Source: Lysinibacillus sp. JNUCC-52
GTDB taxonomy: Bacteria; Bacillota; Bacilli; Bacillales_A; Planococcaceae
NCBI RefSeq assembly: GCF_015999545.1
Contig: NZ_CP065546.1
Location: 682,001-746,000 of the forward strand
DNA: 64,000 nt
Direction of reading: 5' to 3'
Positions 1 to 64,000 of the stretch are shown piece after piece (position 1 is the first letter of the stretch; the number at the start of each line of letters is the position of its first letter). The notes beneath the pieces are model-generated. The model ran no database searches. It saw only the letters and a program-made list of their open reading frames with translations, and was not told the DNA's origin. Both the position numbers and the translations under genes were made by a program.

Positions 1-1260
1 GGTGGTAGACCTGGTATGATTTCAGCAGCTACAGGCGCAATGGCACTTGTAATAGCCCCATTAGTAAAAGATTACGGACTAAATTATTTACTAGCTGCCA
101 CAATTTTAACAGGCATTATTCAACTAATTTTTGGTATGTTAAAAATAGCAAAATTAATGAAATTCATTCCCAATGCTGTAATGATTGGCTTCGTTAATTC
201 ATTAGCTATTTTAATCTTTTTAGCACAAGTCCCTCAAATTATTGGAATGTCTACCATGACATATATCTTTGTCGCATTGACACTATTACTTTTGTATACT
301 TTACCACGTTATATTCAAGTAATACCAGCACCACTTATAGCAATCATCGTCTTAACTACTATCGCGATTTATAGTGGCGTTGATTTACGAACAATTGGTG
401 ATTTAGGTGTTATAACGCAAACGCTACCGACATTCGCCATTCCGAATGTGCCGTTCACGTTTGAAACATTAAAAATTATTTTCCCCTATTCGCTTGCATT
501 AGCCATCGTCGGTCTAATCGAATCTTTATTAACTGCCCAAATCGTGGATGACATGACGGGGACGGAAAGTGAAAAGAATAAAGAAGCGAGAGGACAAGGT
601 ATTGCTAATTTTATTAATGGATTTTTTGGAGGAATGGCTGGTTGTGCGATGATTGGTCAATCTGTCATTAATGTAAAGTCTGGTGGACGAGGGCGTTTTT
701 CAACCCTTATAGCTGGTTTATTTTTAATTTTTTTAATTCTCGTTTTAGGGGATTTAGTCGTCAAAATTCCTATGCCAGTATTAGTAGGCGTTATGATTAT
801 GGTATGTATCGGTACATTTGATTGGAATTCATTCAAGTATTTAGTGAAGGCCCCTCCTAGTGATGCAATTGTTATGCTAGTTACAGTGATCATCGTAGTA
901 TACACGCATGATTTATCGAAAGGCGTTATTGCAGGGGTTGTATTAAGTGCTATTTTCTTTGTAGTAAAAATTTCAACATTGAAAGTAGCAAAAAATGGAG
1001 ATATTTACAAAATAGAAGGTCCATTATTTTTTGCTGCCACACATAACTTCGTTCATTACTTCAAAAAAATTGAAAGCATAGATTCTAAAGTTACTATAGA
1101 TTTTAGCAATAGTCGACTATGGGATGATTCTGCTGTAGGTGCCTTGCATAAAGTAAAACATTTACTTCAAGCAAAAGGAATTAAAGTAGAAATAACAGGA
1201 CTCGATACTTCAAGTCAAAAATTAATAACTCGAATAGACAGTATAACTTCTTCTCACTAA
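1..1260 (+). CDS. SulP-family anion transporter with C-terminal STAS domain (5' partial)
   Basis: The reading frame is open from base 1, so the true start lies upstream of the window. The visible ~419 residues hold many hydrophobic segments followed by a soluble C-terminal STAS-like domain (about the last 95 residues, with [19 protein letters not shown]). This is the usual SulP order: a transport domain in the membrane and a cytoplasmic STAS domain. SulP proteins move sulfate, bicarbonate or other anions, and the substrate cannot be told here. A strong terminator follows directly, so this is the end of its transcript. The family call is firm; the specificity is unknown. Confidence 0.9.
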
Positions 1261-1264
1261 AGAC

Positions 1265-1308
1265 CCAAGGAATTCCTGCTTACTTTTGCGGAATTCCTTG
1301 TTTATTTT
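1265..1308 (+). terminator. Intrinsic terminator after the SulP gene
   Basis: An 11-bp perfect inverted repeat, CAAGGAATTCC / GGAATTCCTTG, is followed by TTTATTTTCTT. It lies 5 bp past the stop codon. Its 3' arm contains GCGGAATTCC, which resembles the core of the tandem array that begins immediately after it. Confidence 0.85.
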
Positions 1309-2018
1309 CTTCCGCGGGATTACTCCTTCCTTCCGCGGGATTATGCATCTCTTTCGCGGAATTACACCTCTCTTCCGCGGAATTACTCCTCCCTTTCGCG
1401 GAATTACTCCTCAGACGCGGGATTATACTTCCCTTCCGCGGAATTACACCTCTTTCGCGGAATTCTACCTTCCTTCCGCGGAATTACTACTCCCTTTCGC
1501 GGAATTACTCCTCAGACGCGGGATTATACTTCCCTTCCGCGGAATTACTACTCCCTTTCGCGGGATTCTACCTTCCTTCCGCGGAATTACTACTCCCTTT
1601 CGCGGAATTACTACTCCCTTCCGAGGGATTACACCTTCCTTTCGCGGGATTCTACCTGCCTGCCGCGGGATTACTCCTTCCTTTCGCGGAATTACGCCTC
1701 TCTTCCGCGGGATTCTACCTCTCTTCCGCGGAATTACTACTCCCTTCCGAGGGATTACACCTTCCTTTCGCGGGATTCTACCTGCCTGCCGCGGGATTAC
1801 TCTTCTCTTCCGCGGAATTACACCTCAGACGCGGGATTACTCCTTCCTTTCGCGGAATTATACCTCTCTTCCGCGGAATTCTACCTTCCTTCCGCGGGAT
1901 TACTCTTCTCTTCCGCGGAATTACACCTCAGACGCGGGATTACACCTCCCTTTCGCGGAATTCTACCCATCTTCCGCGGGATTACGCCTCAGACACGGAA
2001 TTCAACCTTCCTTCCGCG
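1309..2018. repeat. Intergenic tandem array, 21-bp period, about 33 units, core CGCGGRATT
   Basis: Cores of the form CGCGG(G/A)ATTAC or CGCGGAATTCTAC recur at 1314, 1335, 1356, 1377 and 1398, exactly 21 bp apart. An occasional 19-bp unit (the 'agac' variant, for example the one leading to 1417) shifts the phase. The array runs to about 2017. Because 21 is a multiple of three and units lack stops, the whole array is open in one frame and would encode FRGIT-type heptapeptides. It has no convincing ribosome binding site and the sequence varies like a non-coding repeat, so I do not call a protein. It fills the gap between the SulP terminator and the AarF gene. Confidence 0.9.
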
Positions 2019-2118
2019 AATATTAAATAATTACATTCATCTCATTTTTAACAATATTTGGTGTATGATTTAAGTATTGTTTATTAATTACCAAATTGAT
2101 AAAACTGGGGGATATAGC

Positions 2119-3738
2119 ATGAAAAATAGGAAAAGCTGGTTTCGAATGTGGAAAATCCTATCCTTTGCATTTTCCATGATTATTCAAGTTTATTGGTATC
2201 GCTTTAGAAAAAAATCGGATGCACAATGGGAATTGTTATGGGAAAAGCTTGGTCGACAATTTCGCCAGACACTATTTGAGCTGGAAGGTGTATTAATTAA
2301 AGTTGGGCAACTTTTAAGTATTCGTGAAGACTTACTGCCAAAAAGTTTTATTAGTCAAATTCAAGATTTAGTTGATCAAGTACCTCCCTCTCCTTGGGAA
2401 GATATTCAATGTGTATTGGAAAAGGAATGGGGCAAACCGATAGACAATGTGCTTCTTTCCATCGAGCCAAAGGCAGTGGCTTCTGCCTCTATTGGTGAAG
2501 TTTATCGCGGAAGGCTAAAAGACGGAACAAATGTAGCTATTAAAGTACAACGGCCATCCATCCCATCAATTATGCGAACTGATTTTCGTTCATTAGCCAT
2601 TATTATTTCATTTGCTCAATATTTTGCTCCTATTCCAAAAGGATTTATTAATTTTAGAATGCTCTTTAATGAACTCAAATCTGTTATAGGACGTGAATTG
2701 GATTTCAAAAAAGAGTTAGATACAATGAAGCATTTCAGAGAACGCTTTGAAGACATCTATCAGCTTACGATTCCTACTGCTTATCCCGATATTAGTACAT
2801 CACAAGTATTAGTAATGGATTGGATAGATGGTGTTAGAATAACTGATAGTGTATTTTTATCAACAAATCAAATTGATAAAGAAGTTTTATCAAAGCAATT
2901 ATTGCGCGCCTTCTTGCCTCAATGGTTAGAGGCGGGCATGTTTCATGCGGATCCACATGCTGGAAATGTTTTAGTAAAGGCAGATGGTACAATTGTACTT
3001 CTTGATTTTGGAATGGTAGGCGAAATATCAAGAAAAGATGCAGCTAATTTCCAAAATTTAATGCAGGCCATTTTTCTGAAAAATTATGCACAAGCAGCAG
3101 AGACATTAAAGAGTTTAGGTTTTTTACTACCAGGAGCAGATTTGAAAGTCATTGAAAATCTACTTAAGGAAGTACTCTTATTAGATGTAAATAAGGTAAA
3201 AGAAATGGACTTATTCGCCGTCAAAAAAGAAATGAACGACATTTTAAAACTACTTCCTATACAAGTACCTACACGATTTATTTTTTTAGGCCGCTCCTTT
3301 GTGACAATTGAAGGTTTACTGTTAACCATAAATCCAGAAAAAGAAATTTTAGATATCATTAAACCAGTATTTACTGATTGGGTAAAGCAAGGAAGCTCAA
3401 ATAATTGGAAGTCTGTATTACAATGGCTCAATGCGTTACCGATTTTTAAAGTATTTCATTCTTTATACGATCTCGTGGAAACACCCCAGCGCTTATTAAT
3501 CCAAAAGGAAAATTTGCAGTACAGAGAATTTGTCTTTTCCGTCTATGAAAATCAAAAAAGGCAAATTTTCATATTAACTGTTTTAGCATTAGTCGGTATT
3601 TTCGTTGGCAAGTATTTGCATTATGCAATAGTGTATAAAGCATCCGCTGTGTTATTGTCACTCTCCATTCCTTTATATATTGTGAGTAGTTGGAGGCAAC
3701 GAAAATGGTTAAAACGTATGTATAACAAAGCATTGTAA
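2119..3738 (+). CDS. AarF/ABC1/UbiB-family atypical kinase-like protein
   Basis: The product is 539 residues from the ATG at 2119, chosen over an upstream in-frame start at 2077 because GGGGGAT sits just before it. Family marks are KVGQ near residue 61 (the KxGQ motif), the ASASIG loop near 121 replacing a normal P-loop, VAIKVQRP with the conserved lysine near 142, HADPHAGN, and LLDFGM as the metal-binding motif. Two hydrophobic segments close the C-terminus. UbiB/ADCK members are membrane-associated ATPases linked to quinone or lipid metabolism. In a menaquinone user the exact role is unknown. It stands alone between the repeat array and a terminator. Confidence 0.88.
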   Translation: MKNRKSWFRMWKILSFAFSMIIQVYWYRFRKKSDAQWELLWEKLGRQFRQTLFELEGVLIKVGQLLSIREDLLPKSFISQIQDLVDQVPPSPWEDIQCVLEKEWGKPIDNVLLSIEPKAVASASIGEVYRGRLKDGTNVAIKVQRPSIPSIMRTDFRSLAIIISFAQYFAPIPKGFINFRMLFNELKSVIGRELDFKKELDTMKHFRERFEDIYQLTIPTAYPDISTSQVLVMDWIDGVRITDSVFLSTNQIDKEVLSKQLLRAFLPQWLEAGMFHADPHAGNVLVKADGTIVLLDFGMVGEISRKDAANFQNLMQAIFLKNYAQAAETLKSLGFLLPGADLKVIENLLKEVLLLDVNKVKEMDLFAVKKEMNDILKLLPIQVPTRFIFLGRSFVTIEGLLLTINPEKEILDIIKPVFTDWVKQGSSNNWKSVLQWLNALPIFKVFHSLYDLVETPQRLLIQKENLQYREFVFSVYENQKRQIFILTVLALVGIFVGKYLHYAIVYKASAVLLSLSIPLYIVSSWRQRKWLKRMYNKAL

Positions 3739-3770
3739 AAAACAGCGCCCATTCGCAGTGCATGAGTATT

Positions 3771-3799
3771 GCCTCCTAAAGTTTAGGAGGCATATTTTA
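3771..3799 (+). terminator. Intrinsic terminator after the AarF-like gene
   Basis: GCCTCCTAAA / TTTAGGAGGC hairpin at 3771-3791 followed by ATATTTTATTT. It lies about 30 bp past the stop. Confidence 0.75.
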
Positions 3800-3908
3800 T
3801 TTCTGTTCGCCACGTTTTCCTATCTGTCTTTCCCTCTCTATCTATAGTTCTATATTCTTTCAATGTCTCATAAATTGACTAAAATACCGAATAAGGAGAA
3901 CTGTAAAT

Positions 3909-4127
3909 ATGCATGTTGTTCATTTTTATGAAAATAAGTCCTCAATTTTAAATCAGTTATTAATACGCATTCCCACTGTGGATGAAAACCTCCAACTAAA
4001 AGGTCGGAAGGCAAAAGTAATCGATGTTATTCAAATCGATGAGCGACAGTATCATGTATTTGTGTTGTTTGAAAAAATACCGAAAAAACAACCTCTATCA
4101 AAAGATTTAGGGAAGAAAAAGAGATAA
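3909..4127 (+). CDS. Small conserved-looking hypothetical protein, 72 aa
   Basis: The start has a good ribosome binding site, AAGGAG, 8 bp before the ATG. The product is small, soluble and basic at its C-terminus (it ends KDLGKKKR). I do not recognise a family. The middle part reads like a short beta-rich fold (KAKVIDVIQIDERQYHVFVLFEKI). The stop codon lies in the loop of its own terminator hairpin, which supports a real monocistronic gene. Function unknown. Confidence 0.65.
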   Translation: MHVVHFYENKSSILNQLLIRIPTVDENLQLKGRKAKVIDVIQIDERQYHVFVLFEKIPKKQPLSKDLGKKKR

Positions 4128-4142
4128 TTTCTTCCCTATTTC
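4108..4142 (+). terminator. Terminator overlapping the end of the 72-aa gene
   Basis: Perfect 11-bp arms TAGGGAAGAAA (4108-4118) and TTTCTTCCCTA (4128-4138), with the TAA stop at 4125-4127 in the loop. The T-tail is weak, so it is moderate as a terminator. Confidence 0.6.
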
Positions 4143-4247
4143 CATAGGCGAAAAAGTTTATGAGCAGACAAAACGGGTAAGTTATAATATACTCACAAAC
4201 CACATTGCGATTAATTCTCATTTAATCTAATTTATTAAGCAGAACAA

Positions 4248-4282
4248 TTGACTTTTTAATTGATAACAATTATCATTATCAT
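4248..4282 (+). promoter_or_regulatory. Sigma-A promoter overlapped by a Fur box
   Basis: TTGACT (4248-4253) and TATCAT (4271-4276) are separated by 17 bp. A 19-bp stretch at 4262-4280 matches 16 of 19 bases of the classical Fur consensus (GATAAtgATaATCATTATC, lower case marking the mismatches). The box covers the -10 region, so Fur with iron should block transcription. It drives the small transcript and/or the fumC gene that follow. Confidence 0.8.
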
Positions 4283-4388
4283 ATAGATTTTTTCTCTAGT
4301 TTGTTTATTTCAGAATCCCCCCTTATTTTTTGAAATAAGCATGCATTAAACGGATATTCTTACATCAGACTAAGAATATCCGTTTTTT
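4283..4388 (+). ncRNA. Candidate Fur-regulated small RNA (FsrA-like) or fumC leader
   Basis: A transcript from the Fur-boxed promoter would start near 4283 and stop at a perfect terminator ending at 4388, giving about 105 nt. It has no plausible ORF. It carries a run of six cytosines (4317-4322), a small hairpin CTTATTT/AAATAAG right after it, and the terminator. Bacillus subtilis FsrA is a Fur-repressed sRNA of similar size that uses C-rich unpaired stretches to block ribosome binding sites of iron-rich enzymes. The match is in architecture only; homology has not been tested. The alternative is an attenuated leader of fumC. Confidence 0.55.
4349..4388 (+). terminator. Perfect intrinsic terminator between Fur-boxed promoter and fumC
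   Basis: Fourteen-base perfect arms AACGGATATTCTTA (4349-4362) and TAAGAATATCCGTT (4371-4384), loop CATCAGAC, tail TTTTTT. It ends 29 bp before the fumC start. Confidence 0.9.
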
Positions 4389-4417
4389 CATTACATATAT
4401 CGAAGGAGCTGTTATAA

Positions 4418-5806
4418 ATGGATTTTCGTATCGAAAAAGACACTATGGGTGAAATTAAAGTACCTGCCAACAAAATATGGGGAGCACAAACTCAACGTAG
4501 TAAGGAAAACTTCCAAATTGGCACTGAGCATATGCCTATTGAATTAATTCAAGCAATGGCTATTCTAAAGAAAAGTGCAGCAATTGCGAACAATAAATTA
4601 GGAAAGCTTTCAGATATTAAGGCAAATGCGATTGTGCAAGCTGCAGATGAAGTTTTAAACGGTCAATGGGATGACCAATTCCCTCTTGTTGTATGGCAAA
4701 CAGGTAGTGGCACACAATCCAACATGAATGTAAATGAGGTTATTGCGCATCGTGCAAATCAAATTTTACAAGACGCTGGTGAATCAGACCGCATCCATCC
4801 AAATGATGATGTCAATAAATCACAAAGCTCCAACGATACGTTTCCTACGGCGTTGCATATCGCAGCTGTACTAAAAGTAGAAGATTATTTACTACCTCGC
4901 CTTCGCTTACTAAAAGCTACCTTGGATGAAAAGGCTGAGAATTTCAAAGATATTATTAAAATCGGACGTACTCATTTACAAGACGCTACTCCACTGACTT
5001 TAGGTCAAGAGATAAGTGGCTGGTCAGCAATGCTAGGTAAATCTGAGCAAATGATTAAACATAATGTTGAATATATGAAGGAGCTTGCAATTGGCGGTAC
5101 GGCTGTCGGTACTGGTATTAATGCACATCCTGAATTCGGCGATCGAGTAGCAGCTGAAATTAGCGAGCTGACAGGAAAACAATTTACATCTGCAGCAAAT
5201 AAGTTCCATGCACTAACAAGTCATGATGAAGCTGTCGTGGCGCATGGCGCATTAAAAGCACTCGCAGCGGACTTAATGAAAATTGCGAATGATGTACGTT
5301 GGTTAGCAAGTGGTCCTCGTTCTGGTATCGGTGAAATTACCATTCCAGAAAATGAACCAGGCTCATCCATTATGCCAGGTAAAGTAAATCCAACGCAAAG
5401 TGAAGCGATGACAATGGTCGTGACACAAGTCGTTGGAAATGATGCAACGATTGCCTTTGCCGCTTCACAAGGGAATTTTGAGCTCAATGTTTTTAAACCA
5501 GTCATTATCTATAATTTCTTACAGTCAACTCGCCTCCTAGCCGATACGATGAAATCATTCAATGATAACTGTGCGATTGGTATCGAACCAAATATTGAAG
5601 TGCTTGATCATAACCTGCAAAACTCCTTAATGCTAGTCACTGCATTAAATCCTTATATTGGCTATGAGAATGCAGCAAAAATTGCGAAAAAAGCACATAA
5701 AGAAGGCACTACATTAAAAGAAGCTGCTATTGCTTCTGGTTTGTTAACTGAAGAACAATTTAATGAATATGTTGACCCAGCTACGATGATTTATCCAAAC
5801 GCTTAA
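4418..5806 (+). CDS. fumC: Fumarate hydratase, class II (iron-independent)
   Basis: 462 residues, the usual length for FumC/CitG. The fumarase/aspartase signature [11 protein letters not shown] is present, as are [11 protein letters not shown] and [10 protein letters not shown], which build the active site at the tetramer interface. It interconverts fumarate and malate in the cytoplasmic TCA cycle without an iron-sulfur cluster. The start has GAAGGAGCTG 8-9 bp upstream. No separate promoter is evident in the 29 bp between the upstream terminator and the gene. Expression may therefore depend on read-through from the Fur-controlled promoter at 4248, which would fit an iron-free enzyme. A terminator follows. 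Confidence 0.97.
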
Positions 5807-5842
5807 TGTTATAAGTGTGGGACAACGGAGCTAACTACACAT

Positions 5843-5875
5843 AAAAAAGCCTTGATATTACATCAAGGCTTTTTT
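5843..5875 (+). terminator. Terminator after fumC
   Basis: AAAGCCTTGAT / ATCAAGGCTTT hairpin with TTTTT tail. A-rich on its left side, so it may also stop minus-strand transcription. Confidence 0.85.
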
Positions 5876-5909
5876 CTCTGTCAGAAATTCCACTATAAGA
5901 CGTGACTTG

Positions 5910-6098
5910 CTATGTAATTTTATAAAGAATAAGAGCTGTGTAAACACTATGCTTATCATAAAAAGTATATGTAGAATACTTAATATCGACAAAGTCTCCT
6001 TCTGGTAAATCATATAAAAATTTATTAATCATGTTTTCAAGCGTATCTTTATCTCTAGCCTCAAGTATGTTCGTTCTTAATCGTGCCACTTTAATCAC
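5910..6098 (-). CDS. Cse60-like small sporulation protein
   Basis: Up to 62 residues from a GTG at 6098. A second GTG at 6089 is better spaced from GAGGTGAT and may be the real start. The pattern DTLENMINKFL ... DFVDIKYSTY ... YTALILYK resembles the Cse60 family of ~60-residue Bacillus sporulation proteins (under a sporulation sigma factor in B. subtilis). This is from memory of the family, not a search. The molecular role of Cse60 is unknown. It is convergent with fumC. Confidence 0.6.
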   Translation of the reverse strand: MIKVARLRTNILEARDKDTLENMINKFLYDLPEGDFVDIKYSTYTFYDKHSVYTALILYKIT

Positions 6099-6207
6099 CT
6101 CGCTGCATTCATCATATATTAAATGTCTATATTTGCCAATACTATAGATTGAATATAAATGATAGGAAGCTAAGAGCCTGACTACACAAATCAGACTCTT
6201 AACTAAA

Positions 6208-6849
6208 CTATTGATGCAGCTCTAATCGTTTTTGTTTAAGTGAATTCCAAATTTTTATCGATGCTGCGAATACAAAAATTAGTGAAACAATTACGAACAC
6301 TAAACCAACTGTATATTCATGAAGGTTACTGCCCATATAACTATATAGAATCCTTAATGGGGTACTCGCAATAATCACAGTAAAAATGTAAGTTGAATAC
6401 TTAATCCCTACAGATGCGGACAAAAAACAAATCACATCTGCTGGTGCTATTGGACATATGACGCCTATTGCTAAAAATTTGTAATTGTACGTTTCTAATA
6501 AATTATTCAAGTCGGGGTACCTATTTTCTAAATATTTATTTAGCCTATTCCCCGCAAAGCTTTTTGAAAGTATATAGACGAACGTTTCGCTCAATACAAT
6601 GCCTACAGTTGATAACATGAAAGCCTCAATAGGTTGGAAACAAACTCCCCCCAAAATCATTAGTGTTGTACCTGGAATAAGCAATATCAGTCTAATTATC
6701 CAAAGGCCAATAAACAATAAGTATGCATAATTTTTATTGGCCGAAATCAAATCATTTAGTGCATTCAAATTAAGTGGCAGTAACTGAAAATGCTTTAATA
6801 TATAAATGAATACGAACCAAATTGCAATTATGAGCAGTTTCTTTGTCAT
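6208..6849 (-). CDS. TVP38/TMEM64 (VTT domain, DedA-like) membrane protein
   Basis: 213 residues from the ATG at 6849, preceded by GAGGAG. A longer in-frame reading to 6945 lacks a ribosome site and is rejected. There are five to six hydrophobic segments. The VTT/SNARE-associated core is visible around LIPGTTLMILGGVCF and RLNKYLENRYPDLNNLLETYNYKFLAIGVICPIAPADVICFLSASVG. The family is proposed to move or scramble lipids and undecaprenyl phosphate carriers. Its promoter region carries the motif TTAAGGATTCTTAA, also found upstream of the neighbouring decayed methyltransferase, suggesting shared control by a response regulator. Confidence 0.85.
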   Translation of the reverse strand: MTKKLLIIAIWFVFIYILKHFQLLPLNLNALNDLISANKNYAYLLFIGLWIIRLILLIPGTTLMILGGVCFQPIEAFMLSTVGIVLSETFVYILSKSFAGNRLNKYLENRYPDLNNLLETYNYKFLAIGVICPIAPADVICFLSASVGIKYSTYIFTVIIASTPLRILYSYMGSNLHEYTVGLVFVIVSLIFVFAASIKIWNSLKQKRLELHQ

Positions 6850-6922
6850 TTCTACACTCTCCTCAACACTTTCAATAAACACATAATAAGAATTAAATAT
6901 TAAGAAATACGCGTTGAAATCA

Positions 6923-6936
6923 TTAAGGATTCTTAA
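6923..6936. promoter_or_regulatory. Near-palindromic box upstream of the TVP38 gene (copy 1)
   Basis: TTAAGGATTCTTAA, an inverted repeat TTAAG-gatt-CTTAA, about 75 bp upstream of the TVP38 start. A second copy differing at one base is at 7488-7501. Likely a binding site for a shared regulator. Confidence 0.45.
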
Positions 6937-6991
6937 GATGAGCAATATATACTTATGTCAATGTATGATAAATTAGGTTGCACAGTGATTA

Positions 6992-7225
6992 TTAAAAGTC
7001 GAGACTAAAAAAGAGATGTATTGGCATGCACATCTCCTGCTTCTTCATTAATTTATTCTCCTCAATAGGGAGCATCACAATAAACGTTATCCAGCTATCC
7101 TTGTATACCGCGCGTAAATCCACATGATGAAGTTCAATGATTCTTTTAGAAATAGACAATCCAAGACCAGTACCTTTTGCGTCCATTCTTGCTTTATCCC
7201 CTCTAAAAAAACGTACAAACATTAT
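6992..7225 (-). pseudogene. Remnant of a sensor histidine kinase (C-terminal end of the ATPase domain)
   Basis: Only the end of a HATPase domain is left: FVRFFRGDKARMDAKG then GTGLGLSISKRIIELHH (the G2 box) and a final strand ITFIVMLPIEE. The sensor region, the HisKA domain with its histidine, the N box and the G1 box are missing. The fragment is joined at about 7225 to the start of a methyltransferase gene that reads in the same direction, as expected for a deletion that removed the middle of a methyltransferase/two-component cluster. It cannot function as a kinase. The exact junction is estimated from where family-like residues change, plus or minus ~10 bp. Confidence 0.75.
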
Positions 7226-7413
7226 TAGAGTTTCTTTTTTCAAGCAATTTTTCTGTGAATACCTGTATCTGGCCCAGATACAACAATATATTTTGCTACT
7301 TTAAAATCAATTTTTTCAATCATTTTATCACCGAGAAAACTTGAGCTTGGAAGAATGGCTCCAATTGTTTTTGGATTTGCGAAAAATTGAGTTAAGAAAG
7401 AAAGGTTTTTCAC
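7226..7413 (-). pseudogene. Truncated, frameshifted SAM-dependent (phospholipid-type) methyltransferase
   Basis: From a GTG at 7413, preceded by GAGGTGA, the frame reads VKNLSFLTQFFANPKTIGAI then LPSSSFLGDKMIEKIDF. That is the usual start of small Rossmann methyltransferases related to rRNA adenine dimethylases and PmtA. The SAM-binding motif reads VSGPDTG where E/Y-GPGTG is expected. Just after it the reading moves to another frame, giving VFTEKLLEKRNSNN. The gene then ends in the histidine kinase fragment. So it has a frameshift, a damaged motif I and a 3' truncation. The promoter and ribosome site look intact. Confidence 0.7.
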
Positions 7414-7430
7414 ACTTATTCACCTCAGTA

Positions 7431-7464
7431 GTTTGAATTGATATAGATACTTTAAAATTCAAAC
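7431..7464. promoter_or_regulatory. Inverted repeat in the decayed methyltransferase leader
   Basis: GTTTGAATT (7431-7439) and AATTCAAAC (7456-7464) form 9-bp perfect arms 16 bp apart, just upstream of the ribosome site. Could be an operator left from the original regulatory region. Confidence 0.35.
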
Positions 7465-7487
7465 CTTAAGAGGATATATCGAAAATT

Positions 7488-7501
7488 CTAAGAATCCTTA
7501 A
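7488..7501. promoter_or_regulatory. Near-palindromic box upstream of the decayed methyltransferase (copy 2)
   Basis: CTAAGAATCCTTAA, 13 of 14 bases identical to the reverse complement of the box at 6923-6936. It lies ~75 bp upstream of the methyltransferase start, about the same distance as copy 1 from its gene. Confidence 0.45.
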
Positions 7502-7555
7502 CATTTCTTTTCATTACCTATAAGACGATTTAATTCGTTTAAAGCAAATAAAAAA

Positions 7556-7593
7556 GAACAGTATTAGAACTTCCTTCTCTTCTAACACTGTTC
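7556..7593 (-). terminator. Terminator of the MBL hydrolase unit
   Basis: Arms GAACAGTATTAGAA and TTCTAACACTGTTC (one mismatch), followed on the minus strand by a T-run (A-run at 7550-7555). Confidence 0.8.
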
Positions 7594-7621
7594 CATATTT
7601 ATTTTTGTAAAAATTATTTCA

Positions 7622-8590
7622 TCATCTTGTCCAATTAATCGGCTTCCAATCTTCATCAATCCATTTTGAAGATGGTATTTCGAATGGTGCTGTCGCTAAT
7701 AACTTGCCCTGTTGCCATATGGCAGCTTTAGAGCGAATCATTTCATCCAGTAATAGTTGGACAAACTCCTTAGGCTCTAATTGGAAAGAGTGCACGGCAA
7801 AATCATGAAACCAGCCACAGCCGAGTAGATACGGTGGAATTTCCTTGCTCGTTAATCCATTTTTCAGCATCAGTGTGAAAGAAAAAATTCGCTTACATGC
7901 ATGCCAAGCCATTTTCTCAGGAGATTTCATCCACTTTTCGAGTCGTTCTCTTGCTTTATCTATCATTAGTAACGGTTCTTCAATCGCTCGCCCATGCCCA
8001 GGGTAAGCTAGTTTTATTGGTAGCTTAGCGAGTCGCTCCAAACTTTCGTATGAACGTCTTACACTATTTGTGCCTTCACGAAAAATATTCAACCAACCTA
8101 CATCATTATATTGAAATAAGTCTCCACAAATTAATATCTGTTGCTTTTGTTCGTATAAAGCTATATGCCCTAATGTATGTCCTGGTGTATGTAAAACTTG
8201 AAGAGCACTATTTCCCGTTAAAATTTCTTGTTCATCTATAAGTAGCTGTTGCACAACATACTGTTCTACTGGTTGATCTAAATAATGGGAACCACATGAC
8301 TCTAAATCACAATGGTTCACCATCTCCCCCTCCCAAAGATGTGCAGCAATCGGTAATGCGTACCGCTGTTGAAAATAATGATTACCCCCAACATGATCAC
8401 TATGATAATGTGTATTAATGATACCTGCTAACTGCTTTGGTAATATCCCTGCATCGGTTAAAAGTTTTTCCGTTCGGAGCACATCACTACCAAAGCCCGT
8501 ATCAACTAAAAAAGGTTGATCGTCTTGAATAACAATGCAATTGGCACTTGGAAACGGCCGTTCAAAAAACATCATATTTGTAGTTTTCAT
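7622..8590 (-). CDS. MBL-fold metallo-hydrolase
   Basis: 322 residues. The zinc motif THYHSDHVGG (HxHxDH) is near residue 60, a further metal histidine lies in LHTPGHTLGHIALYE, and aspartate in LICGDLF follows. A C-terminal helical extension after AYPGHG is as seen in many glyoxalase II-like hydrolases of Bacillus. The substrate is unknown; thioesters or lactones are typical. The start is preceded by GTGGAGG. It lies 23 bp after a MaoC-like gene on the same strand, so the two are probably cotranscribed, which suggests acyl-CoA or thioester chemistry (inference). Confidence 0.88.
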   Translation of the reverse strand: MKTTNMMFFERPFPSANCIVIQDDQPFLVDTGFGSDVLRTEKLLTDAGILPKQLAGIINTHYHSDHVGGNHYFQQRYALPIAAHLWEGEMVNHCDLESCGSHYLDQPVEQYVVQQLLIDEQEILTGNSALQVLHTPGHTLGHIALYEQKQQILICGDLFQYNDVGWLNIFREGTNSVRRSYESLERLAKLPIKLAYPGHGRAIEEPLLMIDKARERLEKWMKSPEKMAWHACKRIFSFTLMLKNGLTSKEIPPYLLGCGWFHDFAVHSFQLEPKEFVQLLLDEMIRSKAAIWQQGKLLATAPFEIPSSKWIDEDWKPINWTR

Positions 8591-8613
8591 ATGCTAGCCT
8601 CCACTTCTATAAT

Positions 8614-8991
8614 TTATAGAATAATGCCAGAAAAGCTCCCTTTTAATACCTCTTTGTTAAGTTGATTTATACAAGAAAATGATGTATTAATCGCTTGACG
8701 ATTTTTTTCATCTAGTTCAAATTGTTCAATCATGACATCACAGCGAATAGTATCACCGCTAAAAACTGGACGTAAAAACTCGAAGTTCATTGTACGCGCC
8801 AATACGTTAAAGTCACCACCCACTTTTGTTGGGAGTGTAGCTGTCAAAAGCCCCTGCACAACAAAACGACCTTGTTCATCTGGTGTGATATGATGAACAC
8901 CTTCATCCTTTGATACCTTTGTAAATAATTCAACATCTTCTATTGTAAACGTACGTTCAAAAGTAATCTTTTCACCTACTTGTACTTTCAT
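8614..8991 (-). CDS. MaoC-like hotdog-fold protein
   Basis: 125 residues from the second of two adjacent ATGs (8991), better spaced from GAGGGGGG. Hotdog features include an N-terminal strand (GEKITFERTFTIEDVELFTKVSKDEGVHH), a helix region (FVVQGLLTATLPTKVGGDF) and FLRPVFSGDTIRCDV, typical of (R)-specific enoyl-CoA hydratase or MaoC relatives. The classical hydratase pair D...H is only partly matched (KDEGVHH), so it may bind acyl-CoA or act on another thioester. First gene of a two-gene unit with the MBL hydrolase. Confidence 0.75.
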   Translation of the reverse strand: MKVQVGEKITFERTFTIEDVELFTKVSKDEGVHHITPDEQGRFVVQGLLTATLPTKVGGDFNVLARTMNFEFLRPVFSGDTIRCDVMIEQFELDEKNRQAINTSFSCINQLNKEVLKGSFSGIIL

Positions 8992-9090
8992 CATTTGCCC
9001 CCCTCTATATAAAACAAATTGTAGACTGAATATTAAAATAATTCAATAAACGATTAAAAAGATATAAGTGCATTAACGTTTGCAATAAAC

Positions 9091-9131
9091 GAGCCACCTA
9101 GCATCTTTTGAGAGGTGATACTAGGTGGCTC
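9091..9131 (-). terminator. Hairpin after the TrmB-family gene
   Basis: GAGCCACCTAG (9091-9101) pairs with CTAGGTGGCTC (9121-9131). The T-tail on the minus strand is weak (GTTTATTG), but its place 40 bp after the stop fits a terminator. Confidence 0.6.
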
Positions 9132-9173
9132 AATAAAATTGTTTATTATGATTAATGAATAGTTGGTAACCAA

Positions 9174-9965
9174 TTAATTTTTGTTTTCTAAAAAAAATAA
9201 ACTTCTTTCTTTCGTAATCCAATCATTCAAATTATCATCACTTCTTTTTACTAATCGATTGACAAGTACGTCATGCCAAATGTAATCTTCTAAAAAGTTA
9301 ATATGGAATGCATCATCAGTAAAAAAGGCTAAATCTTTGCGGAAAGGTGATGGTCCATAAATCATTTCATTTCCATCAACAGCGATAATAAACCAATGGG
9401 CAGTTGTTTGAGCTTTAATATAGTTGGTTGTTCGATGTTGGTCTACAGTAGCTATAGGGTTGTCTACATTTATTGTAATGCCATGAATGGGCACTTTTTC
9501 CCCAATTTCCTCTAAGTCCTCACGTAATATATTATAGACATCATCCCACATTGAAATTAGTACTTTTTCTTTTGCTCGTTTTAACATTGCAGTACAGAAG
9601 CTAAGAATTGTTTCCTTATCGCGTATAATTAGTATTTGATTTTCTTCTTCTTTCTTTTTTTGTTCTAGTGTCTTTAATTGATCAGCAATGGACATAAAAT
9701 TAGATTGCCATTGCTGTTCTGTTTTTTGGATAAAAATAGAACTTGGTATTGCTGAATAGGTTGTTTGCTCAGGTGTCTCTTCCTTCATAACAAGTCCTTT
9801 TTCAACCAATTGATTGAGTGTATCGTATACACGTGCACGTGGAACTTTAGAATCTTTACTAACTTGATACGCCGTCACATTATTATTTTGTACAAGTGCT
9901 ATGTATGCTTTCGCTTCATATTCTGTATAACCTAATTGCTTCAATTGGGAAATTAACTCCATCAT
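9174..9965 (-). CDS. TrmB-family transcriptional regulator
   Basis: 263 residues. The N-terminal winged helix reads ISQLKQLGYTEYEAKAYIAL then VSKDSKVPRARVYDTLNQLV, which is the standard TrmB domain. A short coiled linker (about 85-110) leads to a C-terminal effector-binding domain (VLISMWDDVYNIL...HGITINVDN...HWFIIAVDGNEMIYG). It is divergent from a TauE/SafE exporter, with a 13-bp-arm palindrome in the shared 124-bp gap. It most likely controls that exporter and itself. Bacterial TrmB-like proteins often sense sugars or small metabolites; the ligand here is unknown. GGAGG precedes the start. Confidence 0.88.
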   Translation of the reverse strand: MMELISQLKQLGYTEYEAKAYIALVQNNNVTAYQVSKDSKVPRARVYDTLNQLVEKGLVMKEETPEQTTYSAIPSSIFIQKTEQQWQSNFMSIADQLKTLEQKKKEEENQILIIRDKETILSFCTAMLKRAKEKVLISMWDDVYNILREDLEEIGEKVPIHGITINVDNPIATVDQHRTTNYIKAQTTAHWFIIAVDGNEMIYGPSPFRKDLAFFTDDAFHINFLEDYIWHDVLVNRLVKRSDDNLNDWITKERSLFFLENKN

Positions 9966-10042
9966 CCATTACCTCCATTTGTTTCATTATAGTAAAACTA
10001 TTCATCTAATTGCGAATGAAAATAGTCTTTACTTATATATTT

Positions 10043-10074
10043 ATTTTAGTTACTATTGCGGTAGTAACTAAAAT
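10043..10074. promoter_or_regulatory. Perfect palindrome, probable TrmB operator
   Basis: Arms ATTTTAGTTACTA (10043-10055) and TAGTAACTAAAAT (10062-10074) flank TTGCGG. The site ends 15 bp before the exporter start and lies between two divergent genes, a classic position for a repressor site. Confidence 0.7.
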
Positions 10075-10089
10075 GAAAAGAGTGACATC

Positions 10090-10860
10090 ATGATTTTTAA
10101 TTTAGATCCACAAGTTGTAATTATCCTTATATTACTTGGCTTTTTAGCCGCTTTTATTGATTCTGTTGTTGGAGGTGGTGGTTTAATAGCATTACCAGCT
10201 CTTTTATTTGTAGGATTAAGTCCAACAACAGCTGTTGCAACAAACAAACTTGCAGGAACGATGGGGTCATTAACTTCTGTTATTTCTTTTTATCGTTCTG
10301 GAAAACTTGATTTTCGATTTGTCAGAAAGTATTTCCCATTAGCATTTATTGGATCACTAATCGGAGCCTGGTTCGTTACATTAATTAGTCCAGATATATT
10401 AAAACCTTTAATGCTCATTATGCTTGCTGCAGTGGGCGTTTATACCATTTTCAAAAAGGATTGGGGAGGCAGCGCTACAATAAAAAAACTCTCACCTATT
10501 CGTATTTTCGGGCTCATCTTTTTACTATTAGCGATTGGCTTTTATGACGGGTTTTTAGGGCCTGGTACAGGTTCCTTTTTTATTTTTACTTTTTTAATGC
10601 TTGGTTTAGATTTTTTAAAGGCGGCTGGAAATGCAAAGTTTTTAAATTTAGGCAGCAATATGGCAGCACTTCTGATGTTTGTCTATTTAGACGAAGTGCA
10701 TTATTTATACGGAGTTATTATGGGAATCGCTCAAATTTTTGGGGCTATTGTGGGGACACAGTTTGCCATTAAAAAGGGCAGTACCTTTGTACGAAAATTA
10801 TTCATCATTGTTACCATGACCCTCCTTCTCAAAAACACCTATGACTATTTCTTCAGTTAA
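10090..10860 (+). CDS. TauE/SafE-family membrane exporter (copy 1)
   Basis: 256 residues with about eight hydrophobic segments in two similar halves. Family marks are GGGGLIALPALLFVGLSPTTAVATNKLAGT in the first half and GFYDGFLGPGTGSFFIF...AGNAKFLNLGSN in the second. Members export sulfite, sulfoacetate or other organic acids across the membrane. Substrate unknown. It is divergent from and probably regulated by the TrmB-family protein. A close paralog is at 27250. The ribosome site (GAGTGA) is modest. Confidence 0.88.
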   Translation: MIFNLDPQVVIILILLGFLAAFIDSVVGGGGLIALPALLFVGLSPTTAVATNKLAGTMGSLTSVISFYRSGKLDFRFVRKYFPLAFIGSLIGAWFVTLISPDILKPLMLIMLAAVGVYTIFKKDWGGSATIKKLSPIRIFGLIFLLLAIGFYDGFLGPGTGSFFIFTFLMLGLDFLKAAGNAKFLNLGSNMAALLMFVYLDEVHYLYGVIMGIAQIFGAIVGTQFAIKKGSTFVRKLFIIVTMTLLLKNTYDYFFS

Positions 10861-10893
10861 AGTGTCAGGCACCGAAACGATTCTGAATTTTCA
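10861..10893 (+). repeat. Dispersed 33-nt repeat, copy 1
   Basis: Begins AGTGTCAGGCACCG and ends TGAATTTTCA. It matches 26 of 33 positions with 19585-19617. It starts right after the exporter stop codon. It looks like a genome-dispersed intergenic element. Confidence 0.55.
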
Positions 10894-10897
10894 CATA

Positions 10898-10932
10898 ATA
10901 AAACCCCCTCCATCGATTGGAGGGGGTTTTAT
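10898..10932. terminator. Bidirectional terminator between convergent genes
   Basis: Fifteen-base perfect arms (ATAAAACCCCCTCCA and its complement) around TCGAT, with T-rich ends on both strands. It serves both the exporter and the stalk-domain gene. Confidence 0.92.
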
Positions 10933-10935
10933 ATG

Positions 10936-11886
10936 TTATTGCATTAATTCTTCGAAAAATTCAACAGGTACATATGTTTTTGATGGTTCTAGTAAAGCAG
11001 GTGCTACCTCAAATTGACGAAGTGCTTTATTGTAGCCGTATGCTTTTTCACCACGTGTAATTGTATAAGATACTGCGCCTTTTGAAACAATTGCGCCAGT
11101 TCCTGTTGACTCTACTTTAAAGCCAAGTTCTTCGGCAATTAATCGTAAAGGCACCATTGTAGTGCCATTGATATCATAGAAATCATTTTTTATTATATCT
11201 TGTACTGCTGAATTAGAAGAAGCTTCCTCAGTTTCCTCAGCTACTTCACCTTGTTCTTCAGATACAGCGTCTAAAACGATTACTTTTGTTGGTGGTGTTT
11301 GTGCTGGGATACTTCTTGTTGTAATCGTATAGAACACAAGTAAATGTTGCTCTGCTAAATCTTTCACTGATACTTCTTTACCTAGTTGGCTTTGGACTAC
11401 TGTTTCTTCCCCAACATTTAATTTTAAGCTGTTATCCGTATTCACTAAATCTTCATTGAAAAAGTCAACTGTCACACTGCCCATTTCCTGTGATTCAACA
11501 ATGATAACTTCTGGGTTGTATTGTGGCGGATAGATCATCAGCATTGGCTTATTTGCATACGTATAAGCCGTTACTTTATCTCCTTTTTGAAGCTTTACTT
11601 CTTTCCCTGTATTATCAAAAATAAGTGTGTCTTTATTTACAACAAATACGTTCGTATTTTCTCCATCTTTTGTTGTATAATAAGTCGCATTGTCACGTTC
11701 TTCCACATTCTCAACTGTACCAGCTACTTTTATAAAAATTGGCTGCACTTGTGGGCTTTGTTCATCTTGTTGTGTAGCATTTGTCACAACTGCTTCTCCT
11801 CCGTTTGCTGATGCTGTTGGAGCGATTGCCACACTCCCTAGTAATAATGCTGACATTGCAAATGGTACGACCTTAGTCATTTTCAT
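10936..11886 (-). CDS. Secreted stalk-domain (copper amine oxidase N-terminal-like) protein
   Basis: 316 residues. It has a signal peptide (positive start KMTKVV, hydrophobic core, ASA cleavage region near residue 27). The middle part is beta-rich (about 50-210). The C-terminal ~85 residues fit the copper amine oxidase N-terminal/stalk domain pattern: DINGTTMVPLRLIAEELGF ... YVPVEFFEELM. In Firmicutes such domains are found in secreted or wall-attached proteins and do not imply an oxidase. Function unknown. A glutamate-rich linker lies near 215-225. GGAG is ~11 bp upstream of the start. Confidence 0.8.
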   Translation of the reverse strand: MKMTKVVPFAMSALLLGSVAIAPTASANGGEAVVTNATQQDEQSPQVQPIFIKVAGTVENVEERDNATYYTTKDGENTNVFVVNKDTLIFDNTGKEVKLQKGDKVTAYTYANKPMLMIYPPQYNPEVIIVESQEMGSVTVDFFNEDLVNTDNSLKLNVGEETVVQSQLGKEVSVKDLAEQHLLVFYTITTRSIPAQTPPTKVIVLDAVSEEQGEVAEETEEASSNSAVQDIIKNDFYDINGTTMVPLRLIAEELGFKVESTGTGAIVSKGAVSYTITRGEKAYGYNKALRQFEVAPALLEPSKTYVPVEFFEELMQ

Positions 11887-12009
11887 AAAAAATACATCTC
11901 CTTCATTTCACGAATTCAATGAAGTAGTCGATTTCAAAAGAAAAAGGTTACAATATTACCAAATTATTTTTACATTTGTCGAAAGTCAGCATATTTACGA
12001 TTTAACGAG

Positions 12010-13779
12010 CTAAAAAATAAAGGACAATTTATTTAATATCCGTTGTAAAAAATATTGTTGTTCGTTTTGCTTTGATCTTAAATCTAATGCCACATCTGGA
12101 TGATCTGTAATGACACCTGAGACATTTTTCTCAATAAACTCCTGTAATGAACGATCTTTGTTTAATGTCCAAACAAATAAATCCATATGTTGTGCCTTTA
12201 GTTCGGTAATTAAGCTTTCATTCACCCACGATTCCTCTAACGCAATAAAATCCACATTTAAATCATCCATCGGTCCAATATTAAGTGCATAAACAATTCC
12301 TACGCGCAAATTAGGTGTTAAATTTTTCAACTGTGACATCAATTGCGCATCTGAGGACTGTACATAATACGTATCAAGCACCTTATAGGCTCGCAATTTT
12401 TCTACTAACCGAGGCAATACGTCTTCCCTTTCTTTACCGTGTACCTTTAATTCAATAAGCAATGTAACATCAAGTGCTTTTGCGATTTCTATAAAATCAT
12501 CTAAAGATGAAATTTTATCAGTAAACCCATTTTCATAGATGGTAATTGTTTTTAAATCACTTAGTGTCATATTTGCAATCACTCCATTTTTACCAGCTAA
12601 GCGCCTTAATGTACGATCATGAAAAACGACAAATTCCCCATCTACCGTTTGCTGAATATCAAGTTCTATTATATCTGCACCTGCATTGGCTGCACTAACA
12701 AGTCCATTGATCGTGTTTTCTACATGTCCTGCTGTATAGCCTCGATGTGCAATAATTTTTGTATCAGGTGCGTAAACACTTTTTTCTAACGAATATATAT
12801 TCGTCATGCTTAAAATAGAAAAGACTACACCAATCAGTATTGGCAATACGTTATAGCGTTTGCTCTTATGCGAATATTTTGGCATTGCCATATAACGTGT
12901 ATTATACGTAATGGCAACCATTACTTGCGAAAACATTGCTTGCAACAAACTAAATAACACAACAAAGACCATTTCTAAAAACGCGAGTGTAAGACCTGCC
13001 GTTACAAGTGCTGCACTCGGCATATTGCGCTCCAAGAAAAATAAAGGTAGCGTACTGACAACTGTTATAGCTAATAAAAGAAATAAATGAACTGTTAAAA
13101 CCATTGCCAGTAATACGAGTAGCTCAGCTAATCCTCGTCTTGAAAAACGCCAACTTTGTAGAAACGACTGGCGAATAGAAATTTTCGGCTGTATTGTAAA
13201 AATAGGTAAGGTCAAAATGCTACGTATTCCTACTATTACTAATATACTGGCTATAGCCGCATAAAGTACCCTTCCTAAACGTGTGCTCATCATTTCATTT
13301 GTAATAAAGTGAGGTAACGTAATTCCTTGCGTTAATGTAAGAGGAAGCAAAAATGAAGCCAAAGGCAACAATAGGGCAATATAAACGATTAAATAAATGA
13401 CTTGCAGACTAAAAAAGTAGATAAGCTTGCGATTTAATTGTTGCCACATTGTAAGAAAGCGATAACGGATGCCCCTTTGCTGATTAAAAGCCATGATAAA
13501 TAGAAAACCCATTTCATAATAAATAAAAAGTAAGATAAGCAATACTAAAAGAAGCATCATCGCTAAGACAAAAGGGTGCATTAAAAAGCTTTGTATATTT
13601 TGTTCCGTAATGTGGGTGTAGCCCGTCACATTTAGCATTAGCTTCAATACGACTGTTGACACTGGTATTACTAATAAAAACTGAAATACACGTATCATAA
13701 TGAAAACTCGGATATAATCGGTGCGATACGTGTAAATGTTATAGATGGCTTGTCGCATAATTTGACGAGCTTTTTGCAT
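12010..13779 (-). CDS. Membrane-anchored glycerophosphodiester phosphodiesterase
   Basis: 589 residues in two parts. The N-terminal ~340 residues hold about eight hydrophobic segments (GDPD membrane domain). The C-terminal ~245 residues are a GDPD catalytic domain with IIAHRGYT, GADIIELDIQQTVDGEFVVFHDRTLRR and LIELKVHG, which keep the catalytic histidine pair and the acidic metal ligands. It would hydrolyse glycerophosphodiesters, or related lipoteichoic or phospholipid products, at the membrane. Monocistronic, with GTGAGG before the ATG. No terminator is obvious in the gap to the stalk-domain gene. Confidence 0.92.
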   Translation of the reverse strand: MQKARQIMRQAIYNIYTYRTDYIRVFIMIRVFQFLLVIPVSTVVLKLMLNVTGYTHITEQNIQSFLMHPFVLAMMLLLVLLILLFIYYEMGFLFIMAFNQQRGIRYRFLTMWQQLNRKLIYFFSLQVIYLIVYIALLLPLASFLLPLTLTQGITLPHFITNEMMSTRLGRVLYAAIASILVIVGIRSILTLPIFTIQPKISIRQSFLQSWRFSRRGLAELLVLLAMVLTVHLFLLLAITVVSTLPLFFLERNMPSAALVTAGLTLAFLEMVFVVLFSLLQAMFSQVMVAITYNTRYMAMPKYSHKSKRYNVLPILIGVVFSILSMTNIYSLEKSVYAPDTKIIAHRGYTAGHVENTINGLVSAANAGADIIELDIQQTVDGEFVVFHDRTLRRLAGKNGVIANMTLSDLKTITIYENGFTDKISSLDDFIEIAKALDVTLLIELKVHGKEREDVLPRLVEKLRAYKVLDTYYVQSSDAQLMSQLKNLTPNLRVGIVYALNIGPMDDLNVDFIALEESWVNESLITELKAQHMDLFVWTLNKDRSLQEFIEKNVSGVITDHPDVALDLRSKQNEQQYFLQRILNKLSFIF

Positions 13780-14064
13780 TTCCTCACCCCTGTCGCGTAC
13801 TATCCATTACGAGCCGTTTCACATTATTTCTACTTATAACGTATGATAATTATTGCATTTCAAGTTATCTTTCAAATAGAAAATGTTGCGTCCAGCTTTA
13901 TTGTGGATGTTTGAAACACACATCTATCATATAAGTTGCGGTTGCGGATTTCTGCTTAAGCAAGATAAACTCGGGAATTGCTTGAATGTGATATTAAATT
14001 GAAACCTTTCCTTAGTTAATACGGTATATAAAACATCACAACAAATTAGGAGGAGGAAATTTAG

Positions 14065-14274
14065 ATGCAATTCAACATCGGTGATATCATTAGTACTATT
14101 TTTATTTTTTTCGTTTTGGTCGCTATGTTTTTCTTTCTGATAAAGCTCATTAAAAATGGAAAGTCCAGTCTTCAAACACTTCCTCCCGAAACGCTCCAAC
14201 ACCAAATAAATGAACTTACAGTACGCGTTAAACAATTGGAAAAACAAGTACAGGACCTTTCTGATAGACGATAG
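14065..14274 (+). CDS. Small single-pass membrane protein with coiled-coil tail, 69 aa
   Basis: Strong ribosome site AGGAGGAGG before the ATG. One hydrophobic helix (about residues 9-31), then a charged linker and a heptad-like C-terminal helix (HQINELTVRVKQLEKQVQDL). The family is not recognised; similar short proteins are common in Bacillaceae and often annotated as hypothetical. Function unknown. The 285 bp upstream holds no other feature I can support. Confidence 0.7.
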   Translation: MQFNIGDIISTIFIFFVLVAMFFFLIKLIKNGKSSLQTLPPETLQHQINELTVRVKQLEKQVQDLSDRR

Positions 14275-14302
14275 CTCCTTCAATCATTTTTAAATTCGGT
14301 AC

Positions 14303-14344
14303 AAAAAAATCGTTATGAAGCTAAGCTTCACAACGATTTTTTTT
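14303..14344. terminator. Bidirectional terminator containing the amidohydrolase stop codon
   Basis: AAATCGTTATGAAGCT pairs with AGCTTCACAACGATTT (one mismatch), with A-run and T-run flanks. It ends both the 69-aa gene and the amidohydrolase, whose last six codons and TAG stop lie inside the stem and loop. Confidence 0.88.
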
Positions 14345-15904
14345 ACTTTCATATACGATACGACCATCTACAACTGTATAGGCAACTTGAATATGTGGTA
14401 CTTTTTCTATATCTACCGCAAATATATCATCTTCGAAAACGGTGAAATCAGCACTAAAGCCTTCTTTTATTTTGCCTCTCGCATGCTCCTGGCCAATTAT
14501 TTCAGCAGACCCTACTGTATAGAGGCGCACTGCATCGAAGCGTGAAATTTTTTCCTGCGGACCAAAACCATGATGGCTTTCACCGAAATTTCGTCTTGTC
14601 ACAGCGGCGTAAATGCCGTATAAAGGATTCGGTACTTCAATCGGTGCATCACTGCCACCTGCTACAATCAGTCCTCGATCTAGCAGTGATTTTAATGGAT
14701 GAAGTCCTTGTGCGCGCTTCTCACCTAACTTCACAAGCTCCGCTAAATACTCTCCTTGAACAAACTGTGGTTGCATATCTACAGCTATCGGTAATGCTGC
14801 CAATTTATCTAAAATAACCTCATCAATTAAGCTGCAATGAATTAGTCTGTCCAATTGCCCTTCACGAGGTGGAAAAGCGGCAAAAACATCTAAAATTGTA
14901 TCTATTGCTAAATCACCAATCGCATGCACTGCAACTGTTTGTCCATGACGTCTTGCAAGTTGCACATACTGCTCTAATTGCGTTGTTGAATGAACAAGTA
15001 TGCCGTAATTGTTAGGGTCATCACAATATGGTTCACGTAAAGCGGCCGTACGTCCCCCGAAAGCACCATCGACGAATATTTTCATTGCACCAAATTGTAC
15101 ATATGTTGTTGATTGCTCGTTTAACAAAGCAACTTCCTCAAAAACGGTATGGTGTTGTAATAAGTGCACTTTAAATGATTGTTGCGCATCAACTATTTTT
15201 CGATAAGCATTTATTGGTTGACTAGGAGGACCGAAGTAGCTTAAATCTTCCGAGTGACCACCTACTAAGCCATACGATTGGAGCGATGCTATGGATTTTT
15301 GAAGCGCTTCTTCAATATATTCAGGCGTATAATACGGCATATGGTTAACGATTAAATATAATGCAGTATCTTTTAAAACACCTGTTAATTGACCGTTTTT
15401 CTTATCAATAATACCGCCTTCTGGTGAAGGTGTATCGTTTGTAATTCCAGCAAATGCAAGTGCCTTTGAATTAGCTAAAATTAAATGATGGCAACTACGT
15501 TTAATAATCAAATGGGCTTCACCGAGCGCATCAAGCTCCGACAAAGTTGGGAAAATGGGTTCGGCATACCCTGTTTCATTCATGCCAATAGCAACAACCC
15601 ATTGTTCTGAAGAAGTGCCTTGCATACGTTCACCAATGATATGTAACAATTCTTCCTTGCTAGTTACATTCGACACATCAATGTGCATTAATTTTTCCCC
15701 ATATCCAATAATATGTAAATGGCTATCAACAAATCCTGGGTACATTACATTTCCTTGTAAATCTCGGACCGTTGTAGCTTGTGGTAACAAACTGTCAACG
15801 GTACCAACCGCCACAATTTGTCCATCTTTTTCAAGTACTGCTTCAACTGTTTCGCCCGTTTTTTCCATCGTATATATTGTTCCACCTGTCCAAAGTGTTG
15901 CCAT
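14321..15904 (-). CDS. Amidohydrolase family protein (YtcJ-like)
   Basis: 527 residues. It has VMYPGFVDSHLHIIGYG (metal HxH after the first strand), FVDGAFGGRTAALREPY, VHAIGDLAID and GGSDAPIEVPNPLYGIYAAV, the arrangement of YtcJ-like metal-dependent amidohydrolases. The substrate is unknown; relatives act on N-acyl or formamide-type compounds. The start has GGGGGAG upstream. It follows bioY by 13 bp on the same strand and may be read from the same BirA-controlled promoter, although no biotin role for this family is known to me. Confidence 0.88.
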   Translation of the reverse strand: MATLWTGGTIYTMEKTGETVEAVLEKDGQIVAVGTVDSLLPQATTVRDLQGNVMYPGFVDSHLHIIGYGEKLMHIDVSNVTSKEELLHIIGERMQGTSSEQWVVAIGMNETGYAEPIFPTLSELDALGEAHLIIKRSCHHLILANSKALAFAGITNDTPSPEGGIIDKKNGQLTGVLKDTALYLIVNHMPYYTPEYIEEALQKSIASLQSYGLVGGHSEDLSYFGPPSQPINAYRKIVDAQQSFKVHLLQHHTVFEEVALLNEQSTTYVQFGAMKIFVDGAFGGRTAALREPYCDDPNNYGILVHSTTQLEQYVQLARRHGQTVAVHAIGDLAIDTILDVFAAFPPREGQLDRLIHCSLIDEVILDKLAALPIAVDMQPQFVQGEYLAELVKLGEKRAQGLHPLKSLLDRGLIVAGGSDAPIEVPNPLYGIYAAVTRRNFGESHHGFGPQEKISRFDAVRLYTVGSAEIIGQEHARGKIKEGFSADFTVFEDDIFAVDIEKVPHIQVAYTVVDGRIVYESKKNRCEA

Positions 15905-15917
15905 CCAATTACTCCCC

Positions 15918-16469
15918 CTATGCTATTGCTTCGATTAAATGCGCACTTTCTAAACGTCGACGTACGATGACACCAAGCCATGCCGCAAGTACTGCCTTCA
16001 ATACTCCAACAACAATAAATGGAGCAGCTCCACCCATAAATGCTGCTGTCCATGTTAAATCGCCGACAATTTTTAACCAAGCTGTACCAAACGCCAATGT
16101 TACTACCATACCGATAATGTTGGCAATGATTGCTTGTACAATGGTAATGCCAAATTTATTTAAGTATAAACCCATCAATACAGCCGCAGCAAGGAAGCCA
16201 ACAATATATCCTCCTGTCGGTCCTATAATGATACCATACCCCCCTGACATACCACTAAATACTGGAATACCTGCTGTGCCAAGTAAAATATAAACAAGTA
16301 CAGATAGTGTACCAAGTCTTGTACCTAATATTGTAACAACTAAGCCTACAGCTAAAGTTTGACCTGTAATTGGAATCAGTGGTAGCGGAATCGTTACCTG
16401 TGCAAGAACTGCGATAATAGCCGCTCCGAACGCCGCTAACACATAATTGTAAGTATTACTCTTTTTCAA
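15918..16469 (-). CDS. bioY: Biotin transporter BioY (ECF S component)
   Basis: 183 residues with about six hydrophobic segments. The BioY hallmarks are AQVTIPLPLIPITGQTLAVGL and GPTGGYIVGFLAAA. It binds biotin in the membrane and works with the energy-coupling module (EcfT and ATPases, encoded elsewhere). The start is a TTG with AGGGGG ~9 bp upstream. A perfect BirA-type operator overlaps the transcription start, so biotin should repress it. Confidence 0.94.
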   Translation of the reverse strand: MKKSNTYNYVLAAFGAAIIAVLAQVTIPLPLIPITGQTLAVGLVVTILGTRLGTLSVLVYILLGTAGIPVFSGMSGGYGIIIGPTGGYIVGFLAAAVLMGLYLNKFGITIVQAIIANIIGMVVTLAFGTAWLKIVGDLTWTAAFMGGAAPFIVVGVLKAVLAAWLGVIVRRRLESAHLIEAIA

Positions 16470-16482
16470 ACGAAAATCCCCC

Positions 16483-16545
16483 TTTTGTTAACCTAAATTA
16501 AAAATAAGTTAACAAAAAGATAATGCAAATAAAAACAGTTGTCAA
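16483..16545 (-). promoter_or_regulatory. bioY promoter with BirA operator
   Basis: On the minus strand TTGACA (16545-16540) and TATCTT (16522-16517) are 17 bp apart. Immediately downstream TTTTGTTAAC and GTTAACAAAA form perfect 10-base arms with a 15-base spacer (16483-16517), the known layout of biotin repressor sites in Gram-positive bacteria. Confidence 0.88.
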
Positions 16546-16593
16546 TCGAATTTGACAAATTACTATAAAAAGAGACTTTTATATTTTTATTAG

Positions 16594-17262
16594 CTACCAA
16601 AGAGGCTCGTTACTTGGATCATCTTCTTGTAATTTTACTATATCAGGAAGTAATAAATAATGAAAAATTACGCTACTTGCGATAAAAAACAAGATACCGA
16701 TAAAGAATTGATCAAATACTTGGCCCAAAAACACAATAAACGGTATAGGAATATTGAGTAGGCCAGATAATTGTACCGACTTTTTTGTACGGTATTGCTT
16801 TTTACTACAATGTGGACACTCTATCTGCCCATTTTTCCAATACAATTTTCGAACTTGCTTAGCTGACCAATTTTCTCCACATGCAATACATACTGGCAAG
16901 CCATACCCTTTTTTATGCAATATACGTTTAATAATCAATGCTATACTTACAGATATACAAATAAGGAGCAGCCCTTTTACCCAATCATGCCCTAATACCG
17001 TCCAAATGGTCCATCTCTCAGATTCTTGCTGTATGGCAGCTCCTTGCATAGGGGGTGTTTGTTGCTCTGATTTCTTTGTCATAAGGGCACTAAAGCCAAT
17101 CGCTAGCAGTGTAAAAGTCGCTAGCACAATTCGATACTGATGTTGGCTACTGCTCTTGCTTTTACTTTTAGCTCTTGCTTTTTGTGCAATCCGTAGCTTT
17201 TTCTCCTCCGAAAGCTTTACATGTTGAAGCTCATGTAACACGTTTTCTTTAAATCGATTCAT
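16594..17262 (-). CDS. Membrane protein with CXXC zinc ribbon, likely partner of the ECF sigma factor
   Basis: 222 residues. A basic cytoplasmic N-tail, a hydrophobic segment near 45-60, a second near 95-112, then a cysteine module CIACGENWS ... CPHC (a CXXC - about 20 - CXXC spacing known in Firmicutes proteins), then two more hydrophobic segments. It overlaps the upstream sigma gene by 14 bp, with its ribosome site inside the sigma C-terminus. Translational coupling and position suggest an anti-sigma role, but no recognised anti-sigma domain is evident. Confidence 0.7.
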   Translation of the reverse strand: MNRFKENVLHELQHVKLSEEKKLRIAQKARAKSKSKSSSQHQYRIVLATFTLLAIGFSALMTKKSEQQTPPMQGAAIQQESERWTIWTVLGHDWVKGLLLICISVSIALIIKRILHKKGYGLPVCIACGENWSAKQVRKLYWKNGQIECPHCSKKQYRTKKSVQLSGLLNIPIPFIVFLGQVFDQFFIGILFFIASSVIFHYLLLPDIVKLQEDDPSNEPLW

Positions 17263-17764
17263 AGCGTAACACCTCCCAATCGTAGTCAGCGATGACTGTA
17301 GCTAGCTGCTTTCTTGCCCGTTGTAATCTTGTGCGCACAGTTGCCTCAGGACATTGAACAAGCTTAGCAATGTCTACTGTTGTCATTTCCTCAAAATAAT
17401 AGAGAATCAACACCTCTCTGTATTGTACAGACAAAGTGAATAAAGCTTCTATTAGCTCCTGCTTGGACGATTTAGCGAGCATTTCTTTTTCTGGCGTGAC
17501 TGTAGTTGAACGTCCTGAAATTTTCTCAAATAGCGACAGCCGTTTGCTTTTCCAGCTTCGTAAATAATCGTGACTGCGATTGACCGTCATTTTGACCAAA
17601 TATGTACGTAATGATGATTCTTGGCGAAACTGTTGCTGCTTTTGATAAAAGGCAATAAACACATCTTGGACAATATCCTCTGCTGTTGCTTCATTCTTTA
17701 CATATAAGTAGGCAACTTTCAGTAGATAATCCCCGTGCTCTGCAATAATTTCTTCAATTTCCAT
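17249..17764 (-). CDS. ECF-type RNA polymerase sigma factor (copy 1)
   Basis: 171 residues. Region 2 has ATAEDIVQDVFIAFYQ and region 4 has YYFEEMTTVDIAKLVQCPEATVRTRLQRARKQL, both typical of sigma-70 ECF factors. It would direct RNA polymerase to stress promoters once freed from its membrane partner, encoded by the overlapping downstream gene. A second sigma/partner pair of the same layout is at 19783-21478, and both end with a WEVL motif whose codons supply the partner's ribosome site. Confidence 0.93.
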   Translation of the reverse strand: MEIEEIIAEHGDYLLKVAYLYVKNEATAEDIVQDVFIAFYQKQQQFRQESSLRTYLVKMTVNRSHDYLRSWKSKRLSLFEKISGRSTTVTPEKEMLAKSSKQELIEALFTLSVQYREVLILYYFEEMTTVDIAKLVQCPEATVRTRLQRARKQLATVIADYDWEVLRYESI

Positions 17765-17792
17765 TGCTGCCTCACCTTCTTTCTAACCTACT

Positions 17793-17819
17793 GACGTAAC
17801 CCAATTTATTTCCGATTCA
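17793..17819 (-). promoter_or_regulatory. Candidate ECF autoregulatory promoter, copy 1
   Basis: Minus strand TGAATC (17819-17814), 17-bp spacer, CGTC (17796-17793), ~29 bp before the sigma start. It resembles the TGAAAC-N16/17-CGTC class used by Bacillus ECF sigma factors. Confidence 0.45.
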
Positions 17820-18037
17820 TTTTACATGAAAATTTTTTCAAAAAAGATAACAATTTTCTACTTGCAAGCTAGTCCTTAACACAAAAATCCGCTCCCTTTA
17901 CACAAACAATACAATACACTACGTTTGCCCGTAATGTATTGTATTGTTCTATGTCTTACATAAAGGTCGCGGAAACTAACTTCATTTCATTTGTATGAAT
18001 GCATTAAACACATTGAATAAATTACCTTTTTATTACT

Positions 18038-19483
18038 TTATTTACTATTTCCCACATTGCTATATTGGTTATAGAGCGTTAGTTGGTTACGTCCATTTCG
18101 TTTTGACGTATAAAGCGCACTATCAGCATAATGGATTAATTGCTCTACGTTCGTTATGTGAACATCTTCGTTGGTACTAACACCTATACTAAACTCCAAT
18201 TGTACAACATCATTATCTACTGTTAAGACAAGGGAAGTTAAAGTATTGTATAAATTTTGAGCTATTATGGCGATGGATTCTTCTTCTCTTAAGTGGATGA
18301 GAACAATAAATTCATCACCGCCAAAGCGGGCCACAATAGATTTGTACGGCTGGAAAAATTGTTGCAATGTGGTGGCGGTCATTGTTAAGGCGTCATCGCC
18401 AAATAAATGACCATTGGAGTCATTTATGGATTTAAAATGATCTAAATCAATCATGAGTAAAGCTAATTTTTGATCATGTGATACACTTTCCACCATTGCT
18501 TTCGCATGTTCATCAAAATAGCGGCGATTATATATATTTGTAAGTGGATCGATGTAGGAAGTTCTTTCAAGATGTTTCTTTTGATCGTTATATTCCATTT
18601 CAAATAACACTTGCGTATAATTCTCTCTTTGCATCTCTAATAATATATTAATATATTCCTTTTGGACGGCACTTAATATAATCTTATTTCCCTGCTCTTC
18701 AATAAGCTTAACTAATGAATTGTAGATGGTTTGTAACAATGATAAATCATTATTTTGCAATGCATAATGCTTGGATTTTTGGTACATATCAATCGCTTCG
18801 CCGATATATCCTTGTTTTTCAAACAGTAATGCTTGAGCATTAAACACCTCTAATTGAGCCTTATTATAGGGAGGGTCCTTAATCGTCATAAGCAACTCTT
18901 GTATCAGAACATCTGCTTCTTCATATTCCTTCAGCCAAATATGCGCTGTAGCTAAATTGGTCTTAGAATGTATAATTCTTTTATAGGGTTCATCATGTTT
19001 CATTTCACATTCATTGGCATAGAACAAACTCTTTAATGCAAGTCTCTTTGCCTTTGCATACTTACCGAGTTCAATTTCTAAACCACTCAAATTATTATAA
19101 ATTTTACCTAGGCTTTCTATATGTTGTATACGCTTTGCAATTTCGAGACCTTTCATTAAAAGCTCTTCCGCCTTTTTTAAATGCCCGAATGTTCCCCAAT
19201 AAATGGAGGCAAGAGAATAATATTGAATGATATCGATATCATCGCCATATAAAAAAGTCAGTTCACGGTATTTTTCTAGTAAATTAATGGATATTTGGAG
19301 ATCCCCCACTTGAAAATAGCTAATACAGCTATAACGCAATAAATGCATTGCTTTATCGTACAGAGCAAGTGCATTGGCACTTTCAATAGCGGCACTGCTT
19401 AACTCGATATATTCTAAATAGCGATTTGCACTATATAATTCATCTAGCGTAATCCATAGTTCTTCAAATTCTTGTAAATCCAT
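18038..19483 (-). CDS. Diguanylate cyclase with N-terminal TPR-like repeats
   Basis: 481 residues from the ATG at 19483, preceded by AAGGAGG; an upstream start at 19510 is less likely. The N-terminal ~300 residues are helical with repeated TPR-like units (for example AEELLMKGLEIAKRIQHIESLGKIYNNLS). The C-terminal ~160 residues form a GGDEF domain with DPLTNIYNRRYF, IDLDHFKSIND and RFGGDEFIVLI, so the catalytic motif is intact. The RxxD inhibitory site five residues before GGDEF is absent. Expected to make cyclic di-GMP in the cytoplasm. No membrane segment or receiver domain is present. Confidence 0.92.
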   Translation of the reverse strand: MDLQEFEELWITLDELYSANRYLEYIELSSAAIESANALALYDKAMHLLRYSCISYFQVGDLQISINLLEKYRELTFLYGDDIDIIQYYSLASIYWGTFGHLKKAEELLMKGLEIAKRIQHIESLGKIYNNLSGLEIELGKYAKAKRLALKSLFYANECEMKHDEPYKRIIHSKTNLATAHIWLKEYEEADVLIQELLMTIKDPPYNKAQLEVFNAQALLFEKQGYIGEAIDMYQKSKHYALQNNDLSLLQTIYNSLVKLIEEQGNKIILSAVQKEYINILLEMQRENYTQVLFEMEYNDQKKHLERTSYIDPLTNIYNRRYFDEHAKAMVESVSHDQKLALLMIDLDHFKSINDSNGHLFGDDALTMTATTLQQFFQPYKSIVARFGGDEFIVLIHLREEESIAIIAQNLYNTLTSLVLTVDNDVVQLEFSIGVSTNEDVHITNVEQLIHYADSALYTSKRNGRNQLTLYNQYSNVGNSK

Positions 19484-19584
19484 ACCGCACCCTCCTTTTT
19501 CATACCCCACTTCCTTAATACTACATTTGCTTATAAAATATTACAATTCTTTATCCTTATTTATTTTCCAATTAATGAGCAAAA

Positions 19585-19617
19585 AGTGCCAGTCACTCAA
19601 ATAATTTTGAATTTTCA
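19585..19617 (+). repeat. Dispersed 33-nt repeat, copy 2
   Basis: Begins AGTGCCAGTCACTC and ends TGAATTTTCA; 26 of 33 positions match the copy at 10861-10893. It lies between the GGDEF gene and the neighbouring sigma operon, a 300-bp gap that otherwise holds only the hairpin at 19713. Confidence 0.55.
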
Positions 19618-19712
19618 ATTTACAACAGCAGCACTTCTACGACATACTGTTGAACGTGACAGAAAGTTTTCACTGCATCGAAAATCTACATAACAAACAG
19701 TCAAATGAAAAT

Positions 19713-19756
19713 AGACTGTAGACAAACGCGAATTTTTTCGAGTTTGTCTACAGTCT
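19713..19756 (-). terminator. Hairpin/terminator after the sigma-factor unit (family B, copy 1)
   Basis: Perfect 15-base arms AGACTGTAGACAAAC and GTTTGTCTACAGTCT. The T-tail is modest. Nearly the same hairpin occurs at 33980-34022 behind another minus-strand gene. Confidence 0.7.
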
Positions 19757-19782
19757 GATGGAACTTTATTGGAGACTTAAAT

Positions 19783-20982
19783 TCATTCTTCAATTTTTAA
19801 GAGTGCTTTAAATTCGTTAGCCCTTTCTTGACTAAGTTGTATTTCACCATATTCCTGCACTTGTAGCCAAAGTGAATTGCCATATCCTTCCCAAATGTCC
19901 ACTCGATTTTCATCTATAATAAAAGAATAATTTGGTGGTCTCTCAATGTTTTTTTCTTTTACTCTCCAAGTTATTTGTTGAAGAAATTGTTTCACTTCAT
20001 CTGTATTTTCAGGGGTAAGCTTTTTTGTAACAGTAGGCTCTAATAATTCTATTTCATCTACTAAACCATATTGGTTTACCAATCCATCTTCTTCAACTGT
20101 ACCCCCGCCCACTGACTGGACGGCAACATAATCTCCTTTTTTCAATGCCATATTACCGATAAGAGGATACCATGTAGCGTTATGGTATTTGTCTATAATT
20201 TGTTCCTGCGTCAAATCTGCAATATCCTCTGGAACAGCCCCTTCAACATGTAAAAAGGTATTACCTTGGACTGCAACAACGGTCCCAATGTGGTTTGTTC
20301 CTTGACGGATATTTGAATAATTTTCTAAGCCCAATTCCTCCTGAAAGGCCTTCGCCTGTTCTGAAAAATGTGCATTAAAGTAGTGAAGCGCATCCCGAGT
20401 AGCAATATCCTCTACAATCCAATTCGGAAATGTTGGATACTTTTCGGCGTATATTGTTATAAGTTTTTTCTCTGCTACCAACATTGGTAACATCGGCTCG
20501 ATATACTTTGTAAAATAACCTTTTAATCCTTGTTTTTCAAAGAGCTTGGCATATTCAGGTGATTCCTGATACATTTGCAACTCTTCATAGCGACTTTTTC
20601 CTTCGAGCTCTCGTTCTTCTTTTGTACTTTCGATACCAAGAGACTCGGCAAAATAATAGGACGCAACACGCTTTTCATAGCGTTCATACGCCTCTTCTAT
20701 ATTAGATTCTCTATCTGGATTAAACGAAATAATTTTTAAAATATCTTCATAATAGGCGAGCTGGGTCTGATTAAATAGTGATGCCGTCTGTTTTTTATCA
20801 CTATCTAAAAGCTGTATGACGAATCCTACTAAACATAGCGTCACAATAGCGGCTATTACTCTAAAGCGAATGGTCTTTTTAGGTTGTACTTCATGACGCT
20901 GTAAAACACGTTGTTTGACACGTTCTTTACTCGGTAACATATCCCCTGCTATTTTAATCAGTTCTTTTTTAACGTCATTCAT
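19783..20982 (-). CDS. Single-pass membrane protein, likely ECF sigma partner
   Basis: 399 residues. A short basic N-tail with charged helix (SKERVKQRVLQRHE), one hydrophobic segment near residues 42-61, and a long extracytoplasmic region. It starts within the end of the upstream sigma gene (8-bp overlap) with GGGAGG upstream, the same arrangement as the pair at 16594-17764. An anti-sigma or sensor role is inferred from this coupling only. The outer region has no family I recognise. Confidence 0.65.
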   Translation of the reverse strand: MNDVKKELIKIAGDMLPSKERVKQRVLQRHEVQPKKTIRFRVIAAIVTLCLVGFVIQLLDSDKKQTASLFNQTQLAYYEDILKIISFNPDRESNIEEAYERYEKRVASYYFAESLGIESTKEERELEGKSRYEELQMYQESPEYAKLFEKQGLKGYFTKYIEPMLPMLVAEKKLITIYAEKYPTFPNWIVEDIATRDALHYFNAHFSEQAKAFQEELGLENYSNIRQGTNHIGTVVAVQGNTFLHVEGAVPEDIADLTQEQIIDKYHNATWYPLIGNMALKKGDYVAVQSVGGGTVEEDGLVNQYGLVDEIELLEPTVTKKLTPENTDEVKQFLQQITWRVKEKNIERPPNYSFIIDENRVDIWEGYGNSLWLQVQEYGEIQLSQERANEFKALLKIEE

Positions 20983-21478
20983 GTAATAACACCTCCCATT
21001 GCTCCCCTAAATGTGGCTTTAATGCTTCACGTGCCCTTTTAAGTCTTGTTTTCACAGTATTTTCGGGAATTGCAAGCACTTGGGCAATATCAGCAATCTT
21101 CATTTCTTCATAATAATAAAGTAGTATCGGTTCTCTATATGCCAGCGGAAGATTTAGGATTGCGGCTCCAATTTGTGATTTTTCCTCCGCTTCAATTAGT
21201 GCATCTCGCTGTCTTTTGGCCTGTGTAAGAAATAGTTTTTCCTGTAAAACACATTTTTTATAATGCCAGCTTTTTAAATAATCTTTGCTTTTATTAATCG
21301 TCAGCTTCGATAAATAAGCGCGTAGCTGTCCTCGTTCCTCATAGGCATGCTCTGAAAATTTTATAAACACTTCTTGCACAATATCCTCTGCTACATGCCG
21401 ATTTTTAACGTAAAAATAGGCGAGGCGAAGCAAATGCTCTGCATGATCATCGATAATTTTTTCAAGAATGCTGTCCAC
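20975..21478 (-). CDS. ECF-type RNA polymerase sigma factor (copy 2)
   Basis: 167 residues. Region 2 reads HVAEDIVQEVFIKFSEH and region 4 YYYEEMKIADIAQVLAIPENTVKTRLKRAREAL. It is similar over its length to the sigma factor at 17249, suggesting an old duplication of the sigma/partner unit. It has a well-matched candidate ECF promoter (TGAAAC-N17-CGTT) ~20 bp upstream, so it probably activates its own transcription. AGGAGG lies before the start. Confidence 0.93.
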   Translation of the reverse strand: MDSILEKIIDDHAEHLLRLAYFYVKNRHVAEDIVQEVFIKFSEHAYEERGQLRAYLSKLTINKSKDYLKSWHYKKCVLQEKLFLTQAKRQRDALIEAEEKSQIGAAILNLPLAYREPILLYYYEEMKIADIAQVLAIPENTVKTRLKRAREALKPHLGEQWEVLLHE

Positions 21479-21497
21479 CTCCTCCTCTTACACTATA

Positions 21498-21524
21498 AAC
21501 GATTACCAATAGATGGCCGTTTCA
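21498..21524 (-). promoter_or_regulatory. Candidate ECF autoregulatory promoter, copy 2
   Basis: Minus strand TGAAAC (21524-21519), 17-bp spacer, CGTT (21501-21498). It matches the -35 of Bacillus ECF promoters exactly and the -10 closely. Confidence 0.6.
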
Positions 21525-21553
21525 ACTTATGTAAAATTTTTATATAAATACAC

Positions 21554-21595
21554 AAAAAAAGAGAAAATCCACTTAATTTCTATAGTGGATTTTCT
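21554..21595 (-). terminator. Terminator of the two-component/lipoprotein operon
   Basis: AGAAAATCCACT and AGTGGATTTTCT arms, followed on the minus strand by CTTTTTTT. It lies just after the 73-aa gene. Confidence 0.88.
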
Positions 21596-21600
21596 ACTAT

Positions 21601-21822
21601 TTAAATAAATCGTTTAACGAGTGTTTCGTATACCCCAACCATAAACAAGCCGCCGAAGACAGGGATTAGGGAACTAAAGCTAAAATAAAAGCCTTCAGCA
21701 TCGTACTGTCCTAAAAATTGAAATGCAAGCCATGAGATATTATAGGTTTCTCCGACCCCATATAAAAAGCTAGTAGTAAATAAAAATAACGCAAAGCATT
21801 TAATAAAATTAGCCTTCTGCAT
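21601..21822 (-). CDS. Small two-segment membrane protein, 73 aa
   Basis: Start chosen at the ATG at 21822 because GAGGTGA is correctly spaced; an upstream in-frame start at 21843 would overlap the lipoprotein gene. Two hydrophobic helices flank a short loop. Family not recognised. It is the last gene of the response regulator, kinase, lipoprotein, membrane protein operon and precedes the terminator, so it may be regulated with them. Function unknown. Confidence 0.6.
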   Translation of the reverse strand: MQKANFIKCFALFLFTTSFLYGVGETYNISWLAFQFLGQYDAEGFYFSFSSLIPVFGGLFMVGVYETLVKRFI

Positions 21823-21832
21823 ACCGTTCACC

Positions 21833-22903
21833 TCACTGAACAATAGTCATTTCCTTCGCATATGCTAGTATTTCTTCTTTTGTCAAATCAGGGTTTTCAG
21901 TAAGAATGCTGTATTGGTAGCCATTTTCATTCCAACTAATAACGAAGCGATCTCCTAATTCCATATAAGTCCCTTCTTGACCTCGTACTTGTATATCTTC
22001 TTCATTCGCAAGACTACCACCAAACGTTTCATAATTACTCACAACTTTAAACACTGACACTGAAAATGCAGGTTGCTCCTCTTTTTCATATTCAAATGAA
22101 AATTCTGGACGTTCTTCTACTTTCATATCTAGTATCGTTGATAGAGTCACCCCATCTTTTTCAGGTAGTATTAAAAAATTACCAAGCTGTTTTTTCACCT
22201 CATCCATTGTCGTAGATGTCGTTTGATCTTGCGTATCAATTTGCTCGATTGTTGCACCTTCTGGTATATCATAAGCAAACAATGCATCATCTATTTTCTT
22301 ATTCACTTCAAGCTTCGTGTACTGTTGTTGCGTTACAATACCAGCGTTCGTCGTAATAGTTTTTAACGTTAACCACGTTTTTTTATCAATCCACACTTCA
22401 ATGTCGCCTAGTAGTGTATTCTTTTTTTGTGCTTTTGCCGTAATATGATAAGCATCTCTTCCAGCAATTTTTTCTTCACCCGCTATGGCAATGTCATGGG
22501 AATCCTTTACTAAGTTTAATAAGACTTGGGCATTATCTTTTGCCGATCTTCCCATTAACTCTTCTAATTCTCCATTTTCAAATGTCATAATGGACGCTTT
22601 GTTTTCTTTTTTACTAAAAGTAATAACTTGCTTACCATCATTAACTGCAATTACATAATCTTCATCGACTGACATTTCAATTCGGCGTTTACCATCCTTC
22701 ATCCACTCTTTCACGGTAGCGCCCTCAGTTTCATCTATATCCATAGTATATTCACCATAATAGCTTTCTAGCTCTTTTGTTTCCTGTAAAGCCTGGTCGA
22801 TTATCTCCTGTGGCGAATAAGATGCCTCTGAATTGCAGCCAACTAAACTAATCGTTAGGAATGCAATCATTCCGCCTACACATAATGTTCTTTTCCATTT
22901 CAT
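21833..22903 (-). CDS. LolA-like lipoprotein
   Basis: 356 residues. A lipoprotein signal with lipobox SLVGC (cysteine near residue 23). The region from about 30 to 230 has the beta pattern of LolA/RseB-like domains (ESYYGEYTMDIDE...DIEVWIDKKTWLTLKTITTNAG). The C-terminal part (ILDMKVEERPEFSFEYE..) may be a further small domain. It would sit on the outer face of the membrane. It overlaps the histidine kinase stop by four bases (ATGA), so translation is coupled, and it may be a sensor or target of that system. Confidence 0.78.
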   Translation of the reverse strand: MKWKRTLCVGGMIAFLTISLVGCNSEASYSPQEIIDQALQETKELESYYGEYTMDIDETEGATVKEWMKDGKRRIEMSVDEDYVIAVNDGKQVITFSKKENKASIMTFENGELEELMGRSAKDNAQVLLNLVKDSHDIAIAGEEKIAGRDAYHITAKAQKKNTLLGDIEVWIDKKTWLTLKTITTNAGIVTQQQYTKLEVNKKIDDALFAYDIPEGATIEQIDTQDQTTSTTMDEVKKQLGNFLILPEKDGVTLSTILDMKVEERPEFSFEYEKEEQPAFSVSVFKVVSNYETFGGSLANEEDIQVRGQEGTYMELGDRFVISWNENGYQYSILTENPDLTKEEILAYAKEMTIVQ

Positions 22904-24348
22904 TCCTTATCTGCTCCTTTGTATGGCGGTAACCAGCAGAGCACTGCTGTCCCAACACCTTGTTGTGATACCATATTTACGGTTCCACCATGTTTTTCAA
23001 TAATTTGTTTTGCTATGCTAAGACCAAGCCCAGTTCCTCGTTGTCCTGTCTTTGTTCTGGCATGATCGGATTGATACATTGGTTCAAATAATTGATTGAT
23101 TTCTTGTTCACATACACCTTCCCCACTATTTTGCACAACTAAATACATTCCTTTCGTTTGGGAAAGCGCTGCATTGACAAAGTCAAAGCCCCAATCAAGT
23201 TTACGATTACTAATAGCCGCTAAACCAATCGTAGTGCCAGATGTTCCAAAATGTGTCGCATTGCTCATTAAGTTATCGATCACACGTTGCATTTGTGAAG
23301 GATGAACAGCATATGCCCCCTCAACATCACATAATGTATGTAGCGAAAATCCTTTTCTTTGACAAAGTGGTTCATATTCTGAAATCGCCATATCAAAAAA
23401 TTCCTGTCCTTCTACTTGAACAAGTGATACATCGTAGCTTGTAGATTGAAGCAATGTATACATTAGTAAATCTTCTAGCATGTCCTTCATATCCACTGCC
23501 TTCGTTAGTATAACAGCTTGATATTCCTCCTTTATGTGAGAAGAGAGTGAAGGGTTTTGTAAACTTTCAGCATATGCTTGTATCGAGGTTAAAGGTGTTT
23601 TTAAATCATGTGAAATACTGGCAATCATCAGCTCTTTTTGTTGCTGTTCTTCTTTTAAATGTGCACGTGCTGTTTCAATTTCACTTTGCATACTTATGAA
23701 AGTCTTTGCAAGTTCACCAATTTCATCTTTTCTTGCAGCAATAACAGATTCAACATGTTTTCCTTTACCAAACGCATGCATTTGTTCCATTAACTTTTGT
23801 AAAGGCCGATTCAATTTACGATTAAGCAATAAAATTACTGTCACATAAATTGCTAAAAATAGTGTTATCGTGCTAGCAATAACAAGCCACGAACGCCTCT
23901 CTACAGCTTGGACCCAGTCCTTCCTCACTAATTGAATTTCATAAAATCCAACTAGATCACCTTTTTGATAAATAGGTTCTTTGTACGTAAACGCATTGTA
24001 TTTTTGCTGTAATTCAAATAAGTTTTTCATAATAAGTTCCCTTGAAACAAAACCAGAATGTAAAGGATTTGAAGAATAATAAACAAAACCAGATTTCGCA
24101 TACAGCGTAATAGCAAGTTGATCGCTCGTAAGTGCTTTCACCTCTTGCAAATCGGCATTTTTTCTATATAACAATGGGTCGTTAAGAACCGATTTTACAC
24201 GATTTAGTTCAGTCCATTTTTCCATATACTCTGCAAAGCTTTTATCATGGTAATATGCGTTTACCCACATATATAAGCCATATGCCCCGCCAATCGGTAC
24301 AATCATAACGATAAAAAACATGGTTAGTAGCCAAGTTTTAATTTTCAT
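22900..24348 (-). CDS. Sensor histidine kinase
   Basis: 482 residues from the ATG at 24348, which overlaps the response regulator stop as ATGA; longer readings are disfavoured. Layout: membrane helix, extracytoplasmic sensor region (about 35-150), second membrane helix, HAMP, HisKA with ASISHDLKTPLTSIQAYAE (phospho-accepting histidine), and an ATPase domain with MQRVIDNLMSNA (N box) and GTGLGLSIAKQIIEKHGG (G2 box). All key motifs are present. Signal unknown. It acts with the response regulator just upstream. Confidence 0.93.
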   Translation of the reverse strand: MKIKTWLLTMFFIVMIVPIGGAYGLYMWVNAYYHDKSFAEYMEKWTELNRVKSVLNDPLLYRKNADLQEVKALTSDQLAITLYAKSGFVYYSSNPLHSGFVSRELIMKNLFELQQKYNAFTYKEPIYQKGDLVGFYEIQLVRKDWVQAVERRSWLVIASTITLFLAIYVTVILLLNRKLNRPLQKLMEQMHAFGKGKHVESVIAARKDEIGELAKTFISMQSEIETARAHLKEEQQQKELMIASISHDLKTPLTSIQAYAESLQNPSLSSHIKEEYQAVILTKAVDMKDMLEDLLMYTLLQSTSYDVSLVQVEGQEFFDMAISEYEPLCQRKGFSLHTLCDVEGAYAVHPSQMQRVIDNLMSNATHFGTSGTTIGLAAISNRKLDWGFDFVNAALSQTKGMYLVVQNSGEGVCEQEINQLFEPMYQSDHARTKTGQRGTGLGLSIAKQIIEKHGGTVNMVSQQGVGTAVLCWLPPYKGADKE

Positions 24349-25043
24349 AACCGTTCTCCAATAAAGCGATAGCCCTTGCCCCAAACTGTTTGAATATAAT
24401 GTGGGCTTTTAACAGGATCCTGTAGTTTTTCCCGCAGTGCTTTAATATGGACTGTGACTGTATGTGTTTCATCTACACTGGCTTGCTGCCAAATATGCTG
24501 ATATAGCTCTTCTTTGGAAAATGTTTGACCAGGGTTTTTCGCAAGTAGTTTTAAAAGAGCAAATTCTTTTTGTGTTAAGGTTAATTCTTTATTTTGCAGT
24601 GTCGTTATTTCTTTTTGCCAGTCAATTACTAAACCAAAATCAAATGTTGCTACGTGATCTGTCATTTCTATTTTCTTAAAGCGTTGCCATCGACGTAGAT
24701 GGGAAGCAACACGTGCCTTTAATTCTGCTAAGCTAAATGGCTTTGCTAAGTAATCATCCGCTCCTTGTAACCCTTCAACCTTATCAGCTTCTTCTTTACG
24801 AGCGCTCATCATAAGGATTGGCACATCACTTTCCCAGCGAATATTTTGACATACGGTTAGGCCATCCATTTCAGGTAGCATCCAATCGACTAATACTAAA
24901 TCAAATGATTGTGCTTGAAAATCTGCTAGACCTTCTAAACCAGTTGTCGCCCAAGTGACTTCATATCCTTCTTGTTCAAGCGTATCTTTTACAATGCGTC
25001 CTATTGCGGGATCATCTTCAATAAGTAATAGCTTTTCACTCAT
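24345..25043 (-). CDS. OmpR/PhoB-type response regulator
   Basis: 232 residues. The receiver domain has LLIEDD, phospho-acceptor aspartate in DLVLVDWMLPEMDG, and DDYLAKPFSLAEL. The C-terminal winged-helix domain has LTQKEFALLKLLAKNPGQTFSKEELYQHIW and VTVHIKALREKL. First gene of a four-gene operon with the kinase, a lipoprotein and a small membrane protein, preceded by CAGGAGG. Confidence 0.95.
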   Translation of the reverse strand: MSEKLLLIEDDPAIGRIVKDTLEQEGYEVTWATTGLEGLADFQAQSFDLVLVDWMLPEMDGLTVCQNIRWESDVPILMMSARKEEADKVEGLQGADDYLAKPFSLAELKARVASHLRRWQRFKKIEMTDHVATFDFGLVIDWQKEITTLQNKELTLTQKEFALLKLLAKNPGQTFSKEELYQHIWQQASVDETHTVTVHIKALREKLQDPVKSPHYIQTVWGKGYRFIGERL

Positions 25044-25162
25044 CTGTTTTCCTCCTGTATTAACATTACTACGGATTGTTGCATTTCCTTTGAACTTTAT
25101 ACTTTCTTTATAATTACCTTAGATGGACTTACCTGTATTAACAAGGGCAAATCAAAAACGAA

Positions 25163-25194
25163 ATAAAAAAAGAATGCACATCAATTGTGCATTC
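25163..25194 (-). terminator. Terminator of the pit operon
   Basis: GAATGCACA / TGTGCATTC hairpin, T-run on the minus strand (A-run 25165-25171). Confidence 0.87.
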
Positions 25195-25206
25195 CTTCAA
25201 TCTATT

Positions 25207-26223
25207 TTAGAAAAATAAGCTTAAGATAAAGTAAATTGTGGCTGCCATGACAGCTGAGATTGGCATTGTAATAACCCAAGTCGTCACAATTTTACGCGCC
25301 ATCCCCCATTTAACACCTTTGACACGATGTGCAGTACCTACACCCATAATGGAAGATGAAATAACGTGTGTTGTCGAAACAGGCAAATGGATTAGCGTCG
25401 CACCGAAAATAATGGAAGCTGATGCTAAGTCTGCTGCTACACCATTAACTGGGCGGATTTTCATAATCTTACCACCCACTGTTTTAATAATTTTGTAACC
25501 ACCTACTGATGTCCCAAGACCCATCGCACATGCAGCTGCAAAACGTACCCAAAACGGAATATCGTCTCCTTGGTGTAAACCACCTGCAATTAATGCAAGT
25601 GTAATAATCCCCATCGCCTTTTGCGCATCGTTTGTACCATGTGTAAATGATTGTAATGCCGCTGTACCGATTTGCACTGTACGGAATCCTTTATTCGTAC
25701 GATATAAATTCATATCTTTAAAGACTACTTTAAATATTGACATCATTAAAAAACCAGCAGCAAACGCAAGTAATGGTGAGAAAATAAGCGCTTGAAGTAT
25801 TTTAATGAAACCTGCGTAATTTAGAATATCAAAGCCTGCTGCTGCAATTGCTGCCCCAGCTACAGAACCTATTAATGTATGAGAGGAACTTGATGGTATT
25901 CCGAAATACCACGTTAACAAGTTCCATGTAATCGCTGAAAGTAATGCTGCTAAAATAACAACTGAACCTGTAATATCACCGTCATAAGTATTTAAGGTGA
26001 AAGGGTCAACAATATCCTTCGTTAGCGCCTTTGCAACACCCACAAACGTAATAGCACCGATAAAGTTCATTACTGCAGCCATATAAACGGCCGTGCGGGG
26101 CTTTAATGCACGTGTTGATACAGATGTTGCAATCGCATTAGCTGTATCATGGAAGCCGTTAATGAAATCGAATATAAGTGCGAACATAACGACTAATATT
26201 GTTATCAGTAATATCGTATCCAT
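25207..26223 (-). CDS. pit: Low-affinity inorganic phosphate transporter (PiT family)
   Basis: 338 residues, about ten hydrophobic segments. Family motifs FDFINGFHDTANAIATSVSTRAL near the N-terminus and QSFTHGTNDAQKAMGIITLAL in the second half are the duplicated PiT signatures. It carries metal-phosphate with protons into the cell. The DUF47 partner is encoded 18 bp upstream on the same strand, the common Bacillus order. Confidence 0.95.
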   Translation of the reverse strand: MDTILLITILVVMFALIFDFINGFHDTANAIATSVSTRALKPRTAVYMAAVMNFIGAITFVGVAKALTKDIVDPFTLNTYDGDITGSVVILAALLSAITWNLLTWYFGIPSSSSHTLIGSVAGAAIAAAGFDILNYAGFIKILQALIFSPLLAFAAGFLMMSIFKVVFKDMNLYRTNKGFRTVQIGTAALQSFTHGTNDAQKAMGIITLALIAGGLHQGDDIPFWVRFAAACAMGLGTSVGGYKIIKTVGGKIMKIRPVNGVAADLASASIIFGATLIHLPVSTTHVISSSIMGVGTAHRVKGVKWGMARKIVTTWVITMPISAVMAATIYFILSLFF

Positions 26224-26241
26224 TATTTAGTACACTCCATC

Positions 26242-26865
26242 TTACGCATTTCGCATAATTATTGTTTCAATTGTATTTGCTACTGTTTGGCAGCAATCTG
26301 CAATATCTTCGAATTGTTCATAAATATCTTTGAATACGATAAGACGCATTGGGTCTTTTTCTTGAATAAATAATTGCTTCATAGAAGAACGGAAAATCTC
26401 ATCACATTCACGTTCATAATCTTTAATTTGAATTGCATGTTTACGCATTTCAACAAGCTTTTTATTATTTAACAGTTCCATTGCTTGTACCATTTCATCT
26501 GTACTTTTCGCAATATAAGTAAGAAATTGGCGCATTGGCTCTGTTACTTCTGTTAAGTTATACATATTAAAATGAGCAATACAACCTTCCATCCCATCGA
26601 TTACGTCATCTAATTTATTTGCTAATGCTAAAATATCTTCACGTTCAATCGGTGTCATAAATGATTTATTAAGCATGACGATAAGCTCATGAATTAATTT
26701 GTCACCGCTTGTTTCATATTGTTTCATTGTATCGGCAATTTCTTTCAATGCATCAATATTATCTTGAATACGCGCATTATGTGCGTAGTAAATGCCTTCT
26801 TTCACATTTTGAGAGATTTTTAATAATGCCTGGAAAAATGGATCTTGCTTGCTTGAGTTGAACAT
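26242..26865 (-). CDS. DUF47 (PhoU-like) partner of the phosphate transporter
   Basis: 207 residues, all helical and soluble. Acidic signatures such as REDILALANKLDDVIDGME and YERECDEIFRSSM...KDIYEQFEDIADCCQTVANTIE are typical of the PhoU-related DUF47 family, which binds metal and modulates PiT carriers. GGAGG precedes the start. It is the first gene of the operon with pit; possible 11-bp-spaced TTTACA-like repeats lie upstream. Confidence 0.9.
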   Translation of the reverse strand: MFNSSKQDPFFQALLKISQNVKEGIYYAHNARIQDNIDALKEIADTMKQYETSGDKLIHELIVMLNKSFMTPIEREDILALANKLDDVIDGMEGCIAHFNMYNLTEVTEPMRQFLTYIAKSTDEMVQAMELLNNKKLVEMRKHAIQIKDYERECDEIFRSSMKQLFIQEKDPMRLIVFKDIYEQFEDIADCCQTVANTIETIIMRNA

Positions 26866-27249
26866 TATGTTCCTCCTGTTGATTAAATATTGTCGATTGC
26901 TGCAACCATCATAACAAAACCTTTACATAATTCTACATAACTTTAAAGATAAATAAATTGAATTTACAATAATGTAATATAAAAATCGCCACATTTACTT
27001 CCAATAGGCTTTAACAAGTTACAAACGTTGGAAATCTTCTAACAAAAACGTGTTTTTTGCTGTGAAATGTAACGTTTTTTCTTTCATTTTTATAAAAATA
27101 CTTGAAAAAACTTTTTTCTTTTTATTTTTAAATGTAAAGGAATTGTAAAGGTTCTTTTCACAAAAACTACAAACCCCATTGTTATTTTTAGCCATTCACA
27201 GTACGCTTACAAGATAGCAATGATATCATAAGGATGTGTACTACTTTAT
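26866..27249. other. Divergent intergenic region between DUF47-pit and the second TauE/SafE gene
   Basis: 384 bp, very AT-rich, no ORF supported. It contains TGTAAA at 27133 and 27144, exactly 11 bp apart, and TTTACA/TCTACA at 26922/26932. An 11-bp spacing of TT(A/T)ACA units is the form of PhoP boxes, so phosphate control is possible but not shown. Confidence 0.35.
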
Positions 27250-28017
27250 ATGGATATTAATTTACTCTCACTCGGAACATTATTAGTTTTTGGCTTTATC
27301 GCATCCTTTTTGAATGCAATTGTCGGTGGTGGCGGATTGATTTCTCTACCAGCATTAATGGCAGTTGGCTTACCTCCTAGCACAGCAATAGCAACAAACA
27401 AACTGGCGAATACCATTAGTAATGGAACAAGCATGCTAACATTTTTACGAGCAGGTAAAGTCGACTTTAAAAAAATAGGTAAAATCTTACCCTTTATTTT
27501 TGTTGGCTCACTAATTGGCGCATACACCGTACACCTCGTGTCTCCGTCCATTTTAAAGCCACTTATGCTTGTTATGCTCGTACTTGTAGCTACTTATACA
27601 ATTTTAAAAGAAGATTGGGGACAACAACCTCATCAACGCATTTTAAGTATTGGGAAAAAACTTGGGTTCCTTTGTGCTTTTGCTGCAATCGGTTTTTACG
27701 ACGGATTTTTCGGTCCAGGAACAGGTTCTTTTTTCATCTTTATCTTATTAATGATGGGTAATGACTTCTTACAAGCTGCAGGTAATGCAAAAGCATTTAA
27801 TTTCACTTCAAATTTAGCAGCTCTTGCAATGTTTTTAGTATTAGGACAAGTTAATTTTCTGTACGGTTTACCAATGGGCTTCGTGATGATTTTCGGCGCC
27901 ATTTTAGGTTCTAAATTTGCGTTAACTCGAGGTACGAAATTAATGCGAATTATTTTTATTCTTATGACTTGTATCTTAATTGTGAAAAATGCATGGGATT
28001 ATATTGGCGCACATTAA
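27250..28017 (+). CDS. TauE/SafE-family membrane exporter (copy 2)
   Basis: 255 residues, paralogous to the protein at 10090: shared GGGGLISLPALMAVGLPPSTAIATNKLANT in the first half and GFYDGFFGPGTGSFFIFIL...AGNAKAFNFTSN in the second. About eight hydrophobic segments. Substrate unknown; the family exports sulfite or organic acids. Single gene with its own terminator and no adjacent regulator. Confidence 0.88.
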   Translation: MDINLLSLGTLLVFGFIASFLNAIVGGGGLISLPALMAVGLPPSTAIATNKLANTISNGTSMLTFLRAGKVDFKKIGKILPFIFVGSLIGAYTVHLVSPSILKPLMLVMLVLVATYTILKEDWGQQPHQRILSIGKKLGFLCAFAAIGFYDGFFGPGTGSFFIFILLMMGNDFLQAAGNAKAFNFTSNLAALAMFLVLGQVNFLYGLPMGFVMIFGAILGSKFALTRGTKLMRIIFILMTCILIVKNAWDYIGAH

Positions 28018-28020
28018 TTA

Positions 28021-28054
28021 AGCAGGCAGCAATAATTATTGCCGCCTGCTTTTT
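28021..28054 (+). terminator. Terminator after the second TauE/SafE gene
   Basis: AGCAGGC-a-GCAATAA pairs with TTATTGC-c-GCCTGCT, followed by TTTTT. Confidence 0.88.
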
Positions 28055-28072
28055 ATTTGAATTTTCAATCAA

Positions 28073-28137
28073 TTGACATTAATCGCTAGCGTGCTATAAT
28101 ACTTTTGGGCTTCACCGCATTGAAGCGAAAAAGTATT
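28073..28137 (+). promoter_or_regulatory. nhaC promoter with a dyad over the start site
   Basis: TTGACA (28073-28078), 16-bp spacer, TATAAT (28095-28100). A dyad at 28098-28137 overlaps the -10 and start: outer arms AATACTTTT / AAAAGTATT and inner arms GCTTCA / TGAAGC. It may be an operator or a leader hairpin. The ribosome site TAGGAGG follows it. Confidence 0.7.
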
Positions 28138-28153
28138 TTGTAGGAGGATTCAT

Positions 28154-29542
28154 ATGTTTCGAATTGAAGCAAAAAGTAACCCTCGATTTTTTGAGGCTTG
28201 CTTCATTACACTTTTAATTATTGCTACAATGGCAATTAGTATTGGCTATTTAAAGGCAACACCGCATATTCCGATTGTTTTAGTTATTTCGATTTTAATT
28301 GCCTATGGTCTTCTAAAAAAAGTTCCGTTTCGTGAGCTTGAGTCTGGGATGATTGCAGGCGCTAGCGCTGGTTTAGGTGCAGTCTTTATTTTCTTCTTTA
28401 TCGGTATTTTAATTTCCAGTTGGATTATGGGTGGTACGATTCCAACACTCATTTACTACGGCTTTTTAACTGTATCACCTAGCTTTTTCTTTGCAATCGT
28501 TTTTCTAATTTGTAGCATAGTCGGTATTTCAGTTGGTAGTTCACTAACAACCGTTGCAACAGTTGGGGTAGCCTTTATGGGAATTGCGGGTGCGATGGAT
28601 ATTTCATTAGCAATAACAGCTGGTGCAATCGTTTCAGGCGCCTTTTTCGGAGATAAAATGTCACCACTATCCGATACTACTAATCTAGCATCCGGTACGG
28701 TAGGCGTAGACCTTTTTGAGCATATAAAAAATATGGGTTGGACGACAATTCCCGCCTTCATTATTTCATTTGTTCTGTATGCCTTGTTATCACCATCTAG
28801 CGCCAATACTTCTTTTGAAACGGTTGAACAATTTAAAGTAGGGTTACTTTCTACAGGTCTAATTCATTGGTATACATTACTACCAATCGTTGTGCTTATC
28901 ATTATGACATTATATAAAGCTCCTGCACTTATTACACTTGCAGTTGTCTCTATCGTTGGTGTTGGGCTTGCTTACATTCAAGAACCACTTGCATTATCTC
29001 ATGTATTCGAAATGCTTTTTAATGGTTATGTTTCTGATACGGGGAATGAGGAAGTAGATGCACTGCTTACACGTGGCGGTATGAATAGTATGCTATTTAC
29101 CATTGCGCTCGTTTTACTAGCATTAACAATGGGTGGACTTCTATTTACGCTCGGTATTATTCAAAGTATTTTAGCAAAAGTTGAAAGTTTATTTACAAGT
29201 GCTGGCTCAGTAATTACTGGTGCAGCTCTTACTGGGATTGGCGTCAATACATTAATCGGTGAGCAGTACTTATCCATTTTACTAACAGGTGAGGCTTTTA
29301 AAGCTCAGTTCGCAAAGGTCGGACTTGCGCCAAAAAATCTATCACGAGTAATGGAGGATGCTGGTACTGTTGTCAATCCACTTGTGCCTTGGAGTGTATG
29401 TGGTATTTTTATCGCTAGTGTACTAGATATCTCCACGACAACTTATCTTCCATTCACCTTCTTCTGTTTACTTGGTCCAATTTTAACCGTACTATTTGGC
29501 TGGAGCGGCAAAACGTTAACAAAGCTTGAAAAATTAGATTAG
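28154..29542 (+). CDS. nhaC: NhaC-family Na+/H+ antiporter
   Basis: 462 residues, about eleven hydrophobic segments. NhaC features include SSWIMGGTIPTLIYYG, GAIVSGAFFGDKMSPLSDTTNLAS and EDAGTVVNPLVPWSVCG. It exchanges sodium (or, in some relatives, organic acids such as malate/lactate) for protons at the membrane. GTAGGAGG lies just before the ATG. Single gene with a clear promoter and terminator. Confidence 0.92.
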   Translation: MFRIEAKSNPRFFEACFITLLIIATMAISIGYLKATPHIPIVLVISILIAYGLLKKVPFRELESGMIAGASAGLGAVFIFFFIGILISSWIMGGTIPTLIYYGFLTVSPSFFFAIVFLICSIVGISVGSSLTTVATVGVAFMGIAGAMDISLAITAGAIVSGAFFGDKMSPLSDTTNLASGTVGVDLFEHIKNMGWTTIPAFIISFVLYALLSPSSANTSFETVEQFKVGLLSTGLIHWYTLLPIVVLIIMTLYKAPALITLAVVSIVGVGLAYIQEPLALSHVFEMLFNGYVSDTGNEEVDALLTRGGMNSMLFTIALVLLALTMGGLLFTLGIIQSILAKVESLFTSAGSVITGAALTGIGVNTLIGEQYLSILLTGEAFKAQFAKVGLAPKNLSRVMEDAGTVVNPLVPWSVCGIFIASVLDISTTTYLPFTFFCLLGPILTVLFGWSGKTLTKLEKLD

Positions 29543-29550
29543 CATTAATA

Positions 29551-29601
29551 AATCTGCTAGCATTCTACGTTATTACTCGTAGATTACTAGCAGATTTTTT
29601 T
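29551..29601 (+). terminator. Terminator after nhaC
   Basis: AATCTGCTAG pairs with CTAGCAGATT, with an inner CTACG/CGTAG stem and TTTTTTT tail. Confidence 0.88.
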
Positions 29602-29701
29602 CTATTACATCATTCCAAATTGGAATCAAAACATCCACTTTTTCGCATTTCTGATTTATAAAACGCTTTGATATGCTAAAAACAAAGGAGATGAATTAAC
29701 G

Positions 29702-30460
29702 ATGACAACAAAATGGAATGCAAATCTATACGATCAAAAGCATGACTTTGTCTCAAAATTCGGGGAAAGTTTAGTGGACTTACTTGCACCACAAAAACAT
29801 GAACATATTTTAGATGTTGGCTGTGGAACTGGAGATTTAGCAAATGAAATTGCACTTGCTGGGGCTGTCGTTTTAGGCATTGATGCTTCAAATGACATGA
29901 TTAACAGTGCTCAGCAAAAATTCCCGACGATTACGTTTGATACACAGGATGCAGCGACGATGGACTATTCACATCAGTTTGACGCAGTATTTTCAAATGC
30001 TGCACTACATTGGATGAAACAACAGGAAAAAGTTATCGACAATATTTACCGAGCCCTGAAACAACACGGACGTTTTGTTGCTGAAATGGGTGGTCAAGGG
30101 AATATCGCTTCAATCGTCGGGGCACTTAGACAAAGTATGGAAGAACTTCAGCTTCCATATGAGGAGCAATATTTCCCATGGTATTTTCCTGCGTCAGAGG
30201 AATATCAATCAATGCTAGAAAATGTCGGCTTTACTGTTCAACTGATTACTTTATATGAACGACCGACCCCACTTCAAGGTGACGATGGCTTACGCAATTG
30301 GTTAGTCATGTTTAGCAATAATATCCTTCAGCAATTAAATGACGATGAAAAGGAGCTAGTTTACGCTAAATGTGAAGAATTATTAAAGCCAACATATTAT
30401 CAAGACAAACAATGGATTGCCGATTATTGGCGATTACGTTTTGTTGCGACGAAATGCTAA
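29702..30460 (+). CDS. Class I SAM-dependent methyltransferase
   Basis: 252 residues. Motif I is ILDVGCGTGDLANE, motif II GIDASNDMI, and the post-motif region FDAVFSNAALHWM resembles trans-aconitate methyltransferase-like enzymes. A soluble cytoplasmic protein; the acceptor is unknown. AAAGGAG is upstream of the ATG. Single gene. Confidence 0.88.
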   Translation: MTTKWNANLYDQKHDFVSKFGESLVDLLAPQKHEHILDVGCGTGDLANEIALAGAVVLGIDASNDMINSAQQKFPTITFDTQDAATMDYSHQFDAVFSNAALHWMKQQEKVIDNIYRALKQHGRFVAEMGGQGNIASIVGALRQSMEELQLPYEEQYFPWYFPASEEYQSMLENVGFTVQLITLYERPTPLQGDDGLRNWLVMFSNNILQQLNDDEKELVYAKCEELLKPTYYQDKQWIADYWRLRFVATKC

Positions 30461-30507
30461 AAATACACGGGGCGGTGACGCAGCTTAAGACGTAACAGAC
30501 TACTGTA

Positions 30508-30575
30508 AACCTAGTTAAATCGCCAGCAAAGTCCCGTGAATCGCCACAAAGACATGCGATTTCGCCATAAACCTA
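30508..30575 (-). repeat. Degenerate 21-bp array, three units
   Basis: Cores at 30518, 30539 and 30560 (AATCGCC, AATCGCC, TTTCGCC on the plus strand; GGCGATT-type on the minus) are exactly 21 bp apart. It lies just beyond the ynfA terminator in the direction of ynfA transcription. Confidence 0.65.
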
Positions 30576-30600
30576 TGGAGAGCATCCGTCGTTGAAGCAA

Positions 30601-30638
30601 AAAAGTGTTAGATTGACTGTAATCAATCTACCACTTTT
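30601..30638 (-). terminator. ynfA terminator (hairpin family A, copy 1)
   Basis: Arms AAAAGTGTTAGATTGA and TCAATCTACCACTTTT (one mismatch), with TTTTTTGCT following on the minus strand. The 3' arm and tail match the terminator at 51578 in the same polarity. Confidence 0.82.
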
Positions 30639-30659
30639 GCTCATTGTCTCCGCCTCGTA

Positions 30660-30983
30660 TTATGAACGAGGCCATAACATTACCATGACCCCTACTATAC
30701 AAATGCCAGCACCAATTAAATCTAACATATCTGGCTTTTGCTTATCTATTCCCCAGCCCCACAATACGGAAAGCACAATAAAGACGCCTCCATATGCTGC
30801 ATAGACTCTACCGAAAGTTGGGAATGATTGAAAGGTTGCAACGACGCCATATAATGCTAATGCAATCCCACCAAAAATGCCCCAATAAAATGGTTTACCT
30901 TCCCTTAACCAAAGCCAAATTAAATAGCCCCCTCCAATTTCGCCAATGCCTGCTACGATAAATAATATAATTGCGTAAATCAT
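30660..30983 (-). CDS. ynfA: YnfA/UPF0060 family membrane protein
   Basis: 107 residues with four hydrophobic helices, the size and layout of the small-multidrug-like YnfA family. Family-like motifs: [31 protein letters not shown] and [15 protein letters not shown]. The function is uncertain; efflux has been suggested for some members. The ribosome site is weak. Confidence 0.9.
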
Positions 30984-31097
30984 GTTTTCTCACTTTCTTC
31001 TAATATTATTTGAGATACCGCTATGTAAAAATTCTACTATGTTTCATGCAAGACAGAACCCCATTGGGTACAAGGAGATGCCTGCTTCAACATCACC

Positions 31098-31835
31098 TCA
31101 TGAAGCGCCCCAATATGTAATCGTGTCCGTTACACCAATAATGATTAAAATAATACCTGCTACGATTTGTATTACCCTTCCCATTTTCATACTTGTTTTC
31201 ATAATAAAACGTTTTGTATCAAACAAATGGATAAGTGTCAACATTAAGATTAATGGCAATGAAGTCGCAACGCCGAAAATCGCAGGCAAAATAAAGCCAT
31301 ATGAAGTTGTAACAACTGTCGGCATGAGCCAAACGAAGAAGAGCACAAACATCGTTGGACAAAAGGCAATGGCAAAACAAGCCCCCATTATAAATGAACC
31401 AAGCTTTCCTTCTTTCAATACAAGTGGGATACGTGTTGCCATTTGATTCAGCCATTTTAATTTTAAAATACCAATTAGGACAAGGCCAGTCAACAACATA
31501 ATTGGCCCGATCACCTTTCGAAAAATTGGAAAATAGCTAGTCATTGACGTTTCAAATGATTGACCAAATAGCCACGCAAATAATCCGATTAAACTAAACA
31601 CAACGACCTTACCGATGATAAAAAATATTACTTCCCCAAAATTATTTTTCATTTGAATCGTGCGATTACCATAGAAAGTAATAGCACTCATATTGCCAGT
31701 TAATTGACAAGGTGCAAGTGCGCCTACTAACCCTAAAAGTAACGCTATTATGAGTGGAGAATGTTCATAGGAGTTTAAAAATAAAGTAATTGGTCCACTT
31801 ACGATACGACTAATTTCAGACATCAAACTATACAT
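31098..31835 (-). CDS. CcdA/DsbD-like membrane protein with paired cysteines
   Basis: 245 residues from the ATG at 31835 with AAGGTGAT upstream. Six or so hydrophobic segments. Two conserved-looking cysteines next to prolines, GALAPCQLTGN in the first transmembrane region and AIAFCPTMFVLFF in the fourth, match the redox pair of CcdA/DsbD-type proteins that carry reducing power through the membrane. Some related proteins are annotated as TauE/SafE-like or metal-linked. It follows a LysR regulator by about 50 bp and may be its target. Confidence 0.75.
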   Translation of the reverse strand: MYSLMSEISRIVSGPITLFLNSYEHSPLIIALLLGLVGALAPCQLTGNMSAITFYGNRTIQMKNNFGEVIFFIIGKVVVFSLIGLFAWLFGQSFETSMTSYFPIFRKVIGPIMLLTGLVLIGILKLKWLNQMATRIPLVLKEGKLGSFIMGACFAIAFCPTMFVLFFVWLMPTVVTTSYGFILPAIFGVATSLPLILMLTLIHLFDTKRFIMKTSMKMGRVIQIVAGIILIIIGVTDTITYWGAS

Positions 31836-31883
31836 GCTACTATCACCTTCAATCCTCGTAATGACCTGCACAACGGTCAGTCA

Positions 31884-32744
31884 TCACCTTTTATTATAGA
31901 TGTCATAACAAACAGCCAAAAATGCTTCTATATCTACAGTAACGTATTTAGCTAAAAAATAAGTGTTTGACACAATATGTGAAAACTCTTTTATCGAATA
32001 ACTATGAAGCAATTGCCCATGATAGGCAGCTTCGATAACACTTTTCGGTAAAAAGGCTATACCTAAGCCTTGCTTCACAAAGTTTTTTATGACTTCGGTT
32101 TGATTAAGCTGCATGCTTTTATAGCTTGGCAATTGCTGAAGTACTTGCTGTACCTCCTGCCAATATGGTGCATATTCATGGGTTAAAATCGTTTCTTGCT
32201 GTAGAAGCGTCATTGGATCAGTAAATTTTTTTCCTATCGGTACGATTAGTTGGAGTGGCTCTTGAGCAAGCATTTCCATATGGATAGCACGTGTGGATGT
32301 TAATTTCGATATACCTATATCGACAGCTCCAGCATACACCGCTTCTCCAATTTCATTGGATTTTAACAGTTCTATTGAAAGCTGAATGCTAGGTTTTTGT
32401 TGTTGAAAATGATCAATAATAGCGGGTAATGTTGAATTCGCAATTTGCGGTGCTACGCCAATTGTTAAATGTGAAGTAAAACCGCTTTTCAAAGACTGTG
32501 TACTATGTAATGCTTCATCAATGGTTGCTACCACTTTTTCAGCATGCCGTAAAAAGTGTGCCCCAATGTAATTTAGTTTTACCTGTTTTGTTTGCCGTTC
32601 AAAAAGCGATAATTGCAATTCCTTTTCTAGATGCTGAATATGTTTCGTTACTGTAGATTGGGTAATAAAGCGTATTTCTGCTGTCTCACGAAAATTTTCA
32701 GTTTTCGCTGCAACGATAAACGTACGTAACCATTCTGTTTCCAT
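31884..32744 (-). CDS. LysR-family transcriptional regulator
   Basis: 286 residues from the ATG at 32744 (GAGG 8 bp upstream). The N-terminal helix-turn-helix reads FIVAAKTENFRETAEIRFIT then QSTVTKHIQHLEKEL. The C-terminal substrate-binding domain starts near TIGVAPQIANSTLPAII. It is immediately upstream of the CcdA-like gene on the same strand. Effector unknown. Confidence 0.92.
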   Translation of the reverse strand: METEWLRTFIVAAKTENFRETAEIRFITQSTVTKHIQHLEKELQLSLFERQTKQVKLNYIGAHFLRHAEKVVATIDEALHSTQSLKSGFTSHLTIGVAPQIANSTLPAIIDHFQQQKPSIQLSIELLKSNEIGEAVYAGAVDIGISKLTSTRAIHMEMLAQEPLQLIVPIGKKFTDPMTLLQQETILTHEYAPYWQEVQQVLQQLPSYKSMQLNQTEVIKNFVKQGLGIAFLPKSVIEAAYHGQLLHSYSIKEFSHIVSNTYFLAKYVTVDIEAFLAVCYDIYNKR

Positions 32745-32860
32745 AGACAATGCCTCTTCTAGTTTTTGATTTATTATAACGAAATTGTATTGTAACTTGA
32801 AGGATAAAGGGGAGACCATATGTCAAATAAGGCACTCCCCTTCTAAATACGAATATTAAG

Positions 32861-33718
32861 TCATTTTAAAAATTGCTTCAATACATCTATTTGTTGAATT
32901 GCTTGCTCGTAGCCCATGTCGTAATTTTTACGCATTTGCATTGTATCTTTCTCAAAACTATTGAGCGCTTGTGTTGGGCGGAATATAAATGCTTTTCCTT
33001 GCGCCTCCAACTGCTCACAATATTCAAGTGAAGCGTTATAATGGTCTGCACGTTTTTGCATGCTTTTCACCAAATTAGGATAACGTTTCGCTAATAGTTT
33101 CATAGCCCACTTGCTTTGACGATCCATTTGTTTTCGATAGCCTTTAGGCCGAGTTAACACAAGTACATGTTTTTTAAAACCGTTTTCGACACCATGCATT
33201 ATCGGAATAGGCTCTGCTAAACCACCATCGTAATATGGCGTATTATTTAGTTTGATTTCTGGAAAAAGGATAGGTATAGCACATGTTGCACGCAACATCA
33301 TACATTGTCGATCCATTTCTCTTGCATCCATATACTCAACTTGCCCTGTTGCTGCATTCGTTACACCAAACAGTAATTTCCCATCATATTGCTTGTACGT
33401 ATCCCAATCAAAAATATCTAACTCATTCGGAATCACATTATAGGCAAAGTCTAAGCCAAATAAGCTCTTTTCCTTCAGGAAATTTTTCAAGCCCATATAA
33501 CGCTTATCGTGACGGTAATCCATTAATACACGTAAAGAACGTTCCTTTTGCTGTGACACATAGGAGCAAGCATTGATAGCACCTGCTGAAATACCTACAA
33601 CATAGGGCATCATAATATCATGCTCTAAAAAAGCATCGAGTACACCAGATGTAAACAATGTACGAAACGTTCCACCTTCCAATATTAAACTTGAATCCTC
33701 CACATTCACTTGTAGCAT
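32861..33718 (-). CDS. Patatin-like phospholipase
   Basis: 285 residues. The patatin catalytic pair is present: GISAGAINA with the nucleophile serine (GxSxG) and DGGLAEPIP with the aspartate; the oxyanion region is LILEGGTFRTLFTSGVLDAF (glycine-rich loop near the start). Resembles the YjjU group. A cytoplasmic lipid acyl hydrolase; substrate unknown. It stands alone between the LysR gene and a repeat array. Confidence 0.9.
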   Translation of the reverse strand: MLQVNVEDSSLILEGGTFRTLFTSGVLDAFLEHDIMMPYVVGISAGAINACSYVSQQKERSLRVLMDYRHDKRYMGLKNFLKEKSLFGLDFAYNVIPNELDIFDWDTYKQYDGKLLFGVTNAATGQVEYMDAREMDRQCMMLRATCAIPILFPEIKLNNTPYYDGGLAEPIPIMHGVENGFKKHVLVLTRPKGYRKQMDRQSKWAMKLLAKRYPNLVKSMQKRADHYNASLEYCEQLEAQGKAFIFRPTQALNSFEKDTMQMRKNYDMGYEQAIQQIDVLKQFLK

Positions 33719-33838
33719 GCAATCACTCTTTCACTCTATTGTTCCTTTTAGTTTACCGCAATAAGCGTAGACTTTCTTATTTATTTTCAAGTATTATTTC
33801 GCGGCCTTGCCATTCTTATTCTAGAGGTTCTGCTAAGT

Positions 33839-33960
33839 TTATCTGCGATTCCCTCAGGTTTACCCGCGATTCGTGCTACTTTATCAGCGATTTCCTCTGA
33901 TTTACCCGCGATTTGAGCTACTTTATCCGCGATTCTTGCGGGTTTACCCGCGATTACTGC
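33839..33960. repeat. Intergenic 21-bp array, six units, core GCGATT
   Basis: GCGATT occurs at 33845, 33866, 33887, 33908, 33929 and 33950, exactly 21 bp apart, mostly as CCCGCGATT alternating with TCAGCGATT-type units and followed by CTTTA or GTTTA. The sequence between cores varies. The array fills most of the 335-bp gap between the hyuA terminator and the patatin gene. Confidence 0.9.
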
Positions 33961-33973
33961 ATTCAACGACTAC

Positions 33974-34022
33974 AAAAAAAGACTATAGACAATCTCGTAC
34001 TTTTCGAGTTTGTCTATAGTCT
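33974..34022 (-). terminator. Terminator of the hydantoin operon (hairpin family B, copy 2)
   Basis: AGACTATAGACAATCTCG pairs with CGAGTTTGTCTATAGTCT (one mismatch), with a seven-base T-run on the minus strand. Near-copy of the hairpin at 19713-19756. Confidence 0.87.
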
Positions 34023-34053
34023 GCGAAGAGCCTATTAAAAGGAACTTCCTTCT

Positions 34054-35604
34054 TTACGCCATTTTGCCGACAACTTTTACTTTTAATCTCGTGGCGTTTT
34101 CTGGATGATAAGCAAGTGGCGTTTCTTCCACTTCTACTAATTCAATCGTCTCTGGAAGTGCTCCAGCTAAAACCGCTTGCTTCACTGCTTTATTTTGTGC
34201 GTCTTTCAAGGACTCTTCACGTGGCTCTTTTGCATAAATGTAAATCTGTTCATATTGCCCGCTAATTTGAGCAATGGATGCGCCAATTGCATTGGCAACA
34301 CTCCCATGTTCATTTTTAATAACGCTAGCGACCCCACGTAATGATTCAGGTACAATAATACTGCCCCCACCGACTAAAACGAGTTGCACATCCTCTGATG
34401 AAGTTTTCATTTTATCAATAGCCTGCTCAAGTAACGACGCCATTTCTTTTTGTACATCTTTGGCAAATGCTTCATCAAGATGAGCTACTAAACTACGATC
34501 TCCTATATTTGCAAGACCTAAGCGCACAGCAATATCTGTTGTTGTAAGCGTGTCGCCTCCAAAGACAAGTGCTTCTTGGCTAATTTTATAGCCTACACTA
34601 TCAGGGCCAACCGTAATCTTGCCATCATTAACACGAACGATACTACCTCCGCCTAGTCCAACCGAAATAATATCGGGCATTCTAAAGTTTGTGCGGATAT
34701 CCCCTACTTCTACAGCGACAGACGATTCTCTTGGAAAACCATCCTGTAGGACACCAATATCAGAAGTTGTTCCACCAACATCCAACACCATCGTATCTTT
34801 AATTTGTGATAAATACGATGCACCGCGAATACTGTTCGTCGGTCCACAAGCAATTGTTAGTATAGGGAATTGTTTTGCATAATCAATCGACATTAACGTT
34901 CCATCATTTTGACATAAATATACTTCCGCATTAAATATACCCTCTGTTTGCAATGCATGAACGAAGCCTTGTGTTGTTGTTTCAATTACTTTGCAAAGAG
35001 CTGCGTTTAGGATTGTTGCATTTTCACGTTCAATTAATCCCACTGAACCTATTAAGGAAGAACAAGAAATAGGAAACTCGTCGCCATACACTTGTTGAAT
35101 AATATTACGAACCTTCAATTCTTGATCATTTTTAATAGAAGAAAAGACCCCAACGATAGCGATAGACTCTACTTCTTGTCGCCAGCCCTCTAATAGCGAT
35201 CGTATTTCATTTTCGTCAAGCTGACTTAATACTTGCCCGTCATATTCGTAGCCACCATGTACTAAAGCATAATTCCCTGATAGGTTGTCCACCATATCTT
35301 GCGGCCAAGCAGTATATGGCAATACTGATGCTGTTGCTGGATAGCCAAGACGAATAACACCTACTTTTGCTAGTTTTTTACGCTCTACAATTGCATTCGT
35401 ACATTGTGTTGTGCCTAGCATGGCATGGCTAATTTGCGTTTTATCAATGGCTAAGTCTTGCAATAAATTTCGTAAAGACGTTTCAATCCCCGTTTTAATA
35501 TCTAAGCTAGTTGGTGATTTCACACTATGAATTAGCTTATTATTGTTATCTAAAAGGATAGCATCTGTATTTGTTCCACCTACATCAATTCCGATTTTAT
35601 ACAT
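34054..35604 (-). CDS. Hydantoinase/oxoprolinase-family protein (HyuA-like)
   Basis: 517 residues from the ATG at 35604, which overlaps the end of the DUF917 gene by 8 bp and has GGGGGCAG upstream. The N-terminus MYKIGIDVGGTNTDAILLD is the ASKHA phosphate-binding loop of the HyuA_N family, followed by LDVGGTTSDIGVLQDG and GLGGGSIV in the hydantoinase A part. Members hydrolyse or ATP-dependently open hydantoin- or oxoproline-like rings. It is the last gene of the permease, DUF917, HyuA operon. Confidence 0.9.
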   Translation of the reverse strand: MYKIGIDVGGTNTDAILLDNNNKLIHSVKSPTSLDIKTGIETSLRNLLQDLAIDKTQISHAMLGTTQCTNAIVERKKLAKVGVIRLGYPATASVLPYTAWPQDMVDNLSGNYALVHGGYEYDGQVLSQLDENEIRSLLEGWRQEVESIAIVGVFSSIKNDQELKVRNIIQQVYGDEFPISCSSLIGSVGLIERENATILNAALCKVIETTTQGFVHALQTEGIFNAEVYLCQNDGTLMSIDYAKQFPILTIACGPTNSIRGASYLSQIKDTMVLDVGGTTSDIGVLQDGFPRESSVAVEVGDIRTNFRMPDIISVGLGGGSIVRVNDGKITVGPDSVGYKISQEALVFGGDTLTTTDIAVRLGLANIGDRSLVAHLDEAFAKDVQKEMASLLEQAIDKMKTSSEDVQLVLVGGGSIIVPESLRGVASVIKNEHGSVANAIGASIAQISGQYEQIYIYAKEPREESLKDAQNKAVKQAVLAGALPETIELVEVEETPLAYHPENATRLKVKVVGKMA

Positions 35605-36700
35605 GTTCAGCTGCCCCCTTTTTGACGATTTCCTCGATTGGCTCATAATCATAATCATAGCCAAAGTATTTTGGACCTGCTGTTTCGATCCCTTTTGCCG
35701 TGCGCCATTTTTCATTAGCAGGCAGGCCAATAACACGTACACGTTTGCCATATTTCAAACTTTCTGTTGTGACAGGTAATAATGTTTCGTAATCTACTAA
35801 ACAAATTAAATCTGGCGTCATCGCAACAACTTGCTCATTTTTTTCTGCTAGCAGGTTTTCATTTTGGAAATGGACTTTCATCTGTTCATCTTTATTGACA
35901 TCAATGCCTTCAAGATTCATCTTCCCAAGATTAAAGCCGCCCTTCGTTTCTCGAATAACATCTACGATTTTACCTTGGAATAATTCGAAGCCTGAAACAA
36001 GGTTCAGCAATTCTTGTAACTTGTCATTTACTTCTTTATTTTTTGACGCTATGATTTCTCCAATTTTTTCTGAAAGTGTAATAATATGATGTACACCACT
36101 GTTCTTCATTTGTGCACCAGTTGTAGGATACAAGCTCACTAAAGCACTGGCGCCCATTTCTACTGTCGCCGTACGAGCTAGTCGTTCTGTCCATTTATTA
36201 TCAATCGTTTCAAAAATACCTATATTGCCTTTTTCATCAGTAATCGCCATCGGTGTTGCTGATATCCCATCTAAATGGAATGTCACCATCTGCAATTCTG
36301 GGAAGGCACGTCCCATGCCATCACAATCAATAAGTGGTAAGCCAAGCTGGGCAGCTACTACAATCGGAATCATTGAGTTCACGCCACCAGCTTCCATTGG
36401 ATACGTACCTGCAATTTTCTCTTTCCCTAAATATTGAGCAAGCTTTTGGAAAACTTTCACGAATTCATCGCCACGCGGAAACTTCTCAACTAAAACAGAA
36501 GGCGCCCCCATCATTGCAGCAGGAATAAAAAAGTCTTCATCTGCTATTTCATCAACTGAATACAATTTGACAGGCCCATTTTTTTCAATTGCAGAAAGTG
36601 CCATAAGCTTCCCGATGTAAGGATCTCCGCCTCCTCCTGTACCTAAAAATGCTGCGCCAATTGCAATATTTTCAATTGCCTCTTTATCTAAATATCTCAT
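35597..36700 (-). CDS. DUF917-family protein (S-methyl-thiohydantoin desulfurase-like)
   Basis: 367 residues. The typical start is EAIENIAIGAAFLGTGGGGDPYIGK, with MEAGGVNSMIPI and DCDGMGRAFPELQM further in. DUF917 genes sit beside hydantoinase-type genes in many bacteria, and the family has been linked to thiohydantoin desulfuration. It overlaps the permease stop by four bases (ATGA) and hyuA by eight, so the three are translationally coupled. Confidence 0.88.
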   Translation of the reverse strand: MRYLDKEAIENIAIGAAFLGTGGGGDPYIGKLMALSAIEKNGPVKLYSVDEIADEDFFIPAAMMGAPSVLVEKFPRGDEFVKVFQKLAQYLGKEKIAGTYPMEAGGVNSMIPIVVAAQLGLPLIDCDGMGRAFPELQMVTFHLDGISATPMAITDEKGNIGIFETIDNKWTERLARTATVEMGASALVSLYPTTGAQMKNSGVHHIITLSEKIGEIIASKNKEVNDKLQELLNLVSGFELFQGKIVDVIRETKGGFNLGKMNLEGIDVNKDEQMKVHFQNENLLAEKNEQVVAMTPDLICLVDYETLLPVTTESLKYGKRVRVIGLPANEKWRTAKGIETAGPKYFGYDYDYEPIEEIVKKGAAEHV

Positions 36701-37965
36701 CTATTTTCCTCCAATAGTATCGATTTTTGTACAGTTACCCGATGCCCTATATAATAAATAACAAACGAAATGACAATCCCGATTAAAGGCTGGTTAGGTA
36801 TTTGAGGCAACTCAGGGAATAACGATAAAACAACTGGCGCACTGGCAATAATTGCGCCTGCTAACCATGAAAATACACCTAAACGATTGACCCCTTCTAC
36901 CTCATGCCAACTATTTTTATTACCTTTATTCATAAACCAGTATGAAGCAATCATTACGCCCGCTACTGGTGGTATCATCGCCGATAATATTGACATAATT
37001 GGTGTAAAGTAATTAAGTATCCCGACTACAGCCAGTAGTGTTCCAACTGTTCCAGCAATTCCAATTGCCACTTTTTCTTTTTCCTTTGAGACATTAAAGA
37101 CATTAATTAGAGCAATTCCTCCTGAAATGGCATTGACCAAATTCGTTTTCCATGTTGCTAAAATTAACGCCACACCGCCAATAAATGGTGTTGCAATATT
37201 TAAAAAGACGGCCGTAATATCACTTGTTTGATAAGCAATTGTTAATACAGCCCCTACACCAATCATTAAAATGCCTGCAGGGATAATGCCGAATGTTGCT
37301 GCTTTAAAAACATCAGCTCGTTTTTTGGAAAATTGCGAATAATCACCTGCTATAACGGCTCCTAAAGCAAATGAACCAATCGTTACAGCTAAGCCATCCA
37401 TAAAGCTCATCGTTTGTGTCGGTTTGTAATCCAAAATGATTTGCAGATGGTCTCCACTCAATGTTTGTACTAAACCAACTATACAAATGACAACTAATAA
37501 AGGTACGGCAATATAACTTAATACACGTAGTACTTTCATTCCATAAATTGCTGAAATCACCATTACCAACCCACTAAGGAAAGAAGCGAATGGCGTTGGT
37601 ATATTCACATTAAAATGCGCTAATAAATTCGCTAACGCTACCCCACACACATTGGCTTGAATACCAAACCAGCCTAAGCAGGCGATAGCTAATATAATCG
37701 ACAAAATCGTGCGAGATCCCGTTTTACCAAACACATACCCTGCGACATGAACGGTTGGTTTTCCTAAATCACTGCTTTGCATACCTTGCAACACCATAAT
37801 AATGACAACAATCGTATAGCCCACTAGTGCTACGGTAAGTGCCATCGGTAAAGTCATACTTGATATAAGCGTATTCCCTACTAGTAAACTCGGTATACAA
37901 ATCATCGCACCAGCCCAAATAATACCCAAACTATACCAGGACTGTTCATTGCCTTCGTTTCTCAT
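36697..37965 (-). CDS. NCS1/CodB-like purine-cytosine or hydantoin permease
   Basis: 422 residues, about twelve hydrophobic segments. CodB-like features are AGAMICIPSLLVGNTLISSM, LGWFGIQANVCGVALANLL and IAGDYSQFSKKRAD. The operon context points to uptake of a hydantoin-, cytosine- or allantoin-like nitrogen compound. AAGGAGGG lies before the start. Its upstream neighbour on the same strand is a PucR-type regulator separated by a terminator. Confidence 0.9.
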   Translation of the reverse strand: MRNEGNEQSWYSLGIIWAGAMICIPSLLVGNTLISSMTLPMALTVALVGYTIVVIIMVLQGMQSSDLGKPTVHVAGYVFGKTGSRTILSIILAIACLGWFGIQANVCGVALANLLAHFNVNIPTPFASFLSGLVMVISAIYGMKVLRVLSYIAVPLLVVICIVGLVQTLSGDHLQIILDYKPTQTMSFMDGLAVTIGSFALGAVIAGDYSQFSKKRADVFKAATFGIIPAGILMIGVGAVLTIAYQTSDITAVFLNIATPFIGGVALILATWKTNLVNAISGGIALINVFNVSKEKEKVAIGIAGTVGTLLAVVGILNYFTPIMSILSAMIPPVAGVMIASYWFMNKGNKNSWHEVEGVNRLGVFSWLAGAIIASAPVVLSLFPELPQIPNQPLIGIVISFVIYYIGHRVTVQKSILLEENR

Positions 37966-38048
37966 AATACTCCCTCCTTATACTTCCTTGTTTAATTGAA
38001 TGAATCTAATTATAAGAGAGATGGTAATGGTTCGTCTTTTTCATAAAT

Positions 38049-38098
38049 AAAAAAAATAATCTGAAATTTTGTCAATTCGAACAAAATTCCAGATTATT
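38049..38098 (-). terminator. Terminator between the PucR gene and the permease operon
   Basis: AATAATCTG-a-AATTTTGT pairs with ACAAAATT-c-CAGATTATT, with a T-rich run on the minus strand. It directly follows the regulator's stop codon. Confidence 0.85.
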
Positions 38099-39691
38099 TT
38101 AATTATTTATTAAACGATAAAGCATACATGCCATATAAACATCGTAAAATTCCGAGTAAATCGTGACATCATTGCCAATTAATTCACTTATTTTTTTGAT
38201 GCGATATTTGACTGTATTTTTATGGATAAATAAAATTTTACTACAATCATCAAAGCTTCCATTGGCATCTAATAAAAACGTCATCAATGTTTTTAACGAC
38301 TCTTCATCATTTAATATTGGTTCAATGACTGACAAGTATTCTTCAATCATCTCTTCCCCTTGTTTACTTAAATCGATTGCCCGCTTCATGGATCTTATTT
38401 CAGCAGCCGTATACAATTTGCGCAATGGAAAAATGGCATGGACCTTGTTGCCGACTTGATTTACTAACTGATACATTTGTCTAACTGCTTTCGTATTTCT
38501 CATTTTCGGAGAATATACAACTTCATCTATTTGCGCATCGAAATTTGTCGTTTGAATAAAGTCGATAGCCATTTCAAATTCATTATATTTATATAAACAA
38601 TTACCTAAGAGAACAATAATGCAATGATCAATACATTGAATTACTCTTGTTTTATAATATTTTGAAAGCTGTTCATCTAATTCATCTCGAATACTTTTTT
38701 CTTTCGTTAAATCATTAATCATTACTAACCACATCATCTGAACAGCAGAAACATCTATATGAAGCACATTGGCCAATCGTCGCATTTTATCGCTTTCATC
38801 ATTAATAATCGCTTTGACTAACGCATACTCACTTACATCATCATGTTTGTCTCCCCATAGATTAATTGCTACTTGTACCACTTCACTAATTTTTTCAATC
38901 GTTTTTGCAGGTAATTTCGAATTCTCTTTAATAAGGAACAAATACAGAAGTTCGCCATTTTTTTGGTGAACACGTTTATATTCAATGACACAAGATATAT
39001 CTTTATTTAAAAGGTCTAGCTCCCCCTTGTCTTGATTAACAAGACTTTGAGAAAATTCTTCAATTACTTTCGATACATCTAAAGACGAATTTCTTGGCCA
39101 CATCACTTGGTTAACAATATTAAAATTCGTATTGGTTAGGACGATATTCGCTTTTAGACGATCAGATAACATTTTTAGCGTAATTTCAACGCTTCGTAAA
39201 TGCTCTGGTAGTAAAGACACCTTTTCTAATGTTTCTTTAACGAAATGATCATTGACTGCCTGATTACTAATGATTGTTTCCATCACTTCAAAAATGACCT
39301 CATTATACCTTAATGAATAATCATTTTTGGGCATACAAATAATAATAAAATCTTGTGAATCTGCTAATTGTAGTACTTCCTTTGGGATTTCAGGTAAAAC
39401 GATACCGACATAATATAATATTAAACCTAATTCTCCTAGGTCATGTAAATATTGAATGGTATCACATTGTTTTTCCACACTATCTCGAATGGAAAAAAAA
39501 GAGCTAATGACTAGTTCTTCCGCATACCACTCTTCTTGCACTGTTTGGACAATCTTCGAACAAAAATCTCCATCTGAAACTTCTAAAACAGATAAGGAGG
39601 AAACCGTTCGATTTAGATTATTTCGACCAGTTAATACTTCTGCTCCTCTAAATGATGGTAATTGCAGTAAATCGTTTACTGTTACTCCCAT
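38099..39691 (-). CDS. PucR-family transcriptional regulator
   Basis: 530 residues. The N-terminal PucR domain starts MGVTVNDLLQLPSFRGAEVL, with a central GGDEF-like/CdaR region, and the C-terminal helix-turn-helix reads SFDDCSKILFIHKNTVKYRIKKISELIG. PucR proteins regulate purine or related nitrogen catabolism, fitting the adjacent permease, DUF917 and HyuA genes as its targets. The Shine-Dalgarno is close to the ATG (GGTGAAGGAAT). The 250 bp upstream has no gene. Confidence 0.92.
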   Translation of the reverse strand: MGVTVNDLLQLPSFRGAEVLTGRNNLNRTVSSLSVLEVSDGDFCSKIVQTVQEEWYAEELVISSFFSIRDSVEKQCDTIQYLHDLGELGLILYYVGIVLPEIPKEVLQLADSQDFIIICMPKNDYSLRYNEVIFEVMETIISNQAVNDHFVKETLEKVSLLPEHLRSVEITLKMLSDRLKANIVLTNTNFNIVNQVMWPRNSSLDVSKVIEEFSQSLVNQDKGELDLLNKDISCVIEYKRVHQKNGELLYLFLIKENSKLPAKTIEKISEVVQVAINLWGDKHDDVSEYALVKAIINDESDKMRRLANVLHIDVSAVQMMWLVMINDLTKEKSIRDELDEQLSKYYKTRVIQCIDHCIIVLLGNCLYKYNEFEMAIDFIQTTNFDAQIDEVVYSPKMRNTKAVRQMYQLVNQVGNKVHAIFPLRKLYTAAEIRSMKRAIDLSKQGEEMIEEYLSVIEPILNDEESLKTLMTFLLDANGSFDDCSKILFIHKNTVKYRIKKISELIGNDVTIYSEFYDVYMACMLYRLINN

Positions 39692-39945
39692 ATTCCTTCA
39701 CCACTACTTTGTTAAAAATTTACACTCTATGAATCAATACAGGCATCACAAAAGTCGATACCTTATGAAAAAGAGTATCACATTCGACACAATGTTTCAA
39801 AAATAGACATTTTTCAAGAAGTTCACACAAATTACACTATGTCACCATTTAAAAGTAGACGTCTTCCAATCGAAAAAATATCCATTAAAAGTTATTTAAT
39901 GGTAGAATCATAAGTAAATTCAGAAAATAAGTGAGGAAAATGTCT

Positions 39946-40821
39946 ATGTCAGAGGGAATAAAAATCCGTAATTCCATTGGTCATGATTTACGTAAAAGCA
40001 TGCAAGCAGACTGTCAAAACTGTTTTGGCTTATGCTGTACCGCACTCAATATTGTAGCCTCTAGCGATTTTGCTATTCAAAAACAAGCTGGTTTACCATG
40101 TCCAAATCTGCAATCTAACTTTACCTGTCAAATTCATAGTGAGCTTAGAGACAAAGGTTTTAAAGGATGCACTGTATATGATTGTTTAGGAGCAGGGCAA
40201 TGGGTTTCACAATCGACATTTCATGGTCAAGATTGGCGACGTACCCCTGAAATCGCGGATAACATGTTTCGTGTATTCCCTATTATGGAACAAGTCTATG
40301 AAATGATTGCCTATATAACAGAGGCAATGTCTTATGAAATCTCTCAGCTTCTAACCGATAAACTAAATGAGCAGTTACAGACGCTGCAACATTTATCCAA
40401 ATTAGACGTAGAAGCATTATTATCTATCAATATCTCTCTTATTCGAATACCTATAAATGACTTACTGTTAGAGACAAGTGAACATATTCGTAATAAGCTT
40501 GTAATTACCACGTTAGGTAAAAAACATGGACGCAAGACTAGTCACCGTGGGGTTAATTGGATAGGTAAAAATTTAGAGGGGAAAGATTTAAGAGCAACGG
40601 ATTTTCGTGGTGCCTATTTAATAGCTGCAAACATGCAAAATGCAGATTTAAGAGGAGTCGATTTTATCGGTGCAGATTTACGAGATGCCAATATAAGTGG
40701 TGCAAATCTTTCTACTGCGATGTTTTTAACGCAAATGCAAATCAATTCTACCGTAGGTAATTGCGAAACAAAACTACCTTATTATTTAAGGATACCGACA
40801 CATTGGCACAATAAAAAATAA
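39946..40821 (+). CDS. Pentapeptide-repeat protein with cysteine-rich N-terminal domain
   Basis: 291 residues from the ATG at 39946 (GAGG 9 bp upstream). The first ~75 residues hold a cysteine cluster, CQNCFGLCC, then CPNLQSNFTCQIH and GCTVYDC, which looks like a metal or Fe-S site. A helical middle part follows. Residues ~205-265 are pentapeptide repeats (LEGKDLRATDFRGAYLIAAN, MQNADLRGVDFIGADLRDAN) forming a short beta helix. Pentapeptide proteins can mimic DNA (gyrase protection), but the role of this combination is unknown to me. Confidence 0.85.
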   Translation: MSEGIKIRNSIGHDLRKSMQADCQNCFGLCCTALNIVASSDFAIQKQAGLPCPNLQSNFTCQIHSELRDKGFKGCTVYDCLGAGQWVSQSTFHGQDWRRTPEIADNMFRVFPIMEQVYEMIAYITEAMSYEISQLLTDKLNEQLQTLQHLSKLDVEALLSINISLIRIPINDLLLETSEHIRNKLVITTLGKKHGRKTSHRGVNWIGKNLEGKDLRATDFRGAYLIAANMQNADLRGVDFIGADLRDANISGANLSTAMFLTQMQINSTVGNCETKLPYYLRIPTHWHNKK

Positions 40822-40860
40822 AGGACAGACTAGAAGAATCTACTTCAATCTGTCCCTTTT
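40819..40860 (+). terminator. Terminator after the pentapeptide gene, convergent with efeU
   Basis: GGACAGA (40823-40829) pairs with TCTGTCC (40850-40856), flanked by AA and CTTTT. Likely bidirectional. Confidence 0.7.
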
Positions 40861-40862
40861 CG

Positions 40863-42581
40863 TTACTTCGCTTGCTTCTTTTTATAAAAAATCGTCGCTA
40901 TTACTAGCACAAGCAAAATGGCTTGCCCTATGATTGTTTCAAGGGTTGGGTAGAAGCCAATAAAGCTAATAACTGGCAGACCGTCAACGATTGTCGTTGA
41001 TACACTATCTCTAAGTTGCAATGTATGCAAGCTAACACCGATAATTTTAAATGCCAACACATAAATTAGCACTGTCGCCACGGCAAAAAGCTTATGAATG
41101 GCAATTTTACCACTTGCTTTAAATAAGATAATTGCTATGATGGCTAAAATGATAAGTGCCAAAATAATACCGAGTATAAATTGAGAAGTCGGCATTTTCG
41201 GTGCAATTCCAGCGTAGAAAACAAGCGTTTCTGCCCCTTCACGGAACACCGATAAAAAGCTGACAGATGCCATCGCAAATACAGATCCACTTGAAATGGC
41301 GTTGCCCATTTGTTTAGAAATATAACGGTTCCAGCTTGCGACACTTGATTTACTATGAAGCCAAATACCGACACCTATCATCATCGCAGCAGCAACAAGA
41401 CCTACATAACCTTCCATCACTTCTCGGTTCGCATCGACCGTTGCTGAATTGAAAATCGTAGACATTAGAACGGCTGCTACTGCTGAAATTAATATCCCAG
41501 CTAATGCTCCTACATAAATCCATTTACGTAACGATTTTTGTCCAGATTTATTTAAAAATGACACTAATGCCAAAATAATTAGTAATGCCTCTAAGCCCTC
41601 ACGCAGTAAAATTAATGCAGAATCCCAAATGGTATAATCTGAATTCCCTTGAATTAATTCAATTTCAGTACGGAATTGATCAAGCTTACTTTTAATGCCT
41701 TTGACATCAACCTTGGACTTTAATAGGTCGCTTACTAGAATCGGCATATCGCTTTCAATCTTTGTATAAAGACTGCCATTGCGAGTTGAAATTTCTATTT
41801 CCACACTTGGCCAAATTGTAATAAATTCACGTATTTTATCGGATGCAGCTTTGTAGTTTCCTTCATCAATTAAATCATTGGCTTCATCAATATATGCAAT
41901 TAAAGAAGCTAAAGAATAGTCGCCCTCTACAACTTCTGCTGTATCCTTACCTGCTACAAAATTTTCGATTGTTTTTTTTAATTCTGTATATTGTGATTGC
42001 ATCAAAGCCACATCAGGCTCTTCTGAAGAAATTGTTATACGTAAAAAGGCCATTTGCGTTTCAATTTGACCGTACATCGCAATACTTTGTTCACGAACTG
42101 GTCTTTCATTTTTATTCCATTTAATATTAAACTCTTTGTACGCAGCGTCAATCGTGGGAATATCACCAGTTGCCAGTGCTTGTTCAAACGTAGCCATAAT
42201 TGGTTTCATTTTTGTGCCAAAGTCAGCACGTTGCTCTGATTCATCTACTGGATTTTCAAGCTTTTCTAGCGCACGTAAAGCATTTGAAAGTGCAGACAAT
42301 GCCGTTAAACGCTCTTCTTTCGAAGAAGCTTTTACAGCTTGCTCTAGTACTTTATCGACCTCTCTTTTCGCTTCAGTCTGTTCCGATGCAACGGAAGACC
42401 AATCTGTTGCGAATTGTTCAAGTGCCCGCTGTGCTTCTGCATCCTTGTCTTGCTTTGTATTCATTAGCGCGTCACTAATTGAAATGTATAAGTGACTATA
42501 AGATTCAGCTGCCTGTACAGGGACCGTAAGTACCATTAATAAACATACGATCATACTACAGCGCATTAAAAAGTGCTTCAC
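40863..42581 (-). CDS. efeU: EfeU-type FTR1 ferrous iron permease with N-terminal extracytoplasmic domain
   Basis: 572 residues from a GTG at 42581 (GGGGAG 8 bp upstream), overlapping efeB by 26 bp. A signal peptide is followed by a ~290-residue helical extracytoplasmic region, then the FTR1 membrane part with two REGxE iron motifs, LLREGLEALL near 325 and FREGAETLVF near 445. It imports iron as the third gene of efeOBU. The long N-terminal domain is typical of Gram-positive members. Confidence 0.93.
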   Translation of the reverse strand: MKHFLMRCSMIVCLLMVLTVPVQAAESYSHLYISISDALMNTKQDKDAEAQRALEQFATDWSSVASEQTEAKREVDKVLEQAVKASSKEERLTALSALSNALRALEKLENPVDESEQRADFGTKMKPIMATFEQALATGDIPTIDAAYKEFNIKWNKNERPVREQSIAMYGQIETQMAFLRITISSEEPDVALMQSQYTELKKTIENFVAGKDTAEVVEGDYSLASLIAYIDEANDLIDEGNYKAASDKIREFITIWPSVEIEISTRNGSLYTKIESDMPILVSDLLKSKVDVKGIKSKLDQFRTEIELIQGNSDYTIWDSALILLREGLEALLIILALVSFLNKSGQKSLRKWIYVGALAGILISAVAAVLMSTIFNSATVDANREVMEGYVGLVAAAMMIGVGIWLHSKSSVASWNRYISKQMGNAISSGSVFAMASVSFLSVFREGAETLVFYAGIAPKMPTSQFILGIILALIILAIIAIILFKASGKIAIHKLFAVATVLIYVLAFKIIGVSLHTLQLRDSVSTTIVDGLPVISFIGFYPTLETIIGQAILLVLVIATIFYKKKQAK

Positions 42582-43815
42582 CTAAGTAACTCCCCTTTTG
42601 TACTCCAGGGAAGCAAGCAAACACTGCACTGCCTCGATGGGTAATGTATTCATTCATTTTATCCATTCGACCTAAACTATTTTGAATCGTTGTAAATTGC
42701 GCTGGATCTTTTTGGAAAGAGATAAACACTAGTCCTGCATCATGTGTACCTGTATTCGACATCACACCAGATGCGTATGAATAAGAACGGCGTAATATGC
42801 GAGCACCTGATTTACGTGCTAGATGGACATGTGATGTATCAGGCATAATATACTCGCCCTTGCTATCTTTTTCTTCTATATCGAAATCATCAAATTCCTT
42901 TGTTTTACCTAATGGGGCACCACTATCGCGATAGCGCCCAAACGTTGCTTCCTGATCCTTTAAAGATGTACGATCCCATGTTTCAAGATGCATTTGTACT
43001 TTCCGAGCAACTAAATAAGAGCCACCCTTTAACCAGCCTTTATCGACCCACACGACTTTATTTAAGTCTTGTTCATCCGAAATTGAAGGATTGACTGTAC
43101 CATCCTTGAATGCGAATAAATTGCGAGGCGTACCTCCCGTTGCTGGGAATGAGTTAAACCCTGCTTGTGACCATTTAATTTCCACTTTACCTGAAGCAGC
43201 ACGCACTAAATTGCGGACAGCATGGAATGCCACTTGTGGATCGTCTGCACATGCTTGAATACAAAGGTCTCCTCCTGTATATTCCTTTTGTAGCTGATCT
43301 TTTGGGAAATGTGGTAAATCAGCTAATTCTGCTGGTTTTAAATGAGCGATACCAAGCTTATCAAATAAAGATGGACCAACACCTATCGTAATTGATAAAT
43401 TTGAAGCATCCAAGCCCTCTGCCTCTCCTGTATCACCTGTAGGCACTCTTGTATTGGTTGTTAAATCTACCATTAATTCGCCATTCATTAAACGAACAAC
43501 AAGAGGTGTCCATTTTTTGAACAACTCTTGTAGCTCTTCTTTTGACGTTACAAGAACAGATAAAGAAGCAAAATAAATATTTTTTTGAACGGGGGTCGTT
43601 ATGCCAGCCTGATGCTTACCATAAAAGTTAACTTTATTCTTTGCAGTAGTGCTATCTGCGACAGGCTCGAAAACATCATAGCCCATCGCTTTCATTACCC
43701 CACCAAAGCCAGAAGCACCAATAGCAATACCAGCCACACCCATGCCTGTTAGCTTTAACATATCGCGGCGAGATATTTTTTTATTGACCCATTTATCATC
43801 TTTTGACGATGTCAT
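42556..43815 (-). CDS. efeB: EfeB, Tat-exported Dyp-type haem peroxidase
   Basis: 419 residues. A twin-arginine signal is seen in KKISRRDMLKLTGMGVAG. Dyp features are FAFKDGTVNPS (GxxDG-like distal motif) and RRSYSYASG with the arginine. It works outside the membrane in iron uptake or haem processing. It is the middle gene of the operon, 6 bp after efeO. The Tat translocase must be encoded elsewhere. Confidence 0.94.
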   Translation of the reverse strand: MTSSKDDKWVNKKISRRDMLKLTGMGVAGIAIGASGFGGVMKAMGYDVFEPVADSTTAKNKVNFYGKHQAGITTPVQKNIYFASLSVLVTSKEELQELFKKWTPLVVRLMNGELMVDLTTNTRVPTGDTGEAEGLDASNLSITIGVGPSLFDKLGIAHLKPAELADLPHFPKDQLQKEYTGGDLCIQACADDPQVAFHAVRNLVRAASGKVEIKWSQAGFNSFPATGGTPRNLFAFKDGTVNPSISDEQDLNKVVWVDKGWLKGGSYLVARKVQMHLETWDRTSLKDQEATFGRYRDSGAPLGKTKEFDDFDIEEKDSKGEYIMPDTSHVHLARKSGARILRRSYSYASGVMSNTGTHDAGLVFISFQKDPAQFTTIQNSLGRMDKMNEYITHRGSAVFACFPGVQKGSYLGEALFNAL

Positions 43816-43821
43816 TCTATA

Positions 43822-44688
43822 TCACTCCAAAATAATGCCCATTTGACTTAGTGGTTCACCTAACTGGTTCACCGCAGCTGCAAGTGCTTTTGTATTTTCT
43901 TCTGTTAATTCTTCGTAAGAAATATAGCCACCATCAGTTGTGGCATGTTGAGCTAATAAATCGTCTACCGCTTTGAATTTTTCATCTAACGTAGTGACTA
44001 AATCTTTGTCTTTAGCTTCTAATTTAGAACGAAGAATTTCAAAGATTTTTTCTGCACCTTCAATATTCGCTTTAAAATCATATAGGTCCGTATGTGAATA
44101 AATTTCTTCTTCTCCAGTAATTTTTGAAGTAGATACTTCGTTCAACAAATCAACAGCACCTGTAATCATTAAATCTGGCGTTACTTCTACTGTTTGAACG
44201 AGTGCATGTAATTCTTTCGCGTCAGCAAGTAGCTGGTCTGCCACCGCTTCATAGCCTTCTGTTTTATTTTCTACCCAAAGCGCATACTCAAGCTTATGGT
44301 AACCTGTCCATTCTTCTTTGCCTTTGCCCTCTTCTTCGATATCTGCTAAACGACCATCGATACGAGGGTCAAGATCACCGAAGCTTTCTGCGATTGGTTC
44401 AGATCGCTCAAAGTACATACGTGCTGGAGCATACGCTGCTTTCGCGCCTTCAATATCCCCTGCTTTGAATAGATTCACAAACTTTTCAGTATCTAGCAAA
44501 AATTGATCCATTTGCTCTAATGCAAATTGTTGATAGGCTGATAGTTCAGTAGATAAATCTACCGCTACAGCTTGTTCTGCTTGTTCTGTTGCTGGTTTCT
44601 CTTCTTTTTTTACTTCCTCTGAATTACCACAGCCCGCCATTAAAATGCCGCCTGCTACTAATACTGATAATAATGATTTATGTTTCAT
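43822..44688 (-). CDS. efeO: EfeO/EfeM-type imelysin (M75) iron-binding lipoprotein
   Basis: 288 residues. Lipobox GILMAGC (cysteine near 20). The M75 motif HKLEYALW (HxxE) is present along with FGDLDPRIDGRLADIE and YSHTDLYDFKANIEGAEKIFE. It captures iron outside the cell for EfeU. First gene of the operon; a near-perfect Fur box lies ~40 bp upstream. No cupredoxin domain is present, so it is the EfeM-like short form. Confidence 0.93.
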   Translation of the reverse strand: MKHKSLLSVLVAGGILMAGCGNSEEVKKEEKPATEQAEQAVAVDLSTELSAYQQFALEQMDQFLLDTEKFVNLFKAGDIEGAKAAYAPARMYFERSEPIAESFGDLDPRIDGRLADIEEEGKGKEEWTGYHKLEYALWVENKTEGYEAVADQLLADAKELHALVQTVEVTPDLMITGAVDLLNEVSTSKITGEEEIYSHTDLYDFKANIEGAEKIFEILRSKLEAKDKDLVTTLDEKFKAVDDLLAQHATTDGGYISYEELTEENTKALAAAVNQLGEPLSQMGIILE

Positions 44689-44721
44689 GCTAAATACCTA
44701 CTTCCCGAATTAGTCTCTAAC

Positions 44722-44741
44722 GTGAATGATAATCATTATCA
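44722..44741 (-). promoter_or_regulatory. Fur box of the efe operon
   Basis: TGATAATCATTATCA at 44727-44741 is a perfect 7-1-7 Fur site, ~35 bp before efeO. Iron repression of the whole efeOBU operon is expected. Confidence 0.93.
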
Positions 44742-44773
44742 TATGTGATTGCAAGAAGTATTTTTAACTTAAG

Positions 44774-44824
44774 AAAAAAACGTCATTTTGCAGTTGAATT
44801 TTATTTCCAACTAGCAAAATAACG
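44774..44824 (-). terminator. Terminator of the MarR-MFS operon
   Basis: CGTCATTTTGC pairs with GCAAAATAACG (one mismatch), with TTTTTTT following on the minus strand. Confidence 0.83.
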
Positions 44825-44854
44825 CCTTTTCTACAATATAATGATTCTAATCTA

Positions 44855-46051
44855 CTAAATATTGACTTGTTTTATCTTTTCATCTTTTCCATATAAGAAA
44901 TAATAAAGCACAATTGAAATAATAATAACTGCTACCATCGCTAAGAAAATGGCACTATACCCCATCGTCGGTACAAAAAATCCTAAGAAATAAGGCCCTA
45001 TACCTAATCCTAAATCATATAAAATGAAATACGTCGAAGTTGCAAGTCCTAAACGTTCATTTGGTGTAACCTTAATAGCTATTGCTTGTGCGACTGAGTT
45101 GAAATTACCATAACCAATTCCAATAAAAGCTGCAGCTATTAAAAATACACCAGTGCTTGTTGCTGAGCTAAATGCATACATACCGATTGCAAATAACACA
45201 AGACAAGGATAAATAATAATATTGGCTCCTCTTGAGTCAAGTAATTTTCCAGTAAATGGTCGAGTAGCTAAAATTACGATGGCATAAACGATAAAGAAAT
45301 AACTACCTGCTGTTACTAAATTGAGCTCTTTTGCGTAGAACGTCATAAACGACATAACACCTGAATACGCAAAGCCGATTACAAGCGCTACAAAAGCAAT
45401 CGGTACTGCACGCATTTCGATAAAGTTAGATAGCTTAAAGCCTGCTTTCTCCCCAGCTGCTTTCATATTTTTTGGTGCACCTGGCACTTTCACAATAAAA
45501 TACATCATAAAGCAAATAATTGCTAATACTGAATCTACCGCAAAAATCATTCGATAATCTTCAAATAACTGTGTTAATAATATGCCGATAAATGGACCAA
45601 TTGCCGTTGCTAAAATAGCACTTAAGCTGTAATAGCCTATCCCTTCACCACGTCGTTCTGGTGGTAAAATTTGTGCAATAATTGTACCTGTTGCTGTACT
45701 TGCTATACCTAGCGCTATCCCCTGTACTAAACGATTCAGCATAAGGAATGGTAAATTTAAGGCGATAAAATAAGACATCGTAGATAACATAAATAATAAT
45801 AATCCAACAAATAATGTTTTTTTACTGCCCCAATCCCCGATAATTCGACCTGTGCCAAGACGTCCAAAAAGCGTCCCGATAATAAAAATACTCGACACAA
45901 GCCCTGCTGTACTTGTTGATGCGTCAAATTTCTCCACCGCATAGCCAGCTATTGTTACCATCAATAAATAAAAAATTAACGTAATCGTAAAATTAATAAG
46001 TGAAACGATTAAAAAGTCTTTTGTCCATAGTTTCTGTCTAGTTGCTTCCAC
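44855..46051 (-). CDS. MFS transporter
   Basis: 398 residues from a GTG at 46051 (GGAGAGGA upstream), twelve hydrophobic segments. The MFS loop 2-3 motif is GRLGTGRIIGDWGSKKTLFVG and the family's RPFTGKLLDSRG is in the second half. Probably a drug or metabolite exporter. It follows a MarR regulator by 12 bp and shares its promoter. Confidence 0.92.
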   Translation of the reverse strand: MEATRQKLWTKDFLIVSLINFTITLIFYLLMVTIAGYAVEKFDASTSTAGLVSSIFIIGTLFGRLGTGRIIGDWGSKKTLFVGLLLFMLSTMSYFIALNLPFLMLNRLVQGIALGIASTATGTIIAQILPPERRGEGIGYYSLSAILATAIGPFIGILLTQLFEDYRMIFAVDSVLAIICFMMYFIVKVPGAPKNMKAAGEKAGFKLSNFIEMRAVPIAFVALVIGFAYSGVMSFMTFYAKELNLVTAGSYFFIVYAIVILATRPFTGKLLDSRGANIIIYPCLVLFAIGMYAFSSATSTGVFLIAAAFIGIGYGNFNSVAQAIAIKVTPNERLGLATSTYFILYDLGLGIGPYFLGFFVPTMGYSAIFLAMVAVIIISIVLYYFLYGKDEKIKQVNI

Positions 46052-46063
46052 TTGTTTCCTCTC

Positions 46064-46483
46064 CTACTGATGAATGTTTTTACTTATGCTTGCTAAAACT
46101 CGAGAAGCAATTTCAATATCTTGTTTCGATACACCAGCTAATGCGTTTTCTAAAAATGGTTTTATATGCTCTTGGATTTCGTCCACGATTTTTTGACCAT
46201 TTGGCGTTAATTGTACAACTTTTGCTCGCTTATCTTTTCCAGCTACCGTCTCCACATAACCTAGGTCTACTAGCTTTTGTACAAGCCTTGTTACACTTGG
46301 CTTTTCAATAGACATAAAGTTCGCAATTTCAACTAGTGAATGCGGACCTTTATCGACTAAGAAACGTAAAACGGCCCACTGAGAGCTATATAATTGATAT
46401 TGTTCCAACTGCTTGTTGAGTTGATTCGTAAACGGTCGGTACATTAAACGAAATTCATTAAAAAATTGCTGTTCAATCGTCAA
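46064..46483 (-). CDS. MarR-family transcriptional regulator
   Basis: 139 residues from a TTG at 46483, which is 8 bp after AAGGAG; ATG codons closer to the ribosome site are less well placed. The winged helix is SLVEIANFMSIEKPSVTRLV and the wing DKRAKVVQLT. It probably represses its own operon with the MFS transporter by binding the palindrome just upstream. Confidence 0.9.
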   Translation of the reverse strand: MTIEQQFFNEFRLMYRPFTNQLNKQLEQYQLYSSQWAVLRFLVDKGPHSLVEIANFMSIEKPSVTRLVQKLVDLGYVETVAGKDKRAKVVQLTPNGQKIVDEIQEHIKPFLENALAGVSKQDIEIASRVLASISKNIHQ

Positions 46484-46500
46484 GATCATCACTCCTTAAT

Positions 46501-46544
46501 TAGTTAGCCTAGCTAACTATATAACAAAACATAGCATTTGTCTA
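46501..46544 (-). promoter_or_regulatory. marR-MFS promoter with overlapping palindrome
   Basis: Minus strand TAGACA (46544-46539), 17-bp spacer, TATAGT (46521-46516). TAGTTAGCCTAGCTAACTA (46501-46519, perfect 8-base arms) covers the -10 and start, as expected for a MarR operator. Confidence 0.75.
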
Positions 46545-46589
46545 GGTTTAATTATGCTACATATCTATGTTTGACAAGTCTTTCTGAAC

Positions 46590-46618
46590 AAAAAACTGAA
46601 CAGCGCAAGCCATTCAGT
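46590..46618 (-). terminator. Terminator of the siderophore ABC operon
   Basis: ACTGAA / TTCAGT stem with TTTTTTG on the minus strand. It overlaps the last codons of the final permease gene. Confidence 0.6.
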
Positions 46619-47621
46619 CGTTTTTTCTTAATAAATATAAAAAATAAGGTGCACCGATACATGCGACAACGATGCCTGCAGGCACAGTGGCAGTTGAAAT
46701 AGCCACACGTCCTATTGTATCTGCTAGCATTAATAAACAAGCACCTATAAATAATGTTATGGGTAAAAAGAATTGATAGCGGGGGCCAACAAGCTGCTTG
46801 GCAATATGTGGTGCCATTAAGCCGATAAACGCAATGCCCCCTGTTACCGATACGGCAGCTGCTGCAAGGGCAACTGCCACCATTAATAATTGTAGTCGCT
46901 CTTTAGCAATATTTACACCCAACCCAATTGCTGTTTGCTCTGTCATTGCTAGTACATTTAAAACATTTGCTTTATAAAAAATGAATGGTATACATATGAC
47001 TAGCCATGGTAGTAATGCCCATACAAATGGCCAATCCGTTCCCCATACACTTCCAGCAAGCCATTGTGCGATAAACTGTACATCTGAGCGCTCAGCCGAG
47101 GAAATTAACAACATCATTACACCTGATAATGCAGATGCCACACCTACCCCGATTAAAATTAGCTTTACAGGTTGAACACCTTGACTACGCTTATATGAAA
47201 AAAAGTAAATACTAAGGGCCGTTAAGATCGCACTGAAAAATCCTACTACTGGCAATATGTACGCAAAATTTGGTAAATCACCATGGACAAATAAATAAAA
47301 AATAGTGATTCCCACCCCTGCACCAGCATTGATACCAATAATACCAGGGTCTGCTAAATCATTACGTGTGACCCCCTGTAAAACAGCTCCTGCTAATGCT
47401 AAAGCCATGCCTGCTAGTGCGAGTATAAATATCCTTGGCAGGCGAACTGAAAACAACACAAAGGATTCTTTAAAAGTACCATCACCAAACAATATAGGAA
47501 GAATACGATTAATAGACACCGAAGCTGCGCCAAGTGAAATGCCCATTACAAAAATAAATAATGTTAGCACTAGCCAAATAAGTAGCCAAATTCGTTGTTT
47601 TTTTTGTGCAGCTTTAAGCAA
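46614..47621 (-). CDS. FecCD-type iron-siderophore ABC permease (second)
   Basis: 335 residues from a TTG at 47621, overlapping the preceding permease by 8 bp with AGGGAGG in that gene's end; upstream in-frame starts are disfavoured. About nine hydrophobic segments. The family signatures LQGVTRNDLADPGIIGINAGAG and TGGIAFIGLMAPHIAKQLVGP are present. It forms the membrane channel with the other permease. Confidence 0.92.
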   Translation of the reverse strand: MLKAAQKKQRIWLLIWLVLTLFIFVMGISLGAASVSINRILPILFGDGTFKESFVLFSVRLPRIFILALAGMALALAGAVLQGVTRNDLADPGIIGINAGAGVGITIFYLFVHGDLPNFAYILPVVGFFSAILTALSIYFFSYKRSQGVQPVKLILIGVGVASALSGVMMLLISSAERSDVQFIAQWLAGSVWGTDWPFVWALLPWLVICIPFIFYKANVLNVLAMTEQTAIGLGVNIAKERLQLLMVAVALAAAAVSVTGGIAFIGLMAPHIAKQLVGPRYQFFLPITLFIGACLLMLADTIGRVAISTATVPAGIVVACIGAPYFLYLLRKND

Positions 47622-48615
47622 ACTGACGACCTCCCTTACGTACAAGTAGTAAGAAGAATGGAAGGCCAATAATTGAAATAACGGCTACTACAGGCGTTTC
47701 ATACGGTGCATTCACCATGCGGGCTACAAAATCTGCAGCAACCATTAACCAACCACCTACAAGAGCACACATCGGTAAAACAAAACGATAATCTGTACCA
47801 ACTAAAGCACGGACAATATGTGGCACCATTAAGCCAATAAACGCTAGATTCCCTACAAGCGCTACAGCGGCCCCCGCAAGAATAACCACTACGAACATCA
47901 TAATCCCTTTAATCACTGCTGTTTTCTGACCTAAGCCGACAGCTACCTCTTCATTTAAACTTAAAATCGTTAGCTGTCTGCTAAATATAAACGCAATCCC
48001 TAAACCTATTACAATTACAGGTACAATGATTAAAGCTTGCCACGTAGTGCCGATTAAACCACCACTTGTCCACATCGATACATCTTTTGCAATTTTAAAT
48101 AATATCCCCGTTCCATCAGCAACTGCTTGTAAAAGAGCCGAAACTGCAGCACCAGCTAAAACTAGCTTTAGTGGAGAAAAGCCACCCTTTGTAGATGCAC
48201 CAATACTATATACAATAATCATCCCTATACCCGCACCAATAAAGCATGCGAAAATTAGTACATAATACGAGGAATTTGGAATAACCGCCATCGTTAAGGC
48301 TAAAGCAGCATTTGCTCCTGCTGTAAGACCAAGAAGCCCTGGATCTGCTAAAGCATTTCTTGTGACGCCCTGCATAATAGCTCCAGCAACTGCGAGTGCA
48401 CTACCAACAAAAATAGCAGCAATAATACGCGGAAATCGAATCTCACGTAAAATAGCGTAATGCTTGCCCCCATCTTGTCCAACAATCGCTTGATAAACAT
48501 CTTGAATACTCGTATTCGCAGCGCCAATACATAGCGAGATGGTTACTGTCACTGCTAAAACGAGCAGTGATAGTAACAGCTGAAGCCAAAACGGAAAATG
48601 TCGAAACTTTGTCAT
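47614..48615 (-). CDS. FecCD-type iron-siderophore ABC permease (first)
   Basis: 333 residues, about nine hydrophobic segments. Signatures MQGVTRNALADPGLLGLTAGAN and LVGNLAFIGLMVPHIVRALVG. It pairs with the next gene to form the importer channel; 25 bp separate it from the binding-protein gene. Confidence 0.93.
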   Translation of the reverse strand: MTKFRHFPFWLQLLLSLLVLAVTVTISLCIGAANTSIQDVYQAIVGQDGGKHYAILREIRFPRIIAAIFVGSALAVAGAIMQGVTRNALADPGLLGLTAGANAALALTMAVIPNSSYYVLIFACFIGAGIGMIIVYSIGASTKGGFSPLKLVLAGAAVSALLQAVADGTGILFKIAKDVSMWTSGGLIGTTWQALIIVPVIVIGLGIAFIFSRQLTILSLNEEVAVGLGQKTAVIKGIMMFVVVILAGAAVALVGNLAFIGLMVPHIVRALVGTDYRFVLPMCALVGGWLMVAADFVARMVNAPYETPVVAVISIIGLPFFLLLVRKGGRQFA

Positions 48616-48640
48616 TTGCCTTCGCTACTCTCTATTGAAA

Positions 48641-49567
48641 TTATTGTAAAAACTTCTCTTTAAAGAATTCTAGTTGATATTCTAAAGTAATAGGATCATT
48701 AAAGTAAAATGCGTTACCATTCACTTCAAATAAATGACCGTTTTTTACTGCTTCTAAATCTTTATACCATCCAGCATTTTCAATAGAAGTATTATCGCCA
48801 TTAAACGTACTAAAGATTACATAGTCGCCAGCGTATTCATTTAAAACTTCAGTAGAAATAGCAAAATAACCTGGTTTTAAAGCATCTTCTTTCACTTTTT
48901 CAGCCATATTCAAGCCCATTTCTTGATATAAAATTTCTGTGCCACGTCCCCAATTATCGCCATACACATACATTTGTTTATTAAACATTTCCGCAACCGT
49001 AACTGTTGCATCTTCACCGATTTTCGCTTTGATTTTTGTACCTAAATCAGCAGCGCGTTCTTTAAAATCTGCTACCCATTTTGTTGCTTCTTCTTCTTTG
49101 TTTACGACTTTACCAATTTCAATAAATTGCTGTAAATAATCGACTTTACCATAAGTGAATAGTACAGTAGGTGCAATTTCTGCTAGTTTATCGGCATTTT
49201 CAATCCCATTTAAACCAATGATTAAATCTGGATCAAGCTCAATAATTTTTTCAATATCCGTATTTTCAACGACTACTGCATCTTTAATTGCATCTTTAAA
49301 GTTCGGATTATCTGCCGCCCACGAATCAATCCCTACAACATTTACACCAAGTTGCAATAAATGCCCAACAAATGATGATAATACGACTACACGTTTAGGA
49401 TTCGCTGGTACTTCAATAGGACCTGTTTCGGATTGATAAGTAATTGTTTCCGCTGATGATGACTCATTTGCGCCTTCATCTTCTTTCTTTGCATTGTCTT
49501 CTTTGTTGCCGCACGCTGCAAGTACAAGCACGACAATCATAAACATTGGTAAAAGCCACTTTTTCAT
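48641..49567 (-). CDS. Iron-siderophore substrate-binding lipoprotein
   Basis: 308 residues. Lipobox VLVLAAC (cysteine near 19) followed by an acidic linker. A FecB/BtuF-like binding fold: NPKRVVVLSSFVGHLLQLGV, DIEKIIELDPDLIIGLNG and GYFAISTEVLNEYAGDYVIF. It captures a ferric siderophore outside the membrane. Which siderophore is unknown; no siderophore synthesis genes are in the window. Confidence 0.92.
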   Translation of the reverse strand: MKKWLLPMFMIVVLVLAACGNKEDNAKKEDEGANESSSAETITYQSETGPIEVPANPKRVVVLSSFVGHLLQLGVNVVGIDSWAADNPNFKDAIKDAVVVENTDIEKIIELDPDLIIGLNGIENADKLAEIAPTVLFTYGKVDYLQQFIEIGKVVNKEEEATKWVADFKERAADLGTKIKAKIGEDATVTVAEMFNKQMYVYGDNWGRGTEILYQEMGLNMAEKVKEDALKPGYFAISTEVLNEYAGDYVIFSTFNGDNTSIENAGWYKDLEAVKNGHLFEVNGNAFYFNDPITLEYQLEFFKEKFLQ

Positions 49568-49580
49568 TTATATATCCCCT

Positions 49581-50369
49581 TTAAGTTGTTTGTAATAAGT
49601 TATATGTAATGCACATCGGTTTGTCTGTTCGTGGATCTTTTCCAATAACTGCATCGATATGAAATACTTTTTGTAATACTTCAGGTACAATAACTTCTTC
49701 CGCAGTACCGAATTTCACGAGCTCTCCTTGTGAAAGCGCTACAATATAATCAGAAAAACGCGCTGCTTGATTTAAATCATGGAGCACCATGACAATTGTG
49801 CGACCTTCCTCTTCATTTAGCTTGCTTAACAATTCTAAAACTTCTAATTGATGTGCCATATCTAAATAAGTTGTTGGCTCGTCTAAAAAAATAATATCCG
49901 TTTCTTGTGCTAATGCCATTGCAATCCATACACGCTGGCGTTGTCCACCAGACAAAGCATCTACTGCCTGCTGACGAAAAGCATCTGTTTTTGTAACCTT
50001 TAGGGACCAATCAATGACATCTTTATCTTTTTGCGATAAATTGCCAAACCCCTTTTGATATGGAAATCGACCGTAGGACACAAGCTCCTCTACCGTTAAA
50101 CCGTGAGCACTTTCAGGACTTTGTGGCAAAATAGCTAGCTCTTTCGCCAAATCTTTCGTATGCATTTTGGAAATATTTTGACCATCTAATATGACGCTAC
50201 CACTGTCATGCTTTAAAATTCTCGTAATTGCTTTTAAAAGTGTAGATTTACCACAGCCATTAGATCCAATAATTGTCGTTATTTTCCCATCTGGAATTTG
50301 TAATGATAAGTCATGCACTATGGTTTTGTTCTCATAGCCAACACGGATCGATTCAATTTGTAAACGCAA
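49581..50369 (-). CDS. Iron-siderophore ABC transporter ATPase
   Basis: 263 residues from a TTG at 50369 with AGAGAGGG upstream; a longer reading to 50501 would run across the Fur box and is rejected. Walker A GSNGCGKST, signature LSGGQRQR, Walker B IIFLDEPT and switch histidine VLHDLN are intact. First gene of the four-gene importer operon, behind the Fur box at 50429. Confidence 0.93.
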   Translation of the reverse strand: MRLQIESIRVGYENKTIVHDLSLQIPDGKITTIIGSNGCGKSTLLKAITRILKHDSGSVILDGQNISKMHTKDLAKELAILPQSPESAHGLTVEELVSYGRFPYQKGFGNLSQKDKDVIDWSLKVTKTDAFRQQAVDALSGGQRQRVWIAMALAQETDIIFLDEPTTYLDMAHQLEVLELLSKLNEEEGRTIVMVLHDLNQAARFSDYIVALSQGELVKFGTAEEVIVPEVLQKVFHIDAVIGKDPRTDKPMCITYNLLQTT

Positions 50370-50428
50370 AACATACCCTCTCTTTCTTTTTACTAATACA
50401 CATGATATGATAACATCAAAAGCGACAT

Positions 50429-50443
50429 TGATAATCATTATCA
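50429..50443. promoter_or_regulatory. Fur box shared by divergent siderophore operon and reductase
   Basis: TGATAATCATTATCA, a perfect 7-1-7 site, lies ~60 bp from each of the two divergent starts. It probably controls both directions. Confidence 0.92.
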
Positions 50444-50511
50444 CTAAAGATAGTCTAGTTTTCCAATAAGTATTTGTCAAATACTTTTTAATATTTTTCA
50501 AGGATGTGACG

Positions 50512-51561
50512 ATGCAAGTGCAAGATTTATATGATGTAACGATTATAGGTGGTGGGCCTGCGGGCTTATATAGTGCTTTTTACAGTGGGTTAAGAGGCCT
50601 AAAAACTAAATTAATAGAGAGCCAAGAACAGTTAGGTGGAAAGGTGTTACTTTATCCAGAAAAGTTAATTTGGGATATTGGTGGTCACCCTCCTATTTTA
50701 GGTGGGCAGTTTGTCAAACAATTAATTGCACAAGCCAAAACATTCGATCCAACTATCATAACGGCTACAAAGGTTGACTTTATTGAACGTCTTGGTGAAA
50801 TGTTTGTTTTACATACAGCACAAGGGGAAAAACATTATTCAAAAACAATTCTATTAGCAGTCGGTGGGGGCATTATTAACCCTCAAAAACTGACACTAGA
50901 AGGTGCTGAAAAATACGAAATGTCTAATTTGCACTATACCGTCCAGTCATATAAACGTTTTGTCGATAAAGACATCATTATTTCTGGCGGCGGTAATGCT
51001 GCCATTGACTGGGCCGTGGAGCTTAGCCCTATCGCTAAAAACGTAACTGTTGTATATCGTAAGGACACGCTCTCCGCACATGAAGCGACAATACAAGAAG
51101 CGCTAGATGCTGGCGTTCAAATTGAATGTAACACGACAATTACAAAGCTAACTGCAAATACAGATAAAACAGCCATTGAATTTGTCACTTGCGAAAATTC
51201 TCAAACAAAGCAGAGCTACACACGTCAAGTGGATGAAGTCATTGTAAGTCATGGCTATAACCGTGAAGCATCTCTTACATTTGACGAGGCAATCTCACTT
51301 CCTAAAAAGGACGACTATTATTTTGAAGGAAAAGCAACAGGTGAAACAGCCCAACCAGGTATTTTCGCAGCAGGAGATATTTTATCATTCGAAGGGAAAA
51401 TTCATCTTCTACTAGGCACATTCCAAGACGCTGCTAATGCTGTCAATTCTATTAAAACGTATTTAGAACCGACCGCTAATCGTCATGCAGTCGTATCTTC
51501 ACATAATGAAATCTTTAAAGAAAAAAATCGCTCTATTATCGAAAACAGCTTGGTTAGATAA
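50512..51561 (+). CDS. Ferredoxin/flavodoxin-NADP reductase (YumC/YcgT-like)
   Basis: 349 residues from the ATG at 50512 (AAGGA 7 bp upstream). FAD motif DVTIIGGGPAGLYSAFYSGLRG, an NADPH-binding GGGNAAIDWA, and a C-terminal GIFAAGDI then FQDAANAVNSIKTYL. It is the thioredoxin-reductase-like type without the CxxC pair, as in Bacillus YumC/YcgT. The Fur box and divergent siderophore operon suggest it supplies electrons for releasing iron from siderophores or for flavodoxin under iron limitation (inference). Confidence 0.92.
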   Translation: MQVQDLYDVTIIGGGPAGLYSAFYSGLRGLKTKLIESQEQLGGKVLLYPEKLIWDIGGHPPILGGQFVKQLIAQAKTFDPTIITATKVDFIERLGEMFVLHTAQGEKHYSKTILLAVGGGIINPQKLTLEGAEKYEMSNLHYTVQSYKRFVDKDIIISGGGNAAIDWAVELSPIAKNVTVVYRKDTLSAHEATIQEALDAGVQIECNTTITKLTANTDKTAIEFVTCENSQTKQSYTRQVDEVIVSHGYNREASLTFDEAISLPKKDDYYFEGKATGETAQPGIFAAGDILSFEGKIHLLLGTFQDAANAVNSIKTYLEPTANRHAVVSSHNEIFKEKNRSIIENSLVR

Positions 51562-51577
51562 TTCGGACCAAAAAGGT

Positions 51578-51616
51578 AAAGTGTTAGATTGACTGCCATC
51601 AATCTAACACTTTTTT
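51578..51616 (+). terminator. Terminator of the reductase gene (hairpin family A, copy 2)
   Basis: Perfect 15-base arms AAAGTGTTAGATTGA and TCAATCTAACACTTT with a TTTTTT tail. The 3' arm and following TTTTTTGCT match the ynfA terminator at 30601-30638 on the other strand. Confidence 0.9.
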
Positions 51617-51629
51617 GCTGCACACATTG

Positions 51630-51702
51630 ATGAGCGATTTCTGTAGGTTTACTGGCGATTATCAGACTTCTATCGGCGATTTCTAGTGTTTTACCAGCGA
51701 TG
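51630..51702. repeat. Intergenic 21-bp array, four units, core GCGATT
   Basis: Cores at 51634, 51655, 51676 (GCGATT) and 51697 (GCGATG) are exactly 21 bp apart. It starts 15-20 bp after the terminator of the reductase gene. Confidence 0.82.
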
Positions 51703-51776
51703 AAGAGTCTTCTGAAAACATGGTGAAATTTAAAGTATATCCTAGCCTTTTACTTTCTGAGCAAAGTTACGCTATT

Positions 51777-52370
51777 CTAATCATTCATTCCCTTACCATC
51801 AAGAATTTGTTGCGTATATTTTTCAATCCTAGACAGACGTGTTTTGGCTTGCTTCGCCTGTGAAAAATAATAAATATACGCTCTTTGTCGTCCAGGCGTT
51901 AATGCTTCAAAAGCTATTTTTAAAGCAGGTAGTTCATTGAATTTCGTTTGCAGTTCTTCTGGAATTTCAAAATCTTCCTTCTTTTTAAATGCCACAGCTA
52001 AGCCTGCCTTTTCAACTTCTATTGCTTGTTCAATATAGGCTTTTAAGTCGCTTTCCATTTCAATGATTTCATGCACATTTGTAAAGCGAATTTGGCGTGC
52101 CGCTTGTACATTTTCCGTTTGTTGAATAAGAATCCCTTTTGGATCCTTTAACAACGCACCTTTATGGAATAACAATGCACAATATTCTTTAAAACCATGT
52201 ATTAAGAAAACGTTCTTGTTGTCCAATGTATAACAAGGGTGCATCCATTTAAATTCTTCTGTCAATCCACTATCAAGTGCAATAGTTCTTAATACTTCAT
52301 ATTCTGCTTTCCATGTCTTCGCTTTACTTAAAAATTCATCCACTTTCGGATTTGGTTTAATTGTTGTCAT
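51777..52370 (-). CDS. YdeI-like protein (DUF1801 / OmdA-type)
   Basis: 197 residues from the ATG at 52370 with GAGGGG upstream. N-terminal DUF1801-like fold (EFKWMHPCYTLDNKNVFLIHGFKEYCALLFHKG) and C-terminal helix-rich region FEALTPGRQRAYIYYFSQAKQAKTRLSRIEK typical of YdeI/OmdA proteins. Cytoplasmic; function not established. Confidence 0.85.
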   Translation of the reverse strand: MTTIKPNPKVDEFLSKAKTWKAEYEVLRTIALDSGLTEEFKWMHPCYTLDNKNVFLIHGFKEYCALLFHKGALLKDPKGILIQQTENVQAARQIRFTNVHEIIEMESDLKAYIEQAIEVEKAGLAVAFKKKEDFEIPEELQTKFNELPALKIAFEALTPGRQRAYIYYFSQAKQAKTRLSRIEKYTQQILDGKGMND

Positions 52371-52481
52371 CAACGAACACCCCTCTATATTTTTCAACCT
52401 ACTACAATCAAAATTAATTTGTTCAATTATCAATTGATTAATAATAAGTCATTCATTAAGGTGCTGTCTATTGATTTAAAT

Positions 52482-52528
52482 AAAAAAAAAGAGAATATAC
52501 GTTGCTAAACTAAACGTATAATCTCTTT
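52482..52528 (-). terminator. Terminator after the small coat-like gene
   Basis: GAGA-a-TATACGTT pairs with AACGTATA-a-TCTC, with a T-run on the minus strand (A-run 52481-52490). Confidence 0.75.
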
Positions 52529-52581
52529 ATAAGTGTAATACATTGTAATCTGCCCTTTACTGAATCCTTATCTACATATAA

Positions 52582-52827
52582 CTATCTAAATAGACTTAAT
52601 AATGATCCCATTTGCCTAAGCATATTAACTCCACTCGTAATAGTGTCCGCATGGCCCTTCATTGCGCTGAAATTTTCTGCTAAGTTTCCAAACCGAGAAT
52701 TTCGAGGTTGTTGATTATTGAACGAATTAGGTTGTGGACGCATACTTTGAATCATAGGATTATAATTTTGTCTATATCTTCGTGGAACTGGCCTCCTTCT
52801 AGGATTCGGCGAATAATATGGCATCAA
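52582..52827 (-). CDS. Small proline/arginine/asparagine-rich protein, possibly spore-associated
   Basis: 81 residues with an excellent ribosome site (AGGAGGTG). The N-terminal half is rich in P, R, N and Q; the C-terminal helix ends MLRQMGSLLSLFR. This resembles the YqfQ/YppG type of small Bacillus proteins, but I am not sure of the family. Monocistronic with terminator. Confidence 0.6.
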   Translation of the reverse strand: MMPYYSPNPRRRPVPRRYRQNYNPMIQSMRPQPNSFNNQQPRNSRFGNLAENFSAMKGHADTITSGVNMLRQMGSLLSLFR

Positions 52828-53058
52828 TTCACCTCCTATACAAAAACGTTTATATATTATACGTCAGGATATTTTTTTCGTTTAGACTTTTGAAGTTGTT
52901 TATAAAAATTAATAGTATAAATAAGTGCTACTTAAACATATTGAAATAACTAAATTGCTACATTGTATTTTGCTTTTTATCATATAGTCCGTCCTATGTC
53001 CTTCTAGGAACCATACTATTTTTATTTTCATATTATACAAATAAGAACAATAAAGAAG

Positions 53059-53769
53059 GTGTTTGATATACAGAGGTCCAAATATTTAGACTTTTTATCC
53101 AAGTTTGGTGTTGGGGGTGCCCACCCTGGTGGTATGGCACTGACGAAGGAACTATTAAGAGCTGAAAACATAAGCAATACTTCTCAAATATTAGATGTAG
53201 GCTGTGGTACAGGCCAAACCGCTGCCTATTTAGCCTCCACATATAAAGCTTTTGTTACTGGCATAGATTTCAATTCAATCATGGTAGCTAAAGCTCAAAA
53301 CAGAATGAAGAAACATCACCTACCAGTCAACATTATAGAAGCCTCAATCGAACAAATTCCTTTACGTGATAAGCAATTTGATTTGATTATTTCTGAATCT
53401 GTACTTTCCTTTGTCAACAAGTCTAAAGCGCTCGATGAAATTTATCGATTATTGAAATACGGCGGTCGGTTCATTGCAATAGAATTTACTATGAATCAAA
53501 TGTTAGATAAAAAGAGTATGGATGAAATTGAACAATTTTACGGTTTCGACACATTATTATTAAAAAAAGATTGGGTTGCTCTTTTTAACGATGCTGGATT
53601 TCAAACAATTCGTATACGTAAAAATCAACAATCGCTTTCTTCCTCTCCTGAGTTTCAGCACTCACAAAATATCGAACGTGAACTTTATGATGTGATGAAT
53701 CAACACATTGAAATGAATTTAAAATATGATGGCATATTAGATTATCGTATTTACAGTTGTACGAAATAG
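53059..53769 (+). CDS. Class I SAM-dependent methyltransferase
   Basis: 236 residues from a GTG at 53059. The conserved N-terminal LDFLSKFGVGGAHPGGMALT is followed by motif I ILDVGCGTGQTAAYLA and motif II GIDFNSIMV. The start is uncertain, since the Shine-Dalgarno (AAGAAGG) abuts the GTG. Acceptor unknown. Confidence 0.85.
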   Translation: MFDIQRSKYLDFLSKFGVGGAHPGGMALTKELLRAENISNTSQILDVGCGTGQTAAYLASTYKAFVTGIDFNSIMVAKAQNRMKKHHLPVNIIEASIEQIPLRDKQFDLIISESVLSFVNKSKALDEIYRLLKYGGRFIAIEFTMNQMLDKKSMDEIEQFYGFDTLLLKKDWVALFNDAGFQTIRIRKNQQSLSSSPEFQHSQNIERELYDVMNQHIEMNLKYDGILDYRIYSCTK

Positions 53770-53771
53770 CT

Positions 53772-53814
53772 AAAAGCGTATGATTTGCCTTGTGCGAAAA
53801 TCATACGCTTTTTT
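53772..53814 (+). terminator. Terminator after the methyltransferase
   Basis: Fifteen-base arms AAAAGCGTATGATTT and AAATCATACGCTTTT with T-tail. Confidence 0.9.
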
Positions 53815-53848
53815 AAGTCTTTTTGAATTATTCGAGTTAGTGTAACCT

Positions 53849-54466
53849 TTATTTCATCATTGCGATAAAATGTTTTAAAATTCTAGCAGTTAAACCCCAA
53901 ATGGTATATTGTTCATAATCATAAAACCATTCTTCCATAGCTCGCGTTCTCCAGTTGTACTGTGCTCCATTGAAAATTTTGTCAAAAGGGAAGTCTAAGG
54001 AAGGTACTGGTTCAATAGATACTAAATGCATATAAGGTTCATGTTGCAATAACCAATTAACTGGTACTGTAAATACTTCTTCGACTTCATCTTTGTTATA
54101 GGAATGAATGATTTCATTGAAATCTACAATGGCCACAAATGGATATGTAACAAATGAGGAAGATGAAATATAGGGACTTAATTGTCCTATAACTTGAACC
54201 GTTTTCGGATCAATGCCTAACTCTTCGTATGTTTCTCGTAACGCGGCTGCTAATGGTGATGCATCGGAGGCGTCAATTCGACCACCTGGAAAACTAATAT
54301 CGCCAGGCTGTTTTCTCATTGTCAATGAACGCACTTCAAAAAGAATATGCCATTCACCATTCACTTGAACTAATGGGATTAATACCGCTGAACGAAACGC
54401 TGTGTCCTCTCCTATAAATAATGGCTGATTTTGCTGTAAATGATGCTTCAATTTATCTAGAAACAT
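53849..54466 (-). CDS. Nudix hydrolase, CoA pyrophosphatase type
   Basis: 205 residues. The Nudix box reads GGRIDASDASPLAAALRETYEELGI with the REx2EE core, preceded by KQPGDISFPGG and followed by the LSPYISSSSFVTYPFVAIV region of the UPF0035/CoA-diphosphatase group. It would clear oxidised CoA or similar nucleotide diphosphates. GAGGTGA lies upstream. Confidence 0.9.
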   Translation of the reverse strand: MFLDKLKHHLQQNQPLFIGEDTAFRSAVLIPLVQVNGEWHILFEVRSLTMRKQPGDISFPGGRIDASDASPLAAALRETYEELGIDPKTVQVIGQLSPYISSSSFVTYPFVAIVDFNEIIHSYNKDEVEEVFTVPVNWLLQHEPYMHLVSIEPVPSLDFPFDKIFNGAQYNWRTRAMEEWFYDYEQYTIWGLTARILKHFIAMMK

Positions 54467-54571
54467 GAGATTGTGCTCACCTCAATAGTTTATATTCTAC
54501 TTTATCGTAACATGAATAGATAGTTGGATAAAGGCTATCATATTCAAACTTTTATTTAAGATAGTTACAAT

Positions 54572-54607
54572 AAAAATGCAGAGGGGCATGCAATCCCCCA
54601 TCTGCGT
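54572..54607 (-). terminator. Terminator after the oxidoreductase
   Basis: GCAGA-GGGG pairs with CCCC-TCTGC (bulged) and TTTTTA follows on the minus strand. Confidence 0.72.
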
Positions 54608-55573
54608 TTAAGGCTGTAATAAAATTTTCCCAATACTTTTACGACTTTCCAGTAAAACATGTGCCTGTGCACCGTCTTGAAGGGCAAAAATGGTCGGCTT
54701 AGCAATTTTTATATGGCCCTCTGTAATCCATTCAAATAGTTGTTGTGACCGTATTTTTCTTTCCTCAAAGGAAGTTAAAACATTCCAAAGGTCTCCCCCA
54801 GTTAATGTTTTCGATGTATCCATTAGCAGACGAGGATCTACCGCCACAGGATCTCCTCCCGACATACCAAAAAATACGACGGTTCCGCCGATTTTAGTTG
54901 CCTCTAAACTATCTAGCAGTGTAGAGCCTACCGATTCGTATACAACATGAGCTCCTAGACCATTAGTAATTTCCTTCACTTTTTGTACCCACGGTTCTTC
55001 ATATAAAAAGACCTGGTCTGCACCGATGGCATATGCTACTTTTGCTTTTTCTTTTGAAGATGTAAGACCGATTACTTTAGCACCTTTTAACTTAGCCATT
55101 TGTATTAAGTTTTGACCAACGCCACCTGCCGCTGCATGAATTAGGACTGTATCTCCTTGTTGAATGGCATAGCTATCTGTCACTAAATATTGCGCAGTTA
55201 AGCCTTGTAATAAAACCGCAGCCGCCGTTTCAAAAGAAATTTCATTTGGTAATAAAATTACTTTATCTAGTGGTACTGCCACGAACTCTGCATTCGCAAA
55301 TGGAACATCTGCAAATGCTATACGATCACCTACTTGGATATTGTGAATATTTGCGCCTACCTTTTCAACAACACCCGCACCTTCATATCCTAAAATAAAT
55401 GGAGGCTGACCTGCTAAATGGTAATTGCCTTTACGTCGATAAATATCAGCAAAATTTAATCCAATCGCTTTCGTTCGTACGAGAACTTCGTTAGTTGTAA
55501 TGATTGGATCCGCTATTTCCTTATATTGTAATACTTCTGGACCGCCAAATGTTTCAAAAACTAATGCTTTCAT
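54608..55573 (-). CDS. NADPH:quinone oxidoreductase (zinc-free MDR family)
   Basis: 321 residues. MKALVFETFGGPEVLQYKEI start, GLNFADIYRRKGNY, nucleotide-binding AAAGGVGQNLIQMAKLKGAKVIG. No zinc-binding cysteines, as in QOR-type enzymes. It reduces quinones or enones using NADPH. AAGGGG is 8 bp before the ATG. Confidence 0.92.
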   Translation of the reverse strand: MKALVFETFGGPEVLQYKEIADPIITTNEVLVRTKAIGLNFADIYRRKGNYHLAGQPPFILGYEGAGVVEKVGANIHNIQVGDRIAFADVPFANAEFVAVPLDKVILLPNEISFETAAAVLLQGLTAQYLVTDSYAIQQGDTVLIHAAAGGVGQNLIQMAKLKGAKVIGLTSSKEKAKVAYAIGADQVFLYEEPWVQKVKEITNGLGAHVVYESVGSTLLDSLEATKIGGTVVFFGMSGGDPVAVDPRLLMDTSKTLTGGDLWNVLTSFEERKIRSQQLFEWITEGHIKIAKPTIFALQDGAQAHVLLESRKSIGKILLQP

Positions 55574-55659
55574 TATTTAACCCCTTATTCAATGTATGTA
55601 GCACCATATTACGCTAAAGAAAAAGGTCAATACAACTCTTTATGCTTGACATAAACCAT

Positions 55660-55695
55660 AAAAAAGCCAGTAGCGAATTGATTCACTACTGACTT
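55660..55695 (-). terminator. Terminator of the lipoprotein gene
   Basis: AGCCAGTAG pairs with CTACTGACT (one mismatch) with TTTTTT on the minus strand. Confidence 0.8.
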
Positions 55696-55704
55696 CTTCA
55701 CTTT

Positions 55705-56790
55705 TTACTTCGCTGTTAAAGTAACATTATCGGCAGTTGCCCAATTGTTAATTGGTAGTACTTTATAAGTACCGCCTGCCTTCAATGTTTCCTCCTTTAC
55801 ATCAAATATCCCAACAGCTCCTTTACGAGATGAATATCGATATTGAGCTTGTAATGTCGAGCCATCTTCAGCCTGTAATTCTATACTGCGACCTGCAAAT
55901 AATTCCATGCCTGGATCTTTATCAAGTGTCACTTGGAATGATGTGGCATCTATCGATTCTAGCGACTGAATTGTTAAAGGTGCTATTTCAGTCGCCGTGA
56001 ACCTAGGATTTTTAAGTACTGCCCAGTCAGCTGTTACCGTATATTCCATTCCCGACTTTAATGCTTTTCCTTCTGGTAAGCGGAATTTTGGTGCTTGTCT
56101 TCCATCTGCCGCTTGTGTAAACAGTACATAATTTGCCTGTATTTTCTCCCCATTCCCTGCTGTCAGTGTAACGACACGATCACGCAATGAGGAAATAACC
56201 TGATATTGCTTGCCTTTTTCGTCCTGATTTTCCTCATTCACTTGGAATGAAAGATCACCTCTAGCCTCTTTATATGCCTCTATAATATTTGAATAATCTG
56301 TTACACCTTCATCTTTAAATGATTCAATTTCAAACGTATCACTTGTAACTTGTTTCGCTTGGCTAATATTTATTAATTCATCGCTGGCATCAAAGGCAGT
56401 CGTTTCTCCACTTTTGTATCTTAGTGTGTAGTTAGTTCCTGCCTTCTGAATAGTGACTGGCACTATATACGTACTTTTAGCCCCTATTTTTAATCGAGGC
56501 ACATTGACGATACTTAAATCATGATTGAATGAGAAGTCTTTTTTTATTGTCTCTAAATTTTCTACTTTTACATCTTCTTCTGATAATGGTTCAGCAAAAG
56601 TTACTTGTAATGTCATAATGTTTAATGGCTTTATATCTGTAATTTGTTCCGTTTGTTTCACATCTTTTTTCGCCTCTTGTTGTGTTTGCCCTTCCTTTTG
56701 TTCTGTTTGTTTATTGAAAAAATTACACCCTGATATCGTGAATGTTACTGTTAACAAAATAGGCGCGATTATGCTTAGTCTTTTAGTCAT
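55705..56790 (-). CDS. Lipoprotein with repeated Ig-like/S-layer-type beta domains
   Basis: 361 residues from the ATG at 56790, better spaced from GGGGAG than the one six bases upstream. Lipobox TISGC (cysteine near 22), then a charged Q/E/K linker, then several beta repeats in which 'LQVTFAEPLSEEDVKVEN', 'FQVTLDKDPG' and 'GMEYTV..GGTYKV' look alike. It would sit outside the membrane. The repeats resemble domains seen in Bacillus cell-surface proteins. Function unknown. Confidence 0.68.
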   Translation of the reverse strand: MTKRLSIIAPILLTVTFTISGCNFFNKQTEQKEGQTQQEAKKDVKQTEQITDIKPLNIMTLQVTFAEPLSEEDVKVENLETIKKDFSFNHDLSIVNVPRLKIGAKSTYIVPVTIQKAGTNYTLRYKSGETTAFDASDELINISQAKQVTSDTFEIESFKDEGVTDYSNIIEAYKEARGDLSFQVNEENQDEKGKQYQVISSLRDRVVTLTAGNGEKIQANYVLFTQAADGRQAPKFRLPEGKALKSGMEYTVTADWAVLKNPRFTATEIAPLTIQSLESIDATSFQVTLDKDPGMELFAGRSIELQAEDGSTLQAQYRYSSRKGAVGIFDVKEETLKAGGTYKVLPINNWATADNVTLTAK

Positions 56791-56964
56791 TGTCATAACT
56801 CCCCTTCAAGTAATTTTTCTCGCACTTAGACCTTTTCGAAATGTACAATCGTTTACCTTCTTCAATTTCCATTCTTGCCCACCCTACACGATTGTTATAC
56901 GTAAAGATGTTTCTTGTTACTTTCCAACGATTTCATTTAATTTGAATGGATAAAATGGTTAAAA

Positions 56965-57004
56965 ACAAAAAAATAGTATGCTTGGTCTTAATCCAAGCAT
57001 ACTA
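56965..57004 (-). terminator. Terminator of the PepSY gene
   Basis: Perfect arms ATAGTATGCTTGG and CCAAGCATACTAT with TTTTTTT on the minus strand. Confidence 0.92.
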
Positions 57005-57019
57005 TCGATCATGTGAATT

Positions 57020-58378
57020 TTAGTTCAAATCACTTACTGTGGGCTTATTTTTCCTTTTAATTTTCATCGCTAGCTCAAGCAATGCGACGACAATTAAAGA
57101 TATGCCAAATAGCGGCATAATGATACCTAAAATAATTATAACAATGATTAAAGGAATTGATATTTTTTGAGATAATTGAGGTGGTGCTGATAGTAAGCCT
57201 TTTTTCTTGCGCAGCAACCATGTTCGGAATCCCCAGAAAATCACACCTAAAAATGCTATACAAACAACTAAGTTTAATAACTTATTTGGCCAACCAAATA
57301 AGTGTCCTTCATGCAACGGAATACCCCAAGTAAACCATTTAGCTAAAATACCATAATCATCATAGCTAACCTTAGAAATAAATTCGCCACTGTATTGGTC
57401 AAAGTAGCTAGTCATTTCCTCATAAGGACTAACATCAAGTCCTGTTACACCTGTGTTACTTGATTTTGCTACTGTAAATACACCATCATCACTTGTCGGA
57501 TAAATAATGGAATATGGCTTTGTAACCCCATTTGCCTCTATTTGTTGTTGTAAACTAGCGACATTCATTTGATTTGGATTTCGACTTACATTTACTGCTC
57601 CCATCCCATGATGCGCATGTTTAGAAGAAGATGGCGCCTCTTCTTTACGTGTTGCCCACGGAATTTCACTCATATCTGAAGTAGGCGGTTGTTGTTGTAA
57701 TAATGGCGTTCCAATTGACGGGTTTGCTTGTGAAGCTGAATAAATAAAATTCCCCATAAATGCCGACCAAGGTAAGCCTGTAAAAATAAGAACAATCATC
57801 GGAATTGTTATAATCGTTCCAATCAGTGCATGCCATCTTCTATTGTTTTGTCGTTTATTCGCCTGTTTCGCTTTCTTTAACACTTTTCCTTTAAAAGTCA
57901 TATACAGACCAGATAGTAGTAAAAAGATTGCCCAACAGGCAGCCAATTCTACTAAGTAATTGACTACAGTTCCACCTAAAAATAAAGAGCTGTGCAAGCT
58001 TCTTAACACATTCGAAAATGTATATGTCGGATCTTGATAACCAATGATTTGATTATTTTCATCTAAAAATAAATATCTTTGATCACCCTTGGCATTTGTC
58101 ATCGTTAAACGTGTATTGTAAGGTTCTTCTAATTCAATAATTTTAGTCGTCGTATAGCTTGAAAATGCCGCTTCTGCCTGTTGAACACCTTCATCAATTG
58201 TTAATGCTTCTGTTTTTTTACTACTACCAAAAAAATAATCGTCATATAATTGATTTTCTACATCGGTATAAAACAAATAGCCAATGCCACTAAGTGTGAG
58301 TGTGATTAGAAGTGGTGTAATAAATAATGCAGCATAAAAATGCATTCGCCAAAAACCTGAATAAGTTGCATTTTTCAT
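57020..58378 (-). CDS. PepSY-associated transmembrane protein (PiuB/FhuF-like membrane reductase family)
   Basis: 452 residues. An N-terminal membrane helix, a PepSY-type region, membrane helices near 140-165 and 185-210, a second extracytoplasmic region (about 215-345, with a KHAHHG histidine cluster) and two more helices near the C-terminus. The family is often found with iron/siderophore genes and proposed to reduce ferric complexes. No clear Fur box is seen here. GGGGA lies 7 bp before the ATG. Confidence 0.85.
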   Translation of the reverse strand: MKNATYSGFWRMHFYAALFITPLLITLTLSGIGYLFYTDVENQLYDDYFFGSSKKTEALTIDEGVQQAEAAFSSYTTTKIIELEEPYNTRLTMTNAKGDQRYLFLDENNQIIGYQDPTYTFSNVLRSLHSSLFLGGTVVNYLVELAACWAIFLLLSGLYMTFKGKVLKKAKQANKRQNNRRWHALIGTIITIPMIVLIFTGLPWSAFMGNFIYSASQANPSIGTPLLQQQPPTSDMSEIPWATRKEEAPSSSKHAHHGMGAVNVSRNPNQMNVASLQQQIEANGVTKPYSIIYPTSDDGVFTVAKSSNTGVTGLDVSPYEEMTSYFDQYSGEFISKVSYDDYGILAKWFTWGIPLHEGHLFGWPNKLLNLVVCIAFLGVIFWGFRTWLLRKKKGLLSAPPQLSQKISIPLIIVIIILGIIMPLFGISLIVVALLELAMKIKRKNKPTVSDLN

Positions 58379-58496
58379 CTCTTGTTCCCCAATCTATTAT
58401 AATAAAAGCAAATTTATTATATAAAATAAAAGTGAAATAAGAATGAAGTCCTAGAGAAAAAGGAAAAAAAGTCTAAGCATGGTTACTTTAAATATT

Positions 58497-58541
58497 AAAA
58501 GGCTACTTAACATCCTGTAAATCAGGTTGTGTTAAGTAGCC
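58497..58541 (-). terminator. Terminator after the 60-aa gene
   Basis: GGCTACTTAAC pairs with GTTAAGTAGCC, with an inner ATCCTG/CAGGT stem and TTTTAAT on the minus strand. Confidence 0.85.
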
Positions 58542-58550
58542 ATCCGTATT

Positions 58551-58733
58551 TTATCCGATTAATTCTTTTCTTACATTGCAATAAGCTGCATAAATGTCTG
58601 AATGGTGCGCTTCATCTTGCCCAAAAAAATACTCAACAAGCTCTACTAATGTTTTTCTAGCTCCATCAAACTGTTTTTGCATAATTTCATATTTAAAAAG
58701 ATTTTCATAATGCTCGATCACTTGTGGATTCAT
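58551..58733 (-). CDS. Small helical protein downstream of the cobalamin riboswitch, 60 aa
   Basis: Start at the ATG 58733 with AAGGAGTG upstream; a longer reading to 58814 would enter the terminator stem and is rejected. The product (MNPQVIEHYENLFKYE..., KTLVELVEYFFGQDEAHH, KELIG end) is soluble and helical with no family I know. It is the first gene past a cobalamin riboswitch on the same strand, but a terminator (58760-58790) lies between them, so it may be expressed only when that terminator is bypassed. No B12-related motif is visible. Confidence 0.6.
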   Translation of the reverse strand: MNPQVIEHYENLFKYEIMQKQFDGARKTLVELVEYFFGQDEAHHSDIYAAYCNVRKELIG

Positions 58734-58759
58734 GTGATACACTCCTTCATTTTTAGCAT

Positions 58760-58790
58760 AAAAAAACATCTTTCCTTCTTGAGAAAGATG
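58760..58790 (-). terminator. Terminator between riboswitch leader and the 60-aa gene
   Basis: CATCTTTC pairs with GAAAGATG, followed by TTTTTTT on the minus strand. Expression platform candidate, although ~170 nt from the aptamer. Confidence 0.8.
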
Positions 58791-58794
58791 CCTA

Positions 58795-58926
58795 CTATGA
58801 CAAATACACGACATAATACGTCGATTGCCATGACAGAAAAAGCTTGCTATTACACATAGAAGCTACCCTTTTGACGATCGTCGTACTATGAGCATGCAGA
58901 AGAAATTCTCTAGTCACACTCAACAC
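58795..58926 (-). CDS. Possible 43-aa leader peptide after the cobalamin riboswitch
   Basis: GTG at 58926 preceded by GAGGATAGGGG, reading VLSVTREFLLHAHSTTIVKR... to TAG at 58795. It ends just before the terminator stem. It is not similar to anything I know and may be chance coding or a decayed gene end. It is listed because it is the only ORF directly controlled by the riboswitch region. Confidence 0.3.
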   Translation of the reverse strand: MLSVTREFLLHAHSTTIVKRVASMCNSKLFLSWQSTYYVVYLS

Positions 58927-58961
58927 CCCCTATCCTCGTAGGTTTTTTGGTTGTACTAGAT

Positions 58962-59122
58962 AAAGGCAGGTCTCCTGGCTTATGTTCATCACACGTTTCC
59001 CCTTCCCATTACATTCACGTAACAGTGGGTTTGTTGAAATGTGCTCCCATTTACAGTTGCGGGACAGCGTCGGTTTTTCACCGATCTTCCCTTTTAAACA
59101 AATCGAAATGAAGATTTGTACC
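58962..59122 (-). promoter_or_regulatory. Cobalamin riboswitch (aptamer)
   Basis: Reading the minus strand there is GGTAC at the 5' end, AAAAGGGAAGATCGGTGAAA, the B12-box-like core CTGTCCCGCAACTGTAA, GGGAG, CCCACTG, GGGAAGG and the closing AGCCAGGAGACCTGCCT. These are the landmark segments of class-I cobalamin riboswitches, in order. An extended -10, TGGTATAAT (59148-59153 on the plus strand as ATTATA), precedes it. Such RNAs normally control B12 import or synthesis or B12-replaceable enzymes, none of which follows here. Confidence 0.95.
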
Positions 59123-59159
59123 TCTATCTTATTATTCCGTTTTTATTATTATACCATAA

Positions 59160-59456
59160 AAATTTGTACACATTGACACGTTCCTAATAGATTACTAATA
59201 TTTAATGTAACGGTTTTTATTTTCCAATAAATCCATTTTAATAAAAATATTCACATTTCTTTTTTCACATAAAAAAGAGTGTGATGCCGCCTATCTTTAC
59301 ATACTCATTGCTTCATTTAATTGTATCTAATTCGCTTAGATACCTTGAATATCATGTACATACTTTTCACGTTTTTTAATGATGTGATAACGAAAGCTTT
59401 ACATTGACCGAATCGAATTGTAACAAAGTCTATGTTTTTTGCAACAAAACGAAAAA
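59160..59456. other. Intergenic region between riboswitch promoter and LytTR cassette
   Basis: About 300 AT-rich bp between two divergent units. I find no ORF, RNA gene or repeat that I can support here beyond generic promoter-like hexamers. Confidence 0.5.
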
Positions 59457-59490
59457 TTATCGTAAGTGCTAAGAAGTGTTGCTACGATAA
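59457..59490. promoter_or_regulatory. Inverted repeat upstream of the LytTR cassette
   Basis: TTATCGTA (59457-59464) and TACGATAA (59483-59490) are perfect 8-base arms 18 bp apart, directly before the ribosome site AGGAAGGAG. Possible self-binding site of the LytTR protein or a leader hairpin. Confidence 0.45.
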
Positions 59491-59508
59491 AAACAGGAAG
59501 GAGAACAC

Positions 59509-59949
59509 ATGAAATTCAACTACATATGGAAAAACAAACAATCCATTTCTGAAATTGACATCATAAGTCATCCATCGAATAAGGAATTGCTTTTGACATT
59601 TGAACAGCATTTTTCACAACCTATTACATTAAGCGCAACAGATTTCAAAACAAATCGCAACGTTATGATTGAACTCAATGATATTGAAGCAATTGAAGCA
59701 TCTGGTCATTTTACGAAAGTCTTTTTAATAGATGGTACAGAGTTATTACTAAACAAGATTTTAAAAGAATTAACTTACTTGGAATCATTTGGATTGGTTA
59801 GAATCAACAATTCGATGATATTGAATTTAAATCAAATACGCTCTTTTGCTTCAGGAAGTCATGCAAGATTGGAAGTGATGACAAAACAACAAAATAAGTA
59901 TATTGTCAGCAGACATTATGCAAAATCGATTAAGGAGAAATTAATATGA
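59509..59949 (+). CDS. LytTR-domain DNA-binding protein
   Basis: 146 residues, no receiver domain. The C-terminal ~100 residues are a LytTR domain (NRNVMIELNDIEAIEASGHFTKV ... YLESFGLVRINNSMILNLNQIRSF ... YIVSRHYAKSIKEKL). Stand-alone LytTR proteins with DUF3021 partners are common in Firmicutes and often autoregulate. It overlaps the next gene by four bases (ATGA). Confidence 0.9.
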   Translation: MKFNYIWKNKQSISEIDIISHPSNKELLLTFEQHFSQPITLSATDFKTNRNVMIELNDIEAIEASGHFTKVFLIDGTELLLNKILKELTYLESFGLVRINNSMILNLNQIRSFASGSHARLEVMTKQQNKYIVSRHYAKSIKEKLI

Positions 59950-60356
59950 TACAAGATTTAAAAAACAGCTTTTTGTCTACTGCATTTTTGGGGTTAATTT
60001 TGATTGTCTTTTTAATGACTATATTTAATTTGCACGAAGAAGTGATCCACTTTCATTATCTATGGAATTTAATCGGGATTAGCGTGCTAATGGGGATTGT
60101 TTTTGGTATCGCATATCCTTACTTGTGGAATTACTCTACATTAAAAGTAACCTCAAAAATAACGATTAGCACTTTATTAAACTTTTTTTGTAGTGTAGGA
60201 AGTGTATATCTTTTTTCTTTAGACGTATTTGGATTCATCAAACCCTATTTGTTGCTATTTTTTGCAATAACGTTAGTTGGTCATATTATTGGATTTTATT
60301 TTTTCTCAAAATATGAAAACAAAAAAATAGCGGCTAGTTTGAATAGCTCGCTATAA
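59946..60356 (+). CDS. DUF3021-type membrane protein
   Basis: 136 residues, four hydrophobic helices. Size and position after a LytTR gene fit the DUF3021 family, which typically inhibits or modulates its LytTR partner. The four-base overlap shows tight coupling. The signal it senses is unknown. Confidence 0.8.
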   Translation: MIQDLKNSFLSTAFLGLILIVFLMTIFNLHEEVIHFHYLWNLIGISVLMGIVFGIAYPYLWNYSTLKVTSKITISTLLNFFCSVGSVYLFSLDVFGFIKPYLLLFFAITLVGHIIGFYFFSKYENKKIAASLNSSL

Positions 60357-60373
60357 CATTAAGGAGACGGAAA

Positions 60374-60934
60374 ATGAACCATGACACTAGTTTACAAGTA
60401 CTATTAAACGATATAGCTCAAAAACAAAAGAAGGGGCTCCCTTTTATAATGGCCTCCATATTTATATGGGGAATCATTACAACAATTACATTACTACCTT
60501 TCGATTTAATGATCAAAAACATTGGTATCTTATCTTGTGGGGCCTTGCTATTTCCTGTTTCAATTGTTTGTGCCAAAATAGTAAAAGTTGATTTATTTTA
60601 TAAAGAAAACCCTTTGATTAATGGTCTATTAATTGCAACAAACAATCAAATTTTATATTTAATTATTTGTATCCTTCTATTACTGAAAGCACCGATGTTA
60701 GTATTACCTGTTTATGCAATTATTTACGGTGCCCATTTATTACCATATTCATTCTTTTATCAATCAAAAAATTATCGATATAGTTCAATTTTTATTTGTT
60801 TCGCTATTTTAATAAGTATACTTTTCTTCCATTTAAACATAATTTTTGTCCCACTAATCGTAGAAATCGGTGTGCTATTCTTATTTTTCATGTTGCAAAA
60901 AGAAATAAAAACTAGTCTAAAAAAATCAGACTAG
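60374..60934 (+). CDS. Six-helix membrane protein in the LytTR operon (DUF7010-like)
   Basis: 186 residues, about six hydrophobic helices in pairs. AAGGAGACGG lies before the ATG. The third gene of the LytTR, DUF3021 operon, so it is the probable output or a further regulator. I recall similar proteins as DUF7010 but am not certain. Its last codons and stop lie in the terminator hairpin. Confidence 0.7.
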   Translation: MNHDTSLQVLLNDIAQKQKKGLPFIMASIFIWGIITTITLLPFDLMIKNIGILSCGALLFPVSIVCAKIVKVDLFYKENPLINGLLIATNNQILYLIICILLLLKAPMLVLPVYAIIYGAHLLPYSFFYQSKNYRYSSIFICFAILISILFFHLNIIFVPLIVEIGVLFLFFMLQKEIKTSLKKSD

Positions 60935-60940
60935 TTTTTT
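60907..60940 (+). terminator. Terminator of the LytTR operon
   Basis: AAAACTAGTCT pairs with AGACTAGTTTT, tail TTTT. It includes the final codons of the upstream gene. Confidence 0.85.
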
Positions 60941-60991
60941 ATCTACCTAGTAATGCTAAAAGCATGGCACCGATCTCTACCAAATGCTTTC

Positions 60992-61918
60992 TTAGTTACT
61001 AATTATATTAATAATCTTCTGATGAGCATCTTTGGCTTCAGGGATTGGCATTACAACAAACACATGAATCATTTTAGGATAAACATAGGTAGTGATTGCA
61101 ATTCCTTGTTCTGTTAATTTTTCGTCAAGTTTCATTGCATCTGGATATAAAGCTTCGTGTGTTCCAATAAAATGAGTAATCTTCCCAAGTCCTTTAAAGT
61201 CACCGTAAATCGGACTAAATAATGGGTCGGTTAAATTTTTATCAGCTGCCCATATTTTTGTAATTACTTGCATTCCCTCACGAGCTAAGAGGGGGTCCTT
61301 TTCATCATATTCAGGTATAAGAGGATTACTCAAACTCATATCAACACATGCAGACAATAAAATAATATCTTTCGGCTGAGGCAAATTCTCATTCTTTAAA
61401 AGTTGCGCCAAACCAAGTGCAATATTTCCGCCAGCCGAATCTCCCATGATAGTCAATTGGTGAGTACTTTCAATAGTTCCAATAATATCTTTATAAAGGC
61501 TGAGGATTTTCGGATAGGTATCCTTATAGTTATAATGAGGTACTTTAGGATAAATAGGAGCAATTATTTTTGCATCTAACGATTGTGCCATATTATCCAT
61601 AAATAGCCAGTGTAAATCTAAAGGCTGACTCGTCCAAGCACCACCATGTAAATAGTAAATAACTTTTTGATTCGAGGACTTTTGATCATTTAATGTAAAG
61701 ACTTGCATACCCTCGAATGACAGCTCCTGAACATCACTTGAAAATTTAACATCTTCTCCAATAACATAGGGTTTTGTATTTTCAGTACCCCTTTGCTGTA
61801 GGAAGCTTTCAGTGTTTTCGATAGTAGAAAAACTCTTTTTATTGCCTTGGGAAGTTATCCATTTTTCAAATTGAATACTTTCTACAGAACGTTCTCCATT
61901 ATAAGTTTCTACGCTCAT
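60992..61918 (-). CDS. Alpha/beta hydrolase (hormone-sensitive-lipase-like esterase)
   Basis: 308 residues from the ATG at 61918, 11 bp after AAAGGAG. HSL-family marks are YYLHGGAW (oxyanion HGG), GDSAGGNIALGL (nucleophile serine), an acidic residue in DPLFSPIYGDF and histidine in MIHVFVVMPIPEA. A cytoplasmic esterase of unknown substrate. Monocistronic. Confidence 0.9.
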   Translation of the reverse strand: MSVETYNGERSVESIQFEKWITSQGNKKSFSTIENTESFLQQRGTENTKPYVIGEDVKFSSDVQELSFEGMQVFTLNDQKSSNQKVIYYLHGGAWTSQPLDLHWLFMDNMAQSLDAKIIAPIYPKVPHYNYKDTYPKILSLYKDIIGTIESTHQLTIMGDSAGGNIALGLAQLLKNENLPQPKDIILLSACVDMSLSNPLIPEYDEKDPLLAREGMQVITKIWAADKNLTDPLFSPIYGDFKGLGKITHFIGTHEALYPDAMKLDEKLTEQGIAITTYVYPKMIHVFVVMPIPEAKDAHQKIINIISN

Positions 61919-62183
61919 ATTGTATTTCACTCCTTTAAACATTTTATTGTTCATTTACATATCACGACTTGTTTGATAATCCATCACTATTAGAAGGCTT
62001 GATTGAATAGAAGGCTTGAAGAGGTATTCAATTAAAAACACGTTGGTTGAAGTGTCATAATCCATTTAGTTTATGCAATTGTATCATACATTTTTACTAA
62101 TTATTGGACTTTATTACAATTATAGAATGGAAAGTAAGATACTCAAAAATGAATATTATACTAAGGAATGTTAAGACATACAT

Positions 62184-62220
62184 GAAAAAGCTACGAATGT
62201 TGTATCAACATTTCGTAGCT
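62184..62220 (-). terminator. Terminator after the 52-aa gene
   Basis: AGCTACGAATGTTG pairs with CAACATTTCGTAGCT (one bulge) and TTTTTC follows on the minus strand. Confidence 0.8.
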
Positions 62221-62315
62221 CTCATGTAAACATTATTTATATATGCTTATAGGTCATTTTTTAAAAGTCAGTCACAGTATACTTTCGTAATAATAGATAC
62301 ACTGCTCACTCAATT

Positions 62316-62474
62316 TCATTCATATGCCTTATCTGTTTGTTCTTGCTTCTTTTTCAAATACTCCGCACGTATTTTTTCAATTTGCTGCTTTTTATCAAAT
62401 TTGGCAGGCTTGTTTTTTTCATGATACTTTGTCACAGCTACCTTACCTTTAGTATCCAATTGATATTTCCCCAA
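62316..62474 (-). CDS. Small basic hypothetical protein, 52 aa
   Basis: TTG start at 62474 with AGGTGA five bases upstream, giving MGKYQLDTKGKVAVTKYHEK and a lysine/glutamine-rich helix ending DKAYE. A GTG at 62483 would add three residues but is poorly spaced. It has its own terminator. It resembles short lysine-rich proteins common in Bacillus; I know no function for it. Confidence 0.62.
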   Translation of the reverse strand: MGKYQLDTKGKVAVTKYHEKNKPAKFDKKQQIEKIRAEYLKKKQEQTDKAYE

Positions 62475-62766
62475 TTTGTTCACCTACTTTTCTTATCCTT
62501 AAAGAGAATTAATTCACCAAATATACTATACCTTATTTTACTGAGGTAAACCTTATTATGTACTGATAATCTTGCATATATCGGTAAAAACATTAAAAAC
62601 TTTCGATTTCAAAAACTTTTAACATCTTTACTTGCATCTACTTTACCTGTTCTATCACTAATAAAAAATGTCTTTTCGCTCCTGTAACCATCTTTGCATT
62701 CCTAGTCGTAGCAATTATTAAAAGACTATCCTTATGAATCTTAGAGTACCATCACCAACTTTAGAT

Positions 62767-62803
62767 AAAAAAATCCCCTGAGCATTTTTGCCTTTCAGGG
62801 GAT
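62767..62803 (-). terminator. Terminator of metE
   Basis: ATCCCCTGA pairs with TCAGGGGAT, with TTTTTTT on the minus strand. It lies ~55 bp after the stop. Confidence 0.88.
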
Positions 62804-62856
62804 ATATTTTAATAAAACGCTTATGGAAAAGGAACGTTTTTTCTTATACTATATAA

Positions 62857-64000
62857 TTAAAAAGTTGATTGCTGTACTTGTTGACGTAACGTTTTGGCAG
62901 CAGTAACCATATGTGCTAGTGCTGCCACTGTTTCAGGTTCTTTTCTTGTTTTTAGACCACAATCTGGATTGACCCAAAATTGATTTTTGGATAATACTTG
63001 TAGACTATCCTGCATGATACTTAACATTTCTTGTTCACTCGGCACACGAGGGCTATGAATATCATAAACACCCAATCCTATCCCTTTTCCATATGGATTG
63101 ATTTGCAGGGATGTAATAAGCTCTCCATGACTGCGTGACGTCTCGATAGATATAACGTCAGCATCCAGTGCACTAATTGGCTCGATAAAATCATTGAACT
63201 CACAGTAACACATATGTGTATGAATTTGTGTTTCATCCTTTACACTAGCCGTAGCGAGCTTAAATGCATTCACTGTCCAATCCAAATATGCGTCCCAATG
63301 CTCTTTACGTAAAGGCAAGCCTTCTCGCAATGCAGGTTCATCGACTTGAATAATAGAAATGCCAGCCGCCTCTAGTGCCTCAACCTCTTTCCTTAGTGCA
63401 AGCGCAATTTGATAGGTCACTTCTTTCCGTGCAATATCGTCACGTACAAATGACCAGTTTAAAATCGTAACTGGGCCTGTTAACATCCCTTTCACATAGC
63501 GATTTGTTAAACTTTGTGCATAGGCCGTTTCTTTCACTGTCATCGGCGCTTCCCATGCAACATCACCGTAAATAATCGGTGGTTTTACACAACGAGAGCC
63601 GTACGAAACGACCCAAGCTTTTTCTGTAAAAGCGAAGCCTGTTAGTTTTTCACCAAAGTATTCCACCATATCTGTACGCTCAAATTCACCATGCACAAGT
63701 ACATCAATATCTAAATCTTCTTGTATGGCAACCCACCTTTTCGTTTCTTGTGCGACAAAGTCAGCATATGCTTCATCTGAGATCTGTTTTTTACGCCATG
63801 CATTACGCGTGCGCTTCACTTCTTCAGATTGAGGGAAACTTCCAATCGTAGTCGTAGGGAATAGTGGTAGTTGCAGTGACTGTTGTTGAATAAGCTGACG
63901 AGTATTAAAATCATTTTGACGTTCAAAATCCTCTGACGAGACCGTTTGCATTTCTTGTTGAACTGCCTGATTATTTCGTACTGGATGTTTTTTTAATGCA
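62857..64000 (-). CDS. metE: Cobalamin-independent methionine synthase (5' partial)
   Basis: The frame is still open at base 64000, so only the C-terminal ~381 of about 760 residues are seen. The catalytic half is clear: [42 protein letters not shown], zinc ligands in HTHMCYCEF and in NPDCGLKTR. It transfers the methyl group from methyltetrahydropteroyltriglutamate to homocysteine without B12. Its promoter and any riboswitch lie outside the window; the cobalamin riboswitch at 58962 cannot serve it, being downstream and separated by other genes. Confidence 0.97.

Follow-up and report, generated by a model that had tools for sequence, protein, structure and literature searches.

Plasmid replication iterons are a familiar case of direct repeats whose length is about two helical turns and to which monomers bind on a single face of the DNA; KOPS and SRS are oligomers that are polar with respect to replication. 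The closest known kind of element to the arrays described here is the staphylococcal STAR element, which passages of PMC3532100 describe as interspersed intergenic direct repeats of no known function, with a conserved core, locus-particular spacers and a variable copy number. According to the same passages the one core, T(G/A/T)TGTTG(G/T)GGCCC(C/A), is GC-rich and 14 bp long, while the spacers are 40–44 bp at the locus described, with at least 40 bp serving as a criterion. For architecture imparting sequences (AIMS), an excerpt of PMC2830990 gives 856 versus 61 copies by replication strand. The tandem repeats of Borgs, as described in part of PMC9879509, have perfect units of varied length and no common core, and about half of them are located in genes. 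The TAACTGA repeats of Beggiatoaceae are presented in passages of PMC4679880 as intergenic direct repeats of patchy spread with a suspected binding protein.

Arrays in the window and on the chromosome

The window is a stretch of 64 000 nucleotides of the Lysinibacillus sp. JNUCC-52 chromosome. An earlier note had reported four arrays in it, with a strict 21 bp period and one common core. The first core is [GT]T[TC]TA[TC]CGGCGATT followed by about six free bases, so that of the 21 positions in a unit about 15 are specified and 6 are free; the second core is CGCGG[AG]AT. The features of the window are as follows.

1267..1308, plus strand: terminator-like hairpin with T-run between a sulfate-permease-type gene and array 1, read directly
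1309..2018, plus strand: array 1, second core, 34 cores CGCGG[AG]ATT, lagging strand
30508..30575, minus strand: array 2, weak first-core remnant of 2–3 units, leading-strand orientation, score 18.0
33837..33962, plus strand: array 3, first core, six units of exactly 21 bp, lagging strand
33973..34022, minus strand: terminator-like hairpin between array 3 and a minus-strand gene ending at 34054, read directly
51580..51617, plus strand: terminator-like hairpin with T-run between a gene ending at 51561 and array 4, read directly
51626..51709, plus strand: array 4, first core, four units of exactly 21 bp, convergent genes on either side, lagging strand

Arrays 1, 3 and 4 are real, while array 2 is weak and lies on the minus strand: two of its units score, and their total is below the range of the strong arrays (28.8–176.8). 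The strict period holds for arrays 3 and 4 but not for array 1, where 27 of the 33 spacings are 21 bp and six are 19 bp. Nor is the core common to all four, as array 1 has CGCGG[AG]ATT and arrays 3 and 4 have TA[TC]CNGCGATT. The replication strand of array 1 was assigned using GC skew and the position of dnaA. Besides these 19 bp steps, the orientation relative to replication and the change of core between species had been missed.

The sample consists of the window together with 80 stretches of the same chromosome (1.664 Mb in total). First-core arrays on the chromosome number at least 39 and extend beyond the window, and additional arrays are built on the second core. In the sample, 39 of the 42 copies of the 11-mer TATCGGCGATT fall inside arrays, mostly on the lagging strand, and only three fall outside. 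GCGATT pairs are found there 39, 32, 20, 16 and 7 times at lags of 21, 42, 63, 84 and 105, respectively, and at most five times at every other lag among the twelve commonest. A weight-matrix scan gives 21 arrays that score above 25 (strong arrays). No array exceeds that score in any of three first-order Markov simulations of these stretches, where the best segment reaches 14.3. The reversed sequence gives 12 arrays above 25; all of them coincide with real arrays, since the core is almost a mirror repeat. A strict two-unit pattern matches 80 times in this genome and, read backwards, not at all across 261 family genomes. A loose pattern, the backward-read control of which also matched G018, G022, G023, G024 and G031, was left out of the presence counts. 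There is support for the notion of an intergenic element that is spread over the genome, specific to the family and helically phased; the genome scan, which might have found no other 21 bp arrays, did find others.

The phasing is exact. First-core spacings are 21 bp in 51/51 cases in the sampled sequence of G000, in 34/34 in G026 and in 59/61 in other genera. The core is swapped between species and the period is retained, relatives often having different cores, and the first core is also present in Planococcus, Planomicrobium, Lentibacillus, Rossellomorea, Neobacillus and Bacillus. A phage or plasmid origin is unsupported, with no stretch found in IMG/VR using one strict pattern and no match in PLSDB for window array 3.

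Core, spacer and a putative binding factor

The arrays are dispersed without common spacers: there are 65 distinct spacers, none common to non-orthologous loci, and the common core is therefore not a result of recent copying. The core is constrained and the spacer is free. Over 62 aligned unit pairs from G000 and G026 the substitutions per position are 0.085 in the core versus 0.282 in the spacer, and in the subset of 46 pairs with similar spacers they are 44/506 versus 44/276. Because spacers are not common between loci, while cores are fixed and change less, we favour a reading of the arrays as helically phased recognition sites for a putative sequence-specific trans-acting factor, with a probability of about 45%. 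The factor, most likely a DNA-binding protein, would form a head-to-tail row along a single helical face, with one protomer for every two turns. A protein-binding role, as raised in the earlier note, fits the features of the arrays; neither a binding factor nor a candidate for one was found, which is a point against it.

Steps of 19 bp, which break the face-of-helix rule and in this respect count against binding sites, make up 5/59 of the steps in second-core arrays and 10/32 in the GCGACGGA arrays of G001. The presence of several cores per genome, demanding several factors or a loose one, also counts against them.

It is quite conceivable, if on the doubtful side, that the arrays are orientation-dependent minisatellites that slip in 21 or 42 bp steps and persist in the fork-stable orientation, with cores inherited by descent and no factor involved. 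Dependence of repeat stability on orientation is established and counts for this explanation. At orthologous sites the unit number varies and the spacers are rewritten, and neighbouring units switch between a TTC and a GTT start in 40 of 54 cases, as though 42 bp had been duplicated. The fast change in unit number, which fits plain slippage as well, is a further point against binding sites. Slippage alone, however, predicts no single unit length, yet lags of 21 and 42 are dominant in the non-coding spectra of most sets. It also leaves unexplained both the same core at many loci without common spacers and the lower change in core than in spacer.

Least credible is intrinsically curved or bendable DNA that is phased at two turns and involves no base-specific recognition. 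A wedge model gives a bend of 11.0° per unit for the 15 arrays with at least four units and of 6.8° after shuffling; the strongest bends are those of the two strict window arrays. Column-permuted units nevertheless give 9.9°, and the order of the core is therefore not selected for bend; nor does bending require a base-exact core. Curvature was rejected as an explanation, the bend not being above that of the column-permuted units.

Orientation relative to replication

Polarity with replication is the new result. The arrays are nearly always oriented one way relative to chromosome replication, which suggests a factor that reads direction. Of the 39 first-core arrays of this chromosome, 35 have the motif on the lagging strand (p = 3.4e-7), and the motif opposes the local GC skew at 17/17 loci of other genera. 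With the origin placed by dnaA, the lagging-strand orientation is found among listed sites at 15/16 in G024, 12/12 in G026 and 4/4 in G029. Seven of nine listed second-core sites conform, as do six of seven for TTTATCGGAAC in G001.

The wrong-way exceptions, which count against binding sites, are four strong arrays (3 to 8 or more units by eye) and window array 2. With two of them reaching 7 and 8 units, the wrong-way arrays are not short, which also argues against minisatellites. Base composition predicts the observed strand for 13/21 arrays, with a mean of +0.15 log-odds per unit (core part −0.10), and can therefore at most contribute to the polarity; as its sole cause it was rejected. This slight lean toward the observed orientation is likewise a point against binding sites.

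Strong arrays occur in 9/133 convergent gaps versus 12/672 other gaps (Fisher p = 0.0035), and all nine in convergent gaps have the lagging-strand orientation. Gene direction does not account for the orientation, and in convergent gaps it cannot decide it. By reading, all four window arrays do sit just past a terminator, as had been claimed, but this does not distinguish them from background gaps. In a simple custom scan of gaps of 150–1200 bp, terminators are present in 8/8 convergent gaps with arrays versus 58/62 without, and in 8/10 tandem leading-strand gaps with arrays versus 225/289 without, which is no enrichment over background. Arrays are thus enriched in convergent gaps, and a particular link with terminators finds no support.

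The enriched convergent gaps and the location of the window arrays after terminators would suit an RNA-level or 3′-end element that acts post-transcription, for example in read-through transcripts or termination. We consider this unlikely, since the terminator frequency equals the background, the convergent-gap arrays track replication rather than one gene and the 21 bp exactness has no clear RNA meaning. Rfam gives no match at the arrays, its sole match in the window being a cobalamin riboswitch elsewhere. Stop codons occur in all six frames across the 21 strong arrays (the most open frame being fully open in 12/21), and therefore there is no peptide; coding repeats were rejected on this ground. 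The flank proteins of the window arrays (n = 8) have no theme in common.

Returning to binding sites for a factor, the site is one-sided and its fork-relative direction is nearly always the same, so that the replisome would meet a bound array with distinct front and back ends. In non-coding gaps such an array would, we think, act as a mark or barrier that depends on direction: the fork would pass it from one side, and from the other it would organise DNA or halt head-on transcription. More tentatively still, the arrays may belong to an undescribed system that reads replication direction on the chromosomes of Planococcaceae and certain other Bacilli. In it, fast-evolving DNA-binding factors would coat phased arrays, every factor having a core of its own. 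These arrays would show a fixed face to the fork and organise the chromosome or exclude head-on transcription, and the core change between species would then record factor–site co-evolution.

Exact two-turn phasing, several lineage-specific cores and replication polarity make the arrays resemble sites that a directional machine reads. If the factor exists, it would newly link replication direction to chromosome organisation in Bacillota, and the different cores of the species would map its specificity. If there is none, the arrays would be an unusually clean example of repeats that evolve according to replication direction while their unit length stays fixed.

Comparison with known systems

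Among the matches listed in a literature search, with subscription journals mostly outside its scope, there is no description of 21 bp replication-polar arrays in this group. In line with the earlier note, the arrays do not look like CRISPR: a unit in which about 15 bases are specified and 6 free does not fit repeats of about 24–48 bp with unique spacers of similar length. Iterons, likewise direct repeats of about two turns, form one cluster at a replication origin, whereas dozens of arrays are present across the chromosome, and, unlike for iterons, we know of no Rep protein for them. It is very improbable that a HuH (Y1) transposase spread the arrays as single-strand mobile elements, using the template of the lagging strand as in IS200/IS605 and REP. 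G000 has two Y1_Tnp matches, but there is none in the array-carrying G001, G022 and G031; the loci have no spacer in common and by eye no REP-like hairpin is seen in the unit.

AIMS, KOPS and SRS share with the arrays a strong single-strand replication bias, but they are oligomers that occur singly, scattered along the leading strand, while TATCGGCGATT is clustered in arrays. In the excerpt of PMC2830990, AIMS are leading-strand octamers that stand alone; the arrays instead are on the lagging strand with fixed spacing. Borg repeats, from the part of PMC9879509 used here, are unlike the arrays in their varied unit length and lack of a common core. The TAACTGA repeats, in passages of PMC4679880, are similar in being many intergenic direct repeats with a patchy distribution and a suspected binding protein, and differ in being heptamers that are mostly directly upstream of start codons. 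Compared with STAR as portrayed in passages of PMC3532100, the arrays have TA[TC]CGGCGATT or CGCGG[AG]AT, a 21 bp period and several cores, and they have a lagging-strand polarity, whereas the passages on STAR make no statement on replication polarity. What both have is a conserved core with locus-specific spacers, repeated in intergenic gaps.

Arrays in the window and along the chromosome

The earlier note had described four window arrays of strict 21-bp period built on one common core. Arrays 1, 3 and 4 are genuine, whereas array 2 is a weak remnant in reverse orientation. The period is exact in arrays 3 and 4, but six of the 33 spacings in array 1 are of 19 bp, and two core classes occur in this one genome, one in array 1 and the other in arrays 3 and 4.

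1309–2018 (+): array 1, 34 second cores CGCGG[AG]ATT, spaced by 21 bp (27 times) or 19 bp (six times)
30508–30575 (−): array 2, remnant
33837–33962 (+): array 3, six first-core units TA[TC]CNGCGATT, spaced by exactly 21 bp
51626–51709 (+): array 4, four first-core units TA[TC]CNGCGATT, spaced by exactly 21 bp
58948–59140 (−): cobalamin riboswitch, 118.8 bits

Further 21-bp arrays were indeed found by scanning 1.664 Mb of the 4,681,075-base chromosome, namely the window (682001–746000) plus 80 stretches of 20 kb. A weight matrix, with information at unit positions 2–15 of 21 and near zero at positions 16–20, returned 21 strong arrays (score >25) of 2–9 units each and none above 25 in three Markov simulations. 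The reversed sequence gave 12 arrays above 25, every one on a real array, since the core comes close to being a mirror repeat. In the same sample GCGATT pairs peak at lags 21 (n = 39), 42 (32), 63 (20), 84 (16) and 105 (7), the remaining lags among the commonest listed having at most five each. Second-core arrays can be very long, with at least 20 units among the matches listed (locus L072 4565–5132; chromosome positions 1717850–1718500 and 2161457–2162106).

An unbiased scan of lags 9–60 outside long open frames gave counts at lags 21/42 of 15/23 in the source genome (G000), 14/14 in the compared genome G026 (six of 17 stretches placed on already known matches), 3/3 in G021 (three of ten so placed), 4/5 in G001 (one of ten) and 17/15 in other genera, a selected set retrieved with the pattern itself. 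All other lags remain at four or below, lag 40 reaching four in G001. Before the coding filter, four of four lag-21 segments of G021 lie inside placed stretches and none of those of G001 does; given this selection by placement, G000 and G001 are the fair sets. Among spacings of 12–30 bp, the first core is spaced by 21 bp in 51/51 cases in G000, 34/34 in G026 and 59/61 in other genera (the other two being 20 bp), and substitutions in its spacers are tolerated, indels hardly at all. The second core in G000 has 52/59 spacings of 21 bp, and GCGACGGA in G001 has 22/32, the other ten being 19 bp. In the GCGACGGA arrays (L192, L193) the two spacings are adjacent, as in window array 1, and G001 also shows a peak at lag 40. 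Coding-looking heptad repeats of 21-bp period (L090 5060–5770, L105 17590–17820, L081 17140–17310) were set apart from the non-coding arrays.

The strict pattern, two first-core units at 21-bp period, occurs in 31/261 family genomes (6/19 genera) and 15/32 genomes of the genus, with zero for the pattern read backward in both; in a thin class sample it occurs in 2/41 genomes, one being G000. A named collection yielded 18 stretches, from Planomicrobium (6), Planococcus (5), Neobacillus (2), Bacillus (2), Lentibacillus, Rossellomorea and an uncultured Clostridia MAG (1 each); the last appears coding and was excluded. Relatives with little first core carry 21-bp arrays on different cores (TTTATCGGAAC, GGCGATAAA and AGCGACGGAAA in G001; CCTGAGCGATT in G021), and in Neobacillus kokaensis (L119 1148–1400) three cores, TTCGCGGATAAC, TTAGCGATTCC and TATCGGCGATT, succeed each other in one gap.

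Orientation and genomic position

GC skew and gene direction in G000 change sign near 2.8 and 0.45 Mb, with dnaA at 2.774 Mb. The motif lies on the lagging strand in 35 of 39 first-core arrays (31 strict-pattern listed sites and eight from the scan alone; two-sided binomial 3.4e-7), or 35/40 counting window array 2. The wrong-way arrays are at 1345388, 1388009, 3114079 and 4420012. In two of these four (L179 19329–19496, L085 12890–13036) GCGATT units alternate with near-palindromic or altered units (GCGATA, GCGCTATT), an alternation absent from the other two. Strict-pattern arrays are uneven between the arm of 0.45–2.77 Mb and the opposite one, 23 of 31 being on one side and eight on the other (p = 0.011). 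Composition forecasts the observed strand for 13/21 arrays.

For the second core, 7/9 sites follow replication among 100 matches listed; 39 further, unlisted matches are all reverse-strand by subtraction. TTTATCGGAAC in G001 follows at 6/7 sites, two of them just beyond the nearest skew-measured stretch, and G021 at 3/3 by skew. With the terminus assumed opposite dnaA, 15/16 (G024), 12/12 (G026) and 4/4 (G029) of the matches listed follow. The tally excludes G028, an incomplete genome with two possible exceptions among its five listed sites, and the single-contig G009 and G027. The motif opposes local GC skew at 17/17 loci of other genera, some being neighbours on one scaffold, and at 28/30 genus loci, overlapping duplicates counted (exceptions L145, L148).

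By our own gene calls (78% coding), 21/21 strong arrays lie in intergenic gaps, two running at most eight bases into a gene end. Arrays occupy 9/133 convergent, 10/465 tandem leading, 1/143 divergent and 1/64 tandem lagging gaps (p = 0.0035 for the excess in convergent gaps, p = 0.15 for the deficit in divergent ones). Where a strong array sits between convergent genes, its orientation follows replication in 9/9 cases, and window array 2 is opposite. The proposed tie to terminators was not borne out, as G000 gaps lacking arrays carry them about as often.

Change at orthologous sites and known kinds

Both flanks of 12 strong G000 arrays, out of 26 compared, could be matched in G026; the remaining 14, those of the window included, lay outside the G026 coverage. 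An array is present at 12/12 matched sites, two of which have one short, doubtful flank match; six come from stretches positioned over G026 arrays already known, and the six chosen by map offset, the fair test, give 6/6. Flanks are 84.8–97.2% identical, while spacers and unit number are rewritten. Over 62 aligned unit pairs, differences per position are 0.085 in the core and 0.282 in the spacer; in 46 pairs with similar spacers, 44/506 core and 44/276 spacer positions differ (p = 0.003). The spacers comprise 65 distinct sequences, none common to non-orthologous loci, and neighbouring units alternate between TTC- and GTT-starts in 40/54 cases.

Slippage clearly shapes the arrays, and orientation-dependent minisatellite evolution is therefore the main rival explanation; it leaves the single unit length and the recurrence of the core unaccounted for. 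Fixed spacing with free spacers, a constrained core at loci without common spacers and replication-set orientation fit recognition in trans, in which a putative factor would read a phased, asymmetric site. Curvature as the sole explanation is unsupported, and a Y1 HuH transposase is not needed for the arrays.

There is a real chance that the arrays represent a directional chromosome element of a new kind. The closest known kind is the STAR element, which behaves alike but differs in core and period; its spacers are reported to be locus-specific (PMC3532100), as here. Replication-polar octamers have polarity in common with the arrays but, as described in PMC2830990, are single and on the leading strand, and Borg repeats resemble the arrays in their replichore-linked composition, though neither in unit length nor in core.
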